The notes beneath the pieces were generated by a model. The model had not been told where the DNA came from. It did no database searches and worked only from the letters and a program-made list of their open reading frames with translations. This document shows positions 1-64,000 of a DNA stretch of 64,000 nt, one piece after another (position 1 is the stretch's first letter; every line of letters begins with the position of its first letter). Position numbers and translations under genes: made by a program. This DNA comes from a virus, in the IMG/VR virus record IMGVR_UViG_3300010334_000034, positions 1 through 64,000 of that record. One strand, 5' to 3'.

Positions 1-262
1 ATTGCTCCTCATCACCTAAATAGAAATCATGTAACCCCTTTTTAAAGTCTGAATTGAGCTTGGATTGAATGAGATCTAGAATTGGCTCAATATCTTTATC
101 CGATAAATGTAAAGTAAATTCAGAACAATCATACTTTGACCCATAGTTAAAATTAACTTTTAATTCTACTGCTGGACCATAATAGTTATCAAAAGGTTGA
201 CCAGTAAAGTCAGAAAAATAATTTGCTTCTTCGTGCTGTTTGGGTTTTAGGATCTTCTTCAT
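1..262 (-). CDS. hypothetical protein, 3' part cut by window edge
   Basis: An open frame runs from ATG at 262 through the left edge (87 codons visible, N-terminus MKKILKPKQHEEANYF). The ATG overlaps the TGA of the upstream metallophosphoesterase gene (ATGA), so the two are probably translationally coupled. The visible part is acidic and soluble, with no motif I recognise. Confidence 0.7.
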   Translation of the reverse strand, partial: MKKILKPKQHEEANYFSDFTGQPFDNYYGPAVELKVNFNYGSKYDCSEFTLHLSDKDIEPILDLIQSKLNSDFKKGLHDFYLGDEEQ

Positions 263-1110
263 ATCTTATTATAATCTCCCCAAGCCTGAGAGTCAATAGT
301 CTTCATCATAGCATCAAAGTCTTTCTTTTTAGCTTCGTAGTAAAAGTTCTGCAGATCTGTTTTTAAGGGACCTGCAGAACCATCCTCATGAATTCTAAAG
401 ACCTCTTGAAGACCACAATCAACATTTACATTGATTGAGTATTCATCATCCTTTTCAATATCAATAAGAGGACCTACTGTTGTAGTATTAGGAGTATGAC
501 CATAGACCTGCTTAATAAAAGGAAGAGGAGTAGACTCTCTGAAGTGATCATGCCAGAGAATGCCACCTACTTTGTGAGTACCACCTCTACACCTTCCAGC
601 AGCTCCAAGAATATCTGTATACTCCCGATTCTTATACATCTCTACAGCCTCATCAAGCTTCTTGGTAATAATCTCAGGAGTTGTATCGAGAACAGGGTGT
701 TCAAACCAATAATGGGAAAGCCCAGCATGGGTAAAGAACCAGCCATTCTCGTAATGATACATCTTAATCTTATCCCAATCTTCATTGGTCATAACTCGAT
801 TAATAGCATCATCCTTCTGAAGAGTGTACCCAGAGCAATGATAAAGGTTCTGAAGATTACCCTTACTATCCTTCCTATAGTTTAGGTAGGAATAGTTAAT
901 GTCATGGTTACCCATCAGATGGATTCGATTAGGCTTAGTCAATGACTCTTTAAGCCATCTAGCTGTTTGATCAGCGTCAATAGCAGTATCACCGAAGTCA
1001 TCAAAATAGTCTCCGATAAACACAATAGTATGATCATCGTATTTTGATGCAATGGCTTCAGCTCTAACCCAATGGTTATGAATATCACCTATAACTAAAA
1101 TCTTATTCAT
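259..1110 (-). CDS. calcineurin-like metallophosphoesterase
   Basis: 283 aa. The dinuclear-metal phosphoesterase motifs occur in order: GDIHNH near the N-terminus, GDYFDD (about residue 34), GNHD (about 68), THAGL (about 130) and GHTPN (about 205). This set fits the PPP/Ap4A-hydrolase-like branch, which hydrolyses phosphomonoesters or dinucleoside polyphosphates; the substrate cannot be told here. A TTG two codons upstream could also start, but ATG at 1110 is preferred. The gene follows a 36-aa membrane peptide and overlaps the next gene by ATGA. Confidence 0.88.
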   Translation of the reverse strand: MNKILVIGDIHNHWVRAEAIASKYDDHTIVFIGDYFDDFGDTAIDADQTARWLKESLTKPNRIHLMGNHDINYSYLNYRKDSKGNLQNLYHCSGYTLQKDDAINRVMTNEDWDKIKMYHYENGWFFTHAGLSHYWFEHPVLDTTPEIITKKLDEAVEMYKNREYTDILGAAGRCRGGTHKVGGILWHDHFRESTPLPFIKQVYGHTPNTTTVGPLIDIEKDDEYSINVNVDCGLQEVFRIHEDGSAGPLKTDLQNFYYEAKKKDFDAMMKTIDSQAWGDYNKI

Positions 1111-1112
1111 GT

Positions 1113-1223
1113 TCAAAAATATTCATTAATAAAATATTTAATAATCTTGAATATGCCATACCAGAAAGTAGCACAAATTACAATTGCTCCTAACCAGACT
1201 AATTTTGTTTCTAGTGATTTCAT
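1113..1223 (-). CDS. small single-span membrane protein
   Basis: 36 aa beginning MKSLETKLVW. One hydrophobic stretch (about residues 9-27) is followed by a Lys/Tyr/Phe-rich tail. It sits 1 nt after the next small membrane ORF and directly before the metallophosphoesterase start. Too small for family assignment; supported by tight operon spacing and a good membrane segment. Confidence 0.5.
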   Translation of the reverse strand: MKSLETKLVWLGAIVICATFWYGIFKIIKYFINEYF

Positions 1224-1224
1224 A

Positions 1225-1326
1225 TTATGGATAAATTATAAGAATATATCCCTTGATAGTCAACCACCAAATAAAGGCGACTACAGTCATTAAACTAATA
1301 AGAGCTGGTACAAAAGGATCTTTCAT
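1225..1326 (-). CDS. small membrane protein
   Basis: 33 aa (MKDPFVPALISL...), one predicted transmembrane segment. ATG at 1326 lies one base after the TAA of the upstream gene (TAATATG), the junction used repeatedly in this genome. A longer in-frame reading upstream overlaps the neighbour heavily and is not preferred. Confidence 0.45.
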   Translation of the reverse strand: MKDPFVPALISLMTVVAFIWWLTIKGYILIIYP

Positions 1327-1327
1327 A

Positions 1328-1963
1328 TTAAGCAAGGTTACGAACAATCCAGAGTTGAAGTTTTTGTATATTTTGAGATATCCAATAAAGAGATCTGGAA
1401 ACTCTATTACCCCAAAATATAGACCAATAACCAAAAGTAACACTATTTAAAAATTTCTTCGTCTTTGTCCAAGGATGTCTTTCATGAGCTGCTAAGCTAT
1501 CCTTCCAAGCCTTTTCATTAGCTGCATTTTGTTCAGCTGTATGAATAATCTCAGCACTATCAAGGACAAGATCAGTAAGCTTACCTTTGACAAATGTTGC
1601 TGTAAATTCTAGATCCCATGTATTATTGTCATTGTCTTCTCGATAATAATAAAAATTAACTGTACCTGTATACTCATACTTTTCGTATGTTCTACTTTTC
1701 TCAACAAACTCATAAGGCCAACAAAATTTCTTTTGCTTGCGAATCTTCTTTTCTTCTTCTTCTGTTATTACTCGAACAGTTTCTCCTTCAACCTTTAAAA
1801 TATTAAGAGTACCATTCTTTTTGATAGAATAGGTAGTCATTGTATTATCCAAATCTTTAGTTTGAAAGTCTGCTTTAGACCAATTAGTGTCTGGAAAGGC
1901 CTTCTTAATCTCTTTAGTAAGAGGTAGTTTTCTTTCGCAATATATAGTATCAAACATTCCCAT
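1328..1963 (-). CDS. hypothetical phage protein, MGMFDTIY type
   Basis: 211 aa. The N-terminus MGMFDTIYCERKLPL resembles a common family of small phage proteins of unknown function that begin MGMFDT. The C-terminal 60 residues are basic and aromatic. Function unknown. It heads the leftward cluster of small membrane genes. Confidence 0.75.
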   Translation of the reverse strand: MGMFDTIYCERKLPLTKEIKKAFPDTNWSKADFQTKDLDNTMTTYSIKKNGTLNILKVEGETVRVITEEEEKKIRKQKKFCWPYEFVEKSRTYEKYEYTGTVNFYYYREDNDNNTWDLEFTATFVKGKLTDLVLDSAEIIHTAEQNAANEKAWKDSLAAHERHPWTKTKKFLNSVTFGYWSIFWGNRVSRSLYWISQNIQKLQLWIVRNLA

Positions 1964-2002
1964 TTGTTTATATATTATATTGTTATGCTGGTAATATCAA
2001 CT

Positions 2003-2010
2003 GTAAATAA
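2003..2010 (+). promoter_or_regulatory. T4-type late promoter box
   Basis: GTAAATAA lies 6 nt before the ATG at 2017, matching the late-box pattern seen across the window. Confidence 0.55.
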
Positions 2011-2016
2011 TATATA

Positions 2017-2250
2017 ATGAATTTCAAAACCTTCTTTTATGAAGCAACACATCAGCAAATAGATAAAGCTGTATCATCTGATGATTGGCAAAAATTTAGA
2101 GTATCTTTAAAAGGGTTATCAACTTCTACTAAATTACAAAAATTAAGTAATTGGGTTGTTAAAAAGCATAATTCTAAAAGAGCTAAACTTCAAGCTTCTA
2201 ATTATAGAGGAGCTTTAAGACGTGGTGGGCAATTAAAACCGGAAAAATAA
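2017..2250 (+). CDS. small basic protein with capsid-targeting-like N-terminus
   Basis: 77 aa, strongly basic. Its first ten residues, MNFKTFFYEA, resemble the T4 internal-protein capsid targeting sequence (MKTYQEFIAEA), where prohead protease gp21 cleaves after the Glu. A late-promoter box precedes it. The basic body would suit a DNA-associated internal head protein. Packaging is inference. Confidence 0.7.
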   Translation: MNFKTFFYEATHQQIDKAVSSDDWQKFRVSLKGLSTSTKLQKLSNWVVKKHNSKRAKLQASNYRGALRRGGQLKPEK

Positions 2251-2269
2251 AATGGTAGAGGCGAGGGAA

Positions 2270-2704
2270 TGGAAGCGAGGGGAGTCGAACCCCTGTGTTC
2301 ATACTATTCTATTTATACTTCTACACGCTTAGGTAAATTTAGGATTTGATTGACTAAAGGCTCCTATGGTTTACCGACCTATCTTTTAGAGTCTGCCTAT
2401 ATGTGTGATTAAGGACCACATACCACCCCTTGCACTTATTTTATAAGAATCGCAAGTACTTCTATACCTATTATTATAATAAAAGATTTAATAGGATCCT
2501 CTCTTATTGTTAAGCAGCCATAAGGCAAAGCTCATCTTCATTACTGAAGAGGCTCTCTGCCATATTTGTCACGAATGACTTGACTGACACAACTGCATTG
2601 GTTATTGCCTTTGCATTTAGTTTTTAATCCGTTTTAAAGTAGCCACAGATCAACTACTGCGTGCAATACAAACTTCGAGTATGAGTCGAAACCAGTACGC
2701 CCCC
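2270..2704 (-). ncRNA. ssrA: transfer-messenger RNA (tmRNA)
   Basis: The 5' end GGGGGCGTACTGGTTTCGAC pairs with the 3' end CGCTTCC to form the tRNA-like acceptor stem. The T-arm has GGTTCGACTCCCC, and CCA is not encoded. A resume codon GCA (2614-2612) follows CTAAAT. The tag frame runs 34 codons to TAA at 2512-2510, starting AKAITNAVV and ending DELCLMAA. The hydrophobic -AA end is typical of proteolysis tags, but the tag is far longer than the usual 8-15 residues. tmRNA rescues stalled ribosomes with SmpB; no smpB gene is visible here. Confidence 0.92.
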
Positions 2705-2708
2705 AAAA

Positions 2709-2724
2709 TTATTTATCAAAGATC
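2709..2724 (-). promoter_or_regulatory. 16-bp element upstream of tmRNA, shared with the ncRNA at 29.2 kb
   Basis: AATAGATCTTTGATAA (minus strand) lies just upstream of the tmRNA 5' end, running into ATAAATAA and then TTTT before G1. The same 16 bases lie upstream of the structured RNA at 29.1-29.35 kb. It is probably a promoter element for stable RNAs. Confidence 0.45.
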
Positions 2725-2737
2725 TATTATTAATATA

Positions 2738-2884
2738 CTATCTTTTAAACAAAGATACAACCTTTTCTTTTATTTTTTGAAAGATATTTTTTTTCTTTCT
2801 TAATATAAGTGGTCTTTTAAGAGGAATACCTTCTTCTCCAAAATCTCTATAAGTTCTTTTATGTGTATATTTTATATCTTTCAT
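2738..2884 (-). CDS. small basic hypothetical protein
   Basis: 48 aa (MKDIKYTHKRTYRDFGEE...), Lys/Arg-rich. Its ATG overlaps the TGA of the upstream membrane-protein gene (ATGA), which supports coupled translation. It ends just upstream of the tmRNA 5' region. Function not recognised. Confidence 0.6.
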   Translation of the reverse strand: MKDIKYTHKRTYRDFGEEGIPLKRPLILRKKKNIFQKIKEKVVSLFKR

Positions 2885-3711
2885 AATTGATCTCTGTAAT
2901 GAGCCCCAGTTATTTTTTTAATTATCTTTCTTGTAACCGGCTCTTCTTCATATTCTATATGCTCTACTTTTTTAGGTGGTATAGTTTCTATAAGACTATT
3001 ATAAGCTAAAACCAATGCTACGGCAAGAGGGTCAAACACCAATACAATAGCTAGCGTAAACCACTTTACAACAGTGTCCATATCTACTCCAAAGGTTTTT
3101 GCTACATACTTAAGTGTTCCAATATCTACTTCTTTGGAACCTTCAATCTTTTGATTGATTGAATCTTGACTTGTTTCAAAGAGTTGCGTAGTAAGTTCAT
3201 CAACTCTTTTCCTCGTTGCAGATATTTCTTCTGATGATTTTTTAATATCTTCGTAAATTGGTTTAGCTGCTCTACTTGATAAATCTGGTAATCGTTTTTC
3301 TTGAGCTTTTCTTGCTTCATTTAATGTTTTAATTCTATCATTTAATTGACTTATTTCTAGAGTTAAAAATTCTTTCTTAGAATTTAAAGATTCTTGTTTA
3401 ACATCTGTAAGTTCTACCTTGGTATGGCTCTGTTGATATGCTCCTGTTAAGAAACCAAAAATACCTAATGATGTTATACCCATTAAAACAACAACCGCTA
3501 TAGTTAAATAAAATTTTAAGAGTATTCCGCAAGTGTGCCAATATCTATGCAGAAACGAAGCTGCAACCAACTTTCCAATTTCCAAACTTCCTGCCATGAC
3601 ACAAACTGCCACAAAACGAGCAGCATATAATGTTGCTAATCCTTGAACCGAAAAGAATGCAGCACATCCTGCTACTATTAAAGCTACTATACCAACTAAC
3701 GCTGTAAACAT
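2881..3711 (-). CDS. multi-span membrane protein with coiled coil
   Basis: 276 aa. About three hydrophobic spans lie in residues 1-95, a long charged coiled coil in about 100-190, and one more span at about 215-240, followed by a charged tail. The topology suggests a membrane-anchored scaffold or virion-associated protein; I do not recognise the family. A late-type box (ATAAGTAT) lies 5 nt before the ATG. It overlaps the 48-aa gene downstream by ATGA. Confidence 0.75.
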   Translation of the reverse strand: MFTALVGIVALIVAGCAAFFSVQGLATLYAARFVAVCVMAGSLEIGKLVAASFLHRYWHTCGILLKFYLTIAVVVLMGITSLGIFGFLTGAYQQSHTKVELTDVKQESLNSKKEFLTLEISQLNDRIKTLNEARKAQEKRLPDLSSRAAKPIYEDIKKSSEEISATRKRVDELTTQLFETSQDSINQKIEGSKEVDIGTLKYVAKTFGVDMDTVVKWFTLAIVLVFDPLAVALVLAYNSLIETIPPKKVEHIEYEEEPVTRKIIKKITGAHYRDQL

Positions 3712-3727
3712 ATAGAATACTTATCTT

Positions 3728-3944
3728 TTACGGATTTATAAAGAAGTAATTGATCTTAGATGTGATATTATTAATACTACTATAAGCAGTAAGACTTCCT
3801 GTAGATGTAACAACACTAATTGATGGTATTTTCTTATCATCTGTCACATCAATTGATTGAACAAAGACTTTAGAACTTGTTGTTACATTAACATCAGCCA
3901 CTAAAAGCTACATTACCAGTTCCAAGTAAAGATATTCTTCCCAT
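3728..3944 (-). pseudogene. frameshifted small virion-type gene (or programmed frameshift)
   Basis: ATG at 3944, one base after the TAA of the structural gene upstream, opens MGRISLLGTGNVAFSG and then stops at 3896-3894. A second frame beginning at GTG 3901 continues (V)ADVNVTTSSKVFVQ to TAA at 3730-3728. Joined after ...NVAF, the two halves read as one coherent protein of about 72 aa with virion-like composition. A single-base indel, sequencing error or +1 frameshift near GCTTTTAGTGGC would explain it. Confidence 0.55.
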
Positions 3945-3945
3945 A

Positions 3946-4593
3946 TTAGTTATAAGCTATAAATGTACCAAAAACTGTTTTATTATTACTACTAGCTAGA
4001 ACTGCTACTTCATTAGTATCACCAACTAATCTAAGATCAACGGATGTATTATTATCAATTGGTAAGCCTATTGATTTAGCTGCATTTTTAATATAAATAA
4101 TACCACCTGTATTATTTAAAATTGTTATCTCATTAGCAGGATTTGATGGGAATGTTGTATATGTGGAACCATTAACAGCAGCACTCAATACATCCCAATT
4201 TGTAACTCTACTACCAATATCATAAGTTCTTAATGCACTTGTTGAAGGTTGGATTGAAGCAAAGTTAATACCTTTCTTATCTCCTATGGAAACACTATCG
4301 TGTATCGAATCGAAGTCTTGGGTTAAAACTCTCAAAGCCCCTAATCCTGCACCTACATCTGCCACGTTAGCATGTAATCCACCGGGATCTGCAATATGAA
4401 CATCACCAATGTTTACGTTACCAGCAGTCAAAGAAACACTTAATCCGTCTAGATTAGTAATGTAAGAGGCCTGTGCATAAAGTTCTCTTCGAGCATTGCT
4501 ATCAACTTTGACCCAAGAATTGTTATACCCTACATTAGGGTTTACAGGAACAGAGGATACTTGATTAGTAAAGATATAGTTAGAATTAGACAT
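3946..4593 (-). CDS. putative virion structural protein
   Basis: 215 aa. It is rich in Asn/Ser/Thr/Val with little charge, as in phage beta-structured virion proteins. A C-terminal segment (LPIDNNTSVDLRL...VAVLAS) resembles decoration or fibre-type proteins. A late box (GTAAATAT) lies 6 nt before ATG. The exact role is not recognised. Confidence 0.6.
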   Translation of the reverse strand: MSNSNYIFTNQVSSVPVNPNVGYNNSWVKVDSNARRELYAQASYITNLDGLSVSLTAGNVNIGDVHIADPGGLHANVADVGAGLGALRVLTQDFDSIHDSVSIGDKKGINFASIQPSTSALRTYDIGSRVTNWDVLSAAVNGSTYTTFPSNPANEITILNNTGGIIYIKNAAKSIGLPIDNNTSVDLRLVGDTNEVAVLASSNNKTVFGTFIAYN

Positions 4594-4599
4594 CTAACT

Positions 4600-4607
4600 A
4601 TATTTAC
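4600..4607 (-). promoter_or_regulatory. T4-type late promoter box
   Basis: GTAAATAT on the minus strand, 6 nt before the ATG at 4593. Confidence 0.6.
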
Positions 4608-4609
4608 TC

Positions 4610-4837
4610 TTAAAGGGATTCTAATATGGTTTTAACCTTGCTATCAAAAGACTCTCCTATATGACTATTATACTTGTTAATACGCTTATGAAGCATCTTA
4701 ACCCAACCAATGTTATTAGTTTTTTTGGCTTGTTTAAGATCTTGATAAGCTATTTTTTTCTTAGCTCTCCAAAAGTTTTTTTTATCTGTTTTAGATAACT
4801 TTTTAGGTGCTGTACTTCTATCTGTAAGTTTAGACAT
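4610..4837 (-). CDS. small basic hypothetical protein
   Basis: 75 aa, Lys-rich and helical (MSKLTDRSTAPKKLSK...). A TTG one codon upstream is possible, but ATG at 4837 is preferred. It follows the 118-aa gene with a 9-nt gap. Function unknown. Confidence 0.6.
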   Translation of the reverse strand: MSKLTDRSTAPKKLSKTDKKNFWRAKKKIAYQDLKQAKKTNNIGWVKMLHKRINKYNSHIGESFDSKVKTILESL

Positions 4838-4846
4838 CAAATCTAC

Positions 4847-5203
4847 TTACAACTTACCGCCCGATTTATGCGTAGCTTTATCACCTAAAAGCTGCTGCCA
4901 GGTGTTACGAACATCTTCTCTAAGAGCATCAACAGAAGGTTCTTTGATAGCACCAGTTCTAAATCCTGAACAAGTAACATAATTTAATACACGACGAACC
5001 CTCCAAGGATTTGTCTTATCCTTTTCAAAATATTCTCTCAAGCGACGAACACACTCCGGTCCATGAGCTGCCCACTTACCTTTAAGCCAAAGGCGAAGTT
5101 CTTGCCATTCCGGGTCATCAACTACTTCTTGGATATTAGTAGCTTTAACCTTTTGAGCTAATTGGTGAATACGATCTGTTAGATTTTTTAATTCAGTCTT
5201 CAT
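4847..5203 (-). CDS. hypothetical helical protein
   Basis: 118 aa, mostly charged and helical, with a Trp/Arg-rich middle (LRLWLKGKWAAHGPECVRRL). Its start overlaps the end of the upstream 78-aa gene by 11 nt, so it belongs to the same operon. Not recognised. Confidence 0.65.
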   Translation of the reverse strand: MKTELKNLTDRIHQLAQKVKATNIQEVVDDPEWQELRLWLKGKWAAHGPECVRRLREYFEKDKTNPWRVRRVLNYVTCSGFRTGAIKEPSVDALREDVRNTWQQLLGDKATHKSGGKL

Positions 5204-5429
5204 ATCTTATTTTTTTAATATTACGCGATTCAAACGCGGAACGGCACTCTAATTCTTTTATTTTTTCTTCTAGATAATCCAAATCATCTTTATCATATTC
5301 TCCAACCATATAACCTTCAATATGAGAGGTTGCTTTTATTCTTTTTATAATGTGTCTAATCTCTGTTACTTCTTTACTCAACCAACCAATAACTTCATTA
5401 CTCAATTGTAACTTTTCTCTTTTATTCAT
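5193..5429 (-). CDS. hypothetical protein, coiled-coil
   Basis: 78 aa, charged and probably helical throughout. It overlaps both neighbours (8 nt upstream, 11 nt downstream), which is operon-like. Function unknown. Confidence 0.65.
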   Translation of the reverse strand: MNKREKLQLSNEVIGWLSKEVTEIRHIIKRIKATSHIEGYMVGEYDKDDLDYLEEKIKELECRSAFESRNIKKIRYED

Positions 5430-5628
5430 TTTTAAGAGCTACTACTAACTCTTTCCAAGAAGCAAATTTTTCTATAGGTTCTGGTATCTCCCAACCAAAA
5501 AACCAAAATTTACCTTTGCGATATTGTGCTACTTCGTTGTGAGAATTGCCAAAATCATCTTTATCTTTACCAGTAACTAGATAAAGATATTCTTCTTTTA
5601 ATTCTGGATTATTATTTGAGTCTGACAT
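5422..5628 (-). CDS. hypothetical small protein
   Basis: 68 aa, acidic N-terminus (MSDSNNNPELKEEY), then an aromatic segment (KGKFWFFGWEIPEP). Its start overlaps the end of the GMP-reductase-like gene by 17 nt. Not recognised. Confidence 0.65.
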   Translation of the reverse strand: MSDSNNNPELKEEYLYLVTGKDKDDFGNSHNEVAQYRKGKFWFFGWEIPEPIEKFASWKELVVALKNE

Positions 5629-6553
5629 ATTTTACGTGTTGAAAACATCTTAAATCCCATCCACCAGCATAGCTAATAGAACTTTGTAAAGCTTGATGAA
5701 TTTCGTTTAATCTTTCTTCTAAACTTATTCCCGCATCTTCAATTTGCAAATCAAAACCTTCTACATGAAGATTCTTACCCTTTGCTACAGCGGAAGCATT
5801 TCCAAAATATCTTTTCTTACCATTAATCTCTGGTGCTGGTGAATCGGAACAAGCGGCAAACATTCCACCACTCATAACCATAGTAGCACCGGCAACTAAA
5901 GATTTAGCTATATCCCCATAATACTTGGCTCCGCCGTCTGCAACAATAGGTTTCTTTGCTACTGATGCACATTCTTGAATACAAGAAAATGAAGGTACAT
6001 GAAATCCGGTTTGATATTTTGTCGAACAAGCACTTCCAGTACCAATTAAACATTTAGTAGCATCTGCTCCCCATTGCTCTAACTCTTCTGTTGCTTCGGG
6101 AGATGATGTATTACCAGCAATAATAAAAGTATTTGGGAATAAAGTTTTAACATCTTCAATACGTTCTGCCACTTTAATATGATGTCCATGAGCTACATCA
6201 ATTGTTATAAAATCAATTCTACATCCATCATTTTTTAAAATTTCTAATTCGGCTAAACTCTCTTCATTAACTCCAGTAGAAATACTAATAGTCTTCCAAT
6301 TCTCTGTATTAGCATTTCTTACAAAAGGCACTGTAGCACTATTGAAACGATGCATAACATAAAAGTATTCATTTTCAGAAAGCCACTTTGACCATTCTTC
6401 ATTAATCACTGCCTTCATATTAGAAGGAACAATAGGAAGCTTGAATTTGTGATTTCCAAACGTTAATGATGTATCAGCTCCACTTCTACTTTTTAATTCA
6501 GAATATTGAGGAACGAGATATATATCGTCGTAATACAAAGATATGTCTTTCAT
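5612..6553 (-). CDS. GMP reductase / IMP dehydrogenase-family enzyme
   Basis: 313 aa, a TIM-barrel of the IMPDH/GMPR family, close to the length of GMP reductase. Visible motifs are YDDIYLVPQYSELKSRS at the N-terminus, IDVAHGH, AGNTSSPEATEEL, the active-site loop IGTGSACSTK with its candidate catalytic Cys, and the phosphate-binding KPIVADGGAKYYGDIAK and MSGGMFA. No CBS domains are present, which favours GMP reductase (GMP + NADPH to IMP + NH3) over IMPDH. In a phage it would rebalance purine pools during DNA synthesis. Substrate direction is inferred. Confidence 0.85.
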   Translation of the reverse strand: MKDISLYYDDIYLVPQYSELKSRSGADTSLTFGNHKFKLPIVPSNMKAVINEEWSKWLSENEYFYVMHRFNSATVPFVRNANTENWKTISISTGVNEESLAELEILKNDGCRIDFITIDVAHGHHIKVAERIEDVKTLFPNTFIIAGNTSSPEATEELEQWGADATKCLIGTGSACSTKYQTGFHVPSFSCIQECASVAKKPIVADGGAKYYGDIAKSLVAGATMVMSGGMFAACSDSPAPEINGKKRYFGNASAVAKGKNLHVEGFDLQIEDAGISLEERLNEIHQALQSSISYAGGWDLRCFQHVKYVRLK

Positions 6554-6561
6554 AATTAAGA

Positions 6562-6774
6562 TTAAATCTTAACTACTTCTTTAACATTTATCAACTCAAA
6601 AAGTCCAGGTTCATTACCAAATTTTACAACCTTGGCAATATATCTTTTACCATCAAAATTAAATTTAATAATATCCCCTTCTTCTATACCCGTCTCTGGA
6701 CCCTTTTTCCATTCCTCGGTATCTACATAAAACCTATCACCTTCTTTGGTGACATAATCATCCACTTTAAACAT
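6562..6774 (-). CDS. small SH3-like hypothetical protein
   Basis: 70 aa with beta-rich alternation and a KOW/SH3-like look (EGDIIKFNFDGKRYIAKVV). It sits just upstream of the GMP-reductase-like gene with an 8-nt gap. The fold call is only a guess from composition. Confidence 0.6.
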   Translation of the reverse strand: MFKVDDYVTKEGDRFYVDTEEWKKGPETGIEEGDIIKFNFDGKRYIAKVVKFGNEPGLFELINVKEVVKI

Positions 6775-6776
6775 GA

Positions 6777-6983
6777 TTAAAAATCTTTAAAAATTTTAGA
6801 TAACAATCTTGAACCCCAATGAACTGATGCACAATAAGAAGTAACACCCAAAACTGATCCTAATGATATACCAAGTAATATGAAAGCAAAACTATTGGAT
6901 CCTTCAGTTACTTCATAAATTAAAGCACTGGAAAATAAAACAATTAAAATTAGGGCTGTGATATATTTTGCCTTAATAATCAT
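6777..6983 (-). CDS. small two-span membrane protein
   Basis: 68 aa with two hydrophobic segments (about residues 7-24 and 33-50). A late-type box GTAAATAG lies 5 nt before ATG. Function unknown. Confidence 0.6.
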   Translation of the reverse strand: MIIKAKYITALILIVLFSSALIYEVTEGSNSFAFILLGISLGSVLGVTSYCASVHWGSRLLSKIFKDF

Positions 6984-7076
6984 TTTTACTATTTACCACT
7001 GAAAGGGTGTATTTGATAAAATCATCTTTAATTAAAATAAAAGATTTTTGGAGGGAATGCAATAAGTAATTTGATA

Positions 7077-7778
7077 ATGCCTTCAGAATTAAATCCAAGA
7101 GTTTGGGATAGTGAAAGAAAACTACATCCAGACATTAAAAAAGCTTTGTTATCCATATCAAAAGAATTCTTAGATGATGTGGTTGCTCCTATAACTATAA
7201 AGCACATTATTCTCACTGGTTCACTTTGCACCTATCAATGGAGACCCGAAAGTGATTGGGATCTTCATATTATTGCAGACCCAAAAGAAGATACCTGTAA
7301 AGAAACTGTTTTAGATTATTTCAGAGTAAAGAGTAAGGATTTTAATGATTCACATGATATAACAATAAAAGGATATAAGGTAGAAGTAAATTTAAAAGAT
7401 TTAGAAGCTGAATATCAAGGTAAAGGAATCTATGATTTAATTAAAGATGTGTGGTTAGTAGTACCACAAGAACCTACAAACTCTTTAAATGACCCAGAGG
7501 TTTTAACTCTAGCTCATGAATTTCAAAATAGAATAGATGACATGGTTGTTCAAAAAGCTCCTTTAAAAGAGTTTAAAGCTTTAAGAGACGAATTAAAACA
7601 ATTGAGAACTACGAGTTTAGCAGAGGGAGGAGAATATTCTATAGGTAACTTAGTTTTCAAGACTTTACGCTACAGTGGTCATTTACAAAAAATAGCTGAT
7701 TATCGCAAATCTTTATTTGATAAAGAATTATCCTTAGAAACCTTTAAAAAGTTTTTTGAAACAGAAATATCCATCTAA
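7077..7778 (+). CDS. nucleotidyltransferase-like protein
   Basis: 233 aa. Residues about 45-65 read LTGSLCTYQWRPESDWDLHI, which fits the DNA-polymerase-beta superfamily signature (GS, then Asp-x-Asp-type residues: SDWDLH). Such proteins transfer NMP to a small molecule, RNA or protein; the target is unknown. The C-terminal half is helical. ATG at 7077 is preferred over a TTG two codons upstream. A late-type box ATAAGTAA precedes it, and a GGAGGG lies too far upstream to act on this start. Confidence 0.75.
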   Translation: MPSELNPRVWDSERKLHPDIKKALLSISKEFLDDVVAPITIKHIILTGSLCTYQWRPESDWDLHIIADPKEDTCKETVLDYFRVKSKDFNDSHDITIKGYKVEVNLKDLEAEYQGKGIYDLIKDVWLVVPQEPTNSLNDPEVLTLAHEFQNRIDDMVVQKAPLKEFKALRDELKQLRTTSLAEGGEYSIGNLVFKTLRYSGHLQKIADYRKSLFDKELSLETFKKFFETEISI

Positions 7779-7807
7779 TACTCTCCTTTTACCCCCTAAG
7801 TATTAGT

Positions 7808-7894
7808 ATGAGTCCAGAGCTTTATTTCTTCTTTAAACTTGTATTTGGAGGCCTTATTTTAACGGCTTTATTTCTGAATAGTATTGAGAAATAA
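7808..7894 (+). CDS. 28-residue membrane peptide
   Basis: MSPELYFFFKLVFGG... with one transmembrane stretch. A late-type box CTAAGTAT ends 4 nt before the ATG, exactly as in longer late genes here, which is the main support. Confidence 0.45.
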   Translation: MSPELYFFFKLVFGGLILTALFLNSIEK

Positions 7895-7897
7895 AAT

Positions 7898-8128
7898 TTA
7901 TTGGGTAGCCGCAACTAATAATAAGAGCTTGTAATAGTCTTGTGGACAATTTACATCATCTGATAAAACTTCAGCTAATACGTCTTCTTGATATCCTTCT
8001 TTAAGGACGTGTTTTAAATGTAATAAAAGCTCTTTATCTTTCGGATCGCGATGATGTACTATGCGAAAATCTTCTAGCAACGCTAGGTTTGTTGAATCTA
8101 TTAAATCTTGAGTATCTTTAAGTGTCAT
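7898..8128 (-). CDS. hypothetical helical protein
   Basis: 76 aa, helical and acidic, ending DYYKLLLLVAATQ. The ending and overall layout resemble the 83-aa protein at 20394-20645 (DDPEYKALLLIAG), so the two may be distant paralogs. Function unknown. Confidence 0.6.
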   Translation of the reverse strand: MTLKDTQDLIDSTNLALLEDFRIVHHRDPKDKELLLHLKHVLKEGYQEDVLAEVLSDDVNCPQDYYKLLLLVAATQ

Positions 8129-8173
8129 AACTTATTTGCTATTATTTACGCGTAATTGGTCCCAAATTAAAGT

Positions 8174-8181
8174 CTAAGTAT
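8174..8181 (+). promoter_or_regulatory. T4-type late promoter box
   Basis: CTAAGTAT ends 4 nt before the ATG at 8186. Confidence 0.5.
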
Positions 8182-8185
8182 TGAT

Positions 8186-8506
8186 ATGGCAATAAAAAGA
8201 AAAGAACCAGTTAGATCGGTGGTTTCTATTAGTAGCGTTAAAGTCAAACTTTGTCTCTATGCTAGTGTTGCTATGATAACATCTTTAATATCCGATCTTT
8301 CTCATCACACAGATTCCGCAGACGGTGGGTTTCACGGTATAAATGAAGTAAGAGCTACTATAATATTTTTAAATGTTATATTACAAGGCGTAATTGCTTG
8401 GAGAGCCTTTATCGATGGTTCTGTGTTACAAGAACAACAAGATTTAAATAGAGATTATCAAGAAAAAACTCGTCCCAAAAAACGTAAACCTCGAATTAAA
8501 AATTAA
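8186..8506 (+). CDS. membrane protein, two spans
   Basis: 106 aa. A basic start is followed by two hydrophobic segments (about residues 20-38 and 57-75) and a very basic C-terminus (RPKKRKPRIKN). Late-box start. It converges on the next minus-strand gene with a 4-nt overlap. Possibly an envelope or virion membrane protein; not recognised. Confidence 0.65.
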   Translation: MAIKRKEPVRSVVSISSVKVKLCLYASVAMITSLISDLSHHTDSADGGFHGINEVRATIIFLNVILQGVIAWRAFIDGSVLQEQQDLNRDYQEKTRPKKRKPRIKN

Positions 8507-8934
8507 TTCAAATCTTGGCTTTGTAAAGCCTTTTCAGTTTCTTCTGCTGAACCCTTTGCTGCATCTCTGATGATATCAGGAACATCATGGCCCATTAAAA
8601 CTAAATGACCTGCATATCTTTTTGCATAGTCTGTATCTAAGGATATATTTTTTAAAGTCTCTATATCTGCCTTTTTTTCTTTGACTGCCTTATCATAAGC
8701 TACTTTAGCCTTATGATAATTGGTTTCAGTTGGCTCTTCCTTTGTTGCTTGTTGTACAATCGGAGGATTAAGTCCATGAGTATCTGCTTGATCGTCGGCT
8801 GTAGTAGCATGAGCACCTGTAAGACCAGAAAGACCTAAAGCCGCTGCGGCAGCTATATCACGAAACTTAGCTTCTTCTATAGTACGAACTTTAGAATAAG
8901 CTTCTCCTAAAATAATTGTGTCAAAGGTACGCAT
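8503..8934 (-). CDS. late protein with LxEAY N-terminal tag
   Basis: 143 aa. The N-terminus MRTFDTIILGEAYSKVRTIEEA carries the recurring tag pattern (acidic/polar, then I-x-L-x-E-A-Y-x-x-V, then a Glu-rich cleavage-like site). The rest is Ala-rich, then helical and charged. A late box GTAAATAT lies 4 nt before ATG. I infer a packaged or head-associated protein; enzymatic function unknown. Confidence 0.65.
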   Translation of the reverse strand: MRTFDTIILGEAYSKVRTIEEAKFRDIAAAAALGLSGLTGAHATTADDQADTHGLNPPIVQQATKEEPTETNYHKAKVAYDKAVKEKKADIETLKNISLDTDYAKRYAGHLVLMGHDVPDIIRDAAKGSAEETEKALQSQDLN

Positions 8935-8938
8935 TGTT

Positions 8939-8946
8939 ATATTTAC
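8939..8946 (-). promoter_or_regulatory. T4-type late promoter box
   Basis: GTAAATAT, minus strand, 4 nt before the ATG at 8934. Confidence 0.6.
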
Positions 8947-9399
8947 TTACATAGCGGCACTATTGCCCGTTGGTAATTGATCTCCCATAGAAGATTTTAA
9001 ATTGGCAGAAACACCTTTGCCATAATTGGTTGTCCCTTGTGGTGTTGTATTGTTCTTATGTGCTACGTTTATTTTAGGAGTATAATGACTTAAATCTAAA
9101 AGATCATTAAAATCTTTATTATAAAACCTTTTAATGAAAGTAGTAAACATAGGATTGTTTCTTAACTCTTCTACAAATGCTTCCTTTTCATCTGAAGTTT
9201 GTAGACTTAAAACATTACCATACTTGTCTTTAACTGAATTGGACCCTAGAATATTATGCATTAAACGCACTAATCCATACCAGTCCTTCTGATGTTTTTC
9301 TAATTCTAAATCAAAATCAAAATGTTTGCCATTCTTTTCAAAAGAAATATGTGGCATCTCTAAGAGAAGTGACTCATAGAGATTTTGGAATTTACTCAT
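8947..9399 (-). CDS. hypothetical late protein with LLLE-type N-terminus
   Basis: 150 aa. The N-terminus MSKFQNLYESLLLEMPH ends in LLLE, a possible prohead-protease site (T4 consensus [LI]-x-E). The C-terminus is Asn/Gly/Ser-rich and includes TTNYGKGVS, echoed by TYTNYGKGI in the gene at 31404. It overlaps the upstream gene by 8 nt. Function unknown. Confidence 0.6.
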   Translation of the reverse strand: MSKFQNLYESLLLEMPHISFEKNGKHFDFDLELEKHQKDWYGLVRLMHNILGSNSVKDKYGNVLSLQTSDEKEAFVEELRNNPMFTTFIKRFYNKDFNDLLDLSHYTPKINVAHKNNTTPQGTTNYGKGVSANLKSSMGDQLPTGNSAAM

Positions 9400-10219
9400 A
9401 ATCCTTTTTGAATTGTTGGCGATTATATATTCCCTTCTTGGGTTTGATTTGCATTGTAGGCTTGTGAACTGGTGCTCTAGTCTTAGAAATCAATTGACCT
9501 TGAGTTGGTGTATTAATTGTAAATTTTTCCTTCTTCTCGTTAATATCATTTTCCCAATCTCCTGGCTTAACTGGATAACCTGATACTAAATTACCATCCG
9601 GTCCTTTGATAAAGAAGTCACTATGAGAACAAAAATCTAAAAGCTCTTCCTTGTTTTTAAATACTCGGTCTTCATCAACAACTGGCAAATCATAATCCAT
9701 TCCTTTATTACCTTTGTTGACTTGATTGACTAAATCTTCTAAAGTCTCAGATGTATACCAAGCACTTGTCTTCTTTGCTTCAGGATCTTTATAATAAAGA
9801 GTGTAAGAACCTGATTTAGAATCCTCGTTCATCTTTTCTTGGGTTTCATCTTCCTCAGGAAGAGTCTTTTTTTCGTAATGATTTATTGCCCAATCAATCT
9901 GATCTTGAAGGCTAGGCATATTAGGAACATCAATAGTATTCTGAATCATACTCATAAGATAACCCGTAACGTAGTCTGAAGATTCTCCCTTACTCTTCAT
10001 TACCTTGACCATATGAGCTACTCTGTTGGGCATTTTGACAGAATTATTAGAATCTTCTCCTAGTTCTTCACTCTCACCTTCTACAGGTGGAATCTCTTCG
10101 CCATAAACAGATTCTGCTCTCTCTTGAGCTGAAGGATTTATTTGATCACTAAAATTTTCATCTTCCTTAAGGTAGATTCTACTATAAACTTCTTGTAAGT
10201 TAATTTGATCTTTATTCAT
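9392..10219 (-). CDS. acidic late protein with LxEVY N-terminal tag
   Basis: 275 aa, strongly acidic. The tag-like N-terminus is MNKDQINLQEVYSRIYLKED. A segment SSDYVTGYLMSMIQ...IDWAINHYEKK matches a small domain also seen at 23477 and 27202. The rest is low-complexity acidic, then a beta-like middle and a basic C-terminus. It could be a head core or packaged protein; no enzyme motif seen. Confidence 0.65.
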   Translation of the reverse strand: MNKDQINLQEVYSRIYLKEDENFSDQINPSAQERAESVYGEEIPPVEGESEELGEDSNNSVKMPNRVAHMVKVMKSKGESSDYVTGYLMSMIQNTIDVPNMPSLQDQIDWAINHYEKKTLPEEDETQEKMNEDSKSGSYTLYYKDPEAKKTSAWYTSETLEDLVNQVNKGNKGMDYDLPVVDEDRVFKNKEELLDFCSHSDFFIKGPDGNLVSGYPVKPGDWENDINEKKEKFTINTPTQGQLISKTRAPVHKPTMQIKPKKGIYNRQQFKKDYE

Positions 10220-10247
10220 TTGTATAATAATTAGTCTGTAATGTGCA

Positions 10248-10679
10248 CTATTTTACATTTTCAGCTGTAAGCCTTCTATTTGCAAAAGAAACTAAATCCG
10301 CTGAATGTACTGGAGTTTCATCCGCCACTTTAACGAAAGTTTTATATTTGTAAGGATTATAGGTAACTGGGGTGTCAAGAGCACGCGGTTCTTCATGAAC
10401 CAAATAACCCACTACCCCAGCATGAACATTCTTTTTACCTTCTCGATTTACTCTTTCATTACCAGCTGCACTAACTTTAAAGGTTGCATCTCTTACCATA
10501 AAGGAAGTCTCATGACCAATGACTCTTCCAGTACTCATATTCTTAACAGAAAAATAGGGGGTCTTTAATTTGTCCGAAAGATTGATATTAAAGTAAACAA
10601 ACACTCTTCCAGTAAACCCTTTATGACCCGTTCTTTGAGTTAATTCCGCCTCTTCAAAATACTCCTTAAATGATAACAT
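10248..10679 (-). CDS. late protein with capsid-targeting-like N-terminus
   Basis: 143 aa. The N-terminus MLSFKEYFEEAE closely follows the F-K-E-[FY]-F-x-E-A pattern of capsid targeting sequences. The body is beta-rich (GFTGRVFVYFNIN...). A late box CTAAATAT lies 5 nt before ATG. I infer an internal head protein processed after the Glu; molecular role unknown. Confidence 0.68.
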   Translation of the reverse strand: MLSFKEYFEEAELTQRTGHKGFTGRVFVYFNINLSDKLKTPYFSVKNMSTGRVIGHETSFMVRDATFKVSAAGNERVNREGKKNVHAGVVGYLVHEEPRALDTPVTYNPYKYKTFVKVADETPVHSADLVSFANRRLTAENVK

Positions 10680-10684
10680 ATGCT

Positions 10685-10692
10685 ATATTTAG
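10685..10692 (-). promoter_or_regulatory. T4-type late promoter box
   Basis: CTAAATAT, minus strand, 4 to 5 nt before the ATG at 10679. Confidence 0.6.
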
Positions 10693-10728
10693 GCTGGTAA
10701 TGCCTAATATTCTATAGTATAATATTAT

Positions 10729-11109
10729 ATGATTAAAAACTTAGATATTGAAAAGATTGGCACGGATTTAGTTATTGCCTATGAAAAGGAACAGGGGAGA
10801 TTAATTTTTAGACCCAAGAGCAAAGGTTGTGGGTGGGATCTTTGTACCGGTAACCCAAAGGAGACCCGTTATATTGAAGTCAAAGCAACCACTAAGAAGA
10901 GACTAGAAGGTAGATGGTTAGAGAAAGCTAGTCACAATCAACTTCAAAATAATCCAGATTTCTATATCTATGTTATTACTAATATTGATGAAAATGATGT
11001 TAGTAAAGGGAATATTAAGATCTATACCAAAGAAGATATTACTATTGTAGAAGAGATCAAGTATATGCTAAAGCTTAGAGGTGCTTCTCAAGATAAACCA
11101 GCTCTCTAA
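10729..11109 (+). CDS. DUF3883-like / PD-(D/E)XK-like protein
   Basis: 126 aa. GWDLCTGNP...RYIEVKATT carries the D...(E/Q)xK arrangement of the restriction-endonuclease-like fold and resembles DUF3883 domains, which are often attached to restriction or helicase proteins. Here it stands alone. It converges with the GNAT gene, overlapping it by 35 bp. Nuclease activity is unproven. Confidence 0.65.
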   Translation: MIKNLDIEKIGTDLVIAYEKEQGRLIFRPKSKGCGWDLCTGNPKETRYIEVKATTKKRLEGRWLEKASHNQLQNNPDFYIYVITNIDENDVSKGNIKIYTKEDITIVEEIKYMLKLRGASQDKPAL

Positions 11110-11515
11110 AACCTTTTTTACGAAGTACATTCAAACAAGCTTCGTTGTCAGAATAGACATCAGCCTTTAAAGTTTTAATACCAAGGTCTTTGGCCATATC
11201 AGTTAACCAGTCTATAATAACATAACCAAATCCCAGCCCACGAAATTTTGGATGAGTAACTAATCCAAAAGTTGCTTCTTCGTCTTTTCTATTATAAAAG
11301 GAAAAACCTCCTATAACTTCTTTTTCCATTCCGTCCTCCGCTGAAAAAACAACGTATCTGTCTATCTTATTTAAATGATGCCAGAGATCATTAGTATCCT
11401 TAAAGTCAGGAATACTATTCATGTTGTCCAATGTTGTAGAATCCTTATAAACATCTATCCAAAAAGAAAGATCTCTTTTAGCTATTCTTCTGCAACTAAA
11501 GTCTAGATATTCCAT
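11075..11515 (-). CDS. GNAT-family N-acetyltransferase
   Basis: 146 aa. The acetyl-CoA motif A (THPKFRGLGFGYVIIDWL, about residues 87-104) and the following N-E-A-C-L-N-V-L-R-K-K-G-F segment are typical of GNAT enzymes. The acceptor is unknown. The start has a late-type box CTAAGTAT at 11520-11527, 4 nt before ATG. Confidence 0.88.
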   Translation of the reverse strand: MEYLDFSCRRIAKRDLSFWIDVYKDSTTLDNMNSIPDFKDTNDLWHHLNKIDRYVVFSAEDGMEKEVIGGFSFYNRKDEEATFGLVTHPKFRGLGFGYVIIDWLTDMAKDLGIKTLKADVYSDNEACLNVLRKKGFRELVYLEKHL

Positions 11516-11540
11516 AAGAATACTTAGATTGTTTTACTCC

Positions 11541-11588
11541 AAAAAATACCCCCGGAATTACGCATTGTCAAGAGGCGCCGGGGGTTTG
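11541..11588 (-). terminator. intrinsic terminator
   Basis: On the minus strand, CCCCCGG...CCGGGGG forms a stem followed by TATTTTTT. It lies downstream of the Cys-rich tagged gene and upstream of the GNAT gene's late box. Confidence 0.75.
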
Positions 11589-11598
11589 CTATCTTTAT

Positions 11599-12183
11599 TT
11601 AGGATTTTTGGTTAGCTTTGCACTCTTCACAACCATCACAATCACAACCCTTCTTAGCGTATTCACACTTCATCTCATTTTCCTGAACTTCTTTCTTTTG
11701 GTTAGCTTTGCACTCTTCACAACCATCACAGTCGCATCCGTCTGCGGCATAATCACAATGATACTCTTCTTGATCTTCGATTCCAGCAGAGGCTTCTACT
11801 AAGCCTAATTCAGAAAGATTATCATGAACTAATGCTGTTAAGTGATCTACATCACTTTCTCCCTTGCCAATCATGGGTAGATACTTTGCAACGTACATCT
11901 TAATTGTTGCAATGTTTAAATTAGGTGTTCCTTTTAATTTCTCAGCGATCTTCTTTGCAGCAACTTCGTCTTGCTGATTATAAGCTTGTTCAAGTCCAGT
12001 AGACTCATTATTTGTCTTCTTGTTCTTGTTCTTAGCTAAAGTAATAATGTCTGCTCTTGTGATCTTGTCATAAGGCTCTGCTGCACCTGCAATCTTCTTT
12101 TCCTTAGGAGTAAGTTTTTTCTTCTTAGCTTCTAAGATTAAATTATAGGCTTCTTCTAACATTATTGTGTCTCTGTTTTTCAT
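11599..12183 (-). CDS. tagged late protein with duplicated Cys-rich metal-binding-like C-terminus
   Basis: 194 aa. The N-terminal tag is MKNRDTIMLEEAYNLILEA. The middle is helical and Lys-rich. The C-terminus has two copies of a cluster of about 20 residues (C-x3-A-x2-GCDCDGCEECKANQK) that should bind metal. The two copies share about 35 bp of identical DNA, indicating recent duplication. A late box GTAAATAA lies 5 nt before ATG. Probably a packaged protein; the role of the Cys clusters is unknown. Confidence 0.7.
   Translation of the reverse strand: MKNRDTIMLEEAYNLILEAKKKKLTPKEKKIAGAAEPYDKITRADIITLAKNKNKKTNNESTGLEQAYNQQDEVAAKKIAEKLKGTPNLNIATIKMYVAKYLPMIGKGESDVDHLTALVHDNLSELGLVEASAGIEDQEEYHCDYAADGCDCDGCEECKANQKKEVQENEMKCEYAKKGCDCDGCEECKANQKS
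11623..11736. repeat. direct repeat of about 35 bp inside the Cys-rich gene
   Basis: Two copies of the coding segment for GCEECKANQK lie about 73 bp apart; each contains ggttagctttgcactcttca and continues identically. Confidence 0.8.
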
Positions 12184-12188
12184 GGTTA

Positions 12189-12196
12189 TTATTTAC
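12189..12196 (-). promoter_or_regulatory. T4-type late promoter box
   Basis: GTAAATAA, minus strand, 5 nt before the ATG at 12183. Confidence 0.6.
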
Positions 12197-12336
12197 TTAC
12201 CAAGAGCGCGCGCCGGAATGAGTATATTAACCCGCCGAGCCAAAAAAATTTTTTTATCAAGGGGGTACAATTTCAGAGTGGTCCGTGCTCTCTATAATAC
12301 AAAGCTATAATAAAAAGGAGTAATAAAACGAGCATA

Positions 12337-12546
12337 TTATTTGGTTAATATAGCATCTATAACCAATTCTTCAATATCCTTATTATAAATTTGAAGTGGT
12401 CTCTCTGTATCCGTAAAAATAAGAGTCTCATTCTCTAGACCTTCTTTACGCATACAAAGAACTCTATAGTTCCCCTGATAGGCTCCTCGAAGCTGGACCT
12501 TATATTCTTGTACCCTCCTACTTGCAATGTGTTGAGCCGTATTCAT
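12337..12546 (-). CDS. hypothetical protein
   Basis: 69 aa from MNTAQHIASRRVQEYK. ATG at 12546 is one base after the TAA of the upstream gene (TAATATG); a longer reading would overlap that gene. Mixed alpha/beta composition, not recognised. Confidence 0.6.
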   Translation of the reverse strand: MNTAQHIASRRVQEYKVQLRGAYQGNYRVLCMRKEGLENETLIFTDTERPLQIYNKDIEELVIDAILTK

Positions 12547-12547
12547 A

Positions 12548-12751
12548 TTATTGTTCTGTTTCAAAATCCTCTGGGTTAGCAAATCCTTCTTGAAAGAGAT
12601 AGTCTGTAAGAGAGACAATGTCCTCTGGCAAAGGAACTTTATTATCTGCTCTCCTAATGCCTACTCCCTGATCATCAATAAGGAATAGATACTTGATTCC
12701 TTTAAACGTAATAGGGTGTCCTTCTTTGTTCTTTGTATTAAATGTTCTCAT
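12548..12751 (-). CDS. hypothetical small protein
   Basis: 67 aa. ATG at 12751 overlaps the TGA of the upstream gene (ATGA), and its own stop is one base before the next ATG. Third-party function unknown; clearly in a three-gene operon. Confidence 0.65.
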   Translation of the reverse strand: MRTFNTKNKEGHPITFKGIKYLFLIDDQGVGIRRADNKVPLPEDIVSLTDYLFQEGFANPEDFETEQ

Positions 12752-13155
12752 TGTGGTAGTGGTTGGGAAATAACATAAATTCGCTTTGTTTCAGTATCAT
12801 AGGCCATTGCACTATAGGACTCTTCAGGATCTTCTTTAAAGTCTCCAAATTGAATAGCACATTGTTCTAAACCTTGATTCCATTGTCCCTTAGAGTCCCA
12901 TTCCTCTTTGGTCCAGGAATCATCCATCTTAAACTGATTATTATCAATATGGTCTATAAGCTCATTATTAGTCCAAATAGACTTCTGAGAAGTCTTAACA
13001 TCATTAATAACCTTATAGATACCCTTATTACGATCCATGTTCCTATAGAACTCCGGATCATCAATAGCGACTCCGTTTCTCTTAGTATAGGCAATAGTAT
13101 TCCCTAATAGAATATCTTCTGCTTCTTCTATGGTCCAATTATCTCTTTTAAGCAT
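12748..13155 (-). CDS. hypothetical early protein
   Basis: 135 aa, acidic and Trp/Asp-rich, with no recognised motif. It heads a three-gene operon driven by a leaderless-type sigma-70 promoter (TTGAGG, 17 bp, TATTAT, 6 nt, ATG). Confidence 0.65.
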   Translation of the reverse strand: MLKRDNWTIEEAEDILLGNTIAYTKRNGVAIDDPEFYRNMDRNKGIYKVINDVKTSQKSIWTNNELIDHIDNNQFKMDDSWTKEEWDSKGQWNQGLEQCAIQFGDFKEDPEESYSAMAYDTETKRIYVISQPLPQ

Positions 13156-13161
13156 GTATAT

Positions 13162-13190
13162 ATAATAGTAAATTATAAGGGAAACCTCAA
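13162..13190 (-). promoter_or_regulatory. leaderless early promoter
   Basis: TTGAGG, 17-bp spacer starting TTTCCC, TATTAT, then ATATAC and the ATG at 13155. Confidence 0.75.
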
Positions 13191-13193
13191 CCC

Positions 13194-13406
13194 TTAAAAA
13201 TTGATATAGATAACAAATCCATCACTATCTACAAATTTACCATTCTCATACTTTATATAATGATAGTTAGTAGGATCTTCCAAATATACATCATCTCCAA
13301 AGGTATGAGGATTTACATACTTCTTTCCATCTCTATCATAGATACCTCTACCAATAGAGAGATGACCTAACTTAACTGCTATCTTCTTAGAATCAATCAT
13401 ACTCAT
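13194..13406 (-). CDS. hypothetical small protein
   Basis: 70 aa (MSMIDSKKIAVKLGHLSIGRG...), beta-rich. Starts at 13406 or at the next Met (13400) are both possible. It overlaps the end of the upstream 58-aa gene. Function unknown. Confidence 0.55.
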   Translation of the reverse strand: MSMIDSKKIAVKLGHLSIGRGIYDRDGKKYVNPHTFGDDVYLEDPTNYHYIKYENGKFVDSDGFVIYINF

Positions 13407-13569
13407 CTTCAAAAGCCTTTTTAAGCTCTCTATTCTCTTTCTTTAATTGCTTATACTTCTCTAAAAGCTTAGTATATTCATAATGAGTAACATAAAAACC
13501 ATAATCATCCTCTACCATATCCGGTTCTCCCCAATCAGCTAATATTGGTTCATAACGAGTAATTTTCAT
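13393..13569 (-). CDS. small coiled-coil early protein
   Basis: 58 aa. The N-terminal half has aromatic and acidic residues (MKITRYEPILADWGEPD) and the C-terminal half is a Lys/Glu coiled coil (LLEKYKQLKKENRELKKAF). A promoter with TTGTTT, 16 bp, TATAAT ends 7 nt before ATG. Not recognised. Confidence 0.65.
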   Translation of the reverse strand: MKITRYEPILADWGEPDMVEDDYGFYVTHYEYTKLLEKYKQLKKENRELKKAFEDEYD

Positions 13570-13576
13570 AGTCTCT

Positions 13577-13604
13577 ATTATAAGAGATCATAAAAGAAAA
13601 ACAA
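13577..13604 (-). promoter_or_regulatory. leaderless early promoter
   Basis: TTGTTT, 16 bp, TATAAT, 7 nt, ATG at 13569. Confidence 0.6.
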
Positions 13605-13637
13605 TAAAAAAAGGACTCCGAAGAGTCCTTTTTCTTT
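13601..13637. terminator. bidirectional intrinsic terminator
   Basis: AAGGACTC-TTCG-GAGTCCTT hairpin with a UUCG tetraloop, with T-runs on both strands. It separates the gene at 13656 from the promoter of the 13393 gene. Confidence 0.85.
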
Positions 13638-13655
13638 ATTAAACTGAAACCTCCT

Positions 13656-14066
13656 CTAATCACCCGAATAAGAACCCGTCTTACTCGCATTACTATAATA
13701 ATCTGATATAGCCTTATTTTTTCTCTTCTCATGCTCAACCTCTCTCAAATCAGCAGGTTCAACATTTTTAATAACTATGGATTTTCTTAATTCATCCTTA
13801 CCACCACTATATCCAGAATCATCTATCTTAGACCAAAAATCATCATCAGAATAAGCAAATTCATGTCGGAGATCCGGCCAACCTCTAGAATGAGAACCAT
13901 AAGACCAACTTATAGCCTTCTTTGTCTTAGGATCATATTTGTAATCAGTTCTATAAAGAATCTCATAGGTATACTTCTTTAATACATTATCTCCATTCTC
14001 TTCGTCCTCTTTCAATACCTTATTAGTATACAGAGACTCTAACATGATTTGATCTTTATTTTTCAT
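13656..14066 (-). CDS. early gene with LESLY N-terminal tag
   Basis: 136 aa. The N-terminus MKNKDQIMLESLYTNKVLKED carries the second tag type found on many late proteins. The body is Tyr/Asp/Ser-rich and unrecognised. It has an early leaderless promoter rather than a late box. Its first 46 bp are duplicated exactly upstream of the next gene (14343-14388). Confidence 0.7.
   Translation of the reverse strand: MKNKDQIMLESLYTNKVLKEDEENGDNVLKKYTYEILYRTDYKYDPKTKKAISWSYGSHSRGWPDLRHEFAYSDDDFWSKIDDSGYSGGKDELRKSIVIKNVEPADLREVEHEKRKNKAISDYYSNASKTGSYSGD
14021..14066. repeat. 46-bp direct repeat, copy 1 (tag coding sequence)
   Basis: Identical to 14343-14388; it encodes the tag from ATGAAAAATAAAGATC to TATACTAATA. 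Confidence 0.9.
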
Positions 14067-14072
14067 ACTATT

Positions 14073-14101
14073 AGTATAAGGGAATTTGATTAGAACTTCA
14101 A
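14073..14101 (-). promoter_or_regulatory. leaderless early promoter
   Basis: TTGAAG, 17 bp, TATACT, AATAGT, ATG at 14066. Confidence 0.75.
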
Positions 14102-14340
14102 GCAGGAAGATCGGTTGTATTGTAAGGACCGAACTTAAAGATATTGTTAACTCGAACGCCAAGTTGACGGCGAGATACATTAAACTCCTTACCCTCACAC
14201 TTGACCCTATAGACAGTATTGCCCATAACCTTCTCCTTTTGACGCTCGATAACTTTACCATACTCCCTGAAGCCCATTACAGAGACCTCCTGGCCAGGGA
14301 AGAGAGCTTTGAGGGCGGGCTTGGTGTTCTTATTTTTCAT
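14098..14340 (-). CDS. hypothetical protein with two possible starts
   Basis: 80 aa from MKNKNTKPALKALFPGQEV at 14340, where TATACTAATAGT abuts the ATG. The frame stays open upstream to a second ATG at 14388 that adds the tag MKNKDQIMLESLYTNS; a late-type box (ATAAGTAATA) precedes that one. The body has a beta-rich, SH3-like look (GYGKVIERQKEK...YRVKCEGKEFNV). The product could therefore exist in tagged and untagged forms. Function unknown. Confidence 0.65.
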   Translation of the reverse strand: MKNKNTKPALKALFPGQEVSVMGFREYGKVIERQKEKVMGNTVYRVKCEGKEFNVSRRQLGVRVNNIFKFGPYNTTDLPA

Positions 14341-14342
14341 AC

Positions 14343-14388
14343 TATTAGTATACAGAGACTCTAACATGATTTGATCTTTATTTTTCAT
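14343..14388. repeat. 46-bp direct repeat, copy 2
   Basis: Exact copy of 14021-14066. Here the tag runs in frame into the next ATG through TATACTAATAGT, so the -10 box of the downstream start is tag coding sequence. Confidence 0.9.
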
Positions 14389-14521
14389 ATAAAATATATT
14401 ATTACTTATATAAGGGAATAGCAATTTAATACTTTGGCGATTTAATACCAGGGTACCCCCCTATATACGCGGGATTGCCCCCCGGCCGTTTCTGCTTGCT
14501 ATTCCCCTATTAACAAATTTG

Positions 14522-14608
14522 AACGTCCGGGGTCCTAGCATACCGCGGTCGGTAGTATTACCCCTGGTCGCTATTAAGACCGGTAGGTATCCGACCGCGG
14601 TCGTTAAG
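14522..14608. other. GC-rich intergenic region with imperfect palindromes
   Basis: The 185-bp gap holds ACCGCGGTCGGTA and GACCGCGGTCGTTAAG, about 50 bp apart, plus AAGACCGG. These resemble the GACCGGTCGTTA iterons at 24.94-25.02 kb with two extra central bases. Possibly operator sites. Short frames here look spurious. Confidence 0.4.
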
Positions 14609-14609
14609 C

Positions 14610-14912
14610 TTAGGCGGCGACCACTGGGACGATGTGGAAGGTGTACTTGGCGTTGCGCAAGGCCTTCTCTTTGTCGGCCTCGGCATTGTACTTGGCAGCG
14701 TCCGTGCACCAGCTACCCACGTAGCCGAAGCTGTAGCCGCAGGAGGAGGCGGAGGCCTTGCCCTGGCGCTTGATGGTCCAGCGGTAGGCTCCCGTGGCGT
14801 TGGTCTCCTTGTTGATGGCGACGTGGCACTCGACCAGCGGGCGCGTGGAGGTGACGCTGAGGACGTCTCCGTTAGGGGCTGTGGCGGTGTATTGGGTCTT
14901 CTTATTTTTCAT
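14610..14912 (-). CDS. array gene: hypothetical protein
   Basis: 100 aa, N-terminus MKNKKTQYTATAPNGDV. It is GC-rich and beta-rich in the first half, helical at the end, with two Cys. Leaderless promoter directly upstream. No recognised family. Confidence 0.7.
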   Translation of the reverse strand: MKNKKTQYTATAPNGDVLSVTSTRPLVECHVAINKETNATGAYRWTIKRQGKASASSCGYSFGYVGSWCTDAAKYNAEADKEKALRNAKYTFHIVPVVAA

Positions 14913-14918
14913 ACTATA

Positions 14919-14947
14919 AGTATAACCTATAATGGGGGAAAGGTCAA
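14919..14947 (-). promoter_or_regulatory. leaderless early promoter
   Basis: TTGACC, spacer starting TTTCCCCC (17 bp), TATACT, TATAGT, ATG at 14912. Confidence 0.85.
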
Positions 14948-14951
14948 CCCC

Positions 14952-15173
14952 TTAGCGCCAGGTGCCTACTAGCTTGAGCTGCTCCTCTGTAGCGAGGGTA
15001 ACAACCTCCCAGGAAGCGAGAGGGAAGGAGCCGTACCTGGACTGGTACTCTGGCTGGCCTCCCGCTGGCGTTGTGCAGATGCCGAACTCATCGACCTTGG
15101 TGACGCGGTGGACACGATCGGTGTTGGAGTTGAGGGTGACGATGGAACCTACTTCGATGTTCTTATTTTTCAT
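14952..15173 (-). CDS. array gene: small SH3-like hypothetical protein
   Basis: 73 aa (MKNKNIEVGSIVTLNSN...). The beta pattern and the opening VGSIVTL suggest an SH3-like barrel, by eye only. It has its own promoter with TATAAT 6 nt before the ATG, but the -35 is poor (CTTTCT). Confidence 0.65.
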   Translation of the reverse strand: MKNKNIEVGSIVTLNSNTDRVHRVTKVDEFGICTTPAGGQPEYQSRYGSFPLASWEVVTLATEEQLKLVGTWR

Positions 15174-15179
15174 ACTATT

Positions 15180-15209
15180 ATTATATAATGGTTATGGGGG
15201 AAAAGAAAG
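15180..15209 (-). promoter_or_regulatory. leaderless early promoter, weak -35
   Basis: CTTTCT, TTTCCCCC-type spacer (about 18 bp), TATAAT, AATAGT, ATG at 15173. Confidence 0.55.
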
Positions 15210-15210
15210 T

Positions 15211-15441
15211 CTAAAGGAGCTCCACTTTGGTCCTGTGATTGAAGGTGACACACTGGCCTGGTACTGTTGGGTAGGTAGCCTCCGGGTTGATTGATGGAAC
15301 TACCACGATGATCTTAGCTGAGCGGTAGGCTGGGTTCCGGGCCTGAGGCCAGTACGGGTTGGCGCACTCATAGATGCCGCTGTTGCCGTACTTGAATCGC
15401 TGACCTTTCTTTAACTCTCCAATGGTGATCTTATTGTTCAT
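15211..15441 (-). CDS. array gene: hypothetical protein
   Basis: 76 aa from MNNKITIGELKKGQRFKYG, beta-rich. The start is fixed by TATAAT-type sequence 6 nt upstream; in-frame codons further upstream lie inside the promoter. Function unknown. Confidence 0.68.
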   Translation of the reverse strand: MNNKITIGELKKGQRFKYGNSGIYECANPYWPQARNPAYRSAKIIVVVPSINPEATYPTVPGQCVTFNHRTKVELL

Positions 15442-15447
15442 ACTATT

Positions 15448-15476
15448 ATTATCTATCAAGTAAGGGGGAAAGCCAA
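15448..15476 (-). promoter_or_regulatory. leaderless early promoter
   Basis: TTGGCT, TTCCCCC-type 17-bp spacer, GATAAT, AATAGT, ATG at 15441. Confidence 0.7.
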
Positions 15477-15479
15477 GCC

Positions 15480-15845
15480 TTAAAGGGGGAGTCCTACCCC
15501 CAGTGGCTTGTACTCGGAACTCACCAGCTCCTTGAGAGCGTTTCGATGAGCCTCTTCTTCCTTCTCGAACCAGGCGCGCTGCTCGTCGTCGTAGTCATAG
15601 TAGGAGTTCTTACGAGCCTCCTTGGCCTCGATGAGGTCCTCCTGGTGCTCGTACTCGGCGATGTCCGCGTAGCCGCTGCGGTAGGGGGTGAGGCCCATGA
15701 TGTCCTCGAGGGTGTAGCTGGCCACGGCGAACCACTGGATCTTGGGGTTGGCCTCGCACTCCTCGGTGAAGGTTACCTCGCGCGTGAGGAGGTATCCGGC
15801 GAGTTCGATTTGGGCTTCGGTGGGTGTGGTGTTCTCAATTTTCAT
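15480..15845 (-). CDS. array gene: acidic helical protein
   Basis: 121 aa (MKIENTTPTEAQIELAGYLL...), very acidic and Tyr-rich in the C-terminal half (YYDYDDEQRAWFEKEEEAHR). Such small acidic proteins are often DNA-mimic or host-takeover candidates, but nothing specific is recognised. Own leaderless promoter. Confidence 0.7.
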   Translation of the reverse strand: MKIENTTPTEAQIELAGYLLTREVTFTEECEANPKIQWFAVASYTLEDIMGLTPYRSGYADIAEYEHQEDLIEAKEARKNSYYDYDDEQRAWFEKEEEAHRNALKELVSSEYKPLGVGLPL

Positions 15846-15851
15846 ACTATT

Positions 15852-15880
15852 ATTATAATCTCTTTATGGGGGAAAGACAA
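15852..15880 (-). promoter_or_regulatory. leaderless early promoter
   Basis: TTGTCT, TTCCCCC-type 17-bp spacer, TATAAT, AATAGT, ATG at 15845. The -35 abuts the T-tract of the terminator upstream. Confidence 0.8.
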
Positions 15881-15883
15881 TAC

Positions 15884-15917
15884 AAAAAGGGAGGAGGCCC
15901 ACCACAGACCTCCTCCC
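15884..15917 (-). terminator. intrinsic terminator
   Basis: GGGAGGAGG...CCTCCTCCC stem followed by TTTTTG on the minus strand. It ends the three-gene operon 16583-15946 immediately before the next promoter. Confidence 0.85.
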
Positions 15918-15945
15918 TTACCCCACCGCGGGTATGAAAATGATA

Positions 15946-16185
15946 TTAGCTCTTATCTACCATGGCTAGGAGAGCTTCATCTGTAATGAACCTCTGCTCT
16001 AGGTGCCTAAGCTCTTCTTCCATGGCCTCTAGCATTTGGCCTCCTACCCAGTCTGCGAAGCGTCCTGGCTTCTCAATCCAAGGTGAGTCTGGGCGATGAG
16101 TTGCTGCTCTATAGAGCTTCTCTAGCTTGTTGGTTCCGTCCATCAGCTCTTCTAGGACTTCGTAGGCTTTGGTTTCGATCTTCAT
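15946..16185 (-). CDS. array operon gene: helical protein
   Basis: 79 aa, helical and charged (MKIETKAYEVLEELMDG...). Third gene of a short operon; its ATG is one base after the previous TAA (TAATATG). Function unknown. Confidence 0.65.
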   Translation of the reverse strand: MKIETKAYEVLEELMDGTNKLEKLYRAATHRPDSPWIEKPGRFADWVGGQMLEAMEEELRHLEQRFITDEALLAMVDKS

Positions 16186-16186
16186 A

Positions 16187-16339
16187 TTAGTCGTTGTTGT
16201 TGGTGATTCTCTCGTAGAGGTCTGCTGCTAACATTAGGGCGTCTTTGATTTCGTATTCGAGGACAGAGAGCTTGTCTAAACTCTTCTCCAGCTTCTCGAT
16301 GACTAACTTCAGTTGATAATCTTTAGGAGGTTGTTCCAT
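16187..16339 (-). CDS. array operon gene: small coiled-coil protein
   Basis: 50 aa (MEQPPKDYQLKLVIEKL...), one long amphipathic helix. ATG at 16339 follows the upstream TAA by one base. A longer upstream frame overlaps the previous gene and is rejected. Confidence 0.6.
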   Translation of the reverse strand: MEQPPKDYQLKLVIEKLEKSLDKLSVLEYEIKDALMLAADLYERITNNND

Positions 16340-16340
16340 A

Positions 16341-16583
16341 TTAGGCGTGGGTGGCAAAGGCTTCGTCGAGGATCTCCAGGCTCTTCTCGGTGTTGGTAAG
16401 CTCCTTGAGAGCCCTCTCATGCATCTGGATCCTTCCGAGGAGTCCCATACGAGCATAGACGTTGGAGGTTAGTTGGAAGTCCTTCTCGAGGTTCGCCAGA
16501 GCCTCCTGGATGCGGACCGTGCCGAGGGCCTTGATGGAGTCGATGATTTCCTGATACTGTTGGTGGATGTTCTTATTTTTCAT
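16341..16583 (-). CDS. array operon gene: helical protein
   Basis: 80 aa (MKNKNIHQQYQEIIDSIKAL...), helical throughout. First gene of the operon, with a leaderless promoter. Function unknown. Confidence 0.68.
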   Translation of the reverse strand: MKNKNIHQQYQEIIDSIKALGTVRIQEALANLEKDFQLTSNVYARMGLLGRIQMHERALKELTNTEKSLEILDEAFATHA

Positions 16584-16589
16584 ACTATT

Positions 16590-16618
16590 ATTATATTATG
16601 TTTAGGTGGGAATCTCAA
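16590..16618 (-). promoter_or_regulatory. leaderless early promoter
   Basis: TTGAGA, TTCCCACC-type 17-bp spacer, TATAAT, AATAGT, ATG at 16583. Confidence 0.85.
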
Positions 16619-16935
16619 GCTGCAACTCCCAGGGTTACATTCTCTGGGAGTACGTGGGTGATGCTCTCTGGGTAGATATCGGCGGGAACGTGGTTCCAGG
16701 TGAACTGGGTGCAGCCCTGTTCCATTCCCATCTCGAAGCGATACTCGTGGATGGTGATGATGTCTTTCTGGACCAGGGAGCTGAGGACTCCGCGCGCGAC
16801 CTTCATGTCGACGCCTTCGTAGTCGCTGAGGTTCTCGATGATGCCGAAGTCGTGGCCGTTGCCCTCGGCGTCCTTGAACAGGAGGGTGAGGATTTGGGTT
16901 TCGAGCTCGGTCAGTGTGGTGTTCTTATTTTTCAT
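16615..16935 (-). CDS. array gene: winged-helix-like protein
   Basis: 106 aa. Residues about 8-65 (LTELETQILTLLFKDA...VARGVLSSLVQKDIITIHEYRFE) have the helix-helix-helix-wing pattern of MarR/winged-helix DNA-binding domains. It may be an early transcription regulator; the fold is assigned by pattern only. It starts at 16935 behind its own promoter. Confidence 0.65.
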   Translation of the reverse strand: MKNKNTTLTELETQILTLLFKDAEGNGHDFGIIENLSDYEGVDMKVARGVLSSLVQKDIITIHEYRFEMGMEQGCTQFTWNHVPADIYPESITHVLPENVTLGVAA

Positions 16936-16941
16936 ACTCTT

Positions 16942-16970
16942 AGTATAAAGCATTTAGGGAGAAACCTCAA
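16942..16970 (-). promoter_or_regulatory. leaderless early promoter
   Basis: TTGAGG, TTTCTCCC-type 17-bp spacer, TATACT, AAGAGT, ATG at 16935. Confidence 0.85.
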
Positions 16971-17178
16971 CACTATTGCTGCATACAAAGTCCTGAATGG
17001 TCTCGAAGAGAGCCGGTGCTTCGATTGCGTATCCGTCTTCGGTACGAATGAAGCTATCGACTATCCTATCATTCTCGTTGTACACATCAGTGTAAATGGC
17101 TGTTCCGAAGTTAGGTACGTCCTCGACTACATAGGACACGTGCTTAAGTTTCTCTTTAGTGGAAGCTGTGATTTTCAT
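16954..17178 (-). CDS. array gene: hypothetical acidic protein
   Basis: 74 aa (MKITASTKEKLKHVSYVVED...), acidic, mixed alpha/beta. It has no clear promoter of its own and lies 20 nt downstream of the 17198 gene, so it is probably co-transcribed. Unknown function. Confidence 0.65.
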   Translation of the reverse strand: MKITASTKEKLKHVSYVVEDVPNFGTAIYTDVYNENDRIVDSFIRTEDGYAIEAPALFETIQDFVCSNSVEVSP

Positions 17179-17197
17179 ATTAGGTAGGTGTTAGGTG

Positions 17198-17470
17198 TTA
17201 CTTGATGCCTTTGGCTTTGAGTTCTTTAGCGAAGGCGTCATCCATTTTCTTCTGGGTCTCCGCTGGGTCTTGGAAGGGTGCTTGCGCGTAGCTAACATCG
17301 TTCCAGTGGAAGCTTACATTACCCCAGCTGCTTGCCTCGTACGTTGCGGCATTGTGAACCACGGCGAGGTGCTGATAGTAGGCAGCGGTGAGGCCGGCGC
17401 TTGCTGCACTGAAGGCCAGAGCAACGAAGCCGAACGTGAGGAGGTCTATAACGTATTGTTTAATTTTCAT
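17198..17470 (-). CDS. array gene: membrane-anchored or exported protein
   Basis: 90 aa. The first about 30 residues (MKIKQYVIDLLTFGFVALAFSAASAG) form a signal-anchor-like hydrophobic helix; the rest is polar. It could act in the host envelope, for example in superinfection exclusion, but that is a guess from topology. Confidence 0.68.
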   Translation of the reverse strand: MKIKQYVIDLLTFGFVALAFSAASAGLTAAYYQHLAVVHNAATYEASSWGNVSFHWNDVSYAQAPFQDPAETQKKMDDAFAKELKAKGIK

Positions 17471-17476
17471 ACTATT

Positions 17477-17505
17477 ATTATATTGGGTTTAGGTGGGAAA
17501 GACAA
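17477..17505 (-). promoter_or_regulatory. leaderless early promoter
   Basis: TTGTCT, TTCCCACC-type 17-bp spacer, TATAAT, AATAGT, ATG at 17470. Confidence 0.85.
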
Positions 17506-17507
17506 TC

Positions 17508-17828
17508 TTAAAGGCCAAGACCCTCGAAGTCATTGTCCATGGTAACATCGCAGAAGATCTGCTTACTATAGAGATGCTTTACTACGAAGCCAGGCGAGCA
17601 ACCGCAAGAGCAACCTGCCTTCTGGCTCCAGCTGAACTTATGGTCTGCCATATTGAGACCTACTGCTGCGCATACTTCAGGTATAAGTGCGCGAAACTCT
17701 TTTATAGGGCGTTTACGGCGCATAGCGAGGTTGTCTATGATGGTCTCTCCAACCGGGAAGAAGTAGAGGACGGACTTCGTGGTACGCTTTTCATTGCTCC
17801 ACTGCATACGTGCATTCTTAATTTTCAT
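17508..17828 (-). CDS. array gene: Cys-containing basic protein
   Basis: 106 aa, basic N-terminal half, and a CSCGCSP cluster at about residue 73 that could bind metal with other Cys residues. Unrecognised. Own promoter. Confidence 0.68.
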   Translation of the reverse strand: MKIKNARMQWSNEKRTTKSVLYFFPVGETIIDNLAMRRKRPIKEFRALIPEVCAAVGLNMADHKFSWSQKAGCSCGCSPGFVVKHLYSKQIFCDVTMDNDFEGLGL

Positions 17829-17834
17829 ACTATT

Positions 17835-17863
17835 ATTATATGAGGTTTAGGTGGGAATTTCAA
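17835..17863 (-). promoter_or_regulatory. leaderless early promoter
   Basis: TTGAAA, TTCCCACC-type 17-bp spacer, TATAAT, AATAGT, ATG at 17828. Confidence 0.85.
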
Positions 17864-17866
17864 TCC

Positions 17867-18091
17867 TTATCGGCTACGGACAAGGTCCAACCCATGTCGG
17901 ACAATCTCGTCGAATCCGCCGTAGCTGTTGTAGAGGTCGACGATCTGGCAGTTCACGTCCGAGCTTCCGATCTCCTCGACGCCCCACTCCTTGAGCTCCA
18001 TCACCGCGGTGTTGCGGACCATCTGCTTGAACATCTGGTCCAGGGCCTTGTACTCGTTCATGATCTCTTCGAATGTGTTCTTATTTTTCAT
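17867..18091 (-). CDS. array gene: helical protein
   Basis: 74 aa (MKNKNTFEEIMNEYKALDQM...), helical. Not recognised. Own promoter. Confidence 0.68.
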   Translation of the reverse strand: MKNKNTFEEIMNEYKALDQMFKQMVRNTAVMELKEWGVEEIGSSDVNCQIVDLYNSYGGFDEIVRHGLDLVRSR

Positions 18092-18097
18092 ACATTT

Positions 18098-18126
18098 ATT
18101 ATCTAGGATTTATGGGGGAAAATCAA
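18098..18126 (-). promoter_or_regulatory. leaderless early promoter
   Basis: TTGATT, TTCCCCC-type 17-bp spacer, GATAAT, AAATGT, ATG at 18091. Confidence 0.75.
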
Positions 18127-18275
18127 ATCGATTCGCCCCTCTCAAGACCTTTGATGACGTGCAACCAGGACTCCCTCCAGGCCTGGTGCTTCGGTCCCTG
18201 CATGGCCGGCTGGCTGATCATGCGGCGGATGTTCTTGATGACTGTGGTGGCTTTGACGGTGTTCTTATTTTTCAT
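18123..18275 (-). CDS. array gene: small basic protein
   Basis: 50 aa (MKNKNTVKATTVIKNIRRMI...), basic and helical. It starts at 18275 where TATACTAAGAGT abuts the ATG; upstream in-frame codons are promoter sequence. Function unknown. Confidence 0.62.
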   Translation of the reverse strand: MKNKNTVKATTVIKNIRRMISQPAMQGPKHQAWRESWLHVIKGLERGESI

Positions 18276-18281
18276 ACTCTT

Positions 18282-18325
18282 AGTATAAAGAGATTTGGGG
18301 GGAAAGACCACCACAATCTTTCCCC
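18282..18325. promoter_or_regulatory. promoter overlapped by an 11-bp inverted repeat
   Basis: TATACT lies 6 nt before the ATG at 18275, with a poor -35 (TGGTCT). The spacer and -35 form one arm of GGGGGGAAAGA...TCTTTCCCCCC. The repeat could be an operator, or a terminator of the upstream gene, though no T-tract follows on the minus strand. Confidence 0.5.
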
Positions 18326-18342
18326 CCTTACCACCTCAAATG

Positions 18343-18711
18343 TTACCGCTTCCTAACATCGACGGTAGGGAACCCAGTCTCTGGATCGTGATGGTCACAA
18401 TCAACCAGGTAGGTGTACTCAATGTCACCATGGTCCTCGAGACAGATTCCAATGCCTGAGAAGTCTAGAGCATGCTTGGGATTCTCCTCATCCTTACAAT
18501 ACTCTGTAGCATACCAAACGATGTACTTGGCTGCAAGATACTCTGCATCATGAAAGCGAGTGTCTCTGCAATTCTCCTTCACACACTTAAAGAAGCGCTG
18601 AAGCTGATTGAGACGACCAGCTTCACCTTCTGGGTATCCATCATAGTGGACATAGATATTAGCTGCGACTACTCCGCGATCGGAGAACTTAACTTGGGAA
18701 CGTGTTGCCAT
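18343..18711 (-). CDS. array operon gene: hypothetical protein
   Basis: 122 aa (MATRSQVKFSDRGVVAANIYVHYDG...), with a His/Asp-rich C-terminal half (VDCDHHDPETG). It starts 4 nt after the TAA of the 56-aa gene. A start further upstream would overlap that gene in another frame. Not recognised. Confidence 0.68.
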   Translation of the reverse strand: MATRSQVKFSDRGVVAANIYVHYDGYPEGEAGRLNQLQRFFKCVKENCRDTRFHDAEYLAAKYIVWYATEYCKDEENPKHALDFSGIGICLEDHGDIEYTYLVDCDHHDPETGFPTVDVRKR

Positions 18712-18715
18712 ATTA

Positions 18716-18886
18716 TTAGACGAGGTATGCTGAGGCTGGGTTCTTGAGGACTTCGAGAAGATCGAAGAGGACCTCTTTGTTGTTGTTGGTGACGTTAACC
18801 AGATCTTTGATCTGGGCCTTGAGGGTAGCGATCTCCTGGTGGAGCGCTTCGATCTCTGCTGCAACTGCACTGTTGTTATTTTTCAT
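18716..18886 (-). CDS. array gene: small coiled-coil protein
   Basis: 56 aa (MKNNNSAVAAEIEALHQEIA...), a classic heptad coiled coil. Leaderless-type promoter upstream with a weak -35. Function unknown. Confidence 0.65.
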   Translation of the reverse strand: MKNNNSAVAAEIEALHQEIATLKAQIKDLVNVTNNNKEVLFDLLEVLKNPASAYLV

Positions 18887-18892
18887 ACTATT

Positions 18893-18921
18893 AGTATCAA
18901 TCATTTAGTGGGAAAATTCAC
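18893..18921 (-). promoter_or_regulatory. leaderless early promoter, weak
   Basis: GTGAAT, TTTCCCAC-type 17-bp spacer, GATACT, AATAGT, ATG at 18886. Confidence 0.55.
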
Positions 18922-18967
18922 GATAATAGAGAGGCCGGCGCTATTATATCATGCTGTTGTATTAAAG

Positions 18968-19039
18968 TGGAATCGATGGGACTCGAACCCATAACCAATA
19001 GATTAAAAGTCTACTGCTCTACCATTGAGCTACGATTCC
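18968..19039 (-). tRNA. tRNA-Lys (anticodon TTT)
   Basis: 72-nt cloverleaf: acceptor GGAATCG/CGATTCC, D-arm GCTC...GAGC, anticodon stem GTAGA/TCTAT around CTTTTAA, T-arm ATGGG-TTCGAGT-CCCAT, discriminator A. CCA not encoded. Confidence 0.93.
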
Positions 19040-19045
19040 AAATGG

Positions 19046-19118
19046 TACATCGGGCAGGGATCGAACCTGCGACCAAGGGTTTAGAAAACCCCTGCTCTAT
19101 CCACTGAGCTACCGATGC
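19046..19118 (-). tRNA. tRNA-Arg (anticodon TCT)
   Basis: 73-nt cloverleaf: acceptor GCATCGG/CCGATGT, anticodon loop TTTCTAA in stem GGGGT/ACCCT, T-arm GCAGG-TTCGATC-CCTGC. It reads AGA/AGG codons, which are common in this AT-rich phage. Confidence 0.92.
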
Positions 19119-19124
19119 ATAGAG

Positions 19125-19197
19125 TGCCCCCGGAGGGATTCGAACCCCCAACCAATCAGTTATGAGCCGACTGCTCTGACCATTGAGCTACAAGGGC
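19125..19197 (-). tRNA. tRNA with anticodon CAT (Met, or Ile2 if lysidinylated)
   Basis: 73-nt cloverleaf: acceptor GCCCTTG/CGGGGGC with two G-T pairs, anticodon loop CTCATAA, T-arm GGGGG-TTCGAAT-CCCTC. It lacks the mismatched first pair of bacterial initiator tRNAs, so it is elongator Met or Ile2. Confidence 0.88.
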
Positions 19198-19203
19198 GTA
19201 ATA

Positions 19204-19380
19204 CTATGGAGCTTCTTCAGGCTCGGAAGGATCTATAAGATCCTTGATCTCCGCTTGAATACGCTTGATCTCATCGCTAAAGGCTTTGCTAGATGCCTTC
19301 TTACGATCTCGCATATCTTCCAGGTCCTGGCAGAGTGCGAATACTTTTGCTTCTTTCGATGTTGTGTTGGTGTCTGTCAT
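19204..19380 (-). CDS. small coiled-coil protein between tRNAs
   Basis: 58 aa (MTDTNTTSKEAKVFALCQDL...), charged helical body. It fills the space between two tRNA genes. No promoter is evident, so it probably shares a transcript with the tRNAs. Function unknown. Confidence 0.6.
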   Translation of the reverse strand: MTDTNTTSKEAKVFALCQDLEDMRDRKKASSKAFSDEIKRIQAEIKDLIDPSEPEEAP

Positions 19381-19386
19381 AAAAAG

Positions 19387-19477
19387 TACTGGGTATCGGA
19401 ATCGAACCGATGCTCGTCCCTCATCTAGGGATTCACAGATATAAGCTGTGCGATGCTTCCAATTACATTAACCCAGT
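19387..19477 (-). tRNA. class II tRNA with anticodon TAT (identity uncertain)
   Basis: 91 nt: acceptor ACTGGGT/ACCCAGT, discriminator A, a three-pair D-stem (ATG/CAT), anticodon stem CACAG/CTGTG around CTTATAT, a long variable arm (TCCCT-AGATG-AGGGA plus five bases) and T-arm ATCGG-TTCGATT-CCGAT. A long variable arm normally marks Leu, Ser or Tyr tRNAs, but the anticodon TAT reads the Ile codon ATA. Either the identity is unusual or the loop is recoded. Confidence 0.75.
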
Positions 19478-19501
19478 GTTGATGGTTGCCGAGACTTACC
19501 T

Positions 19502-19720
19502 TTAGGAGGCAGAGGTCTCGGTGAGGGAGAACTGACCGCGTGCCGTCTTAGTGGCGCACGTACGAAGGTGACGATAAACCTTACGGTAATCGGCCTTGAT
19601 GGTCAGCTGCTCGCCTGCAATAGTCTCTTGTACTTTAGTAAGGATATCCTTTACGGACAACTCCTGCTCTGCGGTCAAGATATTACGAATTAGATCCGTG
19701 AGTGTGACTTTAGTTTGCAT
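19502..19720 (-). CDS. hypothetical helical protein
   Basis: 72 aa from MQTKVTLTDLIRNILTAEQE, helical, possibly HTH-like (LSVKDILTKVQ...KVYRHLRT). Its start overlaps the end of the 55-aa gene in another frame. A longer upstream frame is rejected. Confidence 0.6.
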   Translation of the reverse strand: MQTKVTLTDLIRNILTAEQELSVKDILTKVQETIAGEQLTIKADYRKVYRHLRTCATKTARGQFSLTETSAS

Positions 19721-19877
19721 ATTGAGTAACGCCGGCCTTTGTATTATTGTCCTGAGGCTGTCGGCCGGCATTAACGGCATCAGGGTTCGTTGAAGACTTC
19801 TTGACTGCTTCGAGGATAATATCCTTCAAAGCTTCTTTACTCTTTGGTAACTTGCCAGGTGAGAATTCGATGATCAT
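19710..19877 (-). CDS. small hypothetical protein
   Basis: 55 aa (MIIEFSPGKLPKSKEALKDI...), helical N-terminal half and a polar, disordered-looking tail. It has a promoter of the array type and overlaps the next gene by 11 nt. Not recognised. Confidence 0.6.
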   Translation of the reverse strand: MIIEFSPGKLPKSKEALKDIILEAVKKSSTNPDAVNAGRQPQDNNTKAGVTQYAN

Positions 19878-19886
19878 ATTATTATT

Positions 19887-19915
19887 ATTATACTCCTGTT
19901 AGTGGGAAAGTGCAA
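19887..19915 (-). promoter_or_regulatory. early promoter, 9-nt gap to ATG
   Basis: TTGCAC, TTTCCCAC-type 17-bp spacer, TATAAT, AATAATAAT, ATG at 19877. Confidence 0.7.
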
Positions 19916-20120
19916 CACCCATTTCTTCTTTAAAGTCTTCAATACAACTGTTAATCATAGTGAGAGCTTCTCCAATGGTCTGTCCCTCCCACCATACGTC
20001 ATCGATATTGATAATGTCTGGAAGGTCACTGAAGCTGACTCCAAGCTTATTATGACAATGAAGATTCAAAGCTCGGCGGAATTCGGAACGAGTCACTGGA
20101 GGGTCTTTAGGCCAGATCAT
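19899..20120 (-). CDS. hypothetical protein
   Basis: 73 aa (MIWPKDPPVTRSEFRRALNL...), mixed alpha/beta, acidic C-terminus. It starts one base after the TAA of the 47-aa gene. Function unknown. Confidence 0.65.
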   Translation of the reverse strand: MIWPKDPPVTRSEFRRALNLHCHNKLGVSFSDLPDIINIDDVWWEGQTIGEALTMINSCIEDFKEEMGVALSH

Positions 20121-20121
20121 G

Positions 20122-20265
20122 TTACTTCTTTACGTTGTAGTCGCTAAGACGATTGGTACGATAAAGATCCTGAAGCCAGGTGCCGTGAGTGACGTCACAC
20201 ATATGCATGAGGAGGAGTGAAGGCTTACGTTGAGTAAACCCTAAGAGGTGTAGGAGGTGTTTCAT
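20122..20265 (-). CDS. small basic hypothetical protein
   Basis: 47 aa (MKHLLHLLGFTQRKPSLLLM...). Supported by an array-type promoter and by tight spacing to the next gene. Not recognised. Confidence 0.6.
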   Translation of the reverse strand: MKHLLHLLGFTQRKPSLLLMHMCDVTHGTWLQDLYRTNRLSDYNVKK

Positions 20266-20274
20266 TGTTTATAT

Positions 20275-20301
20275 ATTATAGCAATTGGTGGGAAAGGTCA
20301 A
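20275..20301 (-). promoter_or_regulatory. early promoter
   Basis: TTGACC followed by a TTTCCCACC-type spacer; TATAAT at 15-bp spacing or TAATAT at 17 bp; ATG at 20265 lies 7-9 nt beyond. Confidence 0.65.
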
Positions 20302-20312
20302 TCTTAAAGTGG

Positions 20313-20385
20313 TACCTGTGATCGGATTCGAACCGATACTGGAGCGATTTTAAGTCGCTTGTCTCTGCCGTTGGACTACACAGGC
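20313..20385 (-). tRNA. class I tRNA with anticodon TAA (nominally Leu)
   Basis: 73-nt cloverleaf: acceptor GCCTGTG/CACAGGT, anticodon stem AGCGA/TCGCT around CTTAAAA, short variable loop CCAGT, T-arm ATCGG-TTCGAAT-CCGAT. TAA reads Leu TTA, yet leucine tRNAs are normally class II with a long variable arm. Confidence 0.82.
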
Positions 20386-20393
20386 ATAAAGGG

Positions 20394-20645
20394 TTAGAGG
20401 GTTACGAAGTATACTCCAGCTATAAGAAGGAGAGCCTTGTACTCTGGATCGTCTTGACGATCGCTATCAATGATTCCTTCTAGGAGATCATTATCTACAC
20501 TCATGTGTATAACCTTCGATCCGTGATTAAGAAGAAGATCTGTACGGATCTGACTATCACTCATATCAGGATAGGTTAGCTTGTAATCAGCGAGAAGTGC
20601 TTCGCCGGCCATTTCAATTTTGCGATACAGGTTTGAATCAATCAT
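20394..20645 (-). CDS. hypothetical helical protein
   Basis: 83 aa (MIDSNLYRKIEMAGEALLAD...), acidic and helical, ending YKALLLIAGVYFVTL. Possible distant paralog of 7898-8128. Own leaderless promoter with consensus TTGACA. Confidence 0.65.
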   Translation of the reverse strand: MIDSNLYRKIEMAGEALLADYKLTYPDMSDSQIRTDLLLNHGSKVIHMSVDNDLLEGIIDSDRQDDPEYKALLLIAGVYFVTL

Positions 20646-20651
20646 GTATAT

Positions 20652-20680
20652 ATAATAAAGGATTAAGGGGGAAATGTCAA
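20652..20680 (-). promoter_or_regulatory. leaderless early promoter
   Basis: TTGACA, TTTCCCCC-type 17-bp spacer, TATTAT, ATATAC, ATG at 20645. Confidence 0.85.
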
Positions 20681-20693
20681 TCTAAAAAGAAAG

Positions 20694-20771
20694 AAAAAGG
20701 TCTAGTGTGTTCAATGAGGAATAAAAACTTCCCGAGCAGGCTCTCCCTGCAATCTATTCACTAGACCCTTA
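20694..20771 (-). terminator. long structured terminator
   Basis: A nine-pair outer stem GGTCTAGTG/CACTAGACC followed by TTTTTC encloses a second hairpin GCAGG-gagag-CCTGC. It is unusually large (about 75 nt) for a simple terminator. It ends the 21226-20776 operon. Confidence 0.7.
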
Positions 20772-20775
20772 ATCT

Positions 20776-21012
20776 TTAGCGGCTGCGGCGGCGAGCAGTG
20801 AAGCGGCCCTGCTTGTTACGCACGTTGTGAAAACGTGGGCGAAGCATGACGTTATTACTGCGTCCAACGAGACCGAGAATCTCATAGCGACTCTCATTGA
20901 TGCTCTCAGAGATCAGCTCAAGCTTTGCTGCCTTGCCTGTACGGCTGGAGACAGTGCGGCCAGTGAGATCACTGATATTGCGAACGATCGTATTAGCGAT
21001 TGTTTTTGTCAT
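20776..21012 (-). CDS. small basic protein
   Basis: 78 aa, Arg-rich C-terminus (NKQGRFTARRRSR), likely nucleic-acid binding. It is preceded by GGAAAACAACAACAATG, one of the few places with a purine-rich stretch before a start. It overlaps the upstream gene by 20 nt. Confidence 0.65.
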   Translation of the reverse strand: MTKTIANTIVRNISDLTGRTVSSRTGKAAKLELISESINESRYEILGLVGRSNNVMLRPRFHNVRNKQGRFTARRRSR

Positions 21013-21226
21013 TGTTGTTGTTTTCCTTTCTTTCGTTTGTTGCGAAATTCTTTTTCTTACTAGTCTTAGGAACCTTATCTAGTACAATAAGCTTGTTGAA
21101 CTTGAAGTCCTTTACCATCTGCTCCCAGTCCGCTGTAGCTATTGCCTTCGGTCGGTTCTTTACCCAAGTAGGTACTTGGTAGATAGGTCCTGTCTTTAAA
21201 ACTCTCTTTGATTGCCATACGTGCAT
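20993..21226 (-). CDS. small basic protein
   Basis: 77 aa (MHVWQSKRVLKTGPIYQVPT...), with a Lys/Asn-rich tail. Promoter TTGATA, 16 bp, TATTAT, TTTAAT, ATG. Not recognised. Confidence 0.63.
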   Translation of the reverse strand: MHVWQSKRVLKTGPIYQVPTWVKNRPKAIATADWEQMVKDFKFNKLIVLDKVPKTSKKKNFATNERKENNNNDKNNR

Positions 21227-21232
21227 ATTAAA

Positions 21233-21260
21233 ATAATACTATAGGTTAAACGTTTATCAA
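21233..21260 (-). promoter_or_regulatory. leaderless early promoter
   Basis: TTGATA, 16 bp, TATTAT, TTTAAT, ATG at 21226. Lacks the TTTCCC spacer start. Confidence 0.6.
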
Positions 21261-21928
21261 GCGGCTTTCGTTACTGCCCTCTTGAATTTCCTTGGGCGAT
21301 TGTCTGGAATACGATTGATATCCTTAATTGGACAAGCACAATTCTTCTGTAGAACACACTCGGCGCATCCGAGATTGAGGAAGATGTCTGGGCGCCAGCA
21401 TGCCATGGCTGTTACCTGGGAACACGTCTCCTTGTCCTTAACCAAATCGATTTCCTGGGTTTGGTAGTTAGGATCCATCTTAGGAAGGGTCTTACGAACC
21501 TCCTCCTTACGAGCTTCCCACTCTTCCGGGGAAAGGAATACCTTTTCCTTTTCTACCTTTACCTTAGGCTCTTTAGGCTCCTTCAACTTGATAGCCTCTT
21601 TGTCCAGGGAACGACATACGCGACACTTGAACTCGGTAAGGAGTTTCCGGGTATCCCCGTTATACTTTGCCAGGTAATTCGCTAGCTGGTTACCAAACAT
21701 GGAAACCGTATTATGCCGGCATTCAGAACAGGTAATCTTATTATGTGGGAACTTCTTAGTTCCCTGGAAAGTCTTTACCCAGGTATCAATTCCTAGGTAT
21801 TCAAACTGGTCTGCCTTGTTGATACGCTCGTTCTTGGGAATACGTTTCCGGGAAACCTTTACTGGTACCCGGGAATCAGCGATGGCTTGTTTCCTGGAAA
21901 TCTTCTTTTGCTTGTTCTTATTTTTCAT
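21257..21928 (-). CDS. zinc-ribbon-like early protein
   Basis: 223 aa, the largest gene of the array. The basic N-terminus (MKNKNKQKKISRKQA) is followed by CSEC at about residue 67 and CRVC about 35 residues later, a four-Cys zinc ribbon. A Lys/Glu helix and a second Cys group (CAECVLQKNCAC) follow. Probably a nucleic-acid or protein-binding factor. Strong leaderless promoter. Confidence 0.72.
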   Translation of the reverse strand: MKNKNKQKKISRKQAIADSRVPVKVSRKRIPKNERINKADQFEYLGIDTWVKTFQGTKKFPHNKITCSECRHNTVSMFGNQLANYLAKYNGDTRKLLTEFKCRVCRSLDKEAIKLKEPKEPKVKVEKEKVFLSPEEWEARKEEVRKTLPKMDPNYQTQEIDLVKDKETCSQVTAMACWRPDIFLNLGCAECVLQKNCACPIKDINRIPDNRPRKFKRAVTKAA

Positions 21929-21934
21929 ACTATT

Positions 21935-21963
21935 AGTATAACGGATTACCGGGGAAAAGTCAA
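21935..21963 (-). promoter_or_regulatory. leaderless early promoter
   Basis: TTGACT, TTTCCCC-type 17-bp spacer, TATACT, AATAGT, ATG at 21928. Confidence 0.87.
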
Positions 21964-21970
21964 CCCCCAA

Positions 21971-22162
21971 TTAGTGTGGATATTCGATTAGTAGAATGAG
22001 ATCATCCTCTTTGATGTCGTCATAAGGCACATCTTTATGCGCTGTACGCGCGCTAAACACGTGATAAATCGCGTTATCGTGCATAGACTCGAGCTTTACA
22101 GGATCATCCAGATGCTCTGCGTATTTCTCTTGGAGATGGGCGATTAGTTTCCTATAGGTCAT
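21971..22162 (-). CDS. array operon gene: hypothetical
   Basis: 63 aa (MTYRKLIAHLQEKYAEHLDD...), acidic C-terminus. It starts at a TAATATG junction with the gene upstream. Unknown function. Confidence 0.63.
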   Translation of the reverse strand: MTYRKLIAHLQEKYAEHLDDPVKLESMHDNAIYHVFSARTAHKDVPYDDIKEDDLILLIEYPH

Positions 22163-22163
22163 A

Positions 22164-22403
22164 TTAGATGGCTTCCTTGGTTTTGTTTGCGTGGTAGTCT
22201 TTGTGAACTCTCAAGAAGAGTAATTCGATCTCTTCGTTAATATCTGCAAGCTTAGCGAGGCGAGAGGCTCCATTAAGAGCTTCTGTATCAAGCTGCTTAC
22301 CAATCAGCTCTAAGGTCTCTACCATACCTTCAATGGTATAAAAGAGATGTATAGAGCGTTCTTCTTCCGACATGATGGAGAACTGATATGCTTTATTTTT
22401 CAT
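22164..22403 (-). CDS. array gene: helical protein
   Basis: 79 aa (MKNKAYQFSIMSEEERSIHL...), all-helical. First gene of a two-gene operon with the best-matching promoter of the array. Not recognised. Confidence 0.68.
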   Translation of the reverse strand: MKNKAYQFSIMSEEERSIHLFYTIEGMVETLELIGKQLDTEALNGASRLAKLADINEEIELLFLRVHKDYHANKTKEAI

Positions 22404-22409
22404 ACTCTT

Positions 22410-22438
22410 AGTATAAAGGATTTAGGGGGAAAGGTCAA
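22410..22438 (-). promoter_or_regulatory. leaderless early promoter
   Basis: TTGACC, TTTCCCCC-type 17-bp spacer, TATACT, AAGAGT, ATG at 22403. Confidence 0.9.
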
Positions 22439-22441
22439 CCT

Positions 22442-22885
22442 CTAAGAACCCCAATCGATCTCGAAGACTCGGACTCCGTCTTTAGGTTCCATCTCGGTAA
22501 AGCCCTCGAGGAAGAGGCAAGCGGTGCTACCATCCTCTTGATCAATCAACTGGCGATTACATTCGCTAATGATCTCCCTCCAGCTTGGGTGTTCCATTAC
22601 TTCGCTGTAGACCTCTTTATCAGAGATCCTCCAGTAATCGCTATAGAAGACGCACTTACCTTCGAATACGGCGCCCTCATCAAAGATATCTGGGTGATTG
22701 ACAATCCAGTCTCCACTATCCAGACCCTTATCCAAGGTCTTATTTGTCTCAAAGATAGAGAAGGTAAGACCTACATTGCCTTCGCGACTACGGTCTTTAC
22801 AACGGCCTTCTACGGCCTTCTGGAGGCTATTATAGGAGGAGGTGGCGGTGAGCTCTAGGAGCGGTGAGGTGGCTTTCTTATTCAT
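22442..22885 (-). CDS. array gene: hypothetical protein
   Basis: 147 aa (MNKKATSPLLELTATSSYNS...), acidic, mixed alpha/beta, with several Trp and Cys. GATAAT lies 7 nt before the ATG but no clear -35 is seen. Function unknown. Confidence 0.68.
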   Translation of the reverse strand: MNKKATSPLLELTATSSYNSLQKAVEGRCKDRSREGNVGLTFSIFETNKTLDKGLDSGDWIVNHPDIFDEGAVFEGKCVFYSDYWRISDKEVYSEVMEHPSWREIISECNRQLIDQEDGSTACLFLEGFTEMEPKDGVRVFEIDWGS

Positions 22886-22904
22886 ATATATTATTATCTA
22901 GGGT

Positions 22905-23105
22905 TTAGGTGGTAACGGCACTCTCTTCTTCTCTGTTAATGTAATACTGCCGGCTCCTCCAGGTCTCGTCCCAGTCATCGCTGAGGGTAGTATATTGCAC
23001 CTGAAGGTCCTTAATCATCTGCTCGACGAACTTCTTCTGGGCGTCAAGGCGGATGAGGCGGTGGTTGTGGGTGGTGATGATCTCGTCGTGGTCTTTATTT
23101 TTCAT
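22905..23105 (-). CDS. array gene: helical protein
   Basis: 66 aa (MKNKDHDEIITTHNHRLIRL...), long helix with a charged C-terminus. The start MKNKDHDEI is close to the tag start MKNKDQI but lacks the L-x-E-A-Y part. Own promoter. Confidence 0.66.
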   Translation of the reverse strand: MKNKDHDEIITTHNHRLIRLDAQKKFVEQMIKDLQVQYTTLSDDWDETWRSRQYYINREEESAVTT

Positions 23106-23111
23106 ACTATT

Positions 23112-23140
23112 AGTATAATGGGTTTAGGGGGAAATCTCAA
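23112..23140 (-). promoter_or_regulatory. leaderless early promoter
   Basis: TTGAGA, TTTCCCCC-type 17-bp spacer, TATACT, AATAGT, ATG at 23105. Confidence 0.87.
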
Positions 23141-23475
23141 GCCAAATCGCTTACTGGGATCCTACGAGCATTCTGATAGCGCTCGTTGTAATCGCTAATG
23201 CTAATACCGCCAGGCCACTCCATAATGTAGTCATCTTTCTCTCCCATATCATTGACGTGGCGAACCCACTTAACAGGCTCAACCTTTGCAAACGCGTTAC
23301 GGAGGCGAGTATCAAGCATTCGAACAGGCTTCATCCACTTAGGCTCACTCTCGAACATGCCGGTATAGTAAGGCTTGTACCAATAGACGTAGTCATAGAC
23401 TCGCTGGATCTGGCCATCAATCTTCATCAGAGTGAAGGCCTTGCTGCCCTTGAGGCGGTAGATGTAGGCTCCCAT
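23137..23475 (-). CDS. array operon gene: Tyr/Trp-rich protein
   Basis: 112 aa from MGAYIYRLKGSKAFTLMKID. A very aromatic central part (YVYWYKPYYTGMF) suggests a compact beta fold. It starts at a TAATATG junction after the 61-aa gene. Not recognised. Confidence 0.66.
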   Translation of the reverse strand: MGAYIYRLKGSKAFTLMKIDGQIQRVYDYVYWYKPYYTGMFESEPKWMKPVRMLDTRLRNAFAKVEPVKWVRHVNDMGEKDDYIMEWPGGISISDYNERYQNARRIPVSDLA

Positions 23476-23476
23476 A

Positions 23477-23662
23477 TTAGGCGTTGGTATTGGGGTTGAG
23501 GTGGTGGTTGATGTAACTATCGATGGTCTGCTGCGCGGTCCCACTATACTCATAGGTGAGACCATCGAGCATGGCCATCAGGGTTCCGATGATGTAGTCC
23601 GGGGACTTGCCCGTGGACTCCAGGTGGGTGACGATATCCTTTACGGTGTTCTTATTTTTCAT
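23477..23662 (-). CDS. array gene with a recurring small helical domain
   Basis: 61 aa. GKSPDYIIGTLMAML...TIDSYINHH matches segments in 27202-27384 (KKSPEYIIEILVNIL) and in the acidic late protein 9392-10219 (ESSDYVTGYLMSMI). This defines a small domain of about 45 residues used alone and as part of a larger protein. Role unknown. Confidence 0.68.
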   Translation of the reverse strand: MKNKNTVKDIVTHLESTGKSPDYIIGTLMAMLDGLTYEYSGTAQQTIDSYINHHLNPNTNA

Positions 23663-23668
23663 ACTTTA

Positions 23669-23697
23669 AGTATAAAGGGTTTAGTGGGAAAACTCAA
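23669..23697 (-). promoter_or_regulatory. leaderless early promoter
   Basis: TTGAGT, TTTCCCAC-type 17-bp spacer, TATACT, TAAAGT, ATG at 23662. Confidence 0.85.
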
Positions 23698-23715
23698 GAA
23701 CCAAATGTGATAGGG

Positions 23716-23829
23716 TTATTCGTTTGTAGGTGCAGGTACTGGGGGAGCTATCACAGGCTCTGGGAACTTAGGAGGCTCCGGAGTAGGGGGTAACTCACCA
23801 GTCGGATGCTTGGTAGTATCTTCGATCAT
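23716..23829 (-). CDS. proline-rich micro-protein
   Basis: 37 aa; the second half is almost half proline (LPPTPEPPKFPEPVIAPPVP). It starts 8 nt after the upstream stop. Small and low-complexity, so only moderately supported. Confidence 0.5.
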   Translation of the reverse strand: MIEDTTKHPTGELPPTPEPPKFPEPVIAPPVPAPTNE

Positions 23830-23837
23830 ATATCTAT

Positions 23838-24086
23838 TTAGTATCCCATGGCTCCTTTGAGATCCTCTAGAAAGGTAGTGAAGTCAAGATGGAGGCACTC
23901 CTCACTCAAACGCTCTTGAATCTCAGGATCCTCGCTCTCTAGAACGGCTTTAACGTGAGAATCATCTAGGTATTGCTGAAGCTTCTCCAAGGCATCGTAG
24001 ACATCGCTTCGATACATATGGTAGTTACCAATGATGTAGTCGAGGCCCTTGGGATCTGTATTGATGGTGTATTCTTTATTTTTCAT
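23838..24086 (-). CDS. array gene: acidic helical protein
   Basis: 82 aa (MKNKEYTINTDPKGLDYIIG...), acidic and helical. LDYIIGNYHMYR echoes the s-x-DYI-x-G segment of the recurring small domain, weakly. Own promoter. Confidence 0.67.
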   Translation of the reverse strand: MKNKEYTINTDPKGLDYIIGNYHMYRSDVYDALEKLQQYLDDSHVKAVLESEDPEIQERLSEECLHLDFTTFLEDLKGAMGY

Positions 24087-24092
24087 ACTATT

Positions 24093-24121
24093 AGTATATA
24101 GGTTTTAGGGGGAAAGATCAA
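24093..24121 (-). promoter_or_regulatory. leaderless early promoter
   Basis: TTGATC, TTTCCCCC-type 17-bp spacer, TATACT, AATAGT, ATG at 24086. Confidence 0.87.
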
Positions 24122-24357
24122 GCGAATACCTCGGCGGCTGTAATATACTCAGCCTGGGCAATACCTTGCTCCCTAAGCTGTTTAATAAGGCTCGCCGCGG
24201 TGTTAATATCTATGACCTGGACATAGGAGCTATTATAGCCCTGGAAGGTCAATTCTACTACCGTTCTATTCTTATCATCATATTGATGGACGCCTGTGCG
24301 AACACTAACGCCTTCCATGATCGATCCGTTGATGGGGTACTTGTTTTTATTTTTCAT
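24118..24357 (-). CDS. array gene: hypothetical protein
   Basis: 79 aa (MKNKNKYPINGSIMEGVSVR...), beta-rich first half and helical end. Not recognised. Own promoter. Confidence 0.67.
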   Translation of the reverse strand: MKNKNKYPINGSIMEGVSVRTGVHQYDDKNRTVVELTFQGYNSSYVQVIDINTAASLIKQLREQGIAQAEYITAAEVFA

Positions 24358-24363
24358 ACTCTT

Positions 24364-24392
24364 AGTATATAGGTTATTGTGGGAAAACTCAA
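24364..24392 (-). promoter_or_regulatory. leaderless early promoter
   Basis: TTGAGT, TTTCCCAC-type 17-bp spacer, TATACT, AAGAGT, ATG at 24357. Confidence 0.85.
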
Positions 24393-24396
24393 GATC

Positions 24397-24576
24397 TTAA
24401 TAGGCAGCGTGGGTCTTCCAAAGATCCCTCATCTCCCTCCTAAACATCTGATAGGTCTTCTTGTTCTCGGGAACTGGAGTGAAGTTAGCCATCTTCTCAT
24501 AGTACTCCTCCAGGGTCTTAGCGGCCTTCATCACGTTCTCGTAATACTCGTCTACTGTGGTGTTGTTATTTTTCAT
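24397..24576 (-). CDS. array gene: small helical protein (first of the array)
   Basis: 59 aa (MKNNNTTVDEYYENVMKAAK...), all-helical. TATAAT ends 6 nt before the ATG; the -35 is weak (TTTTCT). Function unknown. The array starts here; about 1.08 kb without genes lies upstream. Confidence 0.65.
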   Translation of the reverse strand: MKNNNTTVDEYYENVMKAAKTLEEYYEKMANFTPVPENKKTYQMFRREMRDLWKTHAAY

Positions 24577-24582
24577 GCCCTT

Positions 24583-24611
24583 ATTATAATAGGGATTGTA
24601 GGAAAAGAAAA
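24583..24611 (-). promoter_or_regulatory. leaderless early promoter, weak -35
   Basis: TTTTCT, TTTCCTAC-type 17-bp spacer, TATAAT, AAGGGC, ATG at 24576. Confidence 0.65.
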
Positions 24612-24634
24612 GAAGATTCTGAGAAATTATAGGC

Positions 24635-24663
24635 TTGAGGTTTCCCCCATATTGCTATAGAAT
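24635..24663 (+). promoter_or_regulatory. orphan promoter, decayed leaderless cassette
   Basis: TTGAGG, TTTCCCCC-type 17-bp spacer, TAGAAT, ATATAC, then ATA where other cassettes have ATG. Probably a remnant or a promoter for a short RNA. Confidence 0.5.
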
Positions 24664-24777
24664 ATATACATAATCAGAACACGGAAGAGCCTCGATCCGA
24701 AATAACAGGGCGAACAGGGTGTGACAATCCGAGGGTAGGGTACTGGAGGCTGCTCAAATTCCTAGCGCATTCGAAGC

Positions 24778-24806
24778 TTGACCTTTCCCCTATTATCCTA
24801 TATAAT
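24778..24806 (+). promoter_or_regulatory. orphan promoter facing right
   Basis: TTGACC, TTTCCCC-type 17-bp spacer, TATAAT. No start codon follows within the usual 6 nt. Confidence 0.75.
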
Positions 24807-24841
24807 TGAACTGGACCCCAAATGCCGGCTGCACCTAGGGT

Positions 24842-24870
24842 ATTATATAGGAATTCTCTGGAAAGGTCAA
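24842..24870 (-). promoter_or_regulatory. orphan promoter facing left
   Basis: TTGACC, TTTCC-type 17-bp spacer, TATAAT on the minus strand. It points at the rightward promoter 24778-24806; only about 35 bp separate the two -10 boxes. Confidence 0.75.
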
Positions 24871-24934
24871 GCCTAGAATTTTTGACGTGAGTTTCCCTTT
24901 CCCCCACTTTAGAATACCTAAATCCAAAATCTCT

Positions 24935-25016
24935 AGCGACCGGTCATTAAGAAATTAACGACCGGACGTTATAAATCTCAACGACCGGTCGTTAAAAAAG
25001 TTAACAACCGGTCGTT
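24935..25016. repeat. four palindromic iteron-like repeats
   Basis: Copies of the perfect palindrome AACGACCGGTCGTT, with one or two changes in some copies, are centred near 24941, 24963, 24986 and 25009. Their spacing of 22-23 bp, about two helical turns, suggests cooperative binding of a dimeric protein such as a replication initiator or repressor. Confidence 0.8.
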
Positions 25017-25066
25017 ATCAAATACCCCTCTATCTGGGTGGGGTTTCCTAATATCCTCCTTTTTCC

Positions 25067-25095
25067 TTGACTTTTCCCTAAAATTCCTATAAAAT
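25067..25095 (+). promoter_or_regulatory. orphan promoter facing right
   Basis: TTGACT, TTTCCCTA-type 17-bp spacer, TAAAAT. The downstream TAAATTGGTCTGG resembles TGAACTGGACC after the 24778 promoter. No gene follows. Confidence 0.65.
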
Positions 25096-25654
25096 TAAAT
25101 TGGTCTGGGGAAAAATTTGGGGGGCGGAAGGTTTATACACTTTTTCTCTTTATGTTTTCCCGGGAAAGAACCGAGGAAATATTTTGGGGGTTTAAAGTCT
25201 TTATATAGATTCTTATGTAACTTAATAGTCTTTATATGAGCTATAAGGGATTTTGTGGAACGTATACTTGATTTGACTTGCTTAAAGTGCTATTAATAGC
25301 TAATTGAGAAAGTATATAGAGTTGTTTATATAGGAGGAAAAGGTGTTATTAGCTTTATTTTATACTATAACATAATAGGTTTCTTCTTATAAGGGGTATT
25401 ATTACTAGAATATAATTCCCGGGAAAAGAATACTTTTTCTTTATTTTTAACAACTTTTCCCTTATTTTTAACAACTTTTCTTTATTGAAAGGGGGTATTT
25501 TTTCTTGGTTATGATAGTAAAAATGCGTTAATAGAACATCATGTTGTATTAAATCATAGAGTGCTATTAAATCGGTTATATCAATTCTATACTATATACT
25601 ATTCTATATAATACTTTAATAGAATCTAATGTTCTATTATTTTATAGGGTTGTA

Positions 25655-26104
25655 TTAATCTATATCTCCGCCTGGGACATTAGGTACTCCCCAGATAGTT
25701 TTAAATTTATCTGGTTGTCTTGGTGCTTGATATATTTTTTCCTTGTCGGGTTCTGATAAACTATCCGCGGCGACTATCTCCATATCATTGGCACCGAATT
25801 TAAATTTACTCAAGACATTCTTTGCGTGACTAATAGACTTAAAGGTAGCAATTTTGGTTTTATCTTCTCTGGCCATCATATATTTTCCGGTACGTTTGTT
25901 TCTTAATACTTGGGTTTTAAGATCGGTTTCCGGGTTACTTTTATAATACCCAGCAGGTATTAATGGTTCTTCTTCTCTTTCGAGTCCATGATTGCGATCG
26001 TTTTGTTGATCTCTATAATCATGCCAGGTCTTAGTATAATGAGGAAGATATGAGGGTCTTCTATAACCTTCACTATATTGTTTAAATAGTCTATCGAATT
26101 TCAT
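25655..26104 (-). CDS. late protein with MKFD-type N-terminus
   Basis: 149 aa. MKFDRLFKQYSEGYRRP is followed by a basic, polar body. The late-type sequence AATAAATAATAATA precedes the ATG. The start resembles the three plus-strand genes that follow (MKFD/MRFD). Function unknown; possible packaged protein. Confidence 0.65.
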   Translation of the reverse strand: MKFDRLFKQYSEGYRRPSYLPHYTKTWHDYRDQQNDRNHGLEREEEPLIPAGYYKSNPETDLKTQVLRNKRTGKYMMAREDKTKIATFKSISHAKNVLSKFKFGANDMEIVAADSLSEPDKEKIYQAPRQPDKFKTIWGVPNVPGGDID

Positions 26105-26157
26105 TATTATTATTTATTCTACTATATTATATTATTGGAGAAAACTCCCGACAATAC

Positions 26158-26165
26158 TATAAATA
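26158..26165 (+). promoter_or_regulatory. T4 late promoter, exact consensus
   Basis: TATAAATA, the exact T4 late box, 7 nt before the ATG at 26173. Confidence 0.8.
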
Positions 26166-26172
26166 ATACTAT

Positions 26173-26334
26173 ATGAAGTTTGATACCTTAGTAGCTAATA
26201 TCCTAGAAGAAAAGAAGGTCAAACGAGATCGTTGTCTTAGAAAAGCCGATGCAGTCTATGGAAAGAAGACCTCGGCCTATAAGTCGGGTGCCGTTGTAAG
26301 ATGTCGCCGAGGAGAGATCTGGAAAAAGAAATGA
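26173..26334 (+). CDS. small Arg/Lys-rich tagged protein
   Basis: 53 aa. N-terminus MKFDTLVANILEE with an ILE cleavage-like site, then CLRKADAVYGKKTSAYKSGAVVRCRRGEI. I recall this Cys...SAYxSG...CR pattern from small proteins of T4-like marine phages. It overlaps the next gene by ATGA. Probably packaged and DNA-associated; inference. Confidence 0.72.
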   Translation: MKFDTLVANILEEKKVKRDRCLRKADAVYGKKTSAYKSGAVVRCRRGEIWKKK

Positions 26335-26588
26335 GATTTGATTCTTTAGTTACTACTATCTTAGAAGGCTTTGAGAAAGAAAAAGAACAGGGTCTTCATG
26401 GCTGGTTCTCTCGCCGAGGAGCCGATGGTCACAAGGGCTGGGTGGATTGCAAGACTGGTAAGTCCTGTGGTCGTCAAGCAGGAGAGAAGCGTAAAGGTTA
26501 TCCAGCTTGTCGACCTACTATGGCCATGTGTAATAATAGAAAGAAGCTCAAGAAGGGATCTAAACGTATCTCCTGGAAAAAGAAATGA
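26331..26588 (+). CDS. DUF5872-like small basic tagged protein
   Basis: 85 aa from ATG 26331 (the overlap with the previous TGA decides against a start at 26301). N-terminus MRFDSLVTTILEG with cleavage-like ILE|G. The body GWVDCKTGKSCGRQAGEKRK...YPACRPT matches my memory of DUF5872 proteins common in phages. Four Cys may bind zinc. Overlaps the next gene by ATGA. Confidence 0.75.
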   Translation: MRFDSLVTTILEGFEKEKEQGLHGWFSRRGADGHKGWVDCKTGKSCGRQAGEKRKGYPACRPTMAMCNNRKKLKKGSKRISWKKK

Positions 26589-27217
26589 AATTTGATAAAC
26601 AAGTCCATTCTCTATTATTAGAGCTATTCGATAGTCCATCATCTTCTTGTTGGATAGAACTCTTAAGTGATGAGATGTACAGAAGCTCCTTTACTTCTCC
26701 ATCTAATGTTAACTATGCTATTAATCTATTGAGAACCTATATCTATGATACCTTTTCTACTACGGAAGTTGATACGCTATCTCCTAATATCAAGAAAGCC
26801 TTAGAGAATAATGCTCCCTATATACTATCCTTTAATGAAGAAGGTTATGAAGACGACGAAAAGGATCCTCATGCCTTAACGGGTTCCGGGTCATCTCCTC
26901 AAGTATTCGGCACGGTTATGTCTTCTCTCAAGGACTTTGTTTACAAAAAGGCTATCCTATTTAAGAGAACTAAGAAAGATGTTCTCTGGCCAAAGTCTCT
27001 AAGTCTTGATACTTTAAAGCCACTGGAAGACAAAGGGGATCTCAAACGTATAAACATTCCCGACATTAACGTAGTTGTACTCTCAGCTTCTAAGGCAGAA
27101 CCCTCAAGAGTCAGACTCTATGATCGTATGTCTCCTTATTTCTCTAAACAGCTCTCCTGGGACTTCGGTACTATAGATACAAACCAAGATCGTTACTATA
27201 TCTACGTTAGGAAATAA
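26585..27217 (+). CDS. tagged late protein, unknown function
   Basis: 210 aa. N-terminus MKFDKQVHSLLLELFD, with an LLLE site. The rest is mixed alpha/beta with no recognised motif. Third gene of a late operon with ATGA overlaps. It converges with the next gene (16-bp overlap). Confidence 0.7.
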   Translation: MKFDKQVHSLLLELFDSPSSSCWIELLSDEMYRSSFTSPSNVNYAINLLRTYIYDTFSTTEVDTLSPNIKKALENNAPYILSFNEEGYEDDEKDPHALTGSGSSPQVFGTVMSSLKDFVYKKAILFKRTKKDVLWPKSLSLDTLKPLEDKGDLKRINIPDINVVVLSASKAEPSRVRLYDRMSPYFSKQLSWDFGTIDTNQDRYYIYVRK

Positions 27218-27384
27218 GAGTCTTGCTTAGCTCTATGAATTTCATAGTCTAGCTTATCACTCACAGAACCTCCATACATCATCTGTTGCTTGAGTATATT
27301 AACTAATATCTCTATAATGTATTCTGGTGACTTCTTGTTCTTTAATAGAAGCTCAACAAGAACTTCTGGGCTTGGAGATTCCAT
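27202..27384 (-). CDS. stand-alone recurring small helical domain
   Basis: 60 aa. KKSPEYIIEILVNIL...KLDYEIHRA aligns with the 23477 gene and a segment of the 9392 gene. Late-type box ATAAGTAT 4 nt before ATG. Role unknown. Confidence 0.65.
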   Translation of the reverse strand: MESPSPEVLVELLLKNKKSPEYIIEILVNILKQQMMYGGSVSDKLDYEIHRAKQDSYFLT

Positions 27385-27388
27385 ATAG

Positions 27389-27396
27389 ATACTTAT
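27389..27396 (-). promoter_or_regulatory. T4-type late promoter box
   Basis: ATAAGTAT, minus strand, 4 nt before the ATG at 27384. Confidence 0.5.
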
Positions 27397-27413
27397 CCAT
27401 ATGGAATGGGGTA

Positions 27414-27545
27414 TTACTTCTTGATAAGATCAACGTGATACCTAAAATTAGGTAAGTCAATCGGTAGTTTAATCTTCTTAAAGTCTTCTGTCTTTATATA
27501 TAAACAAATAAGAAAACCAATAGCTATGAATATTGCACATTTCAT
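27414..27545 (-). CDS. small single-span membrane protein
   Basis: 43 aa (MKCAIFIAIGFLICLYIKTE...), N-terminal transmembrane helix and a basic tail. Leaderless-type promoter upstream. Function unknown. Confidence 0.62.
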   Translation of the reverse strand: MKCAIFIAIGFLICLYIKTEDFKKIKLPIDLPNFRYHVDLIKK

Positions 27546-27551
27546 AATACT

Positions 27552-27579
27552 ATTATAATAGGTTTTAAACCAATTACAA
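27552..27579 (-). promoter_or_regulatory. leaderless promoter
   Basis: TTGTAA, 16 bp, TATAAT, AGTATT, ATG at 27545. Confidence 0.6.
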
Positions 27580-28047
27580 CCCGTTACTCTGATTGAATAT
27601 TAAAGAAGACTGCTCAGGTATTACTTTGAAATTATCATCCAAATGAAGCTCTAAGGTCACCGGATAGAATGGTAATGTAATACTACGATCACTTCCGGTA
27701 TCTATCTTAATGCCACTAGCATCTTCTACATTGACCTCAATAGGAGCTGGCTTCTCACCTTCTTCTCCCTCATACCAATCTACTGTAAAAGGATCTATCT
27801 TTAAACCATATACAGAAACATCTTTGATACCATAGCTTCTTATATCAAGCTCTAAGGTATAACGAACTCTAACCTTAATGCCATAATCATCTAAAGAATA
27901 TCCATTAGGCTCTCTGGAATGGAATAAATCTAATTCTACTTCTGCTTCATACTCATTGTCAGCTAAGTCTTCTAAGAGAATCTTACGAGGCTTAACAATC
28001 TTATTAGTATAAGCTTGTTCTAATATAATTTGATCATGGTCTTTCAT
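27574..28047 (-). CDS. tagged beta-rich protein
   Basis: 157 aa. N-terminus MKDHDQIILEQAYTNKIVKP carries the L-x-E/Q-A-Y tag and then ILLED. The body is a beta-rich, acidic domain. The late-type ATAAGTAATAAAG precedes the ATG. Possibly packaged; function unknown. Confidence 0.68.
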   Translation of the reverse strand: MKDHDQIILEQAYTNKIVKPRKILLEDLADNEYEAEVELDLFHSREPNGYSLDDYGIKVRVRYTLELDIRSYGIKDVSVYGLKIDPFTVDWYEGEEGEKPAPIEVNVEDASGIKIDTGSDRSITLPFYPVTLELHLDDNFKVIPEQSSLIFNQSNGL

Positions 28048-28065
28048 CTTTATTACTTATAATAA

Positions 28066-28275
28066 TTAGTCCAACATTTCAAAATATTGTGGAAAGAATC
28101 CTTCTAGCCTTAGGTATTCATTCAAAGCAAATACCCTTTCCATATCTTCATCTACATTAATGTCCTGGCCTTGGAACTTCTTTATTCCAATAACCAATTG
28201 ATTATCTTCAGCATTATAGAAGACATTGTAATCTTGACCCTTAAACTTAATGTGTAGTTGTTCATCTGTTTTCAT
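28066..28275 (-). CDS. small hypothetical protein
   Basis: 69 aa (MKTDEQLHIKFKGQDYNVFY...), alpha/beta. Its ATG overlaps the TGA of the upstream gene. Not recognised. Confidence 0.65.
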   Translation of the reverse strand: MKTDEQLHIKFKGQDYNVFYNAEDNQLVIGIKKFQGQDINVDEDMERVFALNEYLRLEGFFPQYFEMLD

Positions 28276-28622
28276 TTCAAGCTTCTTAAATTATACCATA
28301 GCGAACGCTTTGTTTCAAAGTATTTAAATATCTCTTGTATCTCTCTCTGGTCCTTAGGAACAAAGATCTCTGTGACTCCTACTATCTTCTCCTCGATATA
28401 AATGTTCTTAGGATACTTTGCTAATAGCTCTTGTTCAGCTTTTAACACTTCGTCCTCTGGTCCGTATGCAGAAGTCATAGGACTTACATACCAGTCTTTA
28501 TATTTGTCCTCTTTAAATCTCTTCATGAAATCATAATGATGAGTGTGTCCAAACTTATAGAACTCTCCGGCTCCACCTCTCTTAGGTATGAATCTTGCGA
28601 AATATAATTTTAGGTTTCTCAT
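28272..28622 (-). CDS. GIY-YIG/T5orf172-like hypothetical protein
   Basis: 116 aa. LYFARFIPKRGG...YKFGHTHHYDFMKRF and the later AEQELLAKYPKN have the layout of GIY-YIG-fold T5orf172-type domains, though the canonical G-I-Y/Y-I-G residues are degenerate. Overlaps both neighbours by ATGA. Nuclease activity is doubtful. Confidence 0.55.
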   Translation of the reverse strand: MRNLKLYFARFIPKRGGAGEFYKFGHTHHYDFMKRFKEDKYKDWYVSPMTSAYGPEDEVLKAEQELLAKYPKNIYIEEKIVGVTEIFVPKDQREIQEIFKYFETKRSLWYNLRSLK

Positions 28623-29017
28623 AGTACTTGCCAGGCTTCTTTAATAATTTGAAAGGGTTTGACCAACATGCCATGATCATGGATAACTCCATCAATAATA
28701 GCGAAGCAATGACTTCTATTAGCAACATAGTATCTACCGGTCGGAAACCTCTTGAGAAACTTCTGTAAGGTAATAGAAGCGAATTTAAACTTTCGAAATT
28801 TAAGTCCATGAACTCTTTTAGAATAGTTTACCATCTTCTCTGGCCAATGTCCACGGCGACGAACTCTTTTGGTCTTAACTCCAATGCGATCTGCAATAGT
28901 ATAATCTAGCCCTGTAATGATAGCGAACGCTACGATAGTACAATTATTAGTATCCTGGATACCAGAATCTTTGAAGCCACCGTCATTGTATTGATAAGGT
29001 ATTGTGGTGCTGATCAT
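28619..29017 (-). CDS. papain-like cysteine protease-type protein
   Basis: 132 aa. NNCTIVAFAIITGLDY (Cys at about residue 26) and a later SHCFAIIDGVIHDH follow the Cys...His order of C39/papain-like folds common in phage proteins of this size. Activity is unproven. Leaderless promoter with consensus TTGACC. First gene of a three-gene operon. Confidence 0.6.
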   Translation of the reverse strand: MISTTIPYQYNDGGFKDSGIQDTNNCTIVAFAIITGLDYTIADRIGVKTKRVRRRGHWPEKMVNYSKRVHGLKFRKFKFASITLQKFLKRFPTGRYYVANRSHCFAIIDGVIHDHGMLVKPFQIIKEAWQVL

Positions 29018-29023
29018 CTATAT

Positions 29024-29052
29024 ATAATATTAAATTATTAGAGGAAGGTCAA
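29024..29052 (-). promoter_or_regulatory. leaderless early promoter
   Basis: TTGACC, 17-bp spacer, TATTAT, ATATAG, ATG at 29017. The -35 abuts the terminator of the upstream RNA. Confidence 0.82.
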
Positions 29053-29054
29053 GA

Positions 29055-29099
29055 TAAAAAAATAGGAGCCTTGGCTTGACTAAAACCTTAGCTCCTATT
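29055..29099 (-). terminator. intrinsic terminator of the 29.1-29.35 kb RNA
   Basis: AATAGGAGC...GCTCCTATT stem followed by TTTTTT on the minus strand. Confidence 0.85.
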
Positions 29100-29345
29100 T
29101 TTCTTTTATACGTTATCCCTCACCACTAGTAGGTATCGACGGGATCAACGAGTCTACTTATTTTCTTTATCTCTCTGCATTTTGCTCCGACTTGAGACGG
29201 TTGGAGGGGTTACTCCAGTAGCATTACTAAAGAAATTATTGGTATGAAAGACTTTTTATATTATAAGCCAGCCTCTTTGGCTGAGAGCTTGTAGAGATTA
29301 AGCAGCCACTTAATCATCTACTCGGTGTTTCCACACTGGCAATTT
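29055..29345 (-). ncRNA. structured RNA of unknown family, about 290 nt
   Basis: No ORF fits. On the minus strand a GCCAG/CTGGC stem closes a multibranch domain with hairpins GTGT-GGAA-ACAC, GTAGA-(T)-GATTAAG/CTTAATC-TCTAC and CTCT/AGAG. Further hairpins follow (TGGAG/CTCCA; GTTGA-TCCCG-TCGAT), and an intrinsic terminator ends it. Its upstream flank shares 16 bases with the tmRNA upstream flank. It lacks the conserved motifs of RNase P, 6S or tmRNA that I know. Confidence 0.7.
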
Positions 29346-29356
29346 TTAAAATGTAT

Positions 29357-29372
29357 TATCAAAGATCTATTC
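29357..29372 (-). promoter_or_regulatory. 16-bp element upstream of the structured RNA
   Basis: AATAGATCTTTGATAA, identical to 2709-2724 upstream of tmRNA; TATAAATA lies just upstream of it. Confidence 0.5.
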
Positions 29373-29380
29373 TTATTTAT

Positions 29381-29632
29381 TTATATTAACTCCAATTGCT
29401 GGTCATTGCAACTTCTTTTTACATTATTTTTTAAATAATAATAATCTTTAAGAGTTGCATAGGTTGCTAACATCTTTGGATCTTCTGGCCAATCCAAATA
29501 AGGATTAATATGTTCCACAAGACGTGCTGCAATCTCTTGCCATTTATATAATTCCATAGCTGTCTTGTCCATGCTACCAGCCATTTGTTCGACTAGTTCT
29601 TTCCAGTAGTTTTTTTCTTCTTCTAATGTCAT
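29381..29632 (-). CDS. hypothetical helical protein
   Basis: 83 aa (MTLEEEKNYWKELVEQMAGS...), helical with several Trp. Overlaps the upstream gene by ATGA. Last gene of the operon that starts with the PRTase-like gene. Function unknown. Confidence 0.65.
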   Translation of the reverse strand: MTLEEEKNYWKELVEQMAGSMDKTAMELYKWQEIAARLVEHINPYLDWPEDPKMLATYATLKDYYYLKNNVKRSCNDQQLELI

Positions 29633-29826
29633 AAATTGTTTAAAGGCAATGGGTAATACTCTTCTAGGTTTTGAGAATACTCACAGAATGGTCCCCAAGC
29701 ATTAACCCAATTCTTTGCTAATGCACTTGCGTTATCGTCTTTTAATAATTCGCAAGGAGATCCTTTGTATGCTTGTAACTCCTTTAAAATCAATGGCATA
29801 TCACTTTCTGTTATTTGTTCTTTCAT
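29629..29826 (-). CDS. small acidic hypothetical protein
   Basis: 65 aa (MKEQITESDMPLILKELQAY...). ATGA overlaps at both ends. Not recognised. Confidence 0.65.
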   Translation of the reverse strand: MKEQITESDMPLILKELQAYKGSPCELLKDDNASALAKNWVNAWGPFCEYSQNLEEYYPLPLNNL

Positions 29827-30422
29827 TTTATTCTTTTAATATATTTTGAAGTTCTAAAGTCATTGAAATTTGGATGCGTGTCATTATCTATGATCCATGC
29901 TTCTTCAACTTTATCAACTAATTGATTGAAATGTAATTCTGTATTTTTATATGAATTCATAATTCTTTCTTCCGGAACATTTCTATTTCTTCTTTGATTG
30001 GATTCTATAGATGTTTTTAAATCTACTTTAACCCAAACTAATACAATTCTAAAGCCATCTGCTTGTGATTGATTTATAAGTTCCAAAAGCTTTTGATAGC
30101 TACTACCAATCTTTTCTATAACTATATTAGACCTATTGCGTACGTGTGTAGCATTGTAACGATGTTTATCAAACTTTGGAGATACTCTATGATGCAATTC
30201 ATTAGTGTTCTCCGGATTGGACAAGTCTTTCTTTTCTTTGCGAGCCAATAGCTCTGTCCACTTGTCTGATGTTAATACTTGAATGTTAGGAAGATTAATC
30301 AAACCATATTTAAGAACCGCTGACTTACCTGAAGCCGGCATACCATAAAGAATAACTAGATTGTGATCTCTAATGTCGGGCGTTACATTCCTTTCTTCTT
30401 TAATAAATTCTTTAAATTGCAT
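29823..30422 (-). CDS. P-loop kinase / zeta-toxin-like protein with capsid-targeting-like N-terminus
   Basis: 199 aa. N-terminus MQFKEFIKEERN fits the capsid-targeting pattern. Then LVILYGMPASGKSAVLKYG is a Walker A, followed by a DK...R-rich region and LVWVKVDL...RRNRNVPEERI, as in small P-loop kinases and zeta-type toxins. Substrate unknown. If packaged, the enzyme would be injected with the DNA. It starts one base after the PRTase-like gene's TAA. Confidence 0.78.
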   Translation of the reverse strand: MQFKEFIKEERNVTPDIRDHNLVILYGMPASGKSAVLKYGLINLPNIQVLTSDKWTELLARKEKKDLSNPENTNELHHRVSPKFDKHRYNATHVRNRSNIVIEKIGSSYQKLLELINQSQADGFRIVLVWVKVDLKTSIESNQRRNRNVPEERIMNSYKNTELHFNQLVDKVEEAWIIDNDTHPNFNDFRTSKYIKRIK

Positions 30423-30423
30423 A

Positions 30424-31395
30424 TTATTTTATAGTTTGTAATACATCGTTAGGAATAACTCCAACGACCCAATCAATATTTTTGTATCCATACTTCTCTT
30501 TGATCTTTTGATTGATCTCATCATAGGTTGCTTTGGTATTAATATTATCGTCTATAACTATTACAGATTTGTTTTCTAATTTTACATTTTCAAAATTAAA
30601 GAAACCTTCCGGAAGAAATGCTGCTTGAAGATAATTTGATCTTGAAGCAAATTGTATATCACCAGAAGCTACTTTATTTAAATCTATAAGATCTTTATCT
30701 ATAATAAGTTTTGATATTTTTTCTACAGAAAGGGGTTCATTTTTTAATTCTTCATCGTCTTTAGATATATTTAAAAGTTTTATCAAAGCATCTTTGGCTA
30801 TATCTTTTCTAGCAACTGATGTGTTCTTAGCAGAAACTAATTTATCAATACAATAAGGATCTTTTCTATATCTTTCTACTAGATCACCTAAAGTATTCTT
30901 AGGTACTAATTGTTTATCGGTTGCTCCTACTTTATCTTTAACTGCTTCGTTAAAAGGAGATCTTGAATGAATATACAAAACTGTTGAATCAGGTTTTTCA
31001 ATTAATAAATTATTAACTATAGCAGCTGTATTATCTACAACCGAATCGTAATATTCTTTTCTTAATCTTAATGTAACTGGATCTTCTGATTTTTTATCAG
31101 AGTCTCTTCTTGATTTAGATAAATGGAAAAGGAATAACTTTAAATCTGATGTCGTGTTTACAAGTGAATCATAGACACTAGCGGCATGAACATTACCTTT
31201 CTTTAAAGAACCAAAGAGTCGAGCTATAGTATTATCTGTTTTATTTTCTGTAAACTTATAATTCTCAACTGGTTCCTTTGCTGTATCCTTTTCGATAAAG
31301 AATACATCCTTCCAGGTTTTAGGTGCTTTGTATATGCGACCTGCTGCTCTAGAAGGATGGTATTTAGCTTCTTTAAAGAATTCTTTAAAATTCAC
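30424..31395 (-). CDS. phosphoribosyltransferase-like protein with capsid-targeting-like N-terminus
   Basis: 323 aa. GTG start; N-terminus MNFKEFFKEAKYHP is the best match to the T4 capsid-targeting pattern in the window. Near the C-terminus, SVIVIDDNINTKATY matches the PRPP-binding loop of type I phosphoribosyltransferases. The long N-terminal part is helical and unrecognised. Late-like GTAAATAG lies 4 nt before GTG. The combination suggests an injected nucleotide-metabolism or modifying enzyme. Confidence 0.72.
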   Translation of the reverse strand: MNFKEFFKEAKYHPSRAAGRIYKAPKTWKDVFFIEKDTAKEPVENYKFTENKTDNTIARLFGSLKKGNVHAASVYDSLVNTTSDLKLFLFHLSKSRRDSDKKSEDPVTLRLRKEYYDSVVDNTAAIVNNLLIEKPDSTVLYIHSRSPFNEAVKDKVGATDKQLVPKNTLGDLVERYRKDPYCIDKLVSAKNTSVARKDIAKDALIKLLNISKDDEELKNEPLSVEKISKLIIDKDLIDLNKVASGDIQFASRSNYLQAAFLPEGFFNFENVKLENKSVIVIDDNINTKATYDEINQKIKEKYGYKNIDWVVGVIPNDVLQTIK

Positions 31396-31403
31396 TAAAC
31401 TAT

Positions 31404-32030
31404 TTACACTCCTCCGGTGCTATCACCATTGTCATCCTGTTGGAATTCAATCACATTACCCTTAGCTTTGAGACCTGCAATGTGTTGAGGATCAAGAATA
31501 AAATCACGAATCTTCTGGTGAAGGAAGTTAAGCTTGGCTTTGAGGTCGTCGCAAGCCTTTGTAAGCTCCTTACGAGTGTCTTTCTTCTCGACACCATCGG
31601 CAACTGTGCTCTTGTTGATCTTATAACCAAAGAGATGCAACAAGCCGTTGTTATTATTAACCCTGATACCTTTGCCATAATTGGTGTAGGTATCCATTTG
31701 CTTCTGTGTGCGAGCCTTAGGATTACGATAGAGATTAAGGAGGTGCTCCTTGGCTTGACCTTCCAATTCTGTCTCTGGCTCATAAGCCTCGAGCTTCTTA
31801 TAGTCTTCTTCCTTAGCCTTCTTATAGTCAACATTCAAATGAACATTGTAAAGAGCGGTTTCACCAAGCCCTTTGGACTTGTACAAGAAGGATGCAATAG
31901 TCTGCCCCTTGCTAAGATAATCAAGGAGCTGGGTGATGAGTTCCTGGGTGTGCTCTGCACCAGTCTCGGTGGTGATGTTCTCCATATAAACTGCGGTGTA
32001 TGCTTCTGTTAGGTTGTTGTTATTCTTCAT
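31404..32030 (-). CDS. hypothetical protein with LTEAY N-terminal tag
   Basis: 208 aa from MKNNNNLTEAYTAVYMENI. Tag-like start, helical body, and a TYTNYGKGI segment also found in the 8947 gene. It has an early leaderless promoter rather than a late box. Function unknown. Confidence 0.68.
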   Translation of the reverse strand: MKNNNNLTEAYTAVYMENITTETGAEHTQELITQLLDYLSKGQTIASFLYKSKGLGETALYNVHLNVDYKKAKEEDYKKLEAYEPETELEGQAKEHLLNLYRNPKARTQKQMDTYTNYGKGIRVNNNNGLLHLFGYKINKSTVADGVEKKDTRKELTKACDDLKAKLNFLHQKIRDFILDPQHIAGLKAKGNVIEFQQDDNGDSTGGV

Positions 32031-32036
32031 GTATAT

Positions 32037-32065
32037 ATAATATGTAATAATTAGGGAAAGATCAA
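32037..32065 (-). promoter_or_regulatory. leaderless early promoter
   Basis: TTGATC, TTTCCCTA-type 17-bp spacer, TATTAT, ATATAC, ATG at 32030. Confidence 0.82.
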
Positions 32066-32127
32066 CCCAAAAGAATCCTTTAAAATTAATACTTGATATA
32101 TCGTAAAGCTTTATTAATATAGAAACA

Positions 32128-33246
32128 ATGTCTAATAACATTCTAACACGCGATCAGAAGAAATCCTTAGCACAGGAACTCTTTCAACAAGGTAAGTCTA
32201 AGACTGAAATATCTAATCTTCTAGGAGTACCTAGATCAACTATATTTGATTGGGTATCAGGTCGTAAGCATCATACAGTTACTACTATTGTAGATGAATA
32301 CTATACAGAGGATGGAGAATTAGATGGTGAAGATGTTTATGTTCCAGCTGATCCCATTGCTTCTATTCTATCACAATCTGCTCAAGATAGGGATGCTAAA
32401 CAGTTTATTCAAGAGTTAGCACCTATTGTTTATCCAGCACCAGAGAGAACAAAGGTAAGACAAGAAGCTAATAAGATTGCTTGTGTTATTGGAGATACAC
32501 ATTTTGGTTGTGAGGATTGGAATACTTTAGACCTTTTCTTACAAACCGTTGCAGAGACTAAACCAGAGAAGGTTATTCTCAATGGAGATACTATGGATAT
32601 GTTTGCAGTAAGCAAGTATCCAAAGGACGCTCGTTACAAGCAAAGTCTTATTAAGGAGAGAGAAGCATATCATAAATTCTTAAAGCTTCTTCATGATGTT
32701 ACAGAACCATTTGGTTCAGAGATTTTAGAGACTAATGCTAATCATTCCGGTAATTCCGTTGAAGGAAGGCTTTGGAGATATCTTAGTGCTCAGCTTGGAG
32801 AGTTAGCAGAGATTGCTAAAGATGAACTTTCATATCAGAATCTTTTCTTTCCTAAGGAGTCCTGGAGTAGAATCAAGTTAGTTGATGAGGTTATTCTTCC
32901 AACAAACTTTATTGTCTATCACGGAACAGTTGTTAGAAAGATTGGAGCTATGTCTGCTCGTGGAGAGTGGGAGAAGAAGATGACTTCTACTATGACTAAT
33001 CATACTCATAGAATGGGAATGACTTGTCAAAGAATTCCAGCAGCTGGTCTTCGCGGAGACATTTATAATACTAACTATGAGAATGCTTGTGCTTGTAAGA
33101 TGGATCCAGACTATGCTCCTAATTGTAATTGGCAAAACGGATTCTCAATTATCAATTACACAGATGATGTAATTGGTGTAGAACCTATTGTGGTTCACGG
33201 AAACAAAGCTACAGTTACTAGCTTAGGAAAGACGTTGAGAGTCTGA
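32128..33246 (+). CDS. HTH domain fused to metallophosphoesterase
   Basis: 372 aa. Residues about 10-42 (LAQELFQQGKSKTEISNLLG...STIFDWVSG) form a resolvase/Hin-like HTH. From about residue 115 the metallophosphoesterase motifs appear: GDTHFG, NGDTMD, NANHSG (in place of GNHD), later HTHRM and YHGT. It probably binds DNA and hydrolyses phosphoesters; similar proteins occur in tailed phages. Upstream TTGATA...TAATAT ends 7 nt before the ATG. It converges with the next gene. Confidence 0.82.
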   Translation: MSNNILTRDQKKSLAQELFQQGKSKTEISNLLGVPRSTIFDWVSGRKHHTVTTIVDEYYTEDGELDGEDVYVPADPIASILSQSAQDRDAKQFIQELAPIVYPAPERTKVRQEANKIACVIGDTHFGCEDWNTLDLFLQTVAETKPEKVILNGDTMDMFAVSKYPKDARYKQSLIKEREAYHKFLKLLHDVTEPFGSEILETNANHSGNSVEGRLWRYLSAQLGELAEIAKDELSYQNLFFPKESWSRIKLVDEVILPTNFIVYHGTVVRKIGAMSARGEWEKKMTSTMTNHTHRMGMTCQRIPAAGLRGDIYNTNYENACACKMDPDYAPNCNWQNGFSIINYTDDVIGVEPIVVHGNKATVTSLGKTLRV

Positions 33247-33528
33247 GAAATGTCTCTTGAATGAAAGACTTTTTAATTCAGCTTCGCCAGCTGCTTTTCT
33301 TTTCTTTTCTTCTTCAGCTCTAGCAGCTTCTCTTTCTGCTACATCTTTTCTAAGTTGAGCTTGAACGGGTCCAAATAGTTTTTTAAAATCTTCGTAAGAG
33401 GCTGGAGCATTTAGATCTTCTAATTCTTTTAGAAAGTCTTGAGCTTCTTGTTTATCAAATGGTCCATAAGACTTTTGACCATCTAAGACTTTATAATCCT
33501 GGCCACCCCAATGGACTATGCGAGCCAT
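33223..33528 (-). CDS. hypothetical protein with coiled-coil tail
   Basis: 101 aa. N-terminal beta part (MARIVHWGGQDYKVLDGQKS), then a charged coiled coil (EREAARAEEEKKRKAAGE). Overlaps the convergent phosphoesterase gene by 24 bp. Unknown. Confidence 0.65.
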   Translation of the reverse strand: MARIVHWGGQDYKVLDGQKSYGPFDKQEAQDFLKELEDLNAPASYEDFKKLFGPVQAQLRKDVAEREAARAEEEKKRKAAGEAELKSLSFKRHFSDSQRLS

Positions 33529-33530
33529 GA

Positions 33531-33905
33531 TTACTCCTCGGATTTTTCTGGAACTTCTGACAATGAAAGATTATCAGCTAATGAAATAAAAGACTTTGGA
33601 AGATGATCTTTAACAGTCATATCCAAACCTTTATAAAGTCTCTTAACCTTTTCCATATCACCTTTCTTAAGGTTTTCTGCCACATCAACCAATTCCCTTA
33701 AGTCTTCTACATAACGATCTAAAACCATATCATATTCTTTGCTTCCAGACCAAATCTCGGCAAATGTATGTCTAACACCATCATTGATGTGCTCTTCAGC
33801 TGCATGGAGAACTTCCTTAGCAAGATCCATATAGTTAAATGATTCTTGTACTATGCCTACTTTACTGTAAGCTTCGGCAATTAAATTGATATCTTTCTCG
33901 TTCAT
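33531..33905 (-). CDS. late helical protein with LIAEAY N-terminal tag
   Basis: 124 aa. N-terminus MNEKDINLIAEAYSKVGIVQES is one of the clearest examples of the second tag type. All-helical acidic body. Late box GTAAGTAA lies 6 nt before ATG. Possible head-associated protein. Confidence 0.7.
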   Translation of the reverse strand: MNEKDINLIAEAYSKVGIVQESFNYMDLAKEVLHAAEEHINDGVRHTFAEIWSGSKEYDMVLDRYVEDLRELVDVAENLKKGDMEKVKRLYKGLDMTVKDHLPKSFISLADNLSLSEVPEKSEE

Positions 33906-33911
33906 TATCTA

Positions 33912-33919
33912 TTACTTAC
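33912..33919 (-). promoter_or_regulatory. T4-type late promoter box
   Basis: GTAAGTAA, minus strand, 6 nt before the ATG at 33905; it overlaps the end of the upstream gene. Confidence 0.5.
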
Positions 33920-34127
33920 CCTCTTTGACTGCTTTAACTATTGTAAATTTAAAAAGTAAAAGATCCTTTTTAGACAATGAATTGTTATCTATTAATTGCT
34001 TTGAAGAAGAAACTATATTAAACCCTTCACTTACTCTTTTAGTTTTATCTTCTAGCACACTTTGAGCTTCGTCGGGAGTTTTATAAAATCCCATCCATTT
34101 AACCGTAAGTTGATCAACAGAGTGCAC
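33912..34127 (-). CDS. small hypothetical late protein
   Basis: 71 aa, GTG start at 34127 placed 3 nt after GTAAGTAT. Basic C-terminus. Not recognised. Confidence 0.6.
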   Translation of the reverse strand: MHSVDQLTVKWMGFYKTPDEAQSVLEDKTKRVSEGFNIVSSSKQLIDNNSLSKKDLLLFKFTIVKAVKEGK

Positions 34128-34158
34128 TATATACTTACTCCCTTTTACGGTCGCAAAT

Positions 34159-34386
34159 TTAATGATTTTGTATAACTATTCCTTCGTCGGTATTCCAATT
34201 ATATTTGGGAGAATACTTTTGAACTTTTTTAGGTTTATAATCTTTAATTCTACAAGGATTTTCTTCGGTATAATGCCAAGAATAATCTTTTAAATGTTTT
34301 TTAACTTCTCCCATGGTATCATAAGGAGAGCACATAGAATCATACCAAGCAGCTCCTGACCATCGTTGTACAACGTATCGGCTCAT
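34159..34386 (-). CDS. small aromatic basic protein
   Basis: 75 aa from MSRYVVQRWSGAAWYDSM; ATG overlaps the TGA of the zinc-finger gene. Resembles small phage proteins that begin with a W-x(5)-W pattern; function unknown. Confidence 0.65.
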   Translation of the reverse strand: MSRYVVQRWSGAAWYDSMCSPYDTMGEVKKHLKDYSWHYTEENPCRIKDYKPKKVQKYSPKYNWNTDEGIVIQNH

Positions 34387-34637
34387 GCACAAATGTTCTT
34401 AGAGAAATTCTTTACAGCAGACCTTGAACCAATAGGCTCATAATACATCTTAGTTTCTTTAAAAGATTGTTGAGACATAATTTGTATCTCTGCTCCGGTT
34501 TTATGGCCGAATACCATTCTACCTAATCGAGGTTTAACAAAATTATGTTTCTGCGCACAAGCAGCACAAACAACGGTATTAGGGAGAATCATGAGACGCT
34601 CCGTTTCAATTGGGTTACAACAGGTTCTGCAATTCAT
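34383..34637 (-). CDS. small zinc-finger protein
   Basis: 84 aa. CRTC...CAAC (Cys-x2-Cys twice, about 24 residues apart) at the N-terminus forms a treble-clef/DksA-like zinc site; the C-terminus is basic. Likely a nucleic-acid or RNA-polymerase binding protein; no partner identified. Confidence 0.68.
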   Translation of the reverse strand: MNCRTCCNPIETERLMILPNTVVCAACAQKHNFVKPRLGRMVFGHKTGAEIQIMSQQSFKETKMYYEPIGSRSAVKNFSKNICA

Positions 34638-34655
34638 ATCCAAATATATTAAAGA

Positions 34656-34820
34656 TTAATATTTGGAATTGCCCGATCTCTTTTTACGTTTAGGTTTATA
34701 TTCTTTAGGGAGATTTAAAACCTTTCTTCTATATTCTTGATACCATCTATCAAGTGCCTTAGAATCTTCATTACTAAAGCTAGATTCTTGTCCAAACGAT
34801 CCAAAGTTATTTTGGGTCAT
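34656..34820 (-). CDS. small basic hypothetical protein
   Basis: 54 aa (MTQNNFGSFGQESSFSNEDS...), basic C-terminus (PKRKKRSGNSKY). It overlaps the end of the upstream membrane gene by 14 nt. Not recognised. Confidence 0.6.
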   Translation of the reverse strand: MTQNNFGSFGQESSFSNEDSKALDRWYQEYRRKVLNLPKEYKPKRKKRSGNSKY

Positions 34821-35019
34821 CTTCTGTTATTATTAATTTTTCTTGTTTGGATTGTTCTGTAAGACCCCAAGCTGATGGTGAAGAAACCATATTAGCCATA
34901 AACGCTGCTAATAGGAACCACCACGGATTGGCATTTCTCCAAAAAATAACGTAAAAGAAAGGTAGAAAAGTCAAACTATACATGCAAATGCAATATACAA
35001 TATAAGTTATGTGTTTCAT
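34807..35019 (-). CDS. small two-span membrane protein
   Basis: 70 aa with hydrophobic segments at about residues 4-25 and 33-48, and a charged C-terminal tail. Function unknown. Confidence 0.62.
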   Translation of the reverse strand: MKHITYIVYCICMYSLTFLPFFYVIFWRNANPWWFLLAAFMANMVSSPSAWGLTEQSKQEKLIITEDDPK

Positions 35020-35050
35020 TATTAATATAATATTATATTATAATAATAAA

Positions 35051-35464
35051 TCAATCTCTTTTTCTAGAAGGTCTTTTTGTTTTTATCTTAGTCTCTTCGT
35101 CTATATGAATCTTTCCGGCGGTCAATATATGTTTAAGAGTTAAGAAAGCTTCTTCTGCTTCTTCCTGTTCTATTAAGTCTTCACTAAGACTATCACATAT
35201 CAAATCAAAAGTATCATTAACGTAATTTTTAATAAAGGTTTCTAGCTTTTTGGAATTCTTTATATAATCTTGATACTGTTCTGCATATTCAATAGATATT
35301 TCACTAACACTTCTATTAATAATATCTATTGTACCATCTCGCATTTTATTACGAAGGTCATCCAAATATTCTTTTTCAGTTTCTTCATAAAACTTTTTAG
35401 CAGCATTCTGGAAATCTTTTAAAACCTTTTCCTGAATGTATTCTTTAGACTTTGAAGCCTTCAC
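35051..35464 (-). CDS. helical coiled-coil protein
   Basis: 137 aa, GTG start with ATAAGTAT just upstream. Charged helices throughout and a basic C-terminus (KTKRPSRKRD). Not recognised. Confidence 0.63.
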   Translation of the reverse strand: MKASKSKEYIQEKVLKDFQNAAKKFYEETEKEYLDDLRNKMRDGTIDIINRSVSEISIEYAEQYQDYIKNSKKLETFIKNYVNDTFDLICDSLSEDLIEQEEAEEAFLTLKHILTAGKIHIDEETKIKTKRPSRKRD

Positions 35465-35500
35465 ACTTATACTTATGAAGTATAAGGATAATAAAAAATA

Positions 35501-36472
35501 CTATTTAACTGGATACTTTTGTTGCAACTCCTCGTATACACTATGGAGAGCCCTTTGTAATCTTCTCCAAGGGCCTTCCCATTCCTTCTTCTCAAAACCT
35601 TTTTCTGTCTCTTTGGAAGCACCATAGAGACCAACTATTGTCTCTAAGAACTCTTGGCTACGTTTAAGATACTGAGGTATCTTAAGATTTTTATATTCAA
35701 AATAATTTTCTGGAGGAGAACTAAAGAATGCTTTAAGTTCATCTAAAATAAGATTACGTCTAGCAGCCCAACCCTTTTCTGGATAACCTTCTGTCTTGTT
35801 TATTTGTTGATACTTGCGATATTCATTCTCCATGAAATGGCGAACGTTACCAACCACTTCACCTATTTGAACTTCTAATTCTCCTGGGTCTGTATAATAA
35901 TCTACTCGATCCCATTCTAAATTATTACGAATATCTTCTATAGCTTGTTCATATTCTTTGGTCTTTTCCTTATACTTTTGGACTCCGTGAAGTAACTCGT
36001 GAGATATTAAAGCATAAAGGTCTTTCATCTTACCACCTACATAATCATTATTAATAACGATTACTGGTTGATTGACTCCAGCTCCTCTATCTACTTCGTA
36101 TATAATTGCTGAAAGGTCTTCTAAAGGATTGTCATAATTGACGAATACTAAAGCATTAGTATTTTGATATCCTTCTTTCTTCTTACGATCTTTAAATTTA
36201 ATATTACTAAGTTGTACTCCGTGATATTTGTCCGGACCTACTTTAACTTCTTTAAATACTATGGGTTTATTGTTTATTCTATATTGGGACAATTCTTTTA
36301 TTTGAGACTTAGTAATCTTTTTAGGATTTATTCCTATTTCATCCATCCATGCTGTTGCTTCTTTATACTCATCTAAAGCTTTTAACACTTGAGCATTCTC
36401 TTCTGGAGTGAGTTCTAAAGCTCTTGCTTCATTAAGAAGCTTATCTGTTATAATATTAAACCTTTGAGTCAC
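35501..36472 (-). CDS. zinc-metalloprotease-like late protein
   Basis: 323 aa from GTG 36472 (MTQRFNIITDKLLNEARALE); the late box ATAAATAT ends 3 nt upstream and decides the start over a TTG further up. About residue 165 contains LISHELLHGVQ, an HExxH-like motif (H-E-L-L-H), typical of zinc metallopeptidases; a downstream acidic ligand is plausible. The C-terminal half is helical. A virion or head protease-like role is possible. Activity not proven. Confidence 0.68.
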   Translation of the reverse strand: MTQRFNIITDKLLNEARALELTPEENAQVLKALDEYKEATAWMDEIGINPKKITKSQIKELSQYRINNKPIVFKEVKVGPDKYHGVQLSNIKFKDRKKKEGYQNTNALVFVNYDNPLEDLSAIIYEVDRGAGVNQPVIVINNDYVGGKMKDLYALISHELLHGVQKYKEKTKEYEQAIEDIRNNLEWDRVDYYTDPGELEVQIGEVVGNVRHFMENEYRKYQQINKTEGYPEKGWAARRNLILDELKAFFSSPPENYFEYKNLKIPQYLKRSQEFLETIVGLYGASKETEKGFEKKEWEGPWRRLQRALHSVYEELQQKYPVK

Positions 36473-36475
36473 TAT

Positions 36476-36483
36476 ATATTTAT
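36476..36483 (-). promoter_or_regulatory. T4-type late promoter box
   Basis: ATAAATAT, minus strand, 3 nt before the GTG at 36472. Confidence 0.6.
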
Positions 36484-36616
36484 CACAGATCAAATAAATT
36501 CATAATCATTAATCGAATATAAAGATACTCTTTATAAATCAAAAGATAAATGATCTCTGGACCGTTTTTAATAAAATAATAAGTCAACCAAAAGTAATAT
36601 TTTAATTTTTCAAACA

Positions 36617-37327
36617 TTACATTCCTCTGCCTCCATGCATTCCCCCTCCACCACCCATACCGCCTCGCATTCCACCTCCGCCCATACCACCCATACTTCT
36701 TCCTTGATAAGATCCGCCCATGCCTCCTCCGCCCATACCACCCATACTTCTTCCTTGATAAGATCCACCCATGCCTCCTCCGCCCATACCACGACCTTGA
36801 TATGATGCACCCATGCCCCCTCCACCATTCATACTTCTTCCTTGATAAGATCCACCCATGCCCCCTCCACCATTCATTGCTCTGCTTTGATATGACCCGG
36901 CACCATTCATACCACGACCTTGATAAGATGCGCTAGGATTCACTGTCGCGGCTGTAGCCGTTGTGGTACCACCTGTAGCTGTCGTTGTTCTGTTATAGGT
37001 AGTATTACCATTATTGCTAGGACCTGTATAACTTCCTCCGGTATAAGTGTTATTAACTGTAACATTTCCGTTATTACCATTATTCCAACCAAATAGGCTA
37101 TTACCTGAACCGCTTCCCGAGCCTCCACCATAGTTATAACCTCCCCATCCCATACCATTGTAAACTGGATAATAACCTCCACTATAACCTTGATATCCAC
37201 CAGCATACACAGGATATCCTCCTCCACCCACTACTCCATACCCTGCGTCTATAGGACCCGGATAATAAGCACAAGCTGAAAGGCTAATAATTGCTACGAA
37301 TAAGATTAATTTGTATATGTTCTTCAT
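36617..37327 (-). CDS. glycine-rich lipoprotein with tandem repeats
   Basis: 236 aa. Signal peptide MKNIYKLILFVAIISLSAC with lipobox LSAC (Cys19) predicts lipidation. Mature part: Tyr/Gly-rich, then Asn/Thr-rich, then about six repeats around SYQGRSMNGGGGMGG. It is probably exported to the host envelope and self-associating. A surface-blocking or lysis role is speculative. Confidence 0.75.
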   Translation of the reverse strand: MKNIYKLILFVAIISLSACAYYPGPIDAGYGVVGGGGYPVYAGGYQGYSGGYYPVYNGMGWGGYNYGGGSGSGSGNSLFGWNNGNNGNVTVNNTYTGGSYTGPSNNGNTTYNRTTTATGGTTTATAATVNPSASYQGRGMNGAGSYQSRAMNGGGGMGGSYQGRSMNGGGGMGASYQGRGMGGGGMGGSYQGRSMGGMGGGGMGGSYQGRSMGGMGGGGMRGGMGGGGGMHGGRGM

Positions 37328-37361
37328 GATTTAAATATATTATAGATTTAAATGTGGATAC

Positions 37362-37562
37362 TCAACTATATTTTTTCTTTATATGCTCCCAAGCTCTTTC
37401 GTGTACATAGTATAGAATAGTTTTTGCAAAGAAGTCAAATACAGATACTCCTAATGAAATAAAAGGCTTACCAGTAAAGAAGAAACAAGCGAGGAAGGTA
37501 GTTATAGAGCCAAGGATTCTATAAGAGATAGCTTTGAGTAATGATACAGTTCTAGTCTCCAT
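37362..37562 (-). CDS. DUF2061 small membrane protein
   Basis: 66 aa. METRTVSLLKAISYRILGSITTF...FTGKP...Y..HERAWE matches the DUF2061 pattern (two membrane spans, conserved S-x-x-K-x-x-x-Y/W-R and H-E-R-x-W). Function of the family unknown. Confidence 0.85.
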   Translation of the reverse strand: METRTVSLLKAISYRILGSITTFLACFFFTGKPFISLGVSVFDFFAKTILYYVHERAWEHIKKKYS

Positions 37563-37571
37563 AATCTTAAA

Positions 37572-37823
37572 TTAAAACTCTTCTAAAGCTTCTTTTGCCA
37601 CTTGATCCTTCTTGTATTGATAGTAAGGCCCTTCAACAAACTTATTCAAATTTACTACATTAAAAAATGTGTTTTCATTATGAAGAAAGTACCAAGTATC
37701 ATCTCTAGGGTCAAGAAAGATATAAATAACTTCTCCTTTCTTATTAGAGACTTGAGCATAGTTAAATGAACTACCTTCTTTAAGAAACTTAAATGAGCCT
37801 ATCTTATAATCTTTTTTGTACAT
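37572..37823 (-). CDS. hypothetical protein
   Basis: 83 aa (MYKKDYKIGSFKFLKEGSSF...), beta-rich. It starts one base after the upstream TAA (TAATATG). Not recognised. Confidence 0.63.
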   Translation of the reverse strand: MYKKDYKIGSFKFLKEGSSFNYAQVSNKKGEVIYIFLDPRDDTWYFLHNENTFFNVVNLNKFVEGPYYQYKKDQVAKEALEEF

Positions 37824-37824
37824 A

Positions 37825-38220
37825 TTAGTCTTCTTTAGGGTTGTTTACTTCAATCATCTTCTTTTCAGCAATTGCATATACTTCAAAGAAATCTTTAAAA
37901 TCTTTTTTTTGCTCTTCATTCAAATCTAAAAGTCTAGGACCAACTGATTCCAGAGTACAACATCCTTCCTTCTTATCATATTTTAACCAAGCAATAACAC
38001 AACATATTTCCTTGTGCTCAAAGAGACTTAAAGAAATATAAGCTCCATTAGGACTACGAAGATGATCACCTTCATTGATATATCCTTTATCAAGATATTC
38101 TTGAATCTTACCATATCTTTCATTAGGTGACCACACAATAAACTCTCCGTTATCAATAGATGGATTAATGTTACAGTTATTTCTAAACTCTACATTGTTG
38201 ATTCTTACTTTGATGTTCAT
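37825..38220 (-). CDS. hypothetical protein downstream of a structured RNA
   Basis: 131 aa (MNIKVRINNVEFRNNCNINP...), mixed alpha/beta with paired Cys (EICCVI, EGCCTL). It directly follows the structured RNA at 38237-38346, which could be its leader. Function unknown. Confidence 0.65.
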   Translation of the reverse strand: MNIKVRINNVEFRNNCNINPSIDNGEFIVWSPNERYGKIQEYLDKGYINEGDHLRSPNGAYISLSLFEHKEICCVIAWLKYDKKEGCCTLESVGPRLLDLNEEQKKDFKDFFEVYAIAEKKMIEVNNPKED

Positions 38221-38236
38221 TTTTTTAAAAATTGAT

Positions 38237-38346
38237 GACTAGGAAATACTTTGGTGGTACTTCGGACAGGCTACACGTTCATCGTATACTATGCTTCGCT
38301 ATCACCTGTTGCGGAAGTTCTTTAGCTTTCAGAACTCGCACCCTAG
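38237..38346 (-). ncRNA. structured RNA, about 110 nt, unknown family
   Basis: On the minus strand TGACTAGG pairs with CCTAGTCA to close a multi-branch structure. Its arms are AGTTCT/AGAACT extended by GTGCG/CGC(A)AC, ACAGG/CCTGT with an inner ATACG/CGTGT hairpin, and AAGTAC/GTATTT. The closing stem is followed by ATCAATTTTT. No ORF is present. It could be a riboswitch-like leader, an elaborate terminator or a stable RNA. Confidence 0.65.
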
Positions 38347-38354
38347 TCAAATTA

Positions 38355-38486
38355 TTAATATTTCTTAATTTGCTTTCCGCCTTTAACCATAACGAACCCT
38401 TCGACCTTACCTTTTTTGATAAGGTCGAAGTTGTTGTTATAAGCTTTGCGGTTTGATGTTCTTTCTCTTGATCCTTTGCCTGCCAT
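38355..38486 (-). CDS. small basic hypothetical protein
   Basis: 43 aa (MAGKGSRERTSNRKAYNNNF...), Lys/Arg-rich. It follows the DUF932 gene by 4 nt. Not recognised. Confidence 0.55.
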   Translation of the reverse strand: MAGKGSRERTSNRKAYNNNFDLIKKGKVEGFVMVKGGKQIKKY

Positions 38487-38490
38487 ATGA

Positions 38491-39300
38491 TTAAGCCCTC
38501 TCCTTCTTAGGGAAGAGGGTCTTGAGGGTCCTTTCGAAATCTGCTCCGCGAGTTGTGAGAGCGGACTCTGCACCGACCCAGAACTCACTATTGAACCGAG
38601 TGTCGTCTTCGAGACGGGTGAGACCTCGTCCGAGGTTATGACCACCGTGAGTCATGTTCTCCTGAATGGTATTGTAAACCCTCCAGAGATCATTACCCTG
38701 ATCAACATCCCGACGAACTCCGAGGAGTGCATCTGGCTTGATGGAGGTAGGAAGGTTCTGGCGATAGCGGAACCTGATGTAGTGAGCGAAGCGCGCAAGA
38801 GCGTTCTTCTCTTCCTGAGAGAGGATACGATCTCGGAACTGCTCAACCTTCTGTCCGATGACGCTGAACTGCTTGATGCCCTGCTCCATAGTGCTCATGA
38901 GCGTGGAGAGCTTATCATCACCGAAGCGATGCATTGCTCGGATATTAAGGTTAGCTCCTGTGGCAACCACAAGACCGTTAGAACAAACCAAACGGAAGAA
39001 GCCCATCATAACCTGGAACCTCTTGGAGCGGTCGTGGCTATTGATGATGCTGATCTGAGGCATACCCTCACCAACAAGACTGCTGTCTTTGTGTTGGGTC
39101 TGGATGAGGTCTACCTTATGCATTCCGTAACGGCTCTTGCCCTGACGAACGTTGCGGATTGTCCATCCAGAGTCGATTGCCTTCTCGAGGAACTCTCCGG
39201 TGTTGATGAAGCTGTAGCGATCTGAAACGATCGGTGAAGGCTCCGTTGCGGCGATTGCTGGCGCCATCTGAATTGCTTGGTTTAGTGTGTATGTGTCCAT
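38491..39300 (-). CDS. DUF932-family protein
   Basis: 269 aa. The central GMPQISIINSHDRSKRFQVM...RLVCSNGLVVATG is characteristic of DUF932, a family found on phages and plasmids. Its role is unknown, though it is often near DNA-metabolism genes. GC-rich relative to neighbours. Its promoter (TTGAGT, 17 bp, TATTAT) leaves a leader of about 40 nt, unlike the leaderless set. Confidence 0.8.
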   Translation of the reverse strand: MDTYTLNQAIQMAPAIAATEPSPIVSDRYSFINTGEFLEKAIDSGWTIRNVRQGKSRYGMHKVDLIQTQHKDSSLVGEGMPQISIINSHDRSKRFQVMMGFFRLVCSNGLVVATGANLNIRAMHRFGDDKLSTLMSTMEQGIKQFSVIGQKVEQFRDRILSQEEKNALARFAHYIRFRYRQNLPTSIKPDALLGVRRDVDQGNDLWRVYNTIQENMTHGGHNLGRGLTRLEDDTRFNSEFWVGAESALTTRGADFERTLKTLFPKKERA

Positions 39301-39346
39301 ATTATTTTTTTATTAGGTGTTTGTGTTGTTGTTATTCTTCCTCTTA

Positions 39347-39375
39347 ATAATATCCCCATTATTGGGAAAACTCAA
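39347..39375 (-). promoter_or_regulatory. early promoter with leader
   Basis: TTGAGT, TTTCCCAA-type 17-bp spacer, TATTAT; about 46 nt separate the -10 from the ATG at 39300. The leader contains AAGAGGAAG far from the start, then repeated AACAACAAC. Confidence 0.7.
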
Positions 39376-39389
39376 GCCAATTGGGAAAA

Positions 39390-39830
39390 TTATTTCTTTT
39401 TAGATGTAAATTTACCCTTTGCATCTCTCTTAGAGACGCGAGGCTTACGAAACTTCTTAGAAGAAAGGATAACCGAATTTACTTCATCTTCACTAAGCTT
39501 ACGGTATTTTAGGAAGTCTATTCCTTCTGCAAGGTTCAAACCTTCTTTAGCTAAGAAGCTTAAACGCTTTAATAGATACTTGCCATGATATCCGTGTCCT
39601 TCTTCTGAAAGATGATTTATCTCTCTAAAGATATTAATAATGTCATTCTCTGAACCATTCCAATAGTCTGCTGAGATTAAAGAATCTTCATCTTCTGCTA
39701 GGTTAGCATTGATATCACACCAGCGACTAAAGTCTACTAGAGTTTTGCTACAAAGAATAACCTTTGAAAGAAGATTACTTGTATAAGATAAACTTCCAAA
39801 CCAAATTGATGTTGCATTTGTGTATTTCAT
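39390..39830 (-). CDS. hypothetical helical protein
   Basis: 146 aa (MKYTNATSIWFGSLSYTSNL...), helical with a basic C-terminus (RVSKRDAKGKFTSKKK). TTGACT...TATTAT upstream. Not recognised. Confidence 0.65.
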   Translation of the reverse strand: MKYTNATSIWFGSLSYTSNLLSKVILCSKTLVDFSRWCDINANLAEDEDSLISADYWNGSENDIINIFREINHLSEEGHGYHGKYLLKRLSFLAKEGLNLAEGIDFLKYRKLSEDEVNSVILSSKKFRKPRVSKRDAKGKFTSKKK

Positions 39831-39868
39831 AAGACCTATAATAATAGGTCAATGTATACCAAAGTCAA

Positions 39869-40057
39869 CTACTTTTGAAAATAAAAGGTAACACTAGCTC
39901 TTTGATCCGTCTTGCTATTAACTTCAAAAGAAATAGGTTTAAAGCCTTTTGAAATTAAATCTCTTTGAATCTTATCAATCTCTACATTGATATATGCTTC
40001 TCTTTGAGCAAAGCTAGGCTTTCTTGGTATTGGTATTATTATGGTTTGTTTTTGCAT
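39869..40057 (-). CDS. small hypothetical protein
   Basis: 62 aa from MQKQTIIIPIPRKPSFAQRE, alpha/beta. A longer upstream frame overlaps the neighbour and is rejected. Function unknown. Confidence 0.55.
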   Translation of the reverse strand: MQKQTIIIPIPRKPSFAQREAYINVEIDKIQRDLISKGFKPISFEVNSKTDQRASVTFYFQK

Positions 40058-40062
40058 TAAAT

Positions 40063-40254
40063 TTAATTCTTGATTTTCGTTAAAAGATTTACTATTCTTT
40101 CTATACAATCAGCAATCTCCGAAACTTTTTTCTTATGGAGGGGTACACTAGGTGTGGGTAATTCTACAGTTACATTACCAGCTATACTTTTATTTACATT
40201 AGCTTCAAAGCCGGTTTGAACCGGTGATATAGGATTACTTGTGTAAGAGTCCAT
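40063..40254 (-). CDS. small late protein
   Basis: 63 aa (MDSYTSNPISPVQTGFEANV...), polar first half and a helical end. Late box GTAAGTAT 5 nt before ATG. Function unknown. Confidence 0.62.
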   Translation of the reverse strand: MDSYTSNPISPVQTGFEANVNKSIAGNVTVELPTPSVPLHKKKVSEIADCIERIVNLLTKIKN

Positions 40255-40259
40255 TTAAG

Positions 40260-40267
40260 ATACTTAC
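40260..40267 (-). promoter_or_regulatory. T4-type late promoter box
   Basis: GTAAGTAT, minus strand, 5 nt before the ATG at 40254. Confidence 0.5.
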
Positions 40268-41025
40268 TTGTCCTTATGCATAAAAGCAAATGGACATTTA
40301 GCAACTTCTCCTTGTTCAAAGTTTTTAGGAGTTCTAAAATTCTTTAAATATCTATCAAAGAATTCTGTATGAGCCTTGTCCCAAAGTCTTTTGAATTGTC
40401 CTCTATCATAAGAGAATTGAGACTTAAAGTGTTCTCTCTTAAAAGGTATCACTTGCATAATAGGAGTTCCTTTAGGAATCAAACCGCTGAAATCCTTTCT
40501 GAGAAAGAAAGGGAAATGGACTGGAGAAGGATACTTGTCTGTGTCAACCATAGAGGTTAAACATTTAAACGGTAGATCATCATAATGTAAAGGATGAGTA
40601 AACAAACAAGACCATCCCTTTGGGGTTTTGGTTATCCAATGATTAATCCATTTAAATACTGTAGAATAAAAACCATCTGGAGTAGGATATAAATTGTGTT
40701 GTTCCTTTCTAGTTCCAGATATTATTTCTAAATCTTCCCATGCCCATTGGAATTTTATCTTATCTTGTCCTTCATTATACACCCAAACATCACAGGGTAA
40801 TAATATATGATACCCAGAAGTCATAGCATCTACTACTGGCATACATTTCTTAATAGTGCTATTAGGGTCGCTATAAGAGTCTATACCTTTTTTATCGTCT
40901 ATATAAGAGGGAGTATTCTTAAACCAAACTGGGGTATTGCGAGAGCTGGGTTCTGGTTTAGGTGCTATTTCTAAAAATTCTTTGGTTTCAGCTATAAATT
41001 TAATTAAGACCTTTTTATTGAACAT
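40264..41025 (-). CDS. conserved phage protein, possibly DUF6065-like
   Basis: 253 aa. The pattern ...TPVWFKNTPSYIDD...TIKKCMPVVDAMTSGYHILLPCDV is familiar from proteins of T4-like marine phages (I recall DUF6065). Trp/Pro/His-rich throughout. Function unknown. Confidence 0.65.
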   Translation of the reverse strand: MFNKKVLIKFIAETKEFLEIAPKPEPSSRNTPVWFKNTPSYIDDKKGIDSYSDPNSTIKKCMPVVDAMTSGYHILLPCDVWVYNEGQDKIKFQWAWEDLEIISGTRKEQHNLYPTPDGFYSTVFKWINHWITKTPKGWSCLFTHPLHYDDLPFKCLTSMVDTDKYPSPVHFPFFLRKDFSGLIPKGTPIMQVIPFKREHFKSQFSYDRGQFKRLWDKAHTEFFDRYLKNFRTPKNFEQGEVAKCPFAFMHKDK

Positions 41026-41072
41026 ATATTTAATTTAACATAAATTAAGACCTTTTCAATAAATATTTTAAG

Positions 41073-41378
41073 ATGGATCCTAATATTACCATTTATAATT
41101 CTTATCGTAAGTCGCTTAATACCATCTTAGGAAGTTTTCCAGTGTATAATAATATAGCTGCTGGATGTATAGCTAAAAAGAATGTAGCTGTAGAAACTGC
41201 TTTGGATTTATTAGCATTAGACGAGGTAGCCGATCAATTCTTTCTTATACAAGAATTTCCAGGAGATTCTCCTTTATATGATCCATTTACAGATATAGGA
41301 TTATTAATTGATATTAACAGCAGGACAATTAGACCGGATGCGTATGAGGAGATTTACACTTACAATTTGCTCATATAG
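41073..41378 (+). CDS. small late protein at start of virion region
   Basis: 101 aa (MDPNITIYNSYRKSLNTILG...), ATAAATAT 6 nt before ATG. It heads the rightward virion-gene run. Not recognised; possibly a head-tail or fibre accessory protein. Confidence 0.65.
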   Translation: MDPNITIYNSYRKSLNTILGSFPVYNNIAAGCIAKKNVAVETALDLLALDEVADQFFLIQEFPGDSPLYDPFTDIGLLIDINSRTIRPDAYEEIYTYNLLI

Positions 41379-41379
41379 T

Positions 41380-41387
41380 GTAAATAT
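41380..41387 (+). promoter_or_regulatory. T4-type late promoter box
   Basis: GTAAATAT upstream of the ATG at 41401, with a 13-nt gap, longer than usual here. Confidence 0.55.
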
Positions 41388-41400
41388 ATAAAATAAAATT

Positions 41401-42780
41401 ATGCCCGGAGTAAGAATCACAGATCTACCATTAGATAATTCAAAAATTTCAAATGCAGATACTTTTATAAAAGTAAATGGAGACACCACCTACAAAGTAA
41501 ATGGTGATACATTTGTAAAACAATTTTCAGGTATCACCGATGCTGCTAGTCTTGGTGATGGAATACCTATATTCAGTTCTTTATCCCCTGATAGAACAAA
41601 ACTTATCTTTAATACTATATTAGAAGGGTTTGGAATAGACCTTATACAAGGCACTAACACTTTAACTATACAATTACAAGCTGGAGCATTCATAACTCGA
41701 AACATGATTGCTCCGGGTACTATTGACGCAAGTTTATGTGCTCCTGGTCTTATTTCAGCCGATATTATTCAACCGAATAGTATTGGTTATTCTGAATTAA
41801 AAAACGGAGATTCAACAGAAGCTGTTCAGGATAGAATAGCAGATGCTTGGGTTAATTTTAACGGAGCAAGAGTAACATCCGGAACTGGATATGCTCCAGA
41901 GGTGCGAACAGCTGGATTTACAGATGTTGCTGGTAATGCTGGTGATCAAACAATAGAAATAAATTGTCCTAATCACGGGATAGCTACTGGCAATACAGTT
42001 AATCTTTCTAATATACAATATTTTGCTGGTGCTGTTGTTACGGTACCTACTAATAAAATATTACAAAATAGAGTATACGTACAACAATATCAAACATTTA
42101 ATAATAGTCAGGTTTTTGTAGCTGGTAATTACATAGCAACAAAAATAAATAATAATGTCTTTCGAGTCAAAGTTCCTAGAAAAGTTTACGGTACCTCATC
42201 GGGTAATGTGACAGTTAAAAAGGCTGTAGGTGCTCAAGCTAATGGTGTTTCTGGAGATCAAATTAGTTTAACAGCTGGGTCACCAAATGGTCAATGGCAA
42301 GCTAGTATTGGTACTATTAAATGGGCTGCAACAGATGTTGGTGTAACCTTTTACATCTCAGCACCAGGCATTTATAATCAAGAACCTATAAGAATAACTA
42401 GTATTGACACGGCAACTAATACCGCACAATTTACATTATTAAACGGTAATGCAGCAGATTCAAGAGTGTTAACAGGTAATGCTTATACATTTAATAGCTT
42501 TGGTATACGTTCTTGTTTTAACGTGGATGGTATATCAAAACTTGGCACCGGACAATGGAAGGTATCATTCAGACATGATAGATCAGATAATTTATATGCA
42601 GCTGTTGGTAATTGTAATGATCCTTCTACAACACCGGATACAGCCATTTTAAGTGTAAATTCTCAAGCAAATACAGATGTTACTATAACAGCTACTAGAG
42701 TATCACCACCAGCTAAGAATGCAGTGACTTCTGGTTATGTGGATTCAACAAATATTTCATTAGTTGTTTTCGGAATATAA
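41401..42780 (+). CDS. tail-fibre-like structural protein
   Basis: 459 aa, Thr/Asn/Gly/Ala-rich. The N-terminal part (RITDLPLDNSKISNADTFIKVN) resembles fibre attachment regions. The middle has the repeat-like ISADIIQPNSIGYSEL and beta-rich domains. Probably a tail fibre or baseplate-associated trimeric protein. Confidence 0.7.
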   Translation: MPGVRITDLPLDNSKISNADTFIKVNGDTTYKVNGDTFVKQFSGITDAASLGDGIPIFSSLSPDRTKLIFNTILEGFGIDLIQGTNTLTIQLQAGAFITRNMIAPGTIDASLCAPGLISADIIQPNSIGYSELKNGDSTEAVQDRIADAWVNFNGARVTSGTGYAPEVRTAGFTDVAGNAGDQTIEINCPNHGIATGNTVNLSNIQYFAGAVVTVPTNKILQNRVYVQQYQTFNNSQVFVAGNYIATKINNNVFRVKVPRKVYGTSSGNVTVKKAVGAQANGVSGDQISLTAGSPNGQWQASIGTIKWAATDVGVTFYISAPGIYNQEPIRITSIDTATNTAQFTLLNGNAADSRVLTGNAYTFNSFGIRSCFNVDGISKLGTGQWKVSFRHDRSDNLYAAVGNCNDPSTTPDTAILSVNSQANTDVTITATRVSPPAKNAVTSGYVDSTNISLVVFGI

Positions 42781-42807
42781 AGGCGTTTATTATAAGTATT
42801 TTAACTT

Positions 42808-45800
42808 ATGGCCATGACATCTAGTGTATCTTTAAATACACAAGCCCCTCTACCTTACAAAGACTGGATAGAGTATCAAGATGCATTAATACCAGAAAAT
42901 GCTCAAGAAGCTTATTTAGAATATGTCCAAAGCTGGTATAAGAAACAACTTCAAGACAAAAAAATTGTAAAAGATAGTGTAAAGCAACAATTTATACAAT
43001 TAGCTAAAGATCTTAGTTTCTTATTTGCAAATGCTGAAACCCAAGACCCTTTCTTAAGAAATATAGATTATAATAGTGACGAAAATTTAATTTATGCAAT
43101 TCCTTTCTTTGCTAAGAAATTAAGACAGATAGCCACAGTTTTACAAAACAAAAGAGAAAACGTTAAGAGAGCAAAGTTAAAATATAATTTAGTAGGTTCC
43201 AATGAGGGTTTAGAAAAATTACTTTATGAATATGTTTTAAGAGGATTTACCAATACAAAAAATTCTATTACCCAAGTACCAGCTTCACCTTTAATAAATT
43301 ACTTCCCAGATCTTTCTGCTGTAAAAGACAATTTCTTTATTGAATTAGAAGAATTACATGATACTCAATCATATTTTGATTCAGACCCTTCTGTTAATAT
43401 AAATCAATATCTAGATATAAATTCTTTATCAAATACATTTCCTTTAGAAGGTTTAAATGAAGAAGAGATCAATACAATTATTTCTACAAAGCTTTTACCA
43501 AGAGTAGCTGATACACCTTTATCAAATATTTTTAAAGATTATGTTTTAAATACTCCATCATTATCAACAGTTTCTTTATCTTCCTTTGCTACTAATTTGG
43601 TTTATAATGAAATACATGCTTCGACCAAATACCTTGGAGAACCGGTTTATGGTTTAACTGCTGTAAGATTGGAAGATGTTAATATACCTGATGTTGTTTT
43701 AAATTTAAAATTTGAGCAAGGTAATAATTGGTTCTATTGGCCAAGCGGAAATAAAATATTAAATAATGATATTTTCAATAACAATTTAGATCCAGTATAC
43801 ATTAATAATTCTAATTTTGTTTCTTCAAGTGCCACTGGAGGAACCAATTATACCAATTCAGATTTAATTTTTACAGATAAAAACGGTATTGTCGAAGGAG
43901 CTTGGTTGCAAGGACCACACACAGAAAGACAAGACTTGAATATAGTTGTTAATATAAATGGAGCTTCTACTAGAGATTTTATATTTCCTTTCCCTGGTAT
44001 TAAAATATCTTCTAAAGAATTAACATTCCAAGGATATGCTATAGATGATACTATTAACGAAGGTATAGATAAACTTGCTACACAATCAAAAGTTAAATTG
44101 TTAAGTGATTATTATTCTTTTTCTTTGCCTAATACTTCTAGTAATTCAATTTACATCAATCAAACAACTTTAATAGATTCGGGAGCATATGCTTCAGAAT
44201 TTTCTCCAGAAGCAGATAATATAATAAAGAAAACAAAACAAGAAGCTTCTTTACCTATTTATAGTGAAATTAATAACGGTGTAATAGATCAATCATATTT
44301 ATTTAAATTCCAAAGAACAGATTTACCAATCGCTTTAGGAGCTAATAATATTCACTGGCCTATACAAACCTTTGTTACCAGTTCTGATAATTTGCCTATT
44401 ACAATTAAAGAAGATTGTTGTTTGCCAATTATCTTAGGAAATATTAATCCAAGTTATGCTATGGTCGGAGCTGTGGCTGGATTTAATTTTTCTGATTCAG
44501 ATGTAATATATAAATTAAATAACCGAGGTGGAGATCCAATGGAAGCTGCTTGGCTAGGAGCAGGATCAATAACAAATTTAGATGCTCTAAAAGGTGCTAT
44601 ACAAATATATGATACACCGGCTACAAAATGTGCTACTTATATAGATGGACCAGTTCAGAATTCTTGTTCTTTTAAAGTAAACGGATCAGATAAAGTTTCT
44701 TTTGTTTGGATGGATCCAGATACTCCAGCCGACGAGGTATTTAAGTATGTAGAGCATTTACCTAATTGTCAATATGGTAAAAATTATCCACACAATTATT
44801 ATAAAGATCAAGATTATCAAAATGTAAATCCTATCAATAGTTTAGATTCTTGGACTAAATGTACTTGTAAGTCTGTACAATATTCTCCAATAGGTCATGA
44901 GGGAAATAATTTAAGAGATTATAATGGAATGGCTGATTATCTTTTTGCTGATCCAGAGGGTTACGGAGTTGATTTTGCAACTAATACTTGGAAGGATACT
45001 AGAGGGTTGGACGTATATAATAGCCCTCAATTTAGTTATTACAAAATAACTGGAGGAGATAAACAAGTAGGATGGGGCAAAGGTTATTGGAGGACGGGTA
45101 CAGGAGCTTCTTTCATATTAAAAACCGGTAAGCGTTATACCTATTACAGATCCTCATTAAGAACTGATAAATCTAGTGGTAATGTTGCACCTTATTTTGT
45201 TTCTAATTATGCTTATAAAAATGTAAATGGTTTGTATTCTAGTTCTGAAGTTTATGATTTAGTTATAATGATAGACGTTAGTAAGTCTCAATCATATAGT
45301 TTAAGTAAAGTTAAAAATATAGTTACAACAACTATAGATAAAATTTTAAATAACAATAAAAATCAAGTTCAAATATCTGTTATAGCTTTTGGTAGTGTAG
45401 CTTCTCGTTTGAGTTGGTTGACGAAAAATTTTAGTGCTTTAGAACTTTTTGTTGATCAATTACAAGTATCAAAAGATCCAGCAGTAAATCAAACAGATAT
45501 ATCAGACGCTTTATTATTAGCTCAAAATATTTTAGATACTAGAGTCGTTACTAATGATACTAAAATTAATAATAGTAATGCTTATTTAGCTAGTCTCTGT
45601 AACAACCTTGGTTATTACATTTATCAACAAACTCACAAATTAGGTACACCTCAAAACATTCCTCAAAACGGAAAAAAGAAAATATTAATATTCAGTGACG
45701 GAGAAGAAACACTTTACAGAAACAAGAGCCATTTTGCTTTACGCCCATTTGATGATGCAGCATCAATAGCATTGGATTTAAAAAATGATAAAATAGAAAT

Positions 45801-48800
45801 ATATGGAGTCAATATAGGAGAACGTTCTTATTTTGACGATACTGTAAAATCCATGTCATCCAACATGGCAGATTATTTTGATTTACAAAGATATCTAGTA
45901 TCTGGAGATGGAGATGAAAATTCTTTTGCAGAATACATTTCTATGAAATTAGGTAATACAATTTCTGTTAGACCTACTTGGTACAAGGCTATAAGAGACG
46001 TTAATGGAAATTGGTCGGCTACTAATGAATTATCAGATATGATAATAACTCCAGGAGATTATTTAACATATGTACACCGATCAGCTGTTAATTATACAGC
46101 TGCAATTATTAATGCATCTTTTATAACTCCTAGTATTTCATTTACCGTAAATGTAAAATTAGATGGTTGGGATTATGACAATAGTTATTTCACAGCATCG
46201 GCTTTAGGTGATCCCTATGGAGGCAAACCTTTCTGGGGTAAAGTATATACGTCACCAGATTCTAATTATAATTTCTTTAAAGGGGTCAATGCTTTTGGTG
46301 GTCATGTAAGATTCTTTAATGACTATACTCCTTTACATCAACCAGAAATTTCATCTTTAATTTTTAATACAGGAGATAACATACAATATGTAAGAAACAA
46401 TAAAGATTCGCTTGTTTGGTCAGAGCCCTTAAACTTTGGTGTTTCTTTATCTTCTTATAATTGGAAACAATTGACTTTCAAAGAAGATTATTCCAACTTA
46501 CAGGATTTCTTAAGATCAGGTAAATTAGACGAGATTATAGAAGATACTAATTTACCAAGCTATCTAACATTAGAAAGTTATTCTTCTTTTAAACCAGCAT
46601 ATTACAATTATTATGCTAGAAACGGTTTTAACTACACTCAAGATCTTTATTATTTAAATAGATGTTTAAAGAGCTTTGTGACCTATCACACTGGAGTAGC
46701 TATACAACCAAATGAACCATATGCACATTTAGATAATGTTCACTACCCAACTGTAGCAACAGTTTCTTTTCCTTCTCAAGCAGTTAGTGATAAGCAAGTC
46801 GGGGAATATCTATTGCCAGAAAAATTAGGAACTCCTTTTTATAGAGGAAAGGGTTATTCAATAAAATTAGATAATGAATCTTTAACATATATAGATTCAA
46901 TAAGTGCTGAAAGAATGTTTTTAGATTTAGAAAAGTTTGGTCCTAGAAATAGAGGTCTAACTAAAAAGGATCAAATAAGTCCAACCAAGATTACAAATAT
47001 AACTAATAAATGGATGATGGAACCTTATAGTTCTGCTTCTAAAGGTGGTGTTATTATTAATACTTTAGAAAATCAAAAGCTTACACCATATCAAACCAGT
47101 TATGAAGTATATGGTAAAAATCATTATGGGCTATCGAGACAAACGGATGTGTTTGAATTTTGGACACCAGCTATTCCAGGTACTTGGAATAATTCAAAAG
47201 AATATCCACTTACCTTCAGACAGGAATTACCAGCTGAACAATATGCTTTAAGAAAAGAAAAATTACTAACAAATAAAGGAAAATTAGATAATTGGAGAAC
47301 AGATATATACGGAAATGATTATGGTATATATAAACCATTCTCTCCAGTAGACGTAGATGGTTTATATATGTGGTTCTCAGCTGATAGAGGAACTATTAAT
47401 CAAATAGCTTCTAGCGGTCTTCTAGATGATATTCAAGCTGAACACGGATCTAATGTCTTAAAATGGATGGATCGTAGTGGTAAAAATAATAATCTTGTTG
47501 CTATAAGTGGAACACCTATTTTACAAATAGAAAATAATATCCATAGTATATACTTTAATTCTACCAGTAATTTTACTAATGCTTTTAATTTAAATTTTGC
47601 TACAGCTACTATGTTCATAATAGGTTCTTATGAAAATATAGAAAATGATTATGCTTATAAAAATTATCAAGTAATGGCATCTTTCGGTCAATATGTGAGT
47701 GCCTTAGATCAAAATTATGTTACAAAAGGTTCTTTAGCCTTCGGACAAAGATATGGGGATTTTGTTTTTGACTTTGGTAACAATCAAGGATGGCCTACAA
47801 AAGTTGCTACTACAGAGTATCTATCATCAGTAGAAGAATTGCCTTATAATATGTGGGCTGTCCAATCTCTATATTGGTCTAGTACAGGTAATAATAGTTT
47901 TACAGTTCCCTCAAGAGTTACTTCCATTACTGCTTTAGTAATCGGCGGAGGTGGAGCTGGTGGCGGTAGTAATACATCTGATGCTGGTGGTCAAGGAGGC
48001 GGTGGTGGTGGTATATCTTATACAGTAATAAATATTGCTCCAGGTTCTACAATTCCTCTTAAAGTAGGTAGTGGCGGTTTAGGACTGAGTGGAAGTGCTG
48101 GTAATCCTGGTGTAGCAAGTTATTTTGGTTCTTTAACAGCTTTTGGGGGGTCTGGTGGTGGTTTAGGTTCTGCTATCTTTAATGGAACTATGGTATTGGG
48201 TGGATCAGGTACTTTATCATATGGATCTTCTGGAGGTGCTTTTGGAACAATTGATTTTAATGCTTTAAACGGTGTAGATGGATATTACTTTTTATCAGAG
48301 AATACCTATTTTGGAGCTGGTGGTGGTGGTGGATCTCAATCTAATTCTTTGGGTGGCTTGGGTGGCTTGGGTGGTGGAGGAGATGGTTCTAATAAATCAT
48401 ATCTAAACGGGTTGAGTGGTGTAGGGTATGGTAGCGGTGGTGGTGGTGGTGGTCCGTTGTCTACAGTTAATACTTTTGGAGGAAATGGATCTAATGGTTA
48501 TATTAAAATATTATGGCAACAACCTACTTCTGGTCTTACTCTAACTCCAGTGGCATCTACATATCCTACAACTTTATATGAAATTGAGTTGACAGACTAT
48601 TATGGTTATGTGCCCGGATTCTATCCTCCAACTTCAAGCCGTTATATGTTTGAAGCAGTCTTCAATCAACCTTATGCTCAAGCATTTATAAACGGTAAAT
48701 TATACGCTGACAATAAAGGAACTTTAGTAAAAGCTGATACCGGATTAAATTTTGATGCTCCTTTATTTTCTACTGGTGGATTCTGGGTTGGTTGTTATGT

Positions 48801-48921
48801 ACAAAATAGTCTATCAACACCTTGTAAAGTGTCTGAAATTCTTTTTTATAATAGAGCTCTCTCAACAGAAGAGAGACTAAATGTTGAGAAGTATCTCAAC
48901 AACAAATATAATCTTTATTAA
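42808..48921 (+). CDS. giant adhesin: von Willebrand A, polyglycine and LamG domains
   Basis: 2037 aa. A VWA domain starts near residue 815: MIDVSKS is a MIDAS DxSxS, with QTDISDAL and FSDGEE as the further metal ligands. Residues about 1500-2037 hold a concanavalin/LamG-type domain (GLYMWFSADRG...VLKWMDRSGKNNN, ending EERLNVEKYLNNKYN). A glycine-rich block (about 1715-1905) is inserted inside it, beginning FTVPSRVTSITALVIGGGGAGGG. It is likely a tail-fibre or receptor-binding protein. Start ATG at 42808 follows TATAAGTAT. Confidence 0.82.
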   Translation: MAMTSSVSLNTQAPLPYKDWIEYQDALIPENAQEAYLEYVQSWYKKQLQDKKIVKDSVKQQFIQLAKDLSFLFANAETQDPFLRNIDYNSDENLIYAIPFFAKKLRQIATVLQNKRENVKRAKLKYNLVGSNEGLEKLLYEYVLRGFTNTKNSITQVPASPLINYFPDLSAVKDNFFIELEELHDTQSYFDSDPSVNINQYLDINSLSNTFPLEGLNEEEINTIISTKLLPRVADTPLSNIFKDYVLNTPSLSTVSLSSFATNLVYNEIHASTKYLGEPVYGLTAVRLEDVNIPDVVLNLKFEQGNNWFYWPSGNKILNNDIFNNNLDPVYINNSNFVSSSATGGTNYTNSDLIFTDKNGIVEGAWLQGPHTERQDLNIVVNINGASTRDFIFPFPGIKISSKELTFQGYAIDDTINEGIDKLATQSKVKLLSDYYSFSLPNTSSNSIYINQTTLIDSGAYASEFSPEADNIIKKTKQEASLPIYSEINNGVIDQSYLFKFQRTDLPIALGANNIHWPIQTFVTSSDNLPITIKEDCCLPIILGNINPSYAMVGAVAGFNFSDSDVIYKLNNRGGDPMEAAWLGAGSITNLDALKGAIQIYDTPATKCATYIDGPVQNSCSFKVNGSDKVSFVWMDPDTPADEVFKYVEHLPNCQYGKNYPHNYYKDQDYQNVNPINSLDSWTKCTCKSVQYSPIGHEGNNLRDYNGMADYLFADPEGYGVDFATNTWKDTRGLDVYNSPQFSYYKITGGDKQVGWGKGYWRTGTGASFILKTGKRYTYYRSSLRTDKSSGNVAPYFVSNYAYKNVNGLYSSSEVYDLVIMIDVSKSQSYSLSKVKNIVTTTIDKILNNNKNQVQISVIAFGSVASRLSWLTKNFSALELFVDQLQVSKDPAVNQTDISDALLLAQNILDTRVVTNDTKINNSNAYLASLCNNLGYYIYQQTHKLGTPQNIPQNGKKKILIFSDGEETLYRNKSHFALRPFDDAASIALDLKNDKIEIYGVNIGERSYFDDTVKSMSSNMADYFDLQRYLVSGDGDENSFAEYISMKLGNTISVRPTWYKAIRDVNGNWSATNELSDMIITPGDYLTYVHRSAVNYTAAIINASFITPSISFTVNVKLDGWDYDNSYFTASALGDPYGGKPFWGKVYTSPDSNYNFFKGVNAFGGHVRFFNDYTPLHQPEISSLIFNTGDNIQYVRNNKDSLVWSEPLNFGVSLSSYNWKQLTFKEDYSNLQDFLRSGKLDEIIEDTNLPSYLTLESYSSFKPAYYNYYARNGFNYTQDLYYLNRCLKSFVTYHTGVAIQPNEPYAHLDNVHYPTVATVSFPSQAVSDKQVGEYLLPEKLGTPFYRGKGYSIKLDNESLTYIDSISAERMFLDLEKFGPRNRGLTKKDQISPTKITNITNKWMMEPYSSASKGGVIINTLENQKLTPYQTSYEVYGKNHYGLSRQTDVFEFWTPAIPGTWNNSKEYPLTFRQELPAEQYALRKEKLLTNKGKLDNWRTDIYGNDYGIYKPFSPVDVDGLYMWFSADRGTINQIASSGLLDDIQAEHGSNVLKWMDRSGKNNNLVAISGTPILQIENNIHSIYFNSTSNFTNAFNLNFATATMFIIGSYENIENDYAYKNYQVMASFGQYVSALDQNYVTKGSLAFGQRYGDFVFDFGNNQGWPTKVATTEYLSSVEELPYNMWAVQSLYWSSTGNNSFTVPSRVTSITALVIGGGGAGGGSNTSDAGGQGGGGGGISYTVINIAPGSTIPLKVGSGGLGLSGSAGNPGVASYFGSLTAFGGSGGGLGSAIFNGTMVLGGSGTLSYGSSGGAFGTIDFNALNGVDGYYFLSENTYFGAGGGGGSQSNSLGGLGGLGGGGDGSNKSYLNGLSGVGYGSGGGGGGPLSTVNTFGGNGSNGYIKILWQQPTSGLTLTPVASTYPTTLYEIELTDYYGYVPGFYPPTSSRYMFEAVFNQPYAQAFINGKLYADNKGTLVKADTGLNFDAPLFSTGGFWVGCYVQNSLSTPCKVSEILFYNRALSTEERLNVEKYLNNKYNLY

Positions 48922-49379
48922 AGATTAACTAAAGAAAGAAGATAATTTGCTTTATTAAAAGCAGAAAGAATATCTTCCTTGGTATTATTGATACCAGACT
49001 TTACAGTGGTTACATAATTATTGAACTCTAAAGAAGTTAATAGGTTTTGTGTAAATTCATTTATCTTTTTATAATTAGATAAAATATCCTCTGCATCTCC
49101 CTTGTATTGATTTATGTCTTCTAAATTTATATTTGAATTAATACTAGGAAATAATGAATTTTGAATTCTTGATGTACCAATTATTTCTTCTTGGAGTTTG
49201 TCAAATAAACCATCTAGAGTCTCATAAAGATCTCCGAGAATTTCATGAACATTAATATCTGCTGCATACCAATGTAATAGGTGAATGGAAGAATGAATCT
49301 TCTTTAATGTAACTCCGAATTGTCTCGTTGGATCAAGAGACACACCTTCTGATTTTATTTTAATAATTTCTACTTCCAT
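48918..49379 (-). CDS. DUF5856/Dps-like helical protein
   Basis: 153 aa. SIHLLHWYAADINVHEILGDLYETL...DKLQEE resembles ferritin/Dps-like helical phage proteins (DUF5856). The His/Glu pattern is partial, so iron storage is not implied. Converges on the giant adhesin gene with a 4-bp overlap. Confidence 0.7.
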   Translation of the reverse strand: MEVEIIKIKSEGVSLDPTRQFGVTLKKIHSSIHLLHWYAADINVHEILGDLYETLDGLFDKLQEEIIGTSRIQNSLFPSINSNINLEDINQYKGDAEDILSNYKKINEFTQNLLTSLEFNNYVTTVKSGINNTKEDILSAFNKANYLLSLVNL

Positions 49380-49380
49380 A

Positions 49381-49791
49381 TTATTTTCTTTTAAAGATTT
49401 GAACTCTTACTAAATGTTCTCCTATTGATTCATCTGAACTAGATATTAAGTTATATCCTGTAATAGTTTCCATCTTTGGCTTTTCAATATTTATGGGTTC
49501 TGGTTCCTCAGGAGCTGGTTTTTTAATCTCAATATGATTATTAAGATTATATTCATCATATTCTTTTTTTAAAGATATTAAAAAACTTTCTCTATCTTTA
49601 AATCTTAATCTCCAAACCTTTATAGGAAATAAAACGTTTAAAGCATATGCTCTTTGAGAGCAAGTTTGGCAAGGTTTATCTTTTCCTGTTATAAAATGAG
49701 TTATAATACCTATAAACTTAGAATGTAAAATACATGCTACAATATCTCCCAAACCTTCAGCATTTCTTAATCTTAGTTTTGGGTGTTTCAT
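49381..49791 (-). CDS. conserved phage protein of unknown function
   Basis: 136 aa. N-terminus RNAEGLGDIVACILHSKFIG plus CQTCSQRAYALNVLFP is a pattern I associate with virion-region proteins in T4-like phages. C-terminus Pro/Glu-rich. Role unknown. TAATATG junction to the next gene. Confidence 0.68.
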   Translation of the reverse strand: MKHPKLRLRNAEGLGDIVACILHSKFIGIITHFITGKDKPCQTCSQRAYALNVLFPIKVWRLRFKDRESFLISLKKEYDEYNLNNHIEIKKPAPEEPEPINIEKPKMETITGYNLISSSDESIGEHLVRVQIFKRK

Positions 49792-49796
49792 TTATT

Positions 49797-50153
49797 TTAT
49801 TTATTATATTTTGATAAAATATCTAGTACGTCTGTACTCATTTCTTTAAAATCATTATTAAAAAGATTGGCATTTTTAGATATTAAATGCAATTGTCTTA
49901 TAATATTAGTTATTTGAATACCTAGAGGATACTTTTCTATTATTTCTTTAAGCGCCTTAGCTTCATTGTCCAATTCGATTATTTTCCTATTAGATACCAT
50001 TTTACCATTATCAAAATCTCCTTCCCAATGCCACTCTTTTAGGTTTGAAAATTCTAGAGGTATTTCTTTGAGATATCCTTGAAAACTATTATCTTCTAAA
50101 ATATTAGGAGCATATCCTATTAATTGTTTATTTTTATTAAAAAGAGCTAACAT
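49797..50153 (-). CDS. hypothetical protein between virion genes
   Basis: 118 aa (MLALFNKNKQLIGYAPNILE...). A short beta start (GYAPN, EWHWEGDFDNGKMV) then helices, a layout seen in tail-fibre assembly chaperones. That role is a guess. Confidence 0.6.
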   Translation of the reverse strand: MLALFNKNKQLIGYAPNILEDNSFQGYLKEIPLEFSNLKEWHWEGDFDNGKMVSNRKIIELDNEAKALKEIIEKYPLGIQITNIIRQLHLISKNANLFNNDFKEMSTDVLDILSKYNK

Positions 50154-51716
50154 TTAATTACTAATTGTTGCGCCGGTATAAATCCAGGTATTATTTTGCT
50201 GAATATATTTTAAAGTATAAACTTTTGCTACTTGCATTTCTTGGTGAGTAAAATCAACTAATATAGTTCTATAATAAGATGAACCAGCTGCATAAGAAGC
50301 TGGAGCTGGAGCTGTTGTTGTTGCATTTGATGCAATTGTAACAGAAGTTGCTGTATACACGGCATATGAGATAACAAGCAAACCGGAATAACCATTACCA
50401 ATAACTCCTCCGGTTGTACGCACATCATCAGATCCACCTCCACCAGCTCCGTAGAAAAATCCACTTACATTATGATCTCCACCACCACCTAGACCGCCTC
50501 TGCCTGATATACGTCCACCACCACCACCAGAATATTGAGTTCCGTCATATATAGGTCCTGCTGCTCCGTCTCGTTGATCTCCACCTCCTACACCACCAGT
50601 CGCATAGTTTCCAGTACCAGGTATACCTCCTCCGCCATTTGCTGATCCAGTACCAGCTTGACCTCCATAAGCTATTATATTACCAAATGTAGTATTGCCA
50701 CCAGCTCCGGTTGCCCCAGAACTTGATATAGAACCAATACCACCAGCTCCTACGGTATAATTTATTACGCTACCAGGTGTCACGTCAACTTTGCCAGAAG
50801 AAATACCACCACCACCACCACCACCAGCATATCCACCATTTGCATTATAAGATCCTCCAGATCCACCACCTCCAACCGCAAAAACCGTTACAGATGAAAC
50901 ACCAGCTGGAACTGTCCAAGATCCAGATGAAGTAAATGTTTCACTCAAATAACGAATATTATAAGAAGGTGAAGTAGGAGACGCTGCGGCTGTGCGTATG
51001 TTTGCGTTATTCGTTATATAAGTGGAACCAGAAGGAGTCAATATTGAAATACTATTATTATCACCACCAAGAGGATTTGGGGAAGAAGTATATGTATAAT
51101 GAACTGTATAATCGTCTATACGGGCATCAGCTAAAATATTAGAAGCATTTGCTCCGGACCCTACGTTTAAACTGGTGGAAGGTTCTGTTGGTATATAACA
51201 AATAGAAGAATTATTATTTGTAGATTTATCTAGTAATACATTGTATATAAAAACAACAACATTAACCATAGAACCGATATTATAATTGGTTGGTGGGAAA
51301 TTCGTATTTAAATAATTTAAAGAATTAGTTTGTATAGTATCTATAGTTGTACTGAGGGTGTAGGCATTGACTATAGAACCATCACTAGCATTATTAAAAC
51401 TGTCTGAGTTATAATTGTTATGTTCATATTGAACTGTAAAATCTGAAGTATGCCAATATGAACTTAATGTACTAATAGACGTGTGATTTATATTATATTT
51501 TTCCACAGCATCGTTAGAAAAATCTAATGCCATTTTATTATAAATCGTAGAATTGGCGGATATATCATTAAACCAAGTCAAGATGTTATTTTTTTTATAA
51601 ATATCTGAAGATAAATTACATACGGTTGTATCGAGAGATAATAAATTGTAATTATGTTTGGCTATAGAATCACCAACACATTCTTCTCTTTTAATTTCTA
51701 AGGTTAATGTTCTCAT
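50154..51716 (-). CDS. fibre protein with polyglycine domain
   Basis: 520 aa. ATG at 51716 overlaps the upstream TGA, so it is preferred to ATG 51737. N-terminal helical/beta repeats are shared with the next two genes (Asn-rich, STL-x-S-x-W). From about residue 265, FTSSGSWTVPAGVSSVTVFAVGGGGSGGS opens a polyglycine domain like those of phage adhesins. Likely fibre or tip protein. Confidence 0.75.
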   Translation of the reverse strand: MRTLTLEIKREECVGDSIAKHNYNLLSLDTTVCNLSSDIYKKNNILTWFNDISANSTIYNKMALDFSNDAVEKYNINHTSISTLSSYWHTSDFTVQYEHNNYNSDSFNNASDGSIVNAYTLSTTIDTIQTNSLNYLNTNFPPTNYNIGSMVNVVVFIYNVLLDKSTNNNSSICYIPTEPSTSLNVGSGANASNILADARIDDYTVHYTYTSSPNPLGGDNNSISILTPSGSTYITNNANIRTAAASPTSPSYNIRYLSETFTSSGSWTVPAGVSSVTVFAVGGGGSGGSYNANGGYAGGGGGGGISSGKVDVTPGSVINYTVGAGGIGSISSSGATGAGGNTTFGNIIAYGGQAGTGSANGGGGIPGTGNYATGGVGGGDQRDGAAGPIYDGTQYSGGGGGRISGRGGLGGGGDHNVSGFFYGAGGGGSDDVRTTGGVIGNGYSGLLVISYAVYTATSVTIASNATTTAPAPASYAAGSSYYRTILVDFTHQEMQVAKVYTLKYIQQNNTWIYTGATISN

Positions 51717-52522
51717 ATTTGTGTGCTGTATATCCATTTACAGTTTTGCATTATATACACTAAACAAGATATATTAGATGATTCATAATTATTAGAATAA
51801 TTAAAATTTAAATAAGCTCTAATAACTGGATTATAATAGTGAGTACCGGTTTGAGGGTAACTACATGGGCAGGTAGCCGATTGATTACATCCATTAGATT
51901 GTCCATTGCAATTAAAGTCTCCATTACTGCAATATACATAACCACTATAGTGATTAGTACAATATGTTGTAATAGTTACATCATTAGTAGAACAAGCTCC
52001 GGTATCTTGTAATAATCTTACAGTTGATATGGGCGTAGATGATTCTTGTTTTAAAGCATAAACATAAGCTATTTGATTTTCTATATATGCTGTTGATCCG
52101 CCAAGACCGGAATTTGCTGAAAAATTATCATTAAGCCATTTGGTTATTTTTTTTTCTGTTGTAGGTGCTACAGTAGCTTGTTCTATGGATCGAGACGTTA
52201 CAAATCCTTCTACAGCTAAATCTGTACCAGTTAATACTACTGGATAAAAAACTACTACAGGTTCTAACCATTTAGCACTATTAATTTGAACTTGAGTCAC
52301 ACAATTATCCCAAGAAGGTTTCCACAATGTACCAATTGCTGCAGCATTTTTAAATAAAATACTTTTAACTTGATAGTATTCAACAAGAGGTTTCCAAAGA
52401 TTTTGAGCACTTAATTGTACCGATCCAATCCAAGTATCCAAAGTTTCGTAATTCAAATTTACTGTTGATAAAGAATCTCCTATGGAATAAGAAGTTGGTA
52501 TATTGAAAAATGTGTAGCTCAT
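51713..52522 (-). CDS. Cys-rich virion protein, paralog of the next gene
   Basis: 269 aa. N-terminal half with recurring W-x-x-[SN] and long Asn/Thr stretches as in its neighbours. C-terminal Cys cluster (CSNGDFNCNGQSNGCNQSATC), which may form disulfides or bind metal. Last residues KWIYSTQI match the end of the neighbouring paralogs. Probably a fibre component. Confidence 0.68.
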   Translation of the reverse strand: MSYTFFNIPTSYSIGDSLSTVNLNYETLDTWIGSVQLSAQNLWKPLVEYYQVKSILFKNAAAIGTLWKPSWDNCVTQVQINSAKWLEPVVVFYPVVLTGTDLAVEGFVTSRSIEQATVAPTTEKKITKWLNDNFSANSGLGGSTAYIENQIAYVYALKQESSTPISTVRLLQDTGACSTNDVTITTYCTNHYSGYVYCSNGDFNCNGQSNGCNQSATCPCSYPQTGTHYYNPVIRAYLNFNYSNNYESSNISCLVYIMQNCKWIYSTQI

Positions 52523-53340
52523 TATATTTTACTCCAAGACGAAGATCGATTATTATACTTGTATCTTACTCTTACAGATTTTGCACAGAATCTATCCGTG
52601 ACATAATAATTATAAGAAGATCCATCAGATGGTATTTTTAAAGTTTTGCCACCATAACCTGGGCAAGTACAAGTAACATTAGCTCCTCCAGTTACAGTAA
52701 CACTACATCCATCATAAGCATTGGTACAACCACCTTTACCAGCTTTACCTCCGTGGTGGTTGCATCCTCTGCTAGGTCTTCCACATTGACCATTACAAGT
52801 TACTGTGCCTCCACCATTCGGTACGTGGCAGTCATGAGTATATGAAGCTTTAAATCCACTTGCTAAATCAAATTGATAATTTTCGTAAAGATTTACATAA
52901 ACAGAAACAATTTGATTGACTGTAAAATTTGATACGGGAAAATTAACATTTAACCAATTAAGGATGTTGTTTGTTGAATATGTTACATTATTAGTTTTCC
53001 AGTCTTGAATTTCAAATAACGTATTGTAGTATAGAGCAAATTCATTAGCCCAAGTACCACTTAAAGATGTTACAGTTTTAAAATCTTGGATCCAAGTAGC
53101 AGAAGTATAAGCCACATTATTACTTGCTTCTATCCAAGCTGCACTATTATTAGAAAAAAGAGTATAGACTTTATTTAAATAATTTGATGTGGTTTGAATA
53201 TAGTTTATAGAAGTACTAAGATTGACTACGTTGGTATTAATAACTTTTAAAGAATTAGACAGACACAAATTTTCATCTAACAAAAATATGTTAGAACACG
53301 TCTGGTCTATTTTAGTAAAAAGTGTGTCGAGGTCTGCCAT
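52522..53340 (-). CDS. Cys-rich virion protein, paralog
   Basis: 272 aa (MADLDTLFTKIDQTCSNIFL...). N-terminal helices/beta repeats like 51713 and 50154, then a Cys/Gly/His-rich knot (CNGQCGRPSRGCNHHGG...CTCPGYGG). It starts at a TAATATG junction. Fibre or surface protein by context. Confidence 0.68.
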   Translation of the reverse strand: MADLDTLFTKIDQTCSNIFLLDENLCLSNSLKVINTNVVNLSTSINYIQTTSNYLNKVYTLFSNNSAAWIEASNNVAYTSATWIQDFKTVTSLSGTWANEFALYYNTLFEIQDWKTNNVTYSTNNILNWLNVNFPVSNFTVNQIVSVYVNLYENYQFDLASGFKASYTHDCHVPNGGGTVTCNGQCGRPSRGCNHHGGKAGKGGCTNAYDGCSVTVTGGANVTCTCPGYGGKTLKIPSDGSSYNYYVTDRFCAKSVRVRYKYNNRSSSWSKI

Positions 53341-53341
53341 A

Positions 53342-56300
53342 TTATTTCCAATTAATTTTGTATAAAGAAGTATTAGTAGGTGCTATTTTATTTAAATTGT
53401 TCTTGATGCCATTTTCTATTATTTGTTTAACTTGATCTGGAACATTTAAATTATGTATATTAATGTTATAATATTTACTTTTACTGCCAGGTAATTGCAT
53501 TTTATACCAGTGTTTGATTTGTTCTATATAACTTCTCTCACCTACAGACATATTCCACAATAGAGACCTATCATCTGCGGCGTGTTTAGATGAAAAATAT
53601 AATTGTTCTATTTCTCCTTGAGTTAAAGACTTATTATAAAGTCTTAATTCTGCAACTTGTCCAGTAAATTTGTAACCATTATCTATGGCTATAATATCAT
53701 TTAAAGTTGTATTTTGTATAGTTTCACAACCTAATAATAAAGATGTTCTGTATATATAATATAATTGGTAAACGTGTGGAGAGAATGTAACAGTATCGCC
53801 TTGTTGAACAGAATCTAAATAAGCTTTGATTGTTCCATTGACACCATCAAATGCCAAAGTAAAATGATGCCACCCAGGACTTAAATTATTAATGTCATAA
53901 GGTAATATTTTTATATTAACAGAAGGGCTTGGGTTTTTACCGTTAGGTGTAGCTAATTTAAGTTTCCAACTTAATTGTTTATTAATACTAGCATATTTTC
54001 TAAGATATTGATATCCTGTAAAATCTCCAAAAGAAAACATATTAACATTTAAATTATTAGTTAATCCTACAAGATTTAATTTAGTTATAATATTCCCGCT
54101 ACTGTTGATAGTGTATATATTGTCATCATTCAGGTCTACCAATATGAGTCGATCTTCAGTTGATACCAAAGTCGTATTACAAGGATCTGAATTACTATCT
54201 TTAGGCACTCTTACAAAATTCATAAATCTTGTTTGTTTTGTATAATCAAAACAAGGATCAGGAGGTAATGTAGAATATTTTCCTAATCTTTTTGAAAATA
54301 TTATTTGATTATTTAAAACGTTTATTTTAGTCAAACTATCTTGTCCGTGTAATACCCAAATATAATTGTCTGCATCAAAACTTATTTGCTGCACATAACC
54401 TATATTTCCAAATATTGCTTTATTCCTATAAAGATTACCACCAATTATTTCCCATATATTGTTTTGGTTATCTACAGCAGATTGTAAACCGAAACAAGAT
54501 ATTATGTTTCCATTTAAATCTATTTGAATAGAATTAACATCTTTGGATAAAGAACCGTTAGATTTGTAATTACCGTTTGTGTCTAAAACTACATAATTTT
54601 TTGTAACATTATCAAATATATATAAGTTTTCGTATTTGTCTGTTTCTATTTGAGATATAGAACTTAATGAATTAACTAAATGAGTTTTAGCATTTAATAT
54701 ATTATTAGTTTGAAATAGTGGTTGATTGTTAATATCATATTTAATTCCAGCCAAACCTTTTGTATCAAAAACCCAATAGGTATAATCTATCAACCTTTGA
54801 ACTATTTTATTGCCCTTAGAAAAAGATATATTTTGGGCAGTTAAATTTTCTAAATTTGAAAATCTATAATTTAGATTGTATATTTTATTTTTGTAATTGG
54901 AAGTATCATTACTATCTACTAAGGTAATAATTGGGGTTGTTAAAGATCCTTCATTTATAAGACCAAATCCACTATCATAATAATTACCAAATATTTGTTT
55001 TCCAGACATATTCTGCCAGTCTTCTGTATTCAACCACATAGAAACAGTTAATTGGTTTTGGGATAACAATTCTGTAGTGGCTGGAAAAAGAACGTGATTA
55101 GTTCCATCTAAATTTAAACTATCACCTAATAAATTAGATTCTTTATTAAAATATAATATACCTTCACCTTGATTAGGTGACTCATCCATTAAAGGAGAAG
55201 AATCCCATTTAGTTACTTGTAAAATAGAATTAGAAGAAAGATGTTGAATATAATTTAATCTATTTTCTTTTCCTGTATGAAAATAACGATATAAAACTCC
55301 AGGTTCTAAATACATTTGCGACGGCATATCAAATGTATAATTTTCTGTCGTATTTAATCTATCGTGATATACCATCAATTTAGTAGATAGAGCTTGATCA
55401 ATTGTGTAGTATGCTGGGTTATAATATCTATCCATCCATACTTTATTCCCATCCATACTACCAGATAACCAAGAACATAACCAAGTATTACTATAGCGAG
55501 TAATAGAAGGAGGCTGAGGGGAGTCTGGTATTTTTTCAGAATAATCTTGAAGCTTGATATAAATTCTATCAGAAGCAAATGGAGTCTCACCTGGAATAGC
55601 ACCATCTTCAATAAGACCGGAAGAACTTAAAGGTATTCTTTTTGATGTAGGGCCAAAATAAAATGGACTATCTTTATCAGGCGGAAAATCCATTTCAATA
55701 GTGTCTGAAGTAAAACCTAGATAAACATTATCTAATCCTTTATCTTGGTTAGTTCCGGAATACACGTTTTCATATTTTCTTCTGATTCCTTTTTGACCCT
55801 GAACGTATTCTAGACCAAAGCTATAATTGTATTCTGGTGTTTGATAATTTTTAAGACCATGTAGAGCTAACGGATAAGTTACTCCTTGTGTTGTTTGTAT
55901 ATAATACTCTGGAGGAAATATTCCTAAATAATTTTGAGAGTATTGAGAGTTTATAGTACTTAAATCTAAAGTTAATGTATTTTGATTATTTAAAGGATTA
56001 ACTTTATATTTTACTAAAAAGCTATCTTTAACATCACTATTGAGAGATGGTTTTTCTTTGTATGAAATAAAATTAAGAGATGCTTCTTTTGGAAATTTAT
56101 AGGCAGATGTAAGATAAGCTAAAGAACTTAATCCATAAAAATTATTACTAAATTTTACAACAGCTTGTTCAAAACGAGGTAATAATAAATCATCATTAAT
56201 TCTAAATAAACTAATAGTGTCTGGTCCTAATGCATAATCAAATCTTTGAGCATCTATATAGAAATTTTTAGCACTTAAAATAGGTGTAATTACTGGGTGA

Positions 56301-56806
56301 AATATAAGACCATTAAATCCTTCAAAAAGACTTGTAAGAAGATATTTGGTTTTTACAGATTCTACTATTACAGAATTATCTGGTTGAAATACAAATCTAA
56401 ATACATCATTTTGATTAAAAGAAGAAACACCAGTTACAGCCCATTGATAATTGTCTTGTACTTTTATTAACGTTAATAATTCTAAATTATGATCTGCTAC
56501 TGGACTTTTAATTAAACTTTGACCAATAACCGGACTATCTATTTCTGTTAACAGACCAGTATCTTTTGGTTTTAAATCATCTGTTAAAAATTCGGAAGCC
56601 TTTTTAGTATCGGTTAGAAATAATCCGGTTTTGTTATTAGTTGTAAAACTAATACAATTACTAAGAAATTCATCAACATTAGCTCTTAATCCATTACTAA
56701 AAATAATTGGAGTAGGGCTTGTTGTAAATTGGTTGCCTAAAATAGAAAATTTTACAGGGTTACAATTAACTGTAGATAAATTTGTATATAGATTTACACT
56801 TACCAT
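53342..56806 (-). CDS. large LamG adhesin with inserted propeller
   Basis: 1154 aa from ATG 56806 (a TTG two codons earlier is less likely). About residues 570-640 are the first half of a LamG/concanavalin domain (HVLFPATTELLSQNQLTVSMWLNTED). An NHL/propeller-like stretch follows (about 670-880; IETDKYENLYIFD, ISFDADNYIWVLHG). The second LamG half is GWHHFTLAFDGVNG...AELRLYNKSLTQGEIEQLY. Late box CTAAATAT upstream. Likely receptor-binding fibre. Confidence 0.78.
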   Translation of the reverse strand: MVSVNLYTNLSTVNCNPVKFSILGNQFTTSPTPIIFSNGLRANVDEFLSNCISFTTNNKTGLFLTDTKKASEFLTDDLKPKDTGLLTEIDSPVIGQSLIKSPVADHNLELLTLIKVQDNYQWAVTGVSSFNQNDVFRFVFQPDNSVIVESVKTKYLLTSLFEGFNGLIFHPVITPILSAKNFYIDAQRFDYALGPDTISLFRINDDLLLPRFEQAVVKFSNNFYGLSSLAYLTSAYKFPKEASLNFISYKEKPSLNSDVKDSFLVKYKVNPLNNQNTLTLDLSTINSQYSQNYLGIFPPEYYIQTTQGVTYPLALHGLKNYQTPEYNYSFGLEYVQGQKGIRRKYENVYSGTNQDKGLDNVYLGFTSDTIEMDFPPDKDSPFYFGPTSKRIPLSSSGLIEDGAIPGETPFASDRIYIKLQDYSEKIPDSPQPPSITRYSNTWLCSWLSGSMDGNKVWMDRYYNPAYYTIDQALSTKLMVYHDRLNTTENYTFDMPSQMYLEPGVLYRYFHTGKENRLNYIQHLSSNSILQVTKWDSSPLMDESPNQGEGILYFNKESNLLGDSLNLDGTNHVLFPATTELLSQNQLTVSMWLNTEDWQNMSGKQIFGNYYDSGFGLINEGSLTTPIITLVDSNDTSNYKNKIYNLNYRFSNLENLTAQNISFSKGNKIVQRLIDYTYWVFDTKGLAGIKYDINNQPLFQTNNILNAKTHLVNSLSSISQIETDKYENLYIFDNVTKNYVVLDTNGNYKSNGSLSKDVNSIQIDLNGNIISCFGLQSAVDNQNNIWEIIGGNLYRNKAIFGNIGYVQQISFDADNYIWVLHGQDSLTKINVLNNQIIFSKRLGKYSTLPPDPCFDYTKQTRFMNFVRVPKDSNSDPCNTTLVSTEDRLILVDLNDDNIYTINSSGNIITKLNLVGLTNNLNVNMFSFGDFTGYQYLRKYASINKQLSWKLKLATPNGKNPSPSVNIKILPYDINNLSPGWHHFTLAFDGVNGTIKAYLDSVQQGDTVTFSPHVYQLYYIYRTSLLLGCETIQNTTLNDIIAIDNGYKFTGQVAELRLYNKSLTQGEIEQLYFSSKHAADDRSLLWNMSVGERSYIEQIKHWYKMQLPGSKSKYYNINIHNLNVPDQVKQIIENGIKNNLNKIAPTNTSLYKINWK

Positions 56807-56835
56807 TATCAATATTTAGTGTAAAATCTTTGTTT

Positions 56836-57549
56836 TCAAAGCAGGTTTGTTATTTTGTATTGACCAAAATTATTTGCAAATGGGAGAAGAGCATTTAATG
56901 TTTCTAAAGTAAATTCTTTATGGTTAACAAAATTTAAACTCAAAAGGCCTAAAACATATGCATTATTTCTAACAACGAAAGATACATTATATCGCTTGGT
57001 ATCTCTATTATAACAAATTTTTGGTTTTTCTAAATTAGCTTTATCACCACCCCAATTATTTGCTCCTAAAAGTGGTATTGTTATATGGCTATTAAATGCC
57101 AAATATATTTCTCCATCTTTACAATCATATTCGGTTATAGTTATATAAAAATCAAAAGTCGCTTCTTCTATAGCTGTTTTAATTTGTTGAATACCAGATC
57201 TTATAGTAACAAAATAAATTTTAAAATTTGTTTCATCAAACCAATAATCTATAGGTACCTGGGATATTTTATTAAAAGAACTATTGTTTTGGAACGGTAC
57301 AATAATTCCATCTGTATTAACTTTTATTTTTTCAAAAATAAACCCAGTTTCTGTTTCGACATATATTACATCATAAAATATATCAAACTTAGAAATATTA
57401 TTTGTATTTAATTCTCTATAGAATGTAGGATTAACATCTTGGTATTTTGCATATACAGCCGATAGAATTTTATTAGATGCTTCTATTTTCCCGTTTAAGG
57501 TTCTCAACCATAATTCTCCGTTATTATATTCACTACTAAATATACTCAT
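56836..57549 (-). CDS. virion-region hypothetical protein
   Basis: 237 aa, beta-rich (MSIFSSEYNNGELWLRTLNG...). Its ATG overlaps the end of the upstream gene (57546). Probably baseplate or fibre associated by context; not recognised. Confidence 0.65.
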   Translation of the reverse strand: MSIFSSEYNNGELWLRTLNGKIEASNKILSAVYAKYQDVNPTFYRELNTNNISKFDIFYDVIYVETETGFIFEKIKVNTDGIIVPFQNNSSFNKISQVPIDYWFDETNFKIYFVTIRSGIQQIKTAIEEATFDFYITITEYDCKDGEIYLAFNSHITIPLLGANNWGGDKANLEKPKICYNRDTKRYNVSFVVRNNAYVLGLLSLNFVNHKEFTLETLNALLPFANNFGQYKITNLL

Positions 57550-58364
57550 AATAATGCTCCTTTATCCCCTGCTTTATTAGATGAAGGTACAAAATCTATC
57601 ACCCTGATTTGAGGGTTTAAATTCAAACTATCTAATTCATAAGGCTGTAATAATCTATAAGGTCTTCTGTGTATTACTTTTATATTTGTATCTGCTAGTG
57701 GTGCTTTAGGAATTTCATGCCAATTAACCAACATAGGTACTATGTATTTTGGATTTTTGGTTTCAAATACATAAAGAATGTCATCATTGGGTCCAAACAT
57801 TTTAGTTGATACTAAATGCATTTCCTCAAAGAAACCACTATTTAAACCATCCATGTTCGGTGCTATAATATTTATTATATAAAAAATATCCACGAAATCG
57901 GGTTTGCCTAATTGATATACTTGAGCCTGAGCTGTAAATGTTTTATTAAAATATTCTGATGTAGCAAATGTTTTTGTTATAGTAAAATTTCTAGGATCTC
58001 CTGGTTCATCTGGATAAGGCAATTTTGATGTGTCTGAAGAAGTAGGAGCATAATAAAAACTTTTTACTATATCTGGACTACCGTCATTAAAACTCCAAAC
58101 AATTCTATTAATCTTATTAGGTAATTTTATGGCGGAAGGGTTGAATGTTATAGTTGTAGGTCCAAAATTATTAATTATATAAGTACTTGCTGCTGTATAA
58201 TCTAAAGCAATATATTTGGCACATAATGTACCTCTTGTTGTAGAATTACCAAATTCAATACCAGCATACGTTTCGTCAGCTAATAAATATGGAATGGCTC
58301 TAGAACCTTCTATTCCAGCCGATAAGCCACCAGTTAATGACAACAGTATTTCTTGCGAATTCAT
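57546..58364 (-). CDS. virion-region hypothetical protein
   Basis: 272 aa (MNSQEILLSLTGGLSAGIEG...), beta-rich with Ig/PKD-like look in the middle (NRIVWSFNDGSPDIVKSF). Possible tail or baseplate protein; inference from location. Confidence 0.65.
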   Translation of the reverse strand: MNSQEILLSLTGGLSAGIEGSRAIPYLLADETYAGIEFGNSTTRGTLCAKYIALDYTAASTYIINNFGPTTITFNPSAIKLPNKINRIVWSFNDGSPDIVKSFYYAPTSSDTSKLPYPDEPGDPRNFTITKTFATSEYFNKTFTAQAQVYQLGKPDFVDIFYIINIIAPNMDGLNSGFFEEMHLVSTKMFGPNDDILYVFETKNPKYIVPMLVNWHEIPKAPLADTNIKVIHRRPYRLLQPYELDSLNLNPQIRVIDFVPSSNKAGDKGALL

Positions 58365-58376
58365 TTATTATACCTA

Positions 58377-59381
58377 TTAATTAATTACAGAAATGGTAGG
58401 TGTAAATGCACAAGCTAAATTATTGTCTAATATATATGCTGGGTTATAGGGAGCATTAAAGCCATTAAAAACTACAAATCTACCATTACCATAAATTACA
58501 GAGCCATATCCGCCACTAGCTAGATTAACCTTAATCCAATTTATACCATCGTAAGAGTACATTCCAGTGCTACCGTTAAATGAATGTGCTAAAAATATAC
58601 CATTGCCGTAAGTTAATGATGTAAGGTTTAAACTACTATTATCATCTCCATATATTTTTCCATCCTGCCAAGTCAATCCGCCGTCAATTGAATATGCTGG
58701 AAGGCCTCCCAAAGAACATATAGCTACGAATTTACCTCTTCCATAACTTAATCCTCTCCAATACCTAATGTTCGGATATGACCCACCAGGAAGAAGTCCT
58801 CCTTGAGACCAGGTAGCCCCTTCGTTATCTGTATAAACAACATTACCACTAACACCATTACTGGCATCAGGAATTATCATATATCTGCCATTGCCATATG
58901 CTGAACCTTTAGCTTCTACGATTGTAGGCAAATTTCCTCCCGCGGTCCAGGTAACCCCATCATTAGAATATGATGTCCATTGATAGCCAGTACCCGCTGT
59001 TGCTATAAATCTAGTACTGGCAAATCCTAATGATATATATGTATTAACGTTATATAAATTTCCACCAGCTGTCCAAGTAGCTGCATTATCTGTGGAATAT
59101 GCACAAAATTGAGTAGTATTATTGGGTTTAGTACCTATAGCAACAAATCTTCCATTACCAAATGCCGTAAAATTCCAAGTCACTGCGGACTGAGTAGCTG
59201 GCATAGCTGCTGTTGTTCCGGTCAATCCATCTTCTGTATAAACCGAATATGAATTCGTACCATCACTAGTAACAGCAACAAATTTTTTATTACCATATGA
59301 AGGAGCATTCCAGGGATATTGAGGAAATGATGTAGCTTTTACCCAATTAACATTTACATTTGTTGTTGTTAAAGTTGCCAT
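58377..59381 (-). CDS. beta-propeller (BNR/sialidase-repeat-like) virion protein
   Basis: 334 aa. About seven repeats of the type YGNGRFVAIG...Y-S-x-D-x-[GA]-x-T-W, the BNR/Asp-box-like pattern of sialidase-fold propellers. No catalytic residues recognised, so it is likely a glycan-binding or spacer propeller in the tail fibre system. Confidence 0.78.
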   Translation of the reverse strand: MATLTTTNVNVNWVKATSFPQYPWNAPSYGNKKFVAVTSDGTNSYSVYTEDGLTGTTAAMPATQSAVTWNFTAFGNGRFVAIGTKPNNTTQFCAYSTDNAATWTAGGNLYNVNTYISLGFASTRFIATAGTGYQWTSYSNDGVTWTAGGNLPTIVEAKGSAYGNGRYMIIPDASNGVSGNVVYTDNEGATWSQGGLLPGGSYPNIRYWRGLSYGRGKFVAICSLGGLPAYSIDGGLTWQDGKIYGDDNSSLNLTSLTYGNGIFLAHSFNGSTGMYSYDGINWIKVNLASGGYGSVIYGNGRFVVFNGFNAPYNPAYILDNNLACAFTPTISVIN

Positions 59382-59386
59382 AACAA

Positions 59387-60292
59387 TTATGTAATTTTTG
59401 TTATCTTTCTATAACTACCTGGTAAAGGATCTAAAGTGCCTCCACCTTGGTTAACAAAAACATTAAGGACTATATTGGAAGCGAGGCCTGAGGTTTTTAC
59501 TAATGCTTTAATAAAAGCATTATGAGAAACAGAAGTTGTTAAAGATACTGTTCCTGGTAGGTTTACTGAATTTTTAGACGTTGCTAAAACTCCTGCAGAA
59601 GCTGCATTGCCTACAGCTGCTACACCGGTCGGTGGACCTTGATAATATTGAGAAGATATTAAATTAAGTGTATTACTAGCTGATAGCTGATATGTTACAA
59701 TTCCTGCTGTATTTTTATAAAAATATAAACTATATTCTATTTCATAAACAGAATCTGGAGTTAAATAATCTATTGTAGGATATAAGGCATTAAAAAATGG
59801 TAATGGTGAAACTGATATATTTAATAATGTTGGCACCGGAGAAAGTATGGTATAAAACTTCGGAACTCCTAAAGCATATAAAGAACTATTACCACTAAGA
59901 CCCATATAAACTCCATTGTTAAAATTTAATGATAATGTATTAGGACCATTACCTGCATTATTGGTTACAAAACCGTCTGATAGTACCATTTGATTGCCGG
60001 TTCCAAAAAATAATTTAGTAGAACTTATAGATGGAGATGTAACAGATGTTGTGAATGTACCAGTTGTGAAAGTAGCATTATCTCCATAAACATTGCCCGT
60101 TGCTAAAAATTCACCATTGACTGTTAAAGCTCTGCTAGGTGTTGTTGCTCCTGTTGCTATGCCAACGTTAATATTAGTGGCACTTAATAAACTTTTCAAA
60201 GCATTAGAAGCTGTTGATGCTCCAGTACCACCACCCGCTATGGATCTTACTCCATTGGTTTCAATAATAGTTGTGTTATAAAGTGTATCCAT
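59387..60292 (-). CDS. tail fibre protein
   Basis: 301 aa. N-terminus with RSIAGGGTGASTASNALKSL and then TPSRALTVNGE, both typical of long tail-fibre proteins; the C-terminal half is a compact beta domain. Overlaps the upstream gene by one base. Confidence 0.75.
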   Translation of the reverse strand: MDTLYNTTIIETNGVRSIAGGGTGASTASNALKSLLSATNINVGIATGATTPSRALTVNGEFLATGNVYGDNATFTTGTFTTSVTSPSISSTKLFFGTGNQMVLSDGFVTNNAGNGPNTLSLNFNNGVYMGLSGNSSLYALGVPKFYTILSPVPTLLNISVSPLPFFNALYPTIDYLTPDSVYEIEYSLYFYKNTAGIVTYQLSASNTLNLISSQYYQGPPTGVAAVGNAASAGVLATSKNSVNLPGTVSLTTSVSHNAFIKALVKTSGLASNIVLNVFVNQGGGTLDPLPGSYRKITKIT

Positions 60293-60615
60293 TAGAATCT
60301 AATTTGTTTATGTTCTAGACCAGAGCGACAATTTATGATACCTCTTCCGTCTGGGAGAGTAATATCAACATCTATGTGGTCTGAACCGGCTAAATAATTT
60401 GCATCATATATTTCTTGTAATCTAGCGGCATCTTCTTTAGAAGCAGCTATAAATTGAGTTTTTTGAATTTCTTTAAATACTTCTAAAACTTCTGGATTTA
60501 TTTCTCCTTCTGAATTAGTTGCTGTATTAAGAATTAATTGTTGTTGAGGTGTAGGTTGAGCATATGTTCTTTGAACCCACTTACCGTCTCTAAGAGTAAA
60601 ATCTTTTTCTTCCAT
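60292..60615 (-). CDS. small virion-region protein
   Basis: 107 aa. Acidic/Gln-rich helical middle, then a DITLPDGRGIINCRSG beta end. It has the exact T4 late box TATAAATA upstream. Could be a fibre chaperone or hinge protein; not recognised. Confidence 0.65.
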   Translation of the reverse strand: MEEKDFTLRDGKWVQRTYAQPTPQQQLILNTATNSEGEINPEVLEVFKEIQKTQFIAASKEDAARLQEIYDANYLAGSDHIDVDITLPDGRGIINCRSGLEHKQIRF

Positions 60616-60624
60616 GTTATTATA

Positions 60625-60632
60625 TATTTATA
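60625..60632 (-). promoter_or_regulatory. T4 late promoter, exact consensus
   Basis: TATAAATA on the minus strand, 9 nt before the ATG at 60615. Confidence 0.8.
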
Positions 60633-61949
60633 TTAAGCGCTTCCGTTTACAAGTCTATTATACAAGTCTATACAATTAACAAAACAAGCTGGATTACCTA
60701 GGTCTCTGGAATTTGTTAATGTTGGTAAATTCTGATCAGAAACAATACAATTAATATATTGGCCTTTGTAGTTGCTTAAATAACCGCTTATAGCATATCC
60801 ATCAGAAACAGAGCTAGATCCTTTACAAGCATTTAAATAAGCATTATTACTAGTTTGATATCCAAAGAAACCTCCACCCCAAGTAGCAGTATTGGAACCA
60901 GTGCAATTATAAAAAGTTCCAGCAATAGAAATTGATAATTTACCAACAAATCCACCACCAGCTAATCCATAATTAAACCCCTGACAATTATAAAAAATAC
61001 TATCAGACACTCCACCATTAATTCCAACAAATCCGCCACCTCCACTACCACTGTTGCTCCCAGAACAATTAGTAAAGACTGCATTTTGTATAATGGAATT
61101 ATCACCACCAAATCCACCTCCACCATTATCACAAGAATTTGACCCCGAACAATTAGTAAATGTTCCAGATAAAGTAGAACCACTTCCAGCAAATCCACCT
61201 CCACTATTACTACCAGAACTTATGCCTTTGCAATTGGTAAATGTTCCAGATAAAATTGCACTACTTCCAGCAAATCCACCAGCTCCTCCATTATTTCCTA
61301 TGTTTGATCCAGAACAATTAATAAAAGTTCCAATTAAATTACCACCAAAAGACCCTTGACCATTTTTTGAATTAGTTCCAGAGCAATTAACAAATGTTCC
61401 AGAAACATTAAAAGAATATAACATATCAAAAATTATATTTTCCCAGTATAAGTTAGTAAAATTACTTCCAACAATAGCACTTATTCCAGAACCATTATTT
61501 TTGATTGTGAATCCTATACAACGAATATCATTAGCAGATTGATTTATAGTTTGGTCACTATTATTAGAAATAATATTAACATGACTAGCATCCCTAGAGA
61601 ATCCTACTACATCTACATATTGAGTATCTAAATTTAAAGAGAAAGAACCGAGGTCATAAGTCCCAGGCATTAATATTAATGTTGCTCTATTAGAAGAACT
61701 TAAAGGTAATCCATTTGGAGATAATGTTTTGGCTTTTGTATAAGCTTTAAGAAGATTAGTCCCATTTGTTATTACATTATCACTAGTTGTTACATATACA
61801 AAGTTGGGTGTTGTAGTAGCTATACTTGTAGTATTGAGAGCATCTATTAAAGAGATTTTTTTTGTTATATCGTCATTAACAACTGGAAACACATCATCTG
61901 CTGTAGGAGATGTAAGTGTTGGTAAATCTATAATAGTTGTATTAGCCAT
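60633..61949 (-). CDS. beta-helix fibre protein with GTFxNCxGSN repeats
   Basis: 438 aa. An N-terminal attachment-like part (about 1-110, NGLPLSSSNRATLILMPGTYDLG) is followed by about seven repeats of 26-28 residues with core GTF-x-NC-x-GSN...GGGF-x-G, as expected for a right-handed beta-helix. One Cys per turn at a fixed place suggests a stacked Cys ladder. Homologous to the next gene upstream. Late box TTAAATAT 5 nt before ATG. Confidence 0.75.
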   Translation of the reverse strand: MANTTIIDLPTLTSPTADDVFPVVNDDITKKISLIDALNTTSIATTTPNFVYVTTSDNVITNGTNLLKAYTKAKTLSPNGLPLSSSNRATLILMPGTYDLGSFSLNLDTQYVDVVGFSRDASHVNIISNNSDQTINQSANDIRCIGFTIKNNGSGISAIVGSNFTNLYWENIIFDMLYSFNVSGTFVNCSGTNSKNGQGSFGGNLIGTFINCSGSNIGNNGGAGGFAGSSAILSGTFTNCKGISSGSNSGGGFAGSGSTLSGTFTNCSGSNSCDNGGGGFGGDNSIIQNAVFTNCSGSNSGSGGGGFVGINGGVSDSIFYNCQGFNYGLAGGGFVGKLSISIAGTFYNCTGSNTATWGGGFFGYQTSNNAYLNACKGSSSVSDGYAISGYLSNYKGQYINCIVSDQNLPTLTNSRDLGNPACFVNCIDLYNRLVNGSA

Positions 61950-61954
61950 ATGTT

Positions 61955-61962
61955 ATATTTAA
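61955..61962 (-). promoter_or_regulatory. T4-type late promoter box
   Basis: TTAAATAT, minus strand, 5 nt before the ATG at 61949. Confidence 0.55.
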
Positions 61963-64000
61963 GCGTAATAAGTTCCTGAATTTAAAAATTCTAATATTGT
62001 ATTAGATCCAACTACAGTTACTCTTGGAGAACCAGTTGTGATTCCGCTATAATAGTCCGTAGGTATAGAAAGTACAACAGCTCCGGATCCACCTGACCCA
62101 CCAATAGTGGCGGAGTAATTTCCTGCTCCACCACCACCACCACCACCTGAATTTGGAACGCCATCTTTTCCTACACTAGCATTAGTTGCTTTTCCATATC
62201 CACCAGAACCACCGCCACCAATCCCCCCAGTACCTGCGGCAGCTGCTACCCCGTTTCCAAGATTGTCAGTAAAATTAGTACCACCACCGCCGCCACCGCC
62301 AATCCAATAAGCTCCATTTACTAATACACCTACTTTAGAACCTAAAATTGGATTTACTATACCAGCACCACCAGTACCACCAGGACCGCCACCATTGGCG
62401 TCTCCTCCAGCAGCACCAGCACCTCCTCCTCCTCCTCCAGGACTGTAAATAATATTACCAGATGATCCTCCATCATTACCTTGTCGCGATGCAACAACAC
62501 TATTTCCACCAGGATAAATAAGGCCTTGAGCATCAGCAATAATACCACCACCTGCTCCACCACCACTACCCTTACTTGCTAGATCAGCGGATGAAGAATT
62601 ACTGTTTCTGGTTGGTCCTCCGGTACCTCCGCCATATGCTACTAAATTGCCAAAAGATGAGTTTTGTCCTAGGGTGCCTTTACCTTGATAAGAAGAAGCA
62701 CCTTGAATAAAAACACCACCGGCACCACCGGCACCAATTGTTGCACCATAGCTTGTCCCATAATTTAATGTAGTAGTTCCACTTATAACTCCACCGGCTC
62801 CGCCTCCTCCTGAAGAACCTCCGCCACCTCCTCCGCCTATTAATAGGTAACTAATAGTATAAGGAGATGTATTGCTTCCATTAACAATATTACCCGAACC
62901 ATCTAAACAATTAATATAAAAACCATTAACCAAAGATGGAAAAGAAGAATATGTAGTTTTATGATTTATAAAACGACCTTTTACGGTGTTACCTATACTA
63001 CCAGTACAATTAAAAAATGTTCCAGAAATTGAAGAACTATATCCACCCCAATCACTAGATGCATCGTAAGAGTTAGATGCTATACAATTATAACAATTGC
63101 TATTTAATGTACCATATAGTCCAATAAAACCACCGCCTTGAGCTCCGTTATTAGAACCTTTACAATTATAAAAAGTTCCCGAAATTATTCCATACCATCC
63201 GGCAAATCCACCGCCATAAGTTGCTGAGTCGTTATTTGAACCAGTGCAATCTATAAATGTACCAGAAGATGTACTGGAGCTTCCTGCAAACCCTCCACCA
63301 TAATTTGCTGTATTTATTCCAGTGCAATTAATAAATGTACCATTACAACTTCCACTAGATCCGGCAAATCCACCTCCTTTAAAACCAGTATCAGTATTAG
63401 AGCCAGTGCAATTAGTAAATAAACCAGATATGATACCACCATTACGCGTAAAACCTCCAGATAATCCGATGGAATTTATACCAATACAGTCTGTAAAAAT
63501 TCCAGAAGCTATACCAATATCCCAATTATTACTTGTACAATTTTTAAATGTACCTGATAAAATATCTGAAGATATAGAATTAAAAATTATATTTTCATAA
63601 TATGCTAAATTTAAATTACTATTTAAAATAACCCCTGTACCGTTTGTAAGTGCTGTATTATTTGTTGAGAATCCAACACAACGAACATCATTAGCAGTTT
63701 GATTTATAGTTCTAGATGAATTAGAAGATGTTATAATAGTACCTTTAGGATCTCTAGTAAATCCTACTATGTCTATATATTGTGTATCTAAATTTAAAGA
63801 AGAGGATCCTAAATCATAATTAGCTGGTGGAAGAATAATTACAAATCGATTAGAAGAACTTAAAGGTAAACCATTAGGAGTTTGAGTTTTGGCTGTTGCA
63901 TAAGCATTTAAAAGTTTAGTTCCATTAGATATATTATTATTGGAAATTACTAATAAATTATAATTTGTTTTACTACCGAATGCGGAAATACTAAAAGCGT
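61959..64000 (-). CDS. beta-helix plus polyglycine fibre protein, 5' end beyond window
   Basis: The frame is open without a stop from the right edge to 61959 (about 680 codons visible), so the true start lies outside. The upstream part (NGLPLSSSNRFVIILPPANYDLG, then GTF-x-NC repeats) is a paralog of 60633. The C-terminal 300 residues are a polyglycine domain (LLIGGGGGGGSSGGGGAGG...). A TTG near 62933 lies inside the frame and is not the start. Likely adhesin tip or fibre. Confidence 0.8.
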   Translation of the reverse strand, partial: AFSISAFGSKTNYNLLVISNNNISNGTKLLNAYATAKTQTPNGLPLSSSNRFVIILPPANYDLGSSSLNLDTQYIDIVGFTRDPKGTIITSSNSSRTINQTANDVRCVGFSTNNTALTNGTGVILNSNLNLAYYENIIFNSISSDILSGTFKNCTSNNWDIGIASGIFTDCIGINSIGLSGGFTRNGGIISGLFTNCTGSNTDTGFKGGGFAGSSGSCNGTFINCTGINTANYGGGFAGSSSTSSGTFIDCTGSNNDSATYGGGFAGWYGIISGTFYNCKGSNNGAQGGGFIGLYGTLNSNCYNCIASNSYDASSDWGGYSSSISGTFFNCTGSIGNTVKGRFINHKTTYSSFPSLVNGFYINCLDGSGNIVNGSNTSPYTISYLLIGGGGGGGSSGGGGAGGVISGTTTLNYGTSYGATIGAGGAGGVFIQGASSYQGKGTLGQNSSFGNLVAYGGGTGGPTRNSNSSSADLASKGSGGGAGGGIIADAQGLIYPGGNSVVASRQGNDGGSSGNIIYSPGGGGGGAGAAGGDANGGGPGGTGGAGIVNPILGSKVGVLVNGAYWIGGGGGGGTNFTDNLGNGVAAAAGTGGIGGGGSGGYGKATNASVGKDGVPNSGGGGGGGAGNYSATIGGSGGSGAVVLSIPTDYYSGITTGSPRVTVVGSNTILEFLNSGTYYA

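Follow-up and report, generated by a model that had tools for sequence, protein, structure and literature searches.

How are small phage genes expressed when the gaps between them, mostly 31-42 nt, are just the length of one conserved cassette that ends at the start codon? This question is raised by a block of small orphan genes (13393..24611, minus strand) in the window, by which we mean the whole 64,000-nt stretch analysed here. The window is part of a 106.8-kb fragment (G000) of an uncultured T4-like phage, which carries gp20, gp23 and gp21-like head genes as well as T4-type replication genes (phrog_213, 138, 207, 168), and the nearest cultured phages share only about 30-36% amino acid identity with it. 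The G+C content of the block is 0.44-0.50 compared with about 0.33 around it, and its genes have almost no protein family matches, Pfam and PHROG searches giving no informative match for the array proteins. The clade set used for comparison comprised ten genomes, several of them incomplete; G002 is the sister phage of G000, and G010 is a 227-kb relative. We consider it probable that the cassette is a three-element promoter of leaderless mRNAs, that its TTYCCC box is a recognition element, and that leaderless expression is a habit of the whole clade.

The promoter cassette and the genes behind it

We searched the window for TTYCCC-N11-TATAMT-N6-ATG with at most one mismatch and observed 21 matches, all on the minus strand, whereas shuffled sequence gave a mean of 0.07 and a maximum of 1. 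A profile search of the 106.8-kb record located 26 cassettes, the majority inside the window. The sequence-only reading that preceded this work had claimed more than 20 minus-strand cassettes, and both searches bear it out; the search of the whole genome and of related phages that it had proposed found the cassette in G000 and G002 and, in a diverged form, in G010.

The array cassettes recovered by both searches, all on the minus strand, lie at 24574..24611 (ORF 24397-24576; TTTTCT TTTCCT N11 TATAAT AAGGGC ATG), 24355..24392 (ORF 24118-24357), 24084..24121 (ORF 23838-24086), 23103..23140 (ORF 22905-23105), 18884..18921 (ORF 18716-18886), 18273..18310 (ORF 18123-18275), 18089..18126 (ORF 17867-18091), 17826..17863 (ORF 17508-17828), 17468..17505 (ORF 17198-17470), 16933..16970 (ORF 16615-16935), 15439..15476 (ORF 15211-15441), 15171..15208 (ORF 14952-15173) and 14910..14947 (ORF 14610-14912). 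On the same strand, the cassette at 15843..15880 (ORF 15480-15845) comes directly after a strong terminator-like hairpin (15887-15919), that at 21926..21963 (ORF 21257-21928, 223 aa) has a G002 counterpart of the TATTAT ATATAC form, and that at 14064..14101 (ORF 13656-14066), found by the profile search, has a degenerate box. Several cassettes head units in which a second gene starts 1 nt past the stop codon (TAATATG) and would be translated by stop-start coupling. Thus 23660..23697 (minus strand, ORF 23477-23662) is followed after 1 nt by the gene 23137-23475, 22401..22438 (minus strand, ORF 22164-22403) by the gene 21971-22162, and 16581..16618 (minus strand, ORF 16341-16583) by the genes 16187-16339 and 15946-16185 at 1-nt gaps.

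Copies at 13155, 20645, 29017 and 32030 had been taken as isolated examples of the same cassette. They are real, but form a second sub-class, TATTAT ATATA[C/G] ATG. These minus-strand sites are 13153..13190 (ORF 12748-13155) and 20643..20680 (ORF 20394-20645), both of the TATTAT ATATAC type and found by both searches, 29015..29052 (ORF 28619-29017; profile search) and 32028..32065 (ORF 31404-32030), which also occurs in G002 and G003.

We then scanned for box promoters without imposing the position of the ATG. Among those with an ORF ATG within 30 nt, the ATG lay exactly 6 nt past the -10 in 21/25 (G000), 13/18 (G002) and 37/50 (G010), so that in these three phages the -10 ends where it does in leaderless genes. 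The other G000 distances were 7 nt in two cases, 9 nt in one and 15 nt in one. The sequence-only reading had put the spacing at exactly 6 nt throughout, which fails at 19877 (9 nt; 19875..19915, minus strand, ORF 19710-19877), at 20265 (7 nt; 20263..20301, minus strand, ORF 20122-20265), both seen in the ATG-free scan, and at 22885 and 13569 (7 nt each), which are without the full box. The starts at 14340 and 21226 keep the 6-nt spacing with the box absent, and the gene 38491-39300 has an apparent leader of ~40 nt from a box promoter at 39346. A few sites probably carry a leader of 1-3 nt, and 39346 a long one.

G000 and G002 have TTGACA-like and TATAAT-like hexamers separated by 17 bp; of the -35, G010 retains only KKG. 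Pairs of TTG and TANNNT at the leaderless distance numbered 4-27 per genome in the ten genomes, compared with 0-3 when the distance was shifted 10 nt upstream. These statistics support the sigma-70-like -35/-10 pair proposed earlier.

Between 24.6 and 25.1 kb lie five box promoters that are not followed by an ORF. Two of them, 24778..24806 (plus strand) and 24842..24870 (minus strand), converge on each other, and the pair is conserved in G002; the ATG-free scan also gave 24635..24663, 24887..24915 and 25067..25095, all on the plus strand. Some box sites apparently drive non-coding RNA.

Probable position of the transcript start

The cassette would form a complete 35-bp promoter, with a TTG-type -35, TTYCCC at -29 to -24 and a TANNNT -10 at -12 to -7, from which transcription starts on the A of this codon to give an mRNA beginning with 5'-AUG. 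A pyrimidine occupied -1 in 24/26, 25/27 and 41/41 cassettes of G000, G002 and G010, against about 50% elsewhere (p = 1e-5, 2e-6 and 6e-14, respectively), although the cassettes of any one genome have in part been copied from one another; 26 or 41 sites do not count as that many separate cases, and independence lies with three or four phages. Where the ATG of a G010 site has slipped by 1-3 nt, the C|A step is still found 6|7 nt past the -10 (CTTAAC|AATG, ATATAC|AAGATG). Together with the fixed -10-to-ATG spacing, these two observations make the A of the ATG the most likely transcript start and favor the earlier placement of +1 at or beside it. A strict zero leader is not universal, since in G012 the -10-to-ATG distance ranges from 6 to 10 nt.

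The bases following the ATG are also constrained. The AAA:AAG ratio was 20:1 at codon 2, compared with 64:133 in gene bodies (p = 2.5e-9), AAT:AAC was 17:0 at codon 3 (p = 2e-5), and in G010 codon 2 is a second ATG in 21/41 cases versus 2.6%. We read this bias as selection on the DNA sequence past the ATG. The sequence is unstructured over its first 35 nt (mean -0.6 versus -4.7 kcal/mol in gene bodies). Translation would proceed through recognition of the 5'-terminal AUG, probably by 70S ribosomes, and such leaderless initiation may be aided by the A-rich, unstructured start. Dozens of matched natural promoters of this kind are material on how start-site choice by RNA polymerase is tied to 5'-AUG translation.

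The TTYCCC box and its possible roles

The spacer had been described as opening with an additional element conserved as strongly as the -35. The element is there, and it is the stronger of the two: the box holds 9.0 bits in G000 and 11.0 in G010, the -35 5.3 and 5.6, and the -10 7.2 and 7.0, values somewhat inflated because the seeds contained the box. It was found in 15/19, 9/19 and 19/27 of the sites selected without it, and G012 keeps the 11-nt box-to--10 spacing though its ATG distance varies. Ten orthologous G000/G002 sites were identical at 296/350 positions of -35..-1, compared with 128/250 of -60..-36. In a scan of all viral contigs, the exact G000 cassette matched only G002, and the G010 form matched G010 itself and two more contigs.

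In T4 middle promoters, a box specific to the phage occupies roughly -30 to -25 and precedes a sigma-70 -10 by about 11-12 bp; TTYCCC stands near the same position upstream of such a -10. They differ in the sequence of the box, the consensus here being TTYCCC rather than a MotA box (TTTGCTTTA-like), and in that the present promoters partly keep the -35 and are apparently leaderless. MotA (PF09114) and AsiA (PF09010) homologues gave no match in the ten genomes, several of them incomplete; T4 served as a positive control for the MotA model, and the AsiA search had no positive control. We propose that TTYCCC is a specific recognition element, bound most likely by a DNA-binding activator or a sigma-appropriating factor that would sit about where MotA sits. 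The proposal predicts a phage or host factor that reads TTYCCC.

Outside the array, a single pair of proteins follows the box arrays exactly, occurring in the four phages that have one and in none of the six others: a 118-aa protein (window 4847-5203) and its 75-aa neighbor. For the present we reject the 118-aa protein as the binder of the box: the gene also occurs in five other phage fragments that show no clear set of box promoters, its predicted structure consists of helices throughout and gave no match in a fold comparison, and the G000 neighbor gene has a late-type motif.

The strongest competitor, which we nevertheless judge unlikely, is that the cassettes are nothing more than strong promoters for host sigma-70, leaderless by chance, and that TTYCCC extends the -35 and is read by host sigma or RNA polymerase with no extra protein. 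The -35 and -10 do keep their 17-bp spacing and are near-consensus in G000, true early promoters need to be read before phage proteins exist, and a few leaderless TTG/TANNNT pairs in other phages of the clade lack the box. However, G010 shows the reverse of what is expected from an auxiliary extension, with an almost unvarying box next to a -35 that has decayed to KKG. In addition, no such site exists in the one genome tied to a closely similar portal (95% identical, in a Chitinophagaceae MAG bin), although this tie to a host is weak. The portal match and the missing Shine-Dalgarno signals would fit a Bacteroidota host, but we set that assignment aside, as the Bacteroidetes-type promoter TAnnTTTG at -7 was not enriched upstream of genes.

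That the box is an operator for a repressor of the early-to-late shut-off, rather than an activator site, appears improbable. Its place between -35 and -10 is a classic repressor position, and part of the array carries a palindrome, ATACTAATAGTAT, over the -10 and the start. A strong box with a weak -35 in G010 suits activation better, and the palindrome, broken in the TATAAT versions and absent in G010, is likely incidental.

Even less can be said for the idea that the repeated 50-bp unit serves chiefly as a linker in recombination, by which small genes are shuffled, and that its promoter features are inherited passengers. In its favor, G002 site 87490 joins a promoter 33/35 identical to that at 24574..24611 to a coding part orthologous to another G000 gene, the pairs 16583/94085 and 15441/94862 share the cassette and little beyond about +15, and the start at 14340-14424 is chimeric with its junction at TATACTAATA. 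Yet G010 has the same architecture in a different sequence, the architecture also persists in isolated copies well away from the array, and a linker could serve as a promoter as well. That the transcripts carry ordinary leaders made at promoters lying further upstream, the -10-like element being only an AT-rich ribosome signal, is the least credible reading: the clade is generally A-rich upstream of starts, but array genes mostly 31-42 nt apart leave room only for the cassette, the -35, box and -10 recur with fixed 17-bp spacing at ORF-less sites, and -1/+1 shows a YR preference.

Leaderless spacing in the clade and in other systems

Leaderless mRNAs are usually considered exceptions in phages. 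In the large Thermus phage phiYS40, most middle and late mRNAs are leaderless, and host translation is said to shift by an increase in IF2 and a decrease in IF3 (PMC3594737). The present phage resembles it in being large and in its apparently leaderless mRNAs; in phiYS40 the middle and late classes are leaderless, and here the sigma-70-type array and the late-type genes both look so. We took a 35-kb stretch of phiYS40 as a positive control for the -12 peak. It had Shine-Dalgarno 4-mers at 67% of starts, one possible box and no -12 peak, perhaps because the annotated starts or the gene class differ. Deinococcus-Thermus genes with an adjacent -10 are leaderless too, with TANNNT a few bp before the ORF at a specific spacing and an optional -35; those are cellular genes rather than genes of T4-like phages, and a TTYCCC box is not among the features described in the part of that account considered here (PMC12340547). 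The TTYCCC box looks new, and so does a T4-like design of this kind that is both early and late.

Cassette transcripts had been predicted to have no Shine-Dalgarno sequence. Its lack is not special to the array: throughout these genomes the motif shows little or no excess, standing at background or slightly above it, compared with 71% in T4. Gene finders that weigh Shine-Dalgarno sites would misplace starts in such phages.

In each of the ten clade genomes, TAAATA or TAAGTA precedes the ATG by 11-13 nt in a set of genes that numbers 19-44 per genome, versus 1-2 expected (25 versus 0.9 in G000). In the window, TAAATA begins 12 nt before the ATG at 56807..56818 (minus strand; ORF 53342-56806, a large virion-region gene) and at 61950..61961 (minus strand; ORF 60633-61949), and late mRNAs would have their 5' end about 0-2 nt from the ATG. 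Leaderless spacing is therefore not a property of an early cassette, as the sequence-only reading had it, since T4-late-type motifs share it. Given the weak Shine-Dalgarno signal and the late-motif spacing, leaderless or near-leaderless expression looks genome-wide, with the putatively early array as one case of a clade-wide habit; an entire T4-like lineage seems to have rebuilt both promoter classes around the start codon. A bolder version, which we advance tentatively as possible rather than probable, is that essentially all promoter classes, sigma-70-type and gp55-type, are placed so as to give leaderless or near-leaderless mRNA, that the sigma-70-type class is controlled by a new sigma-appropriating factor that binds TTYCCC and is unrelated to MotA, and that a phage-encoded tmRNA supports translation.

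The late motif has the TAAATA core in common with the T4 late -10 (TATAAATA) that is used with the late sigma gp55. A gp55 homologue (phrog_234) is present in 8/10 clade genomes and was not found in the G000 and G002 fragments, both incomplete. T4 and the cyanophage P-SSM2 have no late motif 11-13 nt before the ATG; theirs lies 15-59 nt upstream. The TAAGTA variant is also common in the clade.

Clade genomes and the promoter cassette

The phage record (G000; IMG/VR, 106,787 bases, of which the window is bases 1–64000) carries T4-like genes for the portal, major head protein, protease, clamp loader, neck and baseplate. Its amino-acid identity to the closest cultured phages, most of them cyanophages, is only ∼30–36%. 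IMG/VR portal searches returned 74 related loci. Our comparison covered nine relatives: G002 (111.6 kb; portal 86%), G003 (portal 85%), G010 (227 kb; portal 69%), G012, G013, G018, G021, G022 and G025. Several of the clade genomes are fragments, and gene starts in all counts were called by simple ORF rules.

The sequence-only reading had proposed a motif search over the whole genome and related phages, and had named lack of enrichment over shuffled sequence as a refutation; both enrichment and recurrence in related phages were observed. TTYCCC-N11-TATAMT-N6-ATG, with at most one mismatch, had 21 matches in the window versus 0.07 in dinucleotide shuffles. A profile search, trained on the cassette motif and thresholded at ∼0.5 false matches per genome, gave cassette counts of 26 (G000), 27 (G002) and 41 (G010); cassettes of one genome are partly copies of each other and not independent events. 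The array of small genes (13393–24611, minus strand) has a G+C content of 44–50% versus 33% for the genome. Gaps between most of its genes are 31–42 nt, with room for one cassette only, and the second genes of several units begin 1 nt past the stop (TAATATG). Private terminators are not general in the array, where we found three strong hairpins only and terminator-like sites no commoner than in shuffles.

Predicted transcription start at the A of ATG

Three observations favour the first base of the start codon as the RNA start, as had been proposed. Firstly, in a search not anchored on ATG, the ATG lies exactly 6 nt past the −10 in 21/25 box promoters (those with the TTYCCC box) of G000 and 37/50 of G010, counting those with an ORF ATG within 30 nt; the claimed invariant spacing thus holds for most, and the remaining four in G000 differ. 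Secondly, a pyrimidine occupies −1 in 24/26 (G000), 25/27 (G002) and 41/41 (G010) cassettes, versus about half of other ORF ATGs; YR is the usual transcription-start preference. Thirdly, a subset of G010 promoters has lost the ATG at the 6-nt place but retains the C|A step at positions 6|7 and has its ATG 1 or 3 nt later (CTTAAC|AATG, ATATAC|AAGATG, TATTAC|AAGATG), so the start-site signal is separable from the start codon. ATGATG opens half of the G010 cassettes, which would leave a 5′ AUG even after a 3-nt start slip.

Codons 2–5 of the G000 cassette genes are typically AAA AAT AAR AAC. Codon 2 is AAA in 20 and AAG in one, against an AAA:AAG ratio of 64:133 inside the same genes, and AAT:AAC at codon 3 is 17:0. 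The first 35 nt of the predicted mRNAs are nearly unstructured (mean −0.6 kcal/mol versus −4.7 for gene bodies). Codon bias and lack of structure fit a requirement for an open, A-rich 5′ end; common ancestry of the cassette copies may be part of the cause.

Shine-Dalgarno 4-mers precede 19–24% of genes in G000, G002 and G010 versus 16–17% of internal ATGs, whereas T4 gives 71% by the same count. The proposed absence of Shine-Dalgarno sequences therefore stands as a near-background level, but is genome-wide and not peculiar to the array. TAAATA/TAAGTA begins 11–13 nt upstream of ATG in 19–44 genes per genome in all ten clade genomes (expected, 1–2), including tail, baseplate and neck genes of G000; in T4 and P-SSM2, TAAATA lies 15–59 nt upstream, with none at 11–13 nt. 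T4 late promoters have TAAATA at −11 to −6, and this spacing, applied to the clade, would place the late start 0–2 nt from the ATG. A gene for the late sigma gp55 was detected in 8/10 clade genomes. Early and late timing is assigned here from gene type only.

Leaderless middle/late mRNA has been described in the Thermus phage phiYS40 (PMC3594737), and −10-adjacent leaderless genes have been described in Deinococcus-Thermus (PMC12340547). The literature covered, mostly outside subscription journals, reported neither the combination of leaderless early and late classes in a T4-like lineage nor a TTYCCC box.

The TTYCCC box and possible gene exchange

The box had been described as conserved as strongly as the −35; it is strongly conserved, but exceeds the −35 rather than equalling it. 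The information is 9.0 bits for the box, 5.3 for the −35 and 7.2 for the −10 in G000, and 11.0, 5.6 and 7.0 in G010, figures summed by hand and somewhat inflated because the seeds included the box. Leaderless TTG/TANNNT promoters picked without the box still have it in 15/19 (G000), 9/19 (G002) and 19/27 (G010) cases, and the −35 of G010 cassettes is reduced to KKG. The box of G012 lies a constant 11 nt from the −10 while −10-to-ATG varies from 6 to 10 nt, so the box is part of the promoter and not of the start codon. The T4 MotA box is similarly placed but differs in sequence; no MotA or AsiA homologues were found in the ten clade genomes, several of them incomplete.

Five box promoters in the non-coding stretch 24635–25095 have no ORF behind them and may give small RNAs. 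Two of these (24778–24806, plus; 24842–24870, minus) converge 35 bp apart, a pair kept in G002. A further box promoter (39300–39374, minus), before a 269-aa gene (38491–39300), has an apparent A-rich leader of ∼40 nt without a clear Shine-Dalgarno sequence.

In ten orthologous G000/G002 pairs, compared ungapped and summed by hand, −35 to −1 is 85% identical (296/350), −60 to −36 is 51% and +16 to +40 is 78%. At 24576/87490 (G000/G002), the promoter corresponds to that of one gene and the coding sequence to a different gene; further pairs have the cassette in common and differ in the gene. These mixed matches suggest that the cassette may also serve as a joint for gene exchange. At 14322–14424, a second copy of the gene start of 14066 (MKNKDQIMLESLYTN) is fused to a cassette at the common letters TATACTAATA, a junction that looks like a recombination joint.

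Other features in and near the window

Four palindromic repeats of the TAACGACCGGTCGTTA kind lie at 24937–25020, and the opposite end of the array (14530–14605) has related palindromes (CCGCGGTCGG/ACCGGT); both are possible origin, partition or operator sites. A phage-encoded tmRNA (2267–2704, minus) matches Rfam RF00023 at 92 bits; ARAGORN missed this G000 copy. The tmRNA also occurs in G002, G003, G010, G018 and G021, hence in at least 6/10 clade genomes, and its tag in G010 and G018 is ATDNTEALLAEATHIINNFEDYLAEEEMYELAA. A long tRNA-Ile (92 nt; 19386–19477, minus) has the anticodon UAU, an unusual one as bacteria normally read AUA with a CAU tRNA; similar genes occur in G002, G010, G012, G013 and G021. 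QueC-like and glutamine-amidotransferase-like genes lie near each other in locus L010 (14755–16781; record 97255–99281), and perhaps act in 7-deazaguanine modification of DNA or tRNA. A 118-aa protein (4847–5203, minus), with relatives 68–87% identical in nine other phage contigs, is predicted by modelling to be all-helical, with a fold that has no match.
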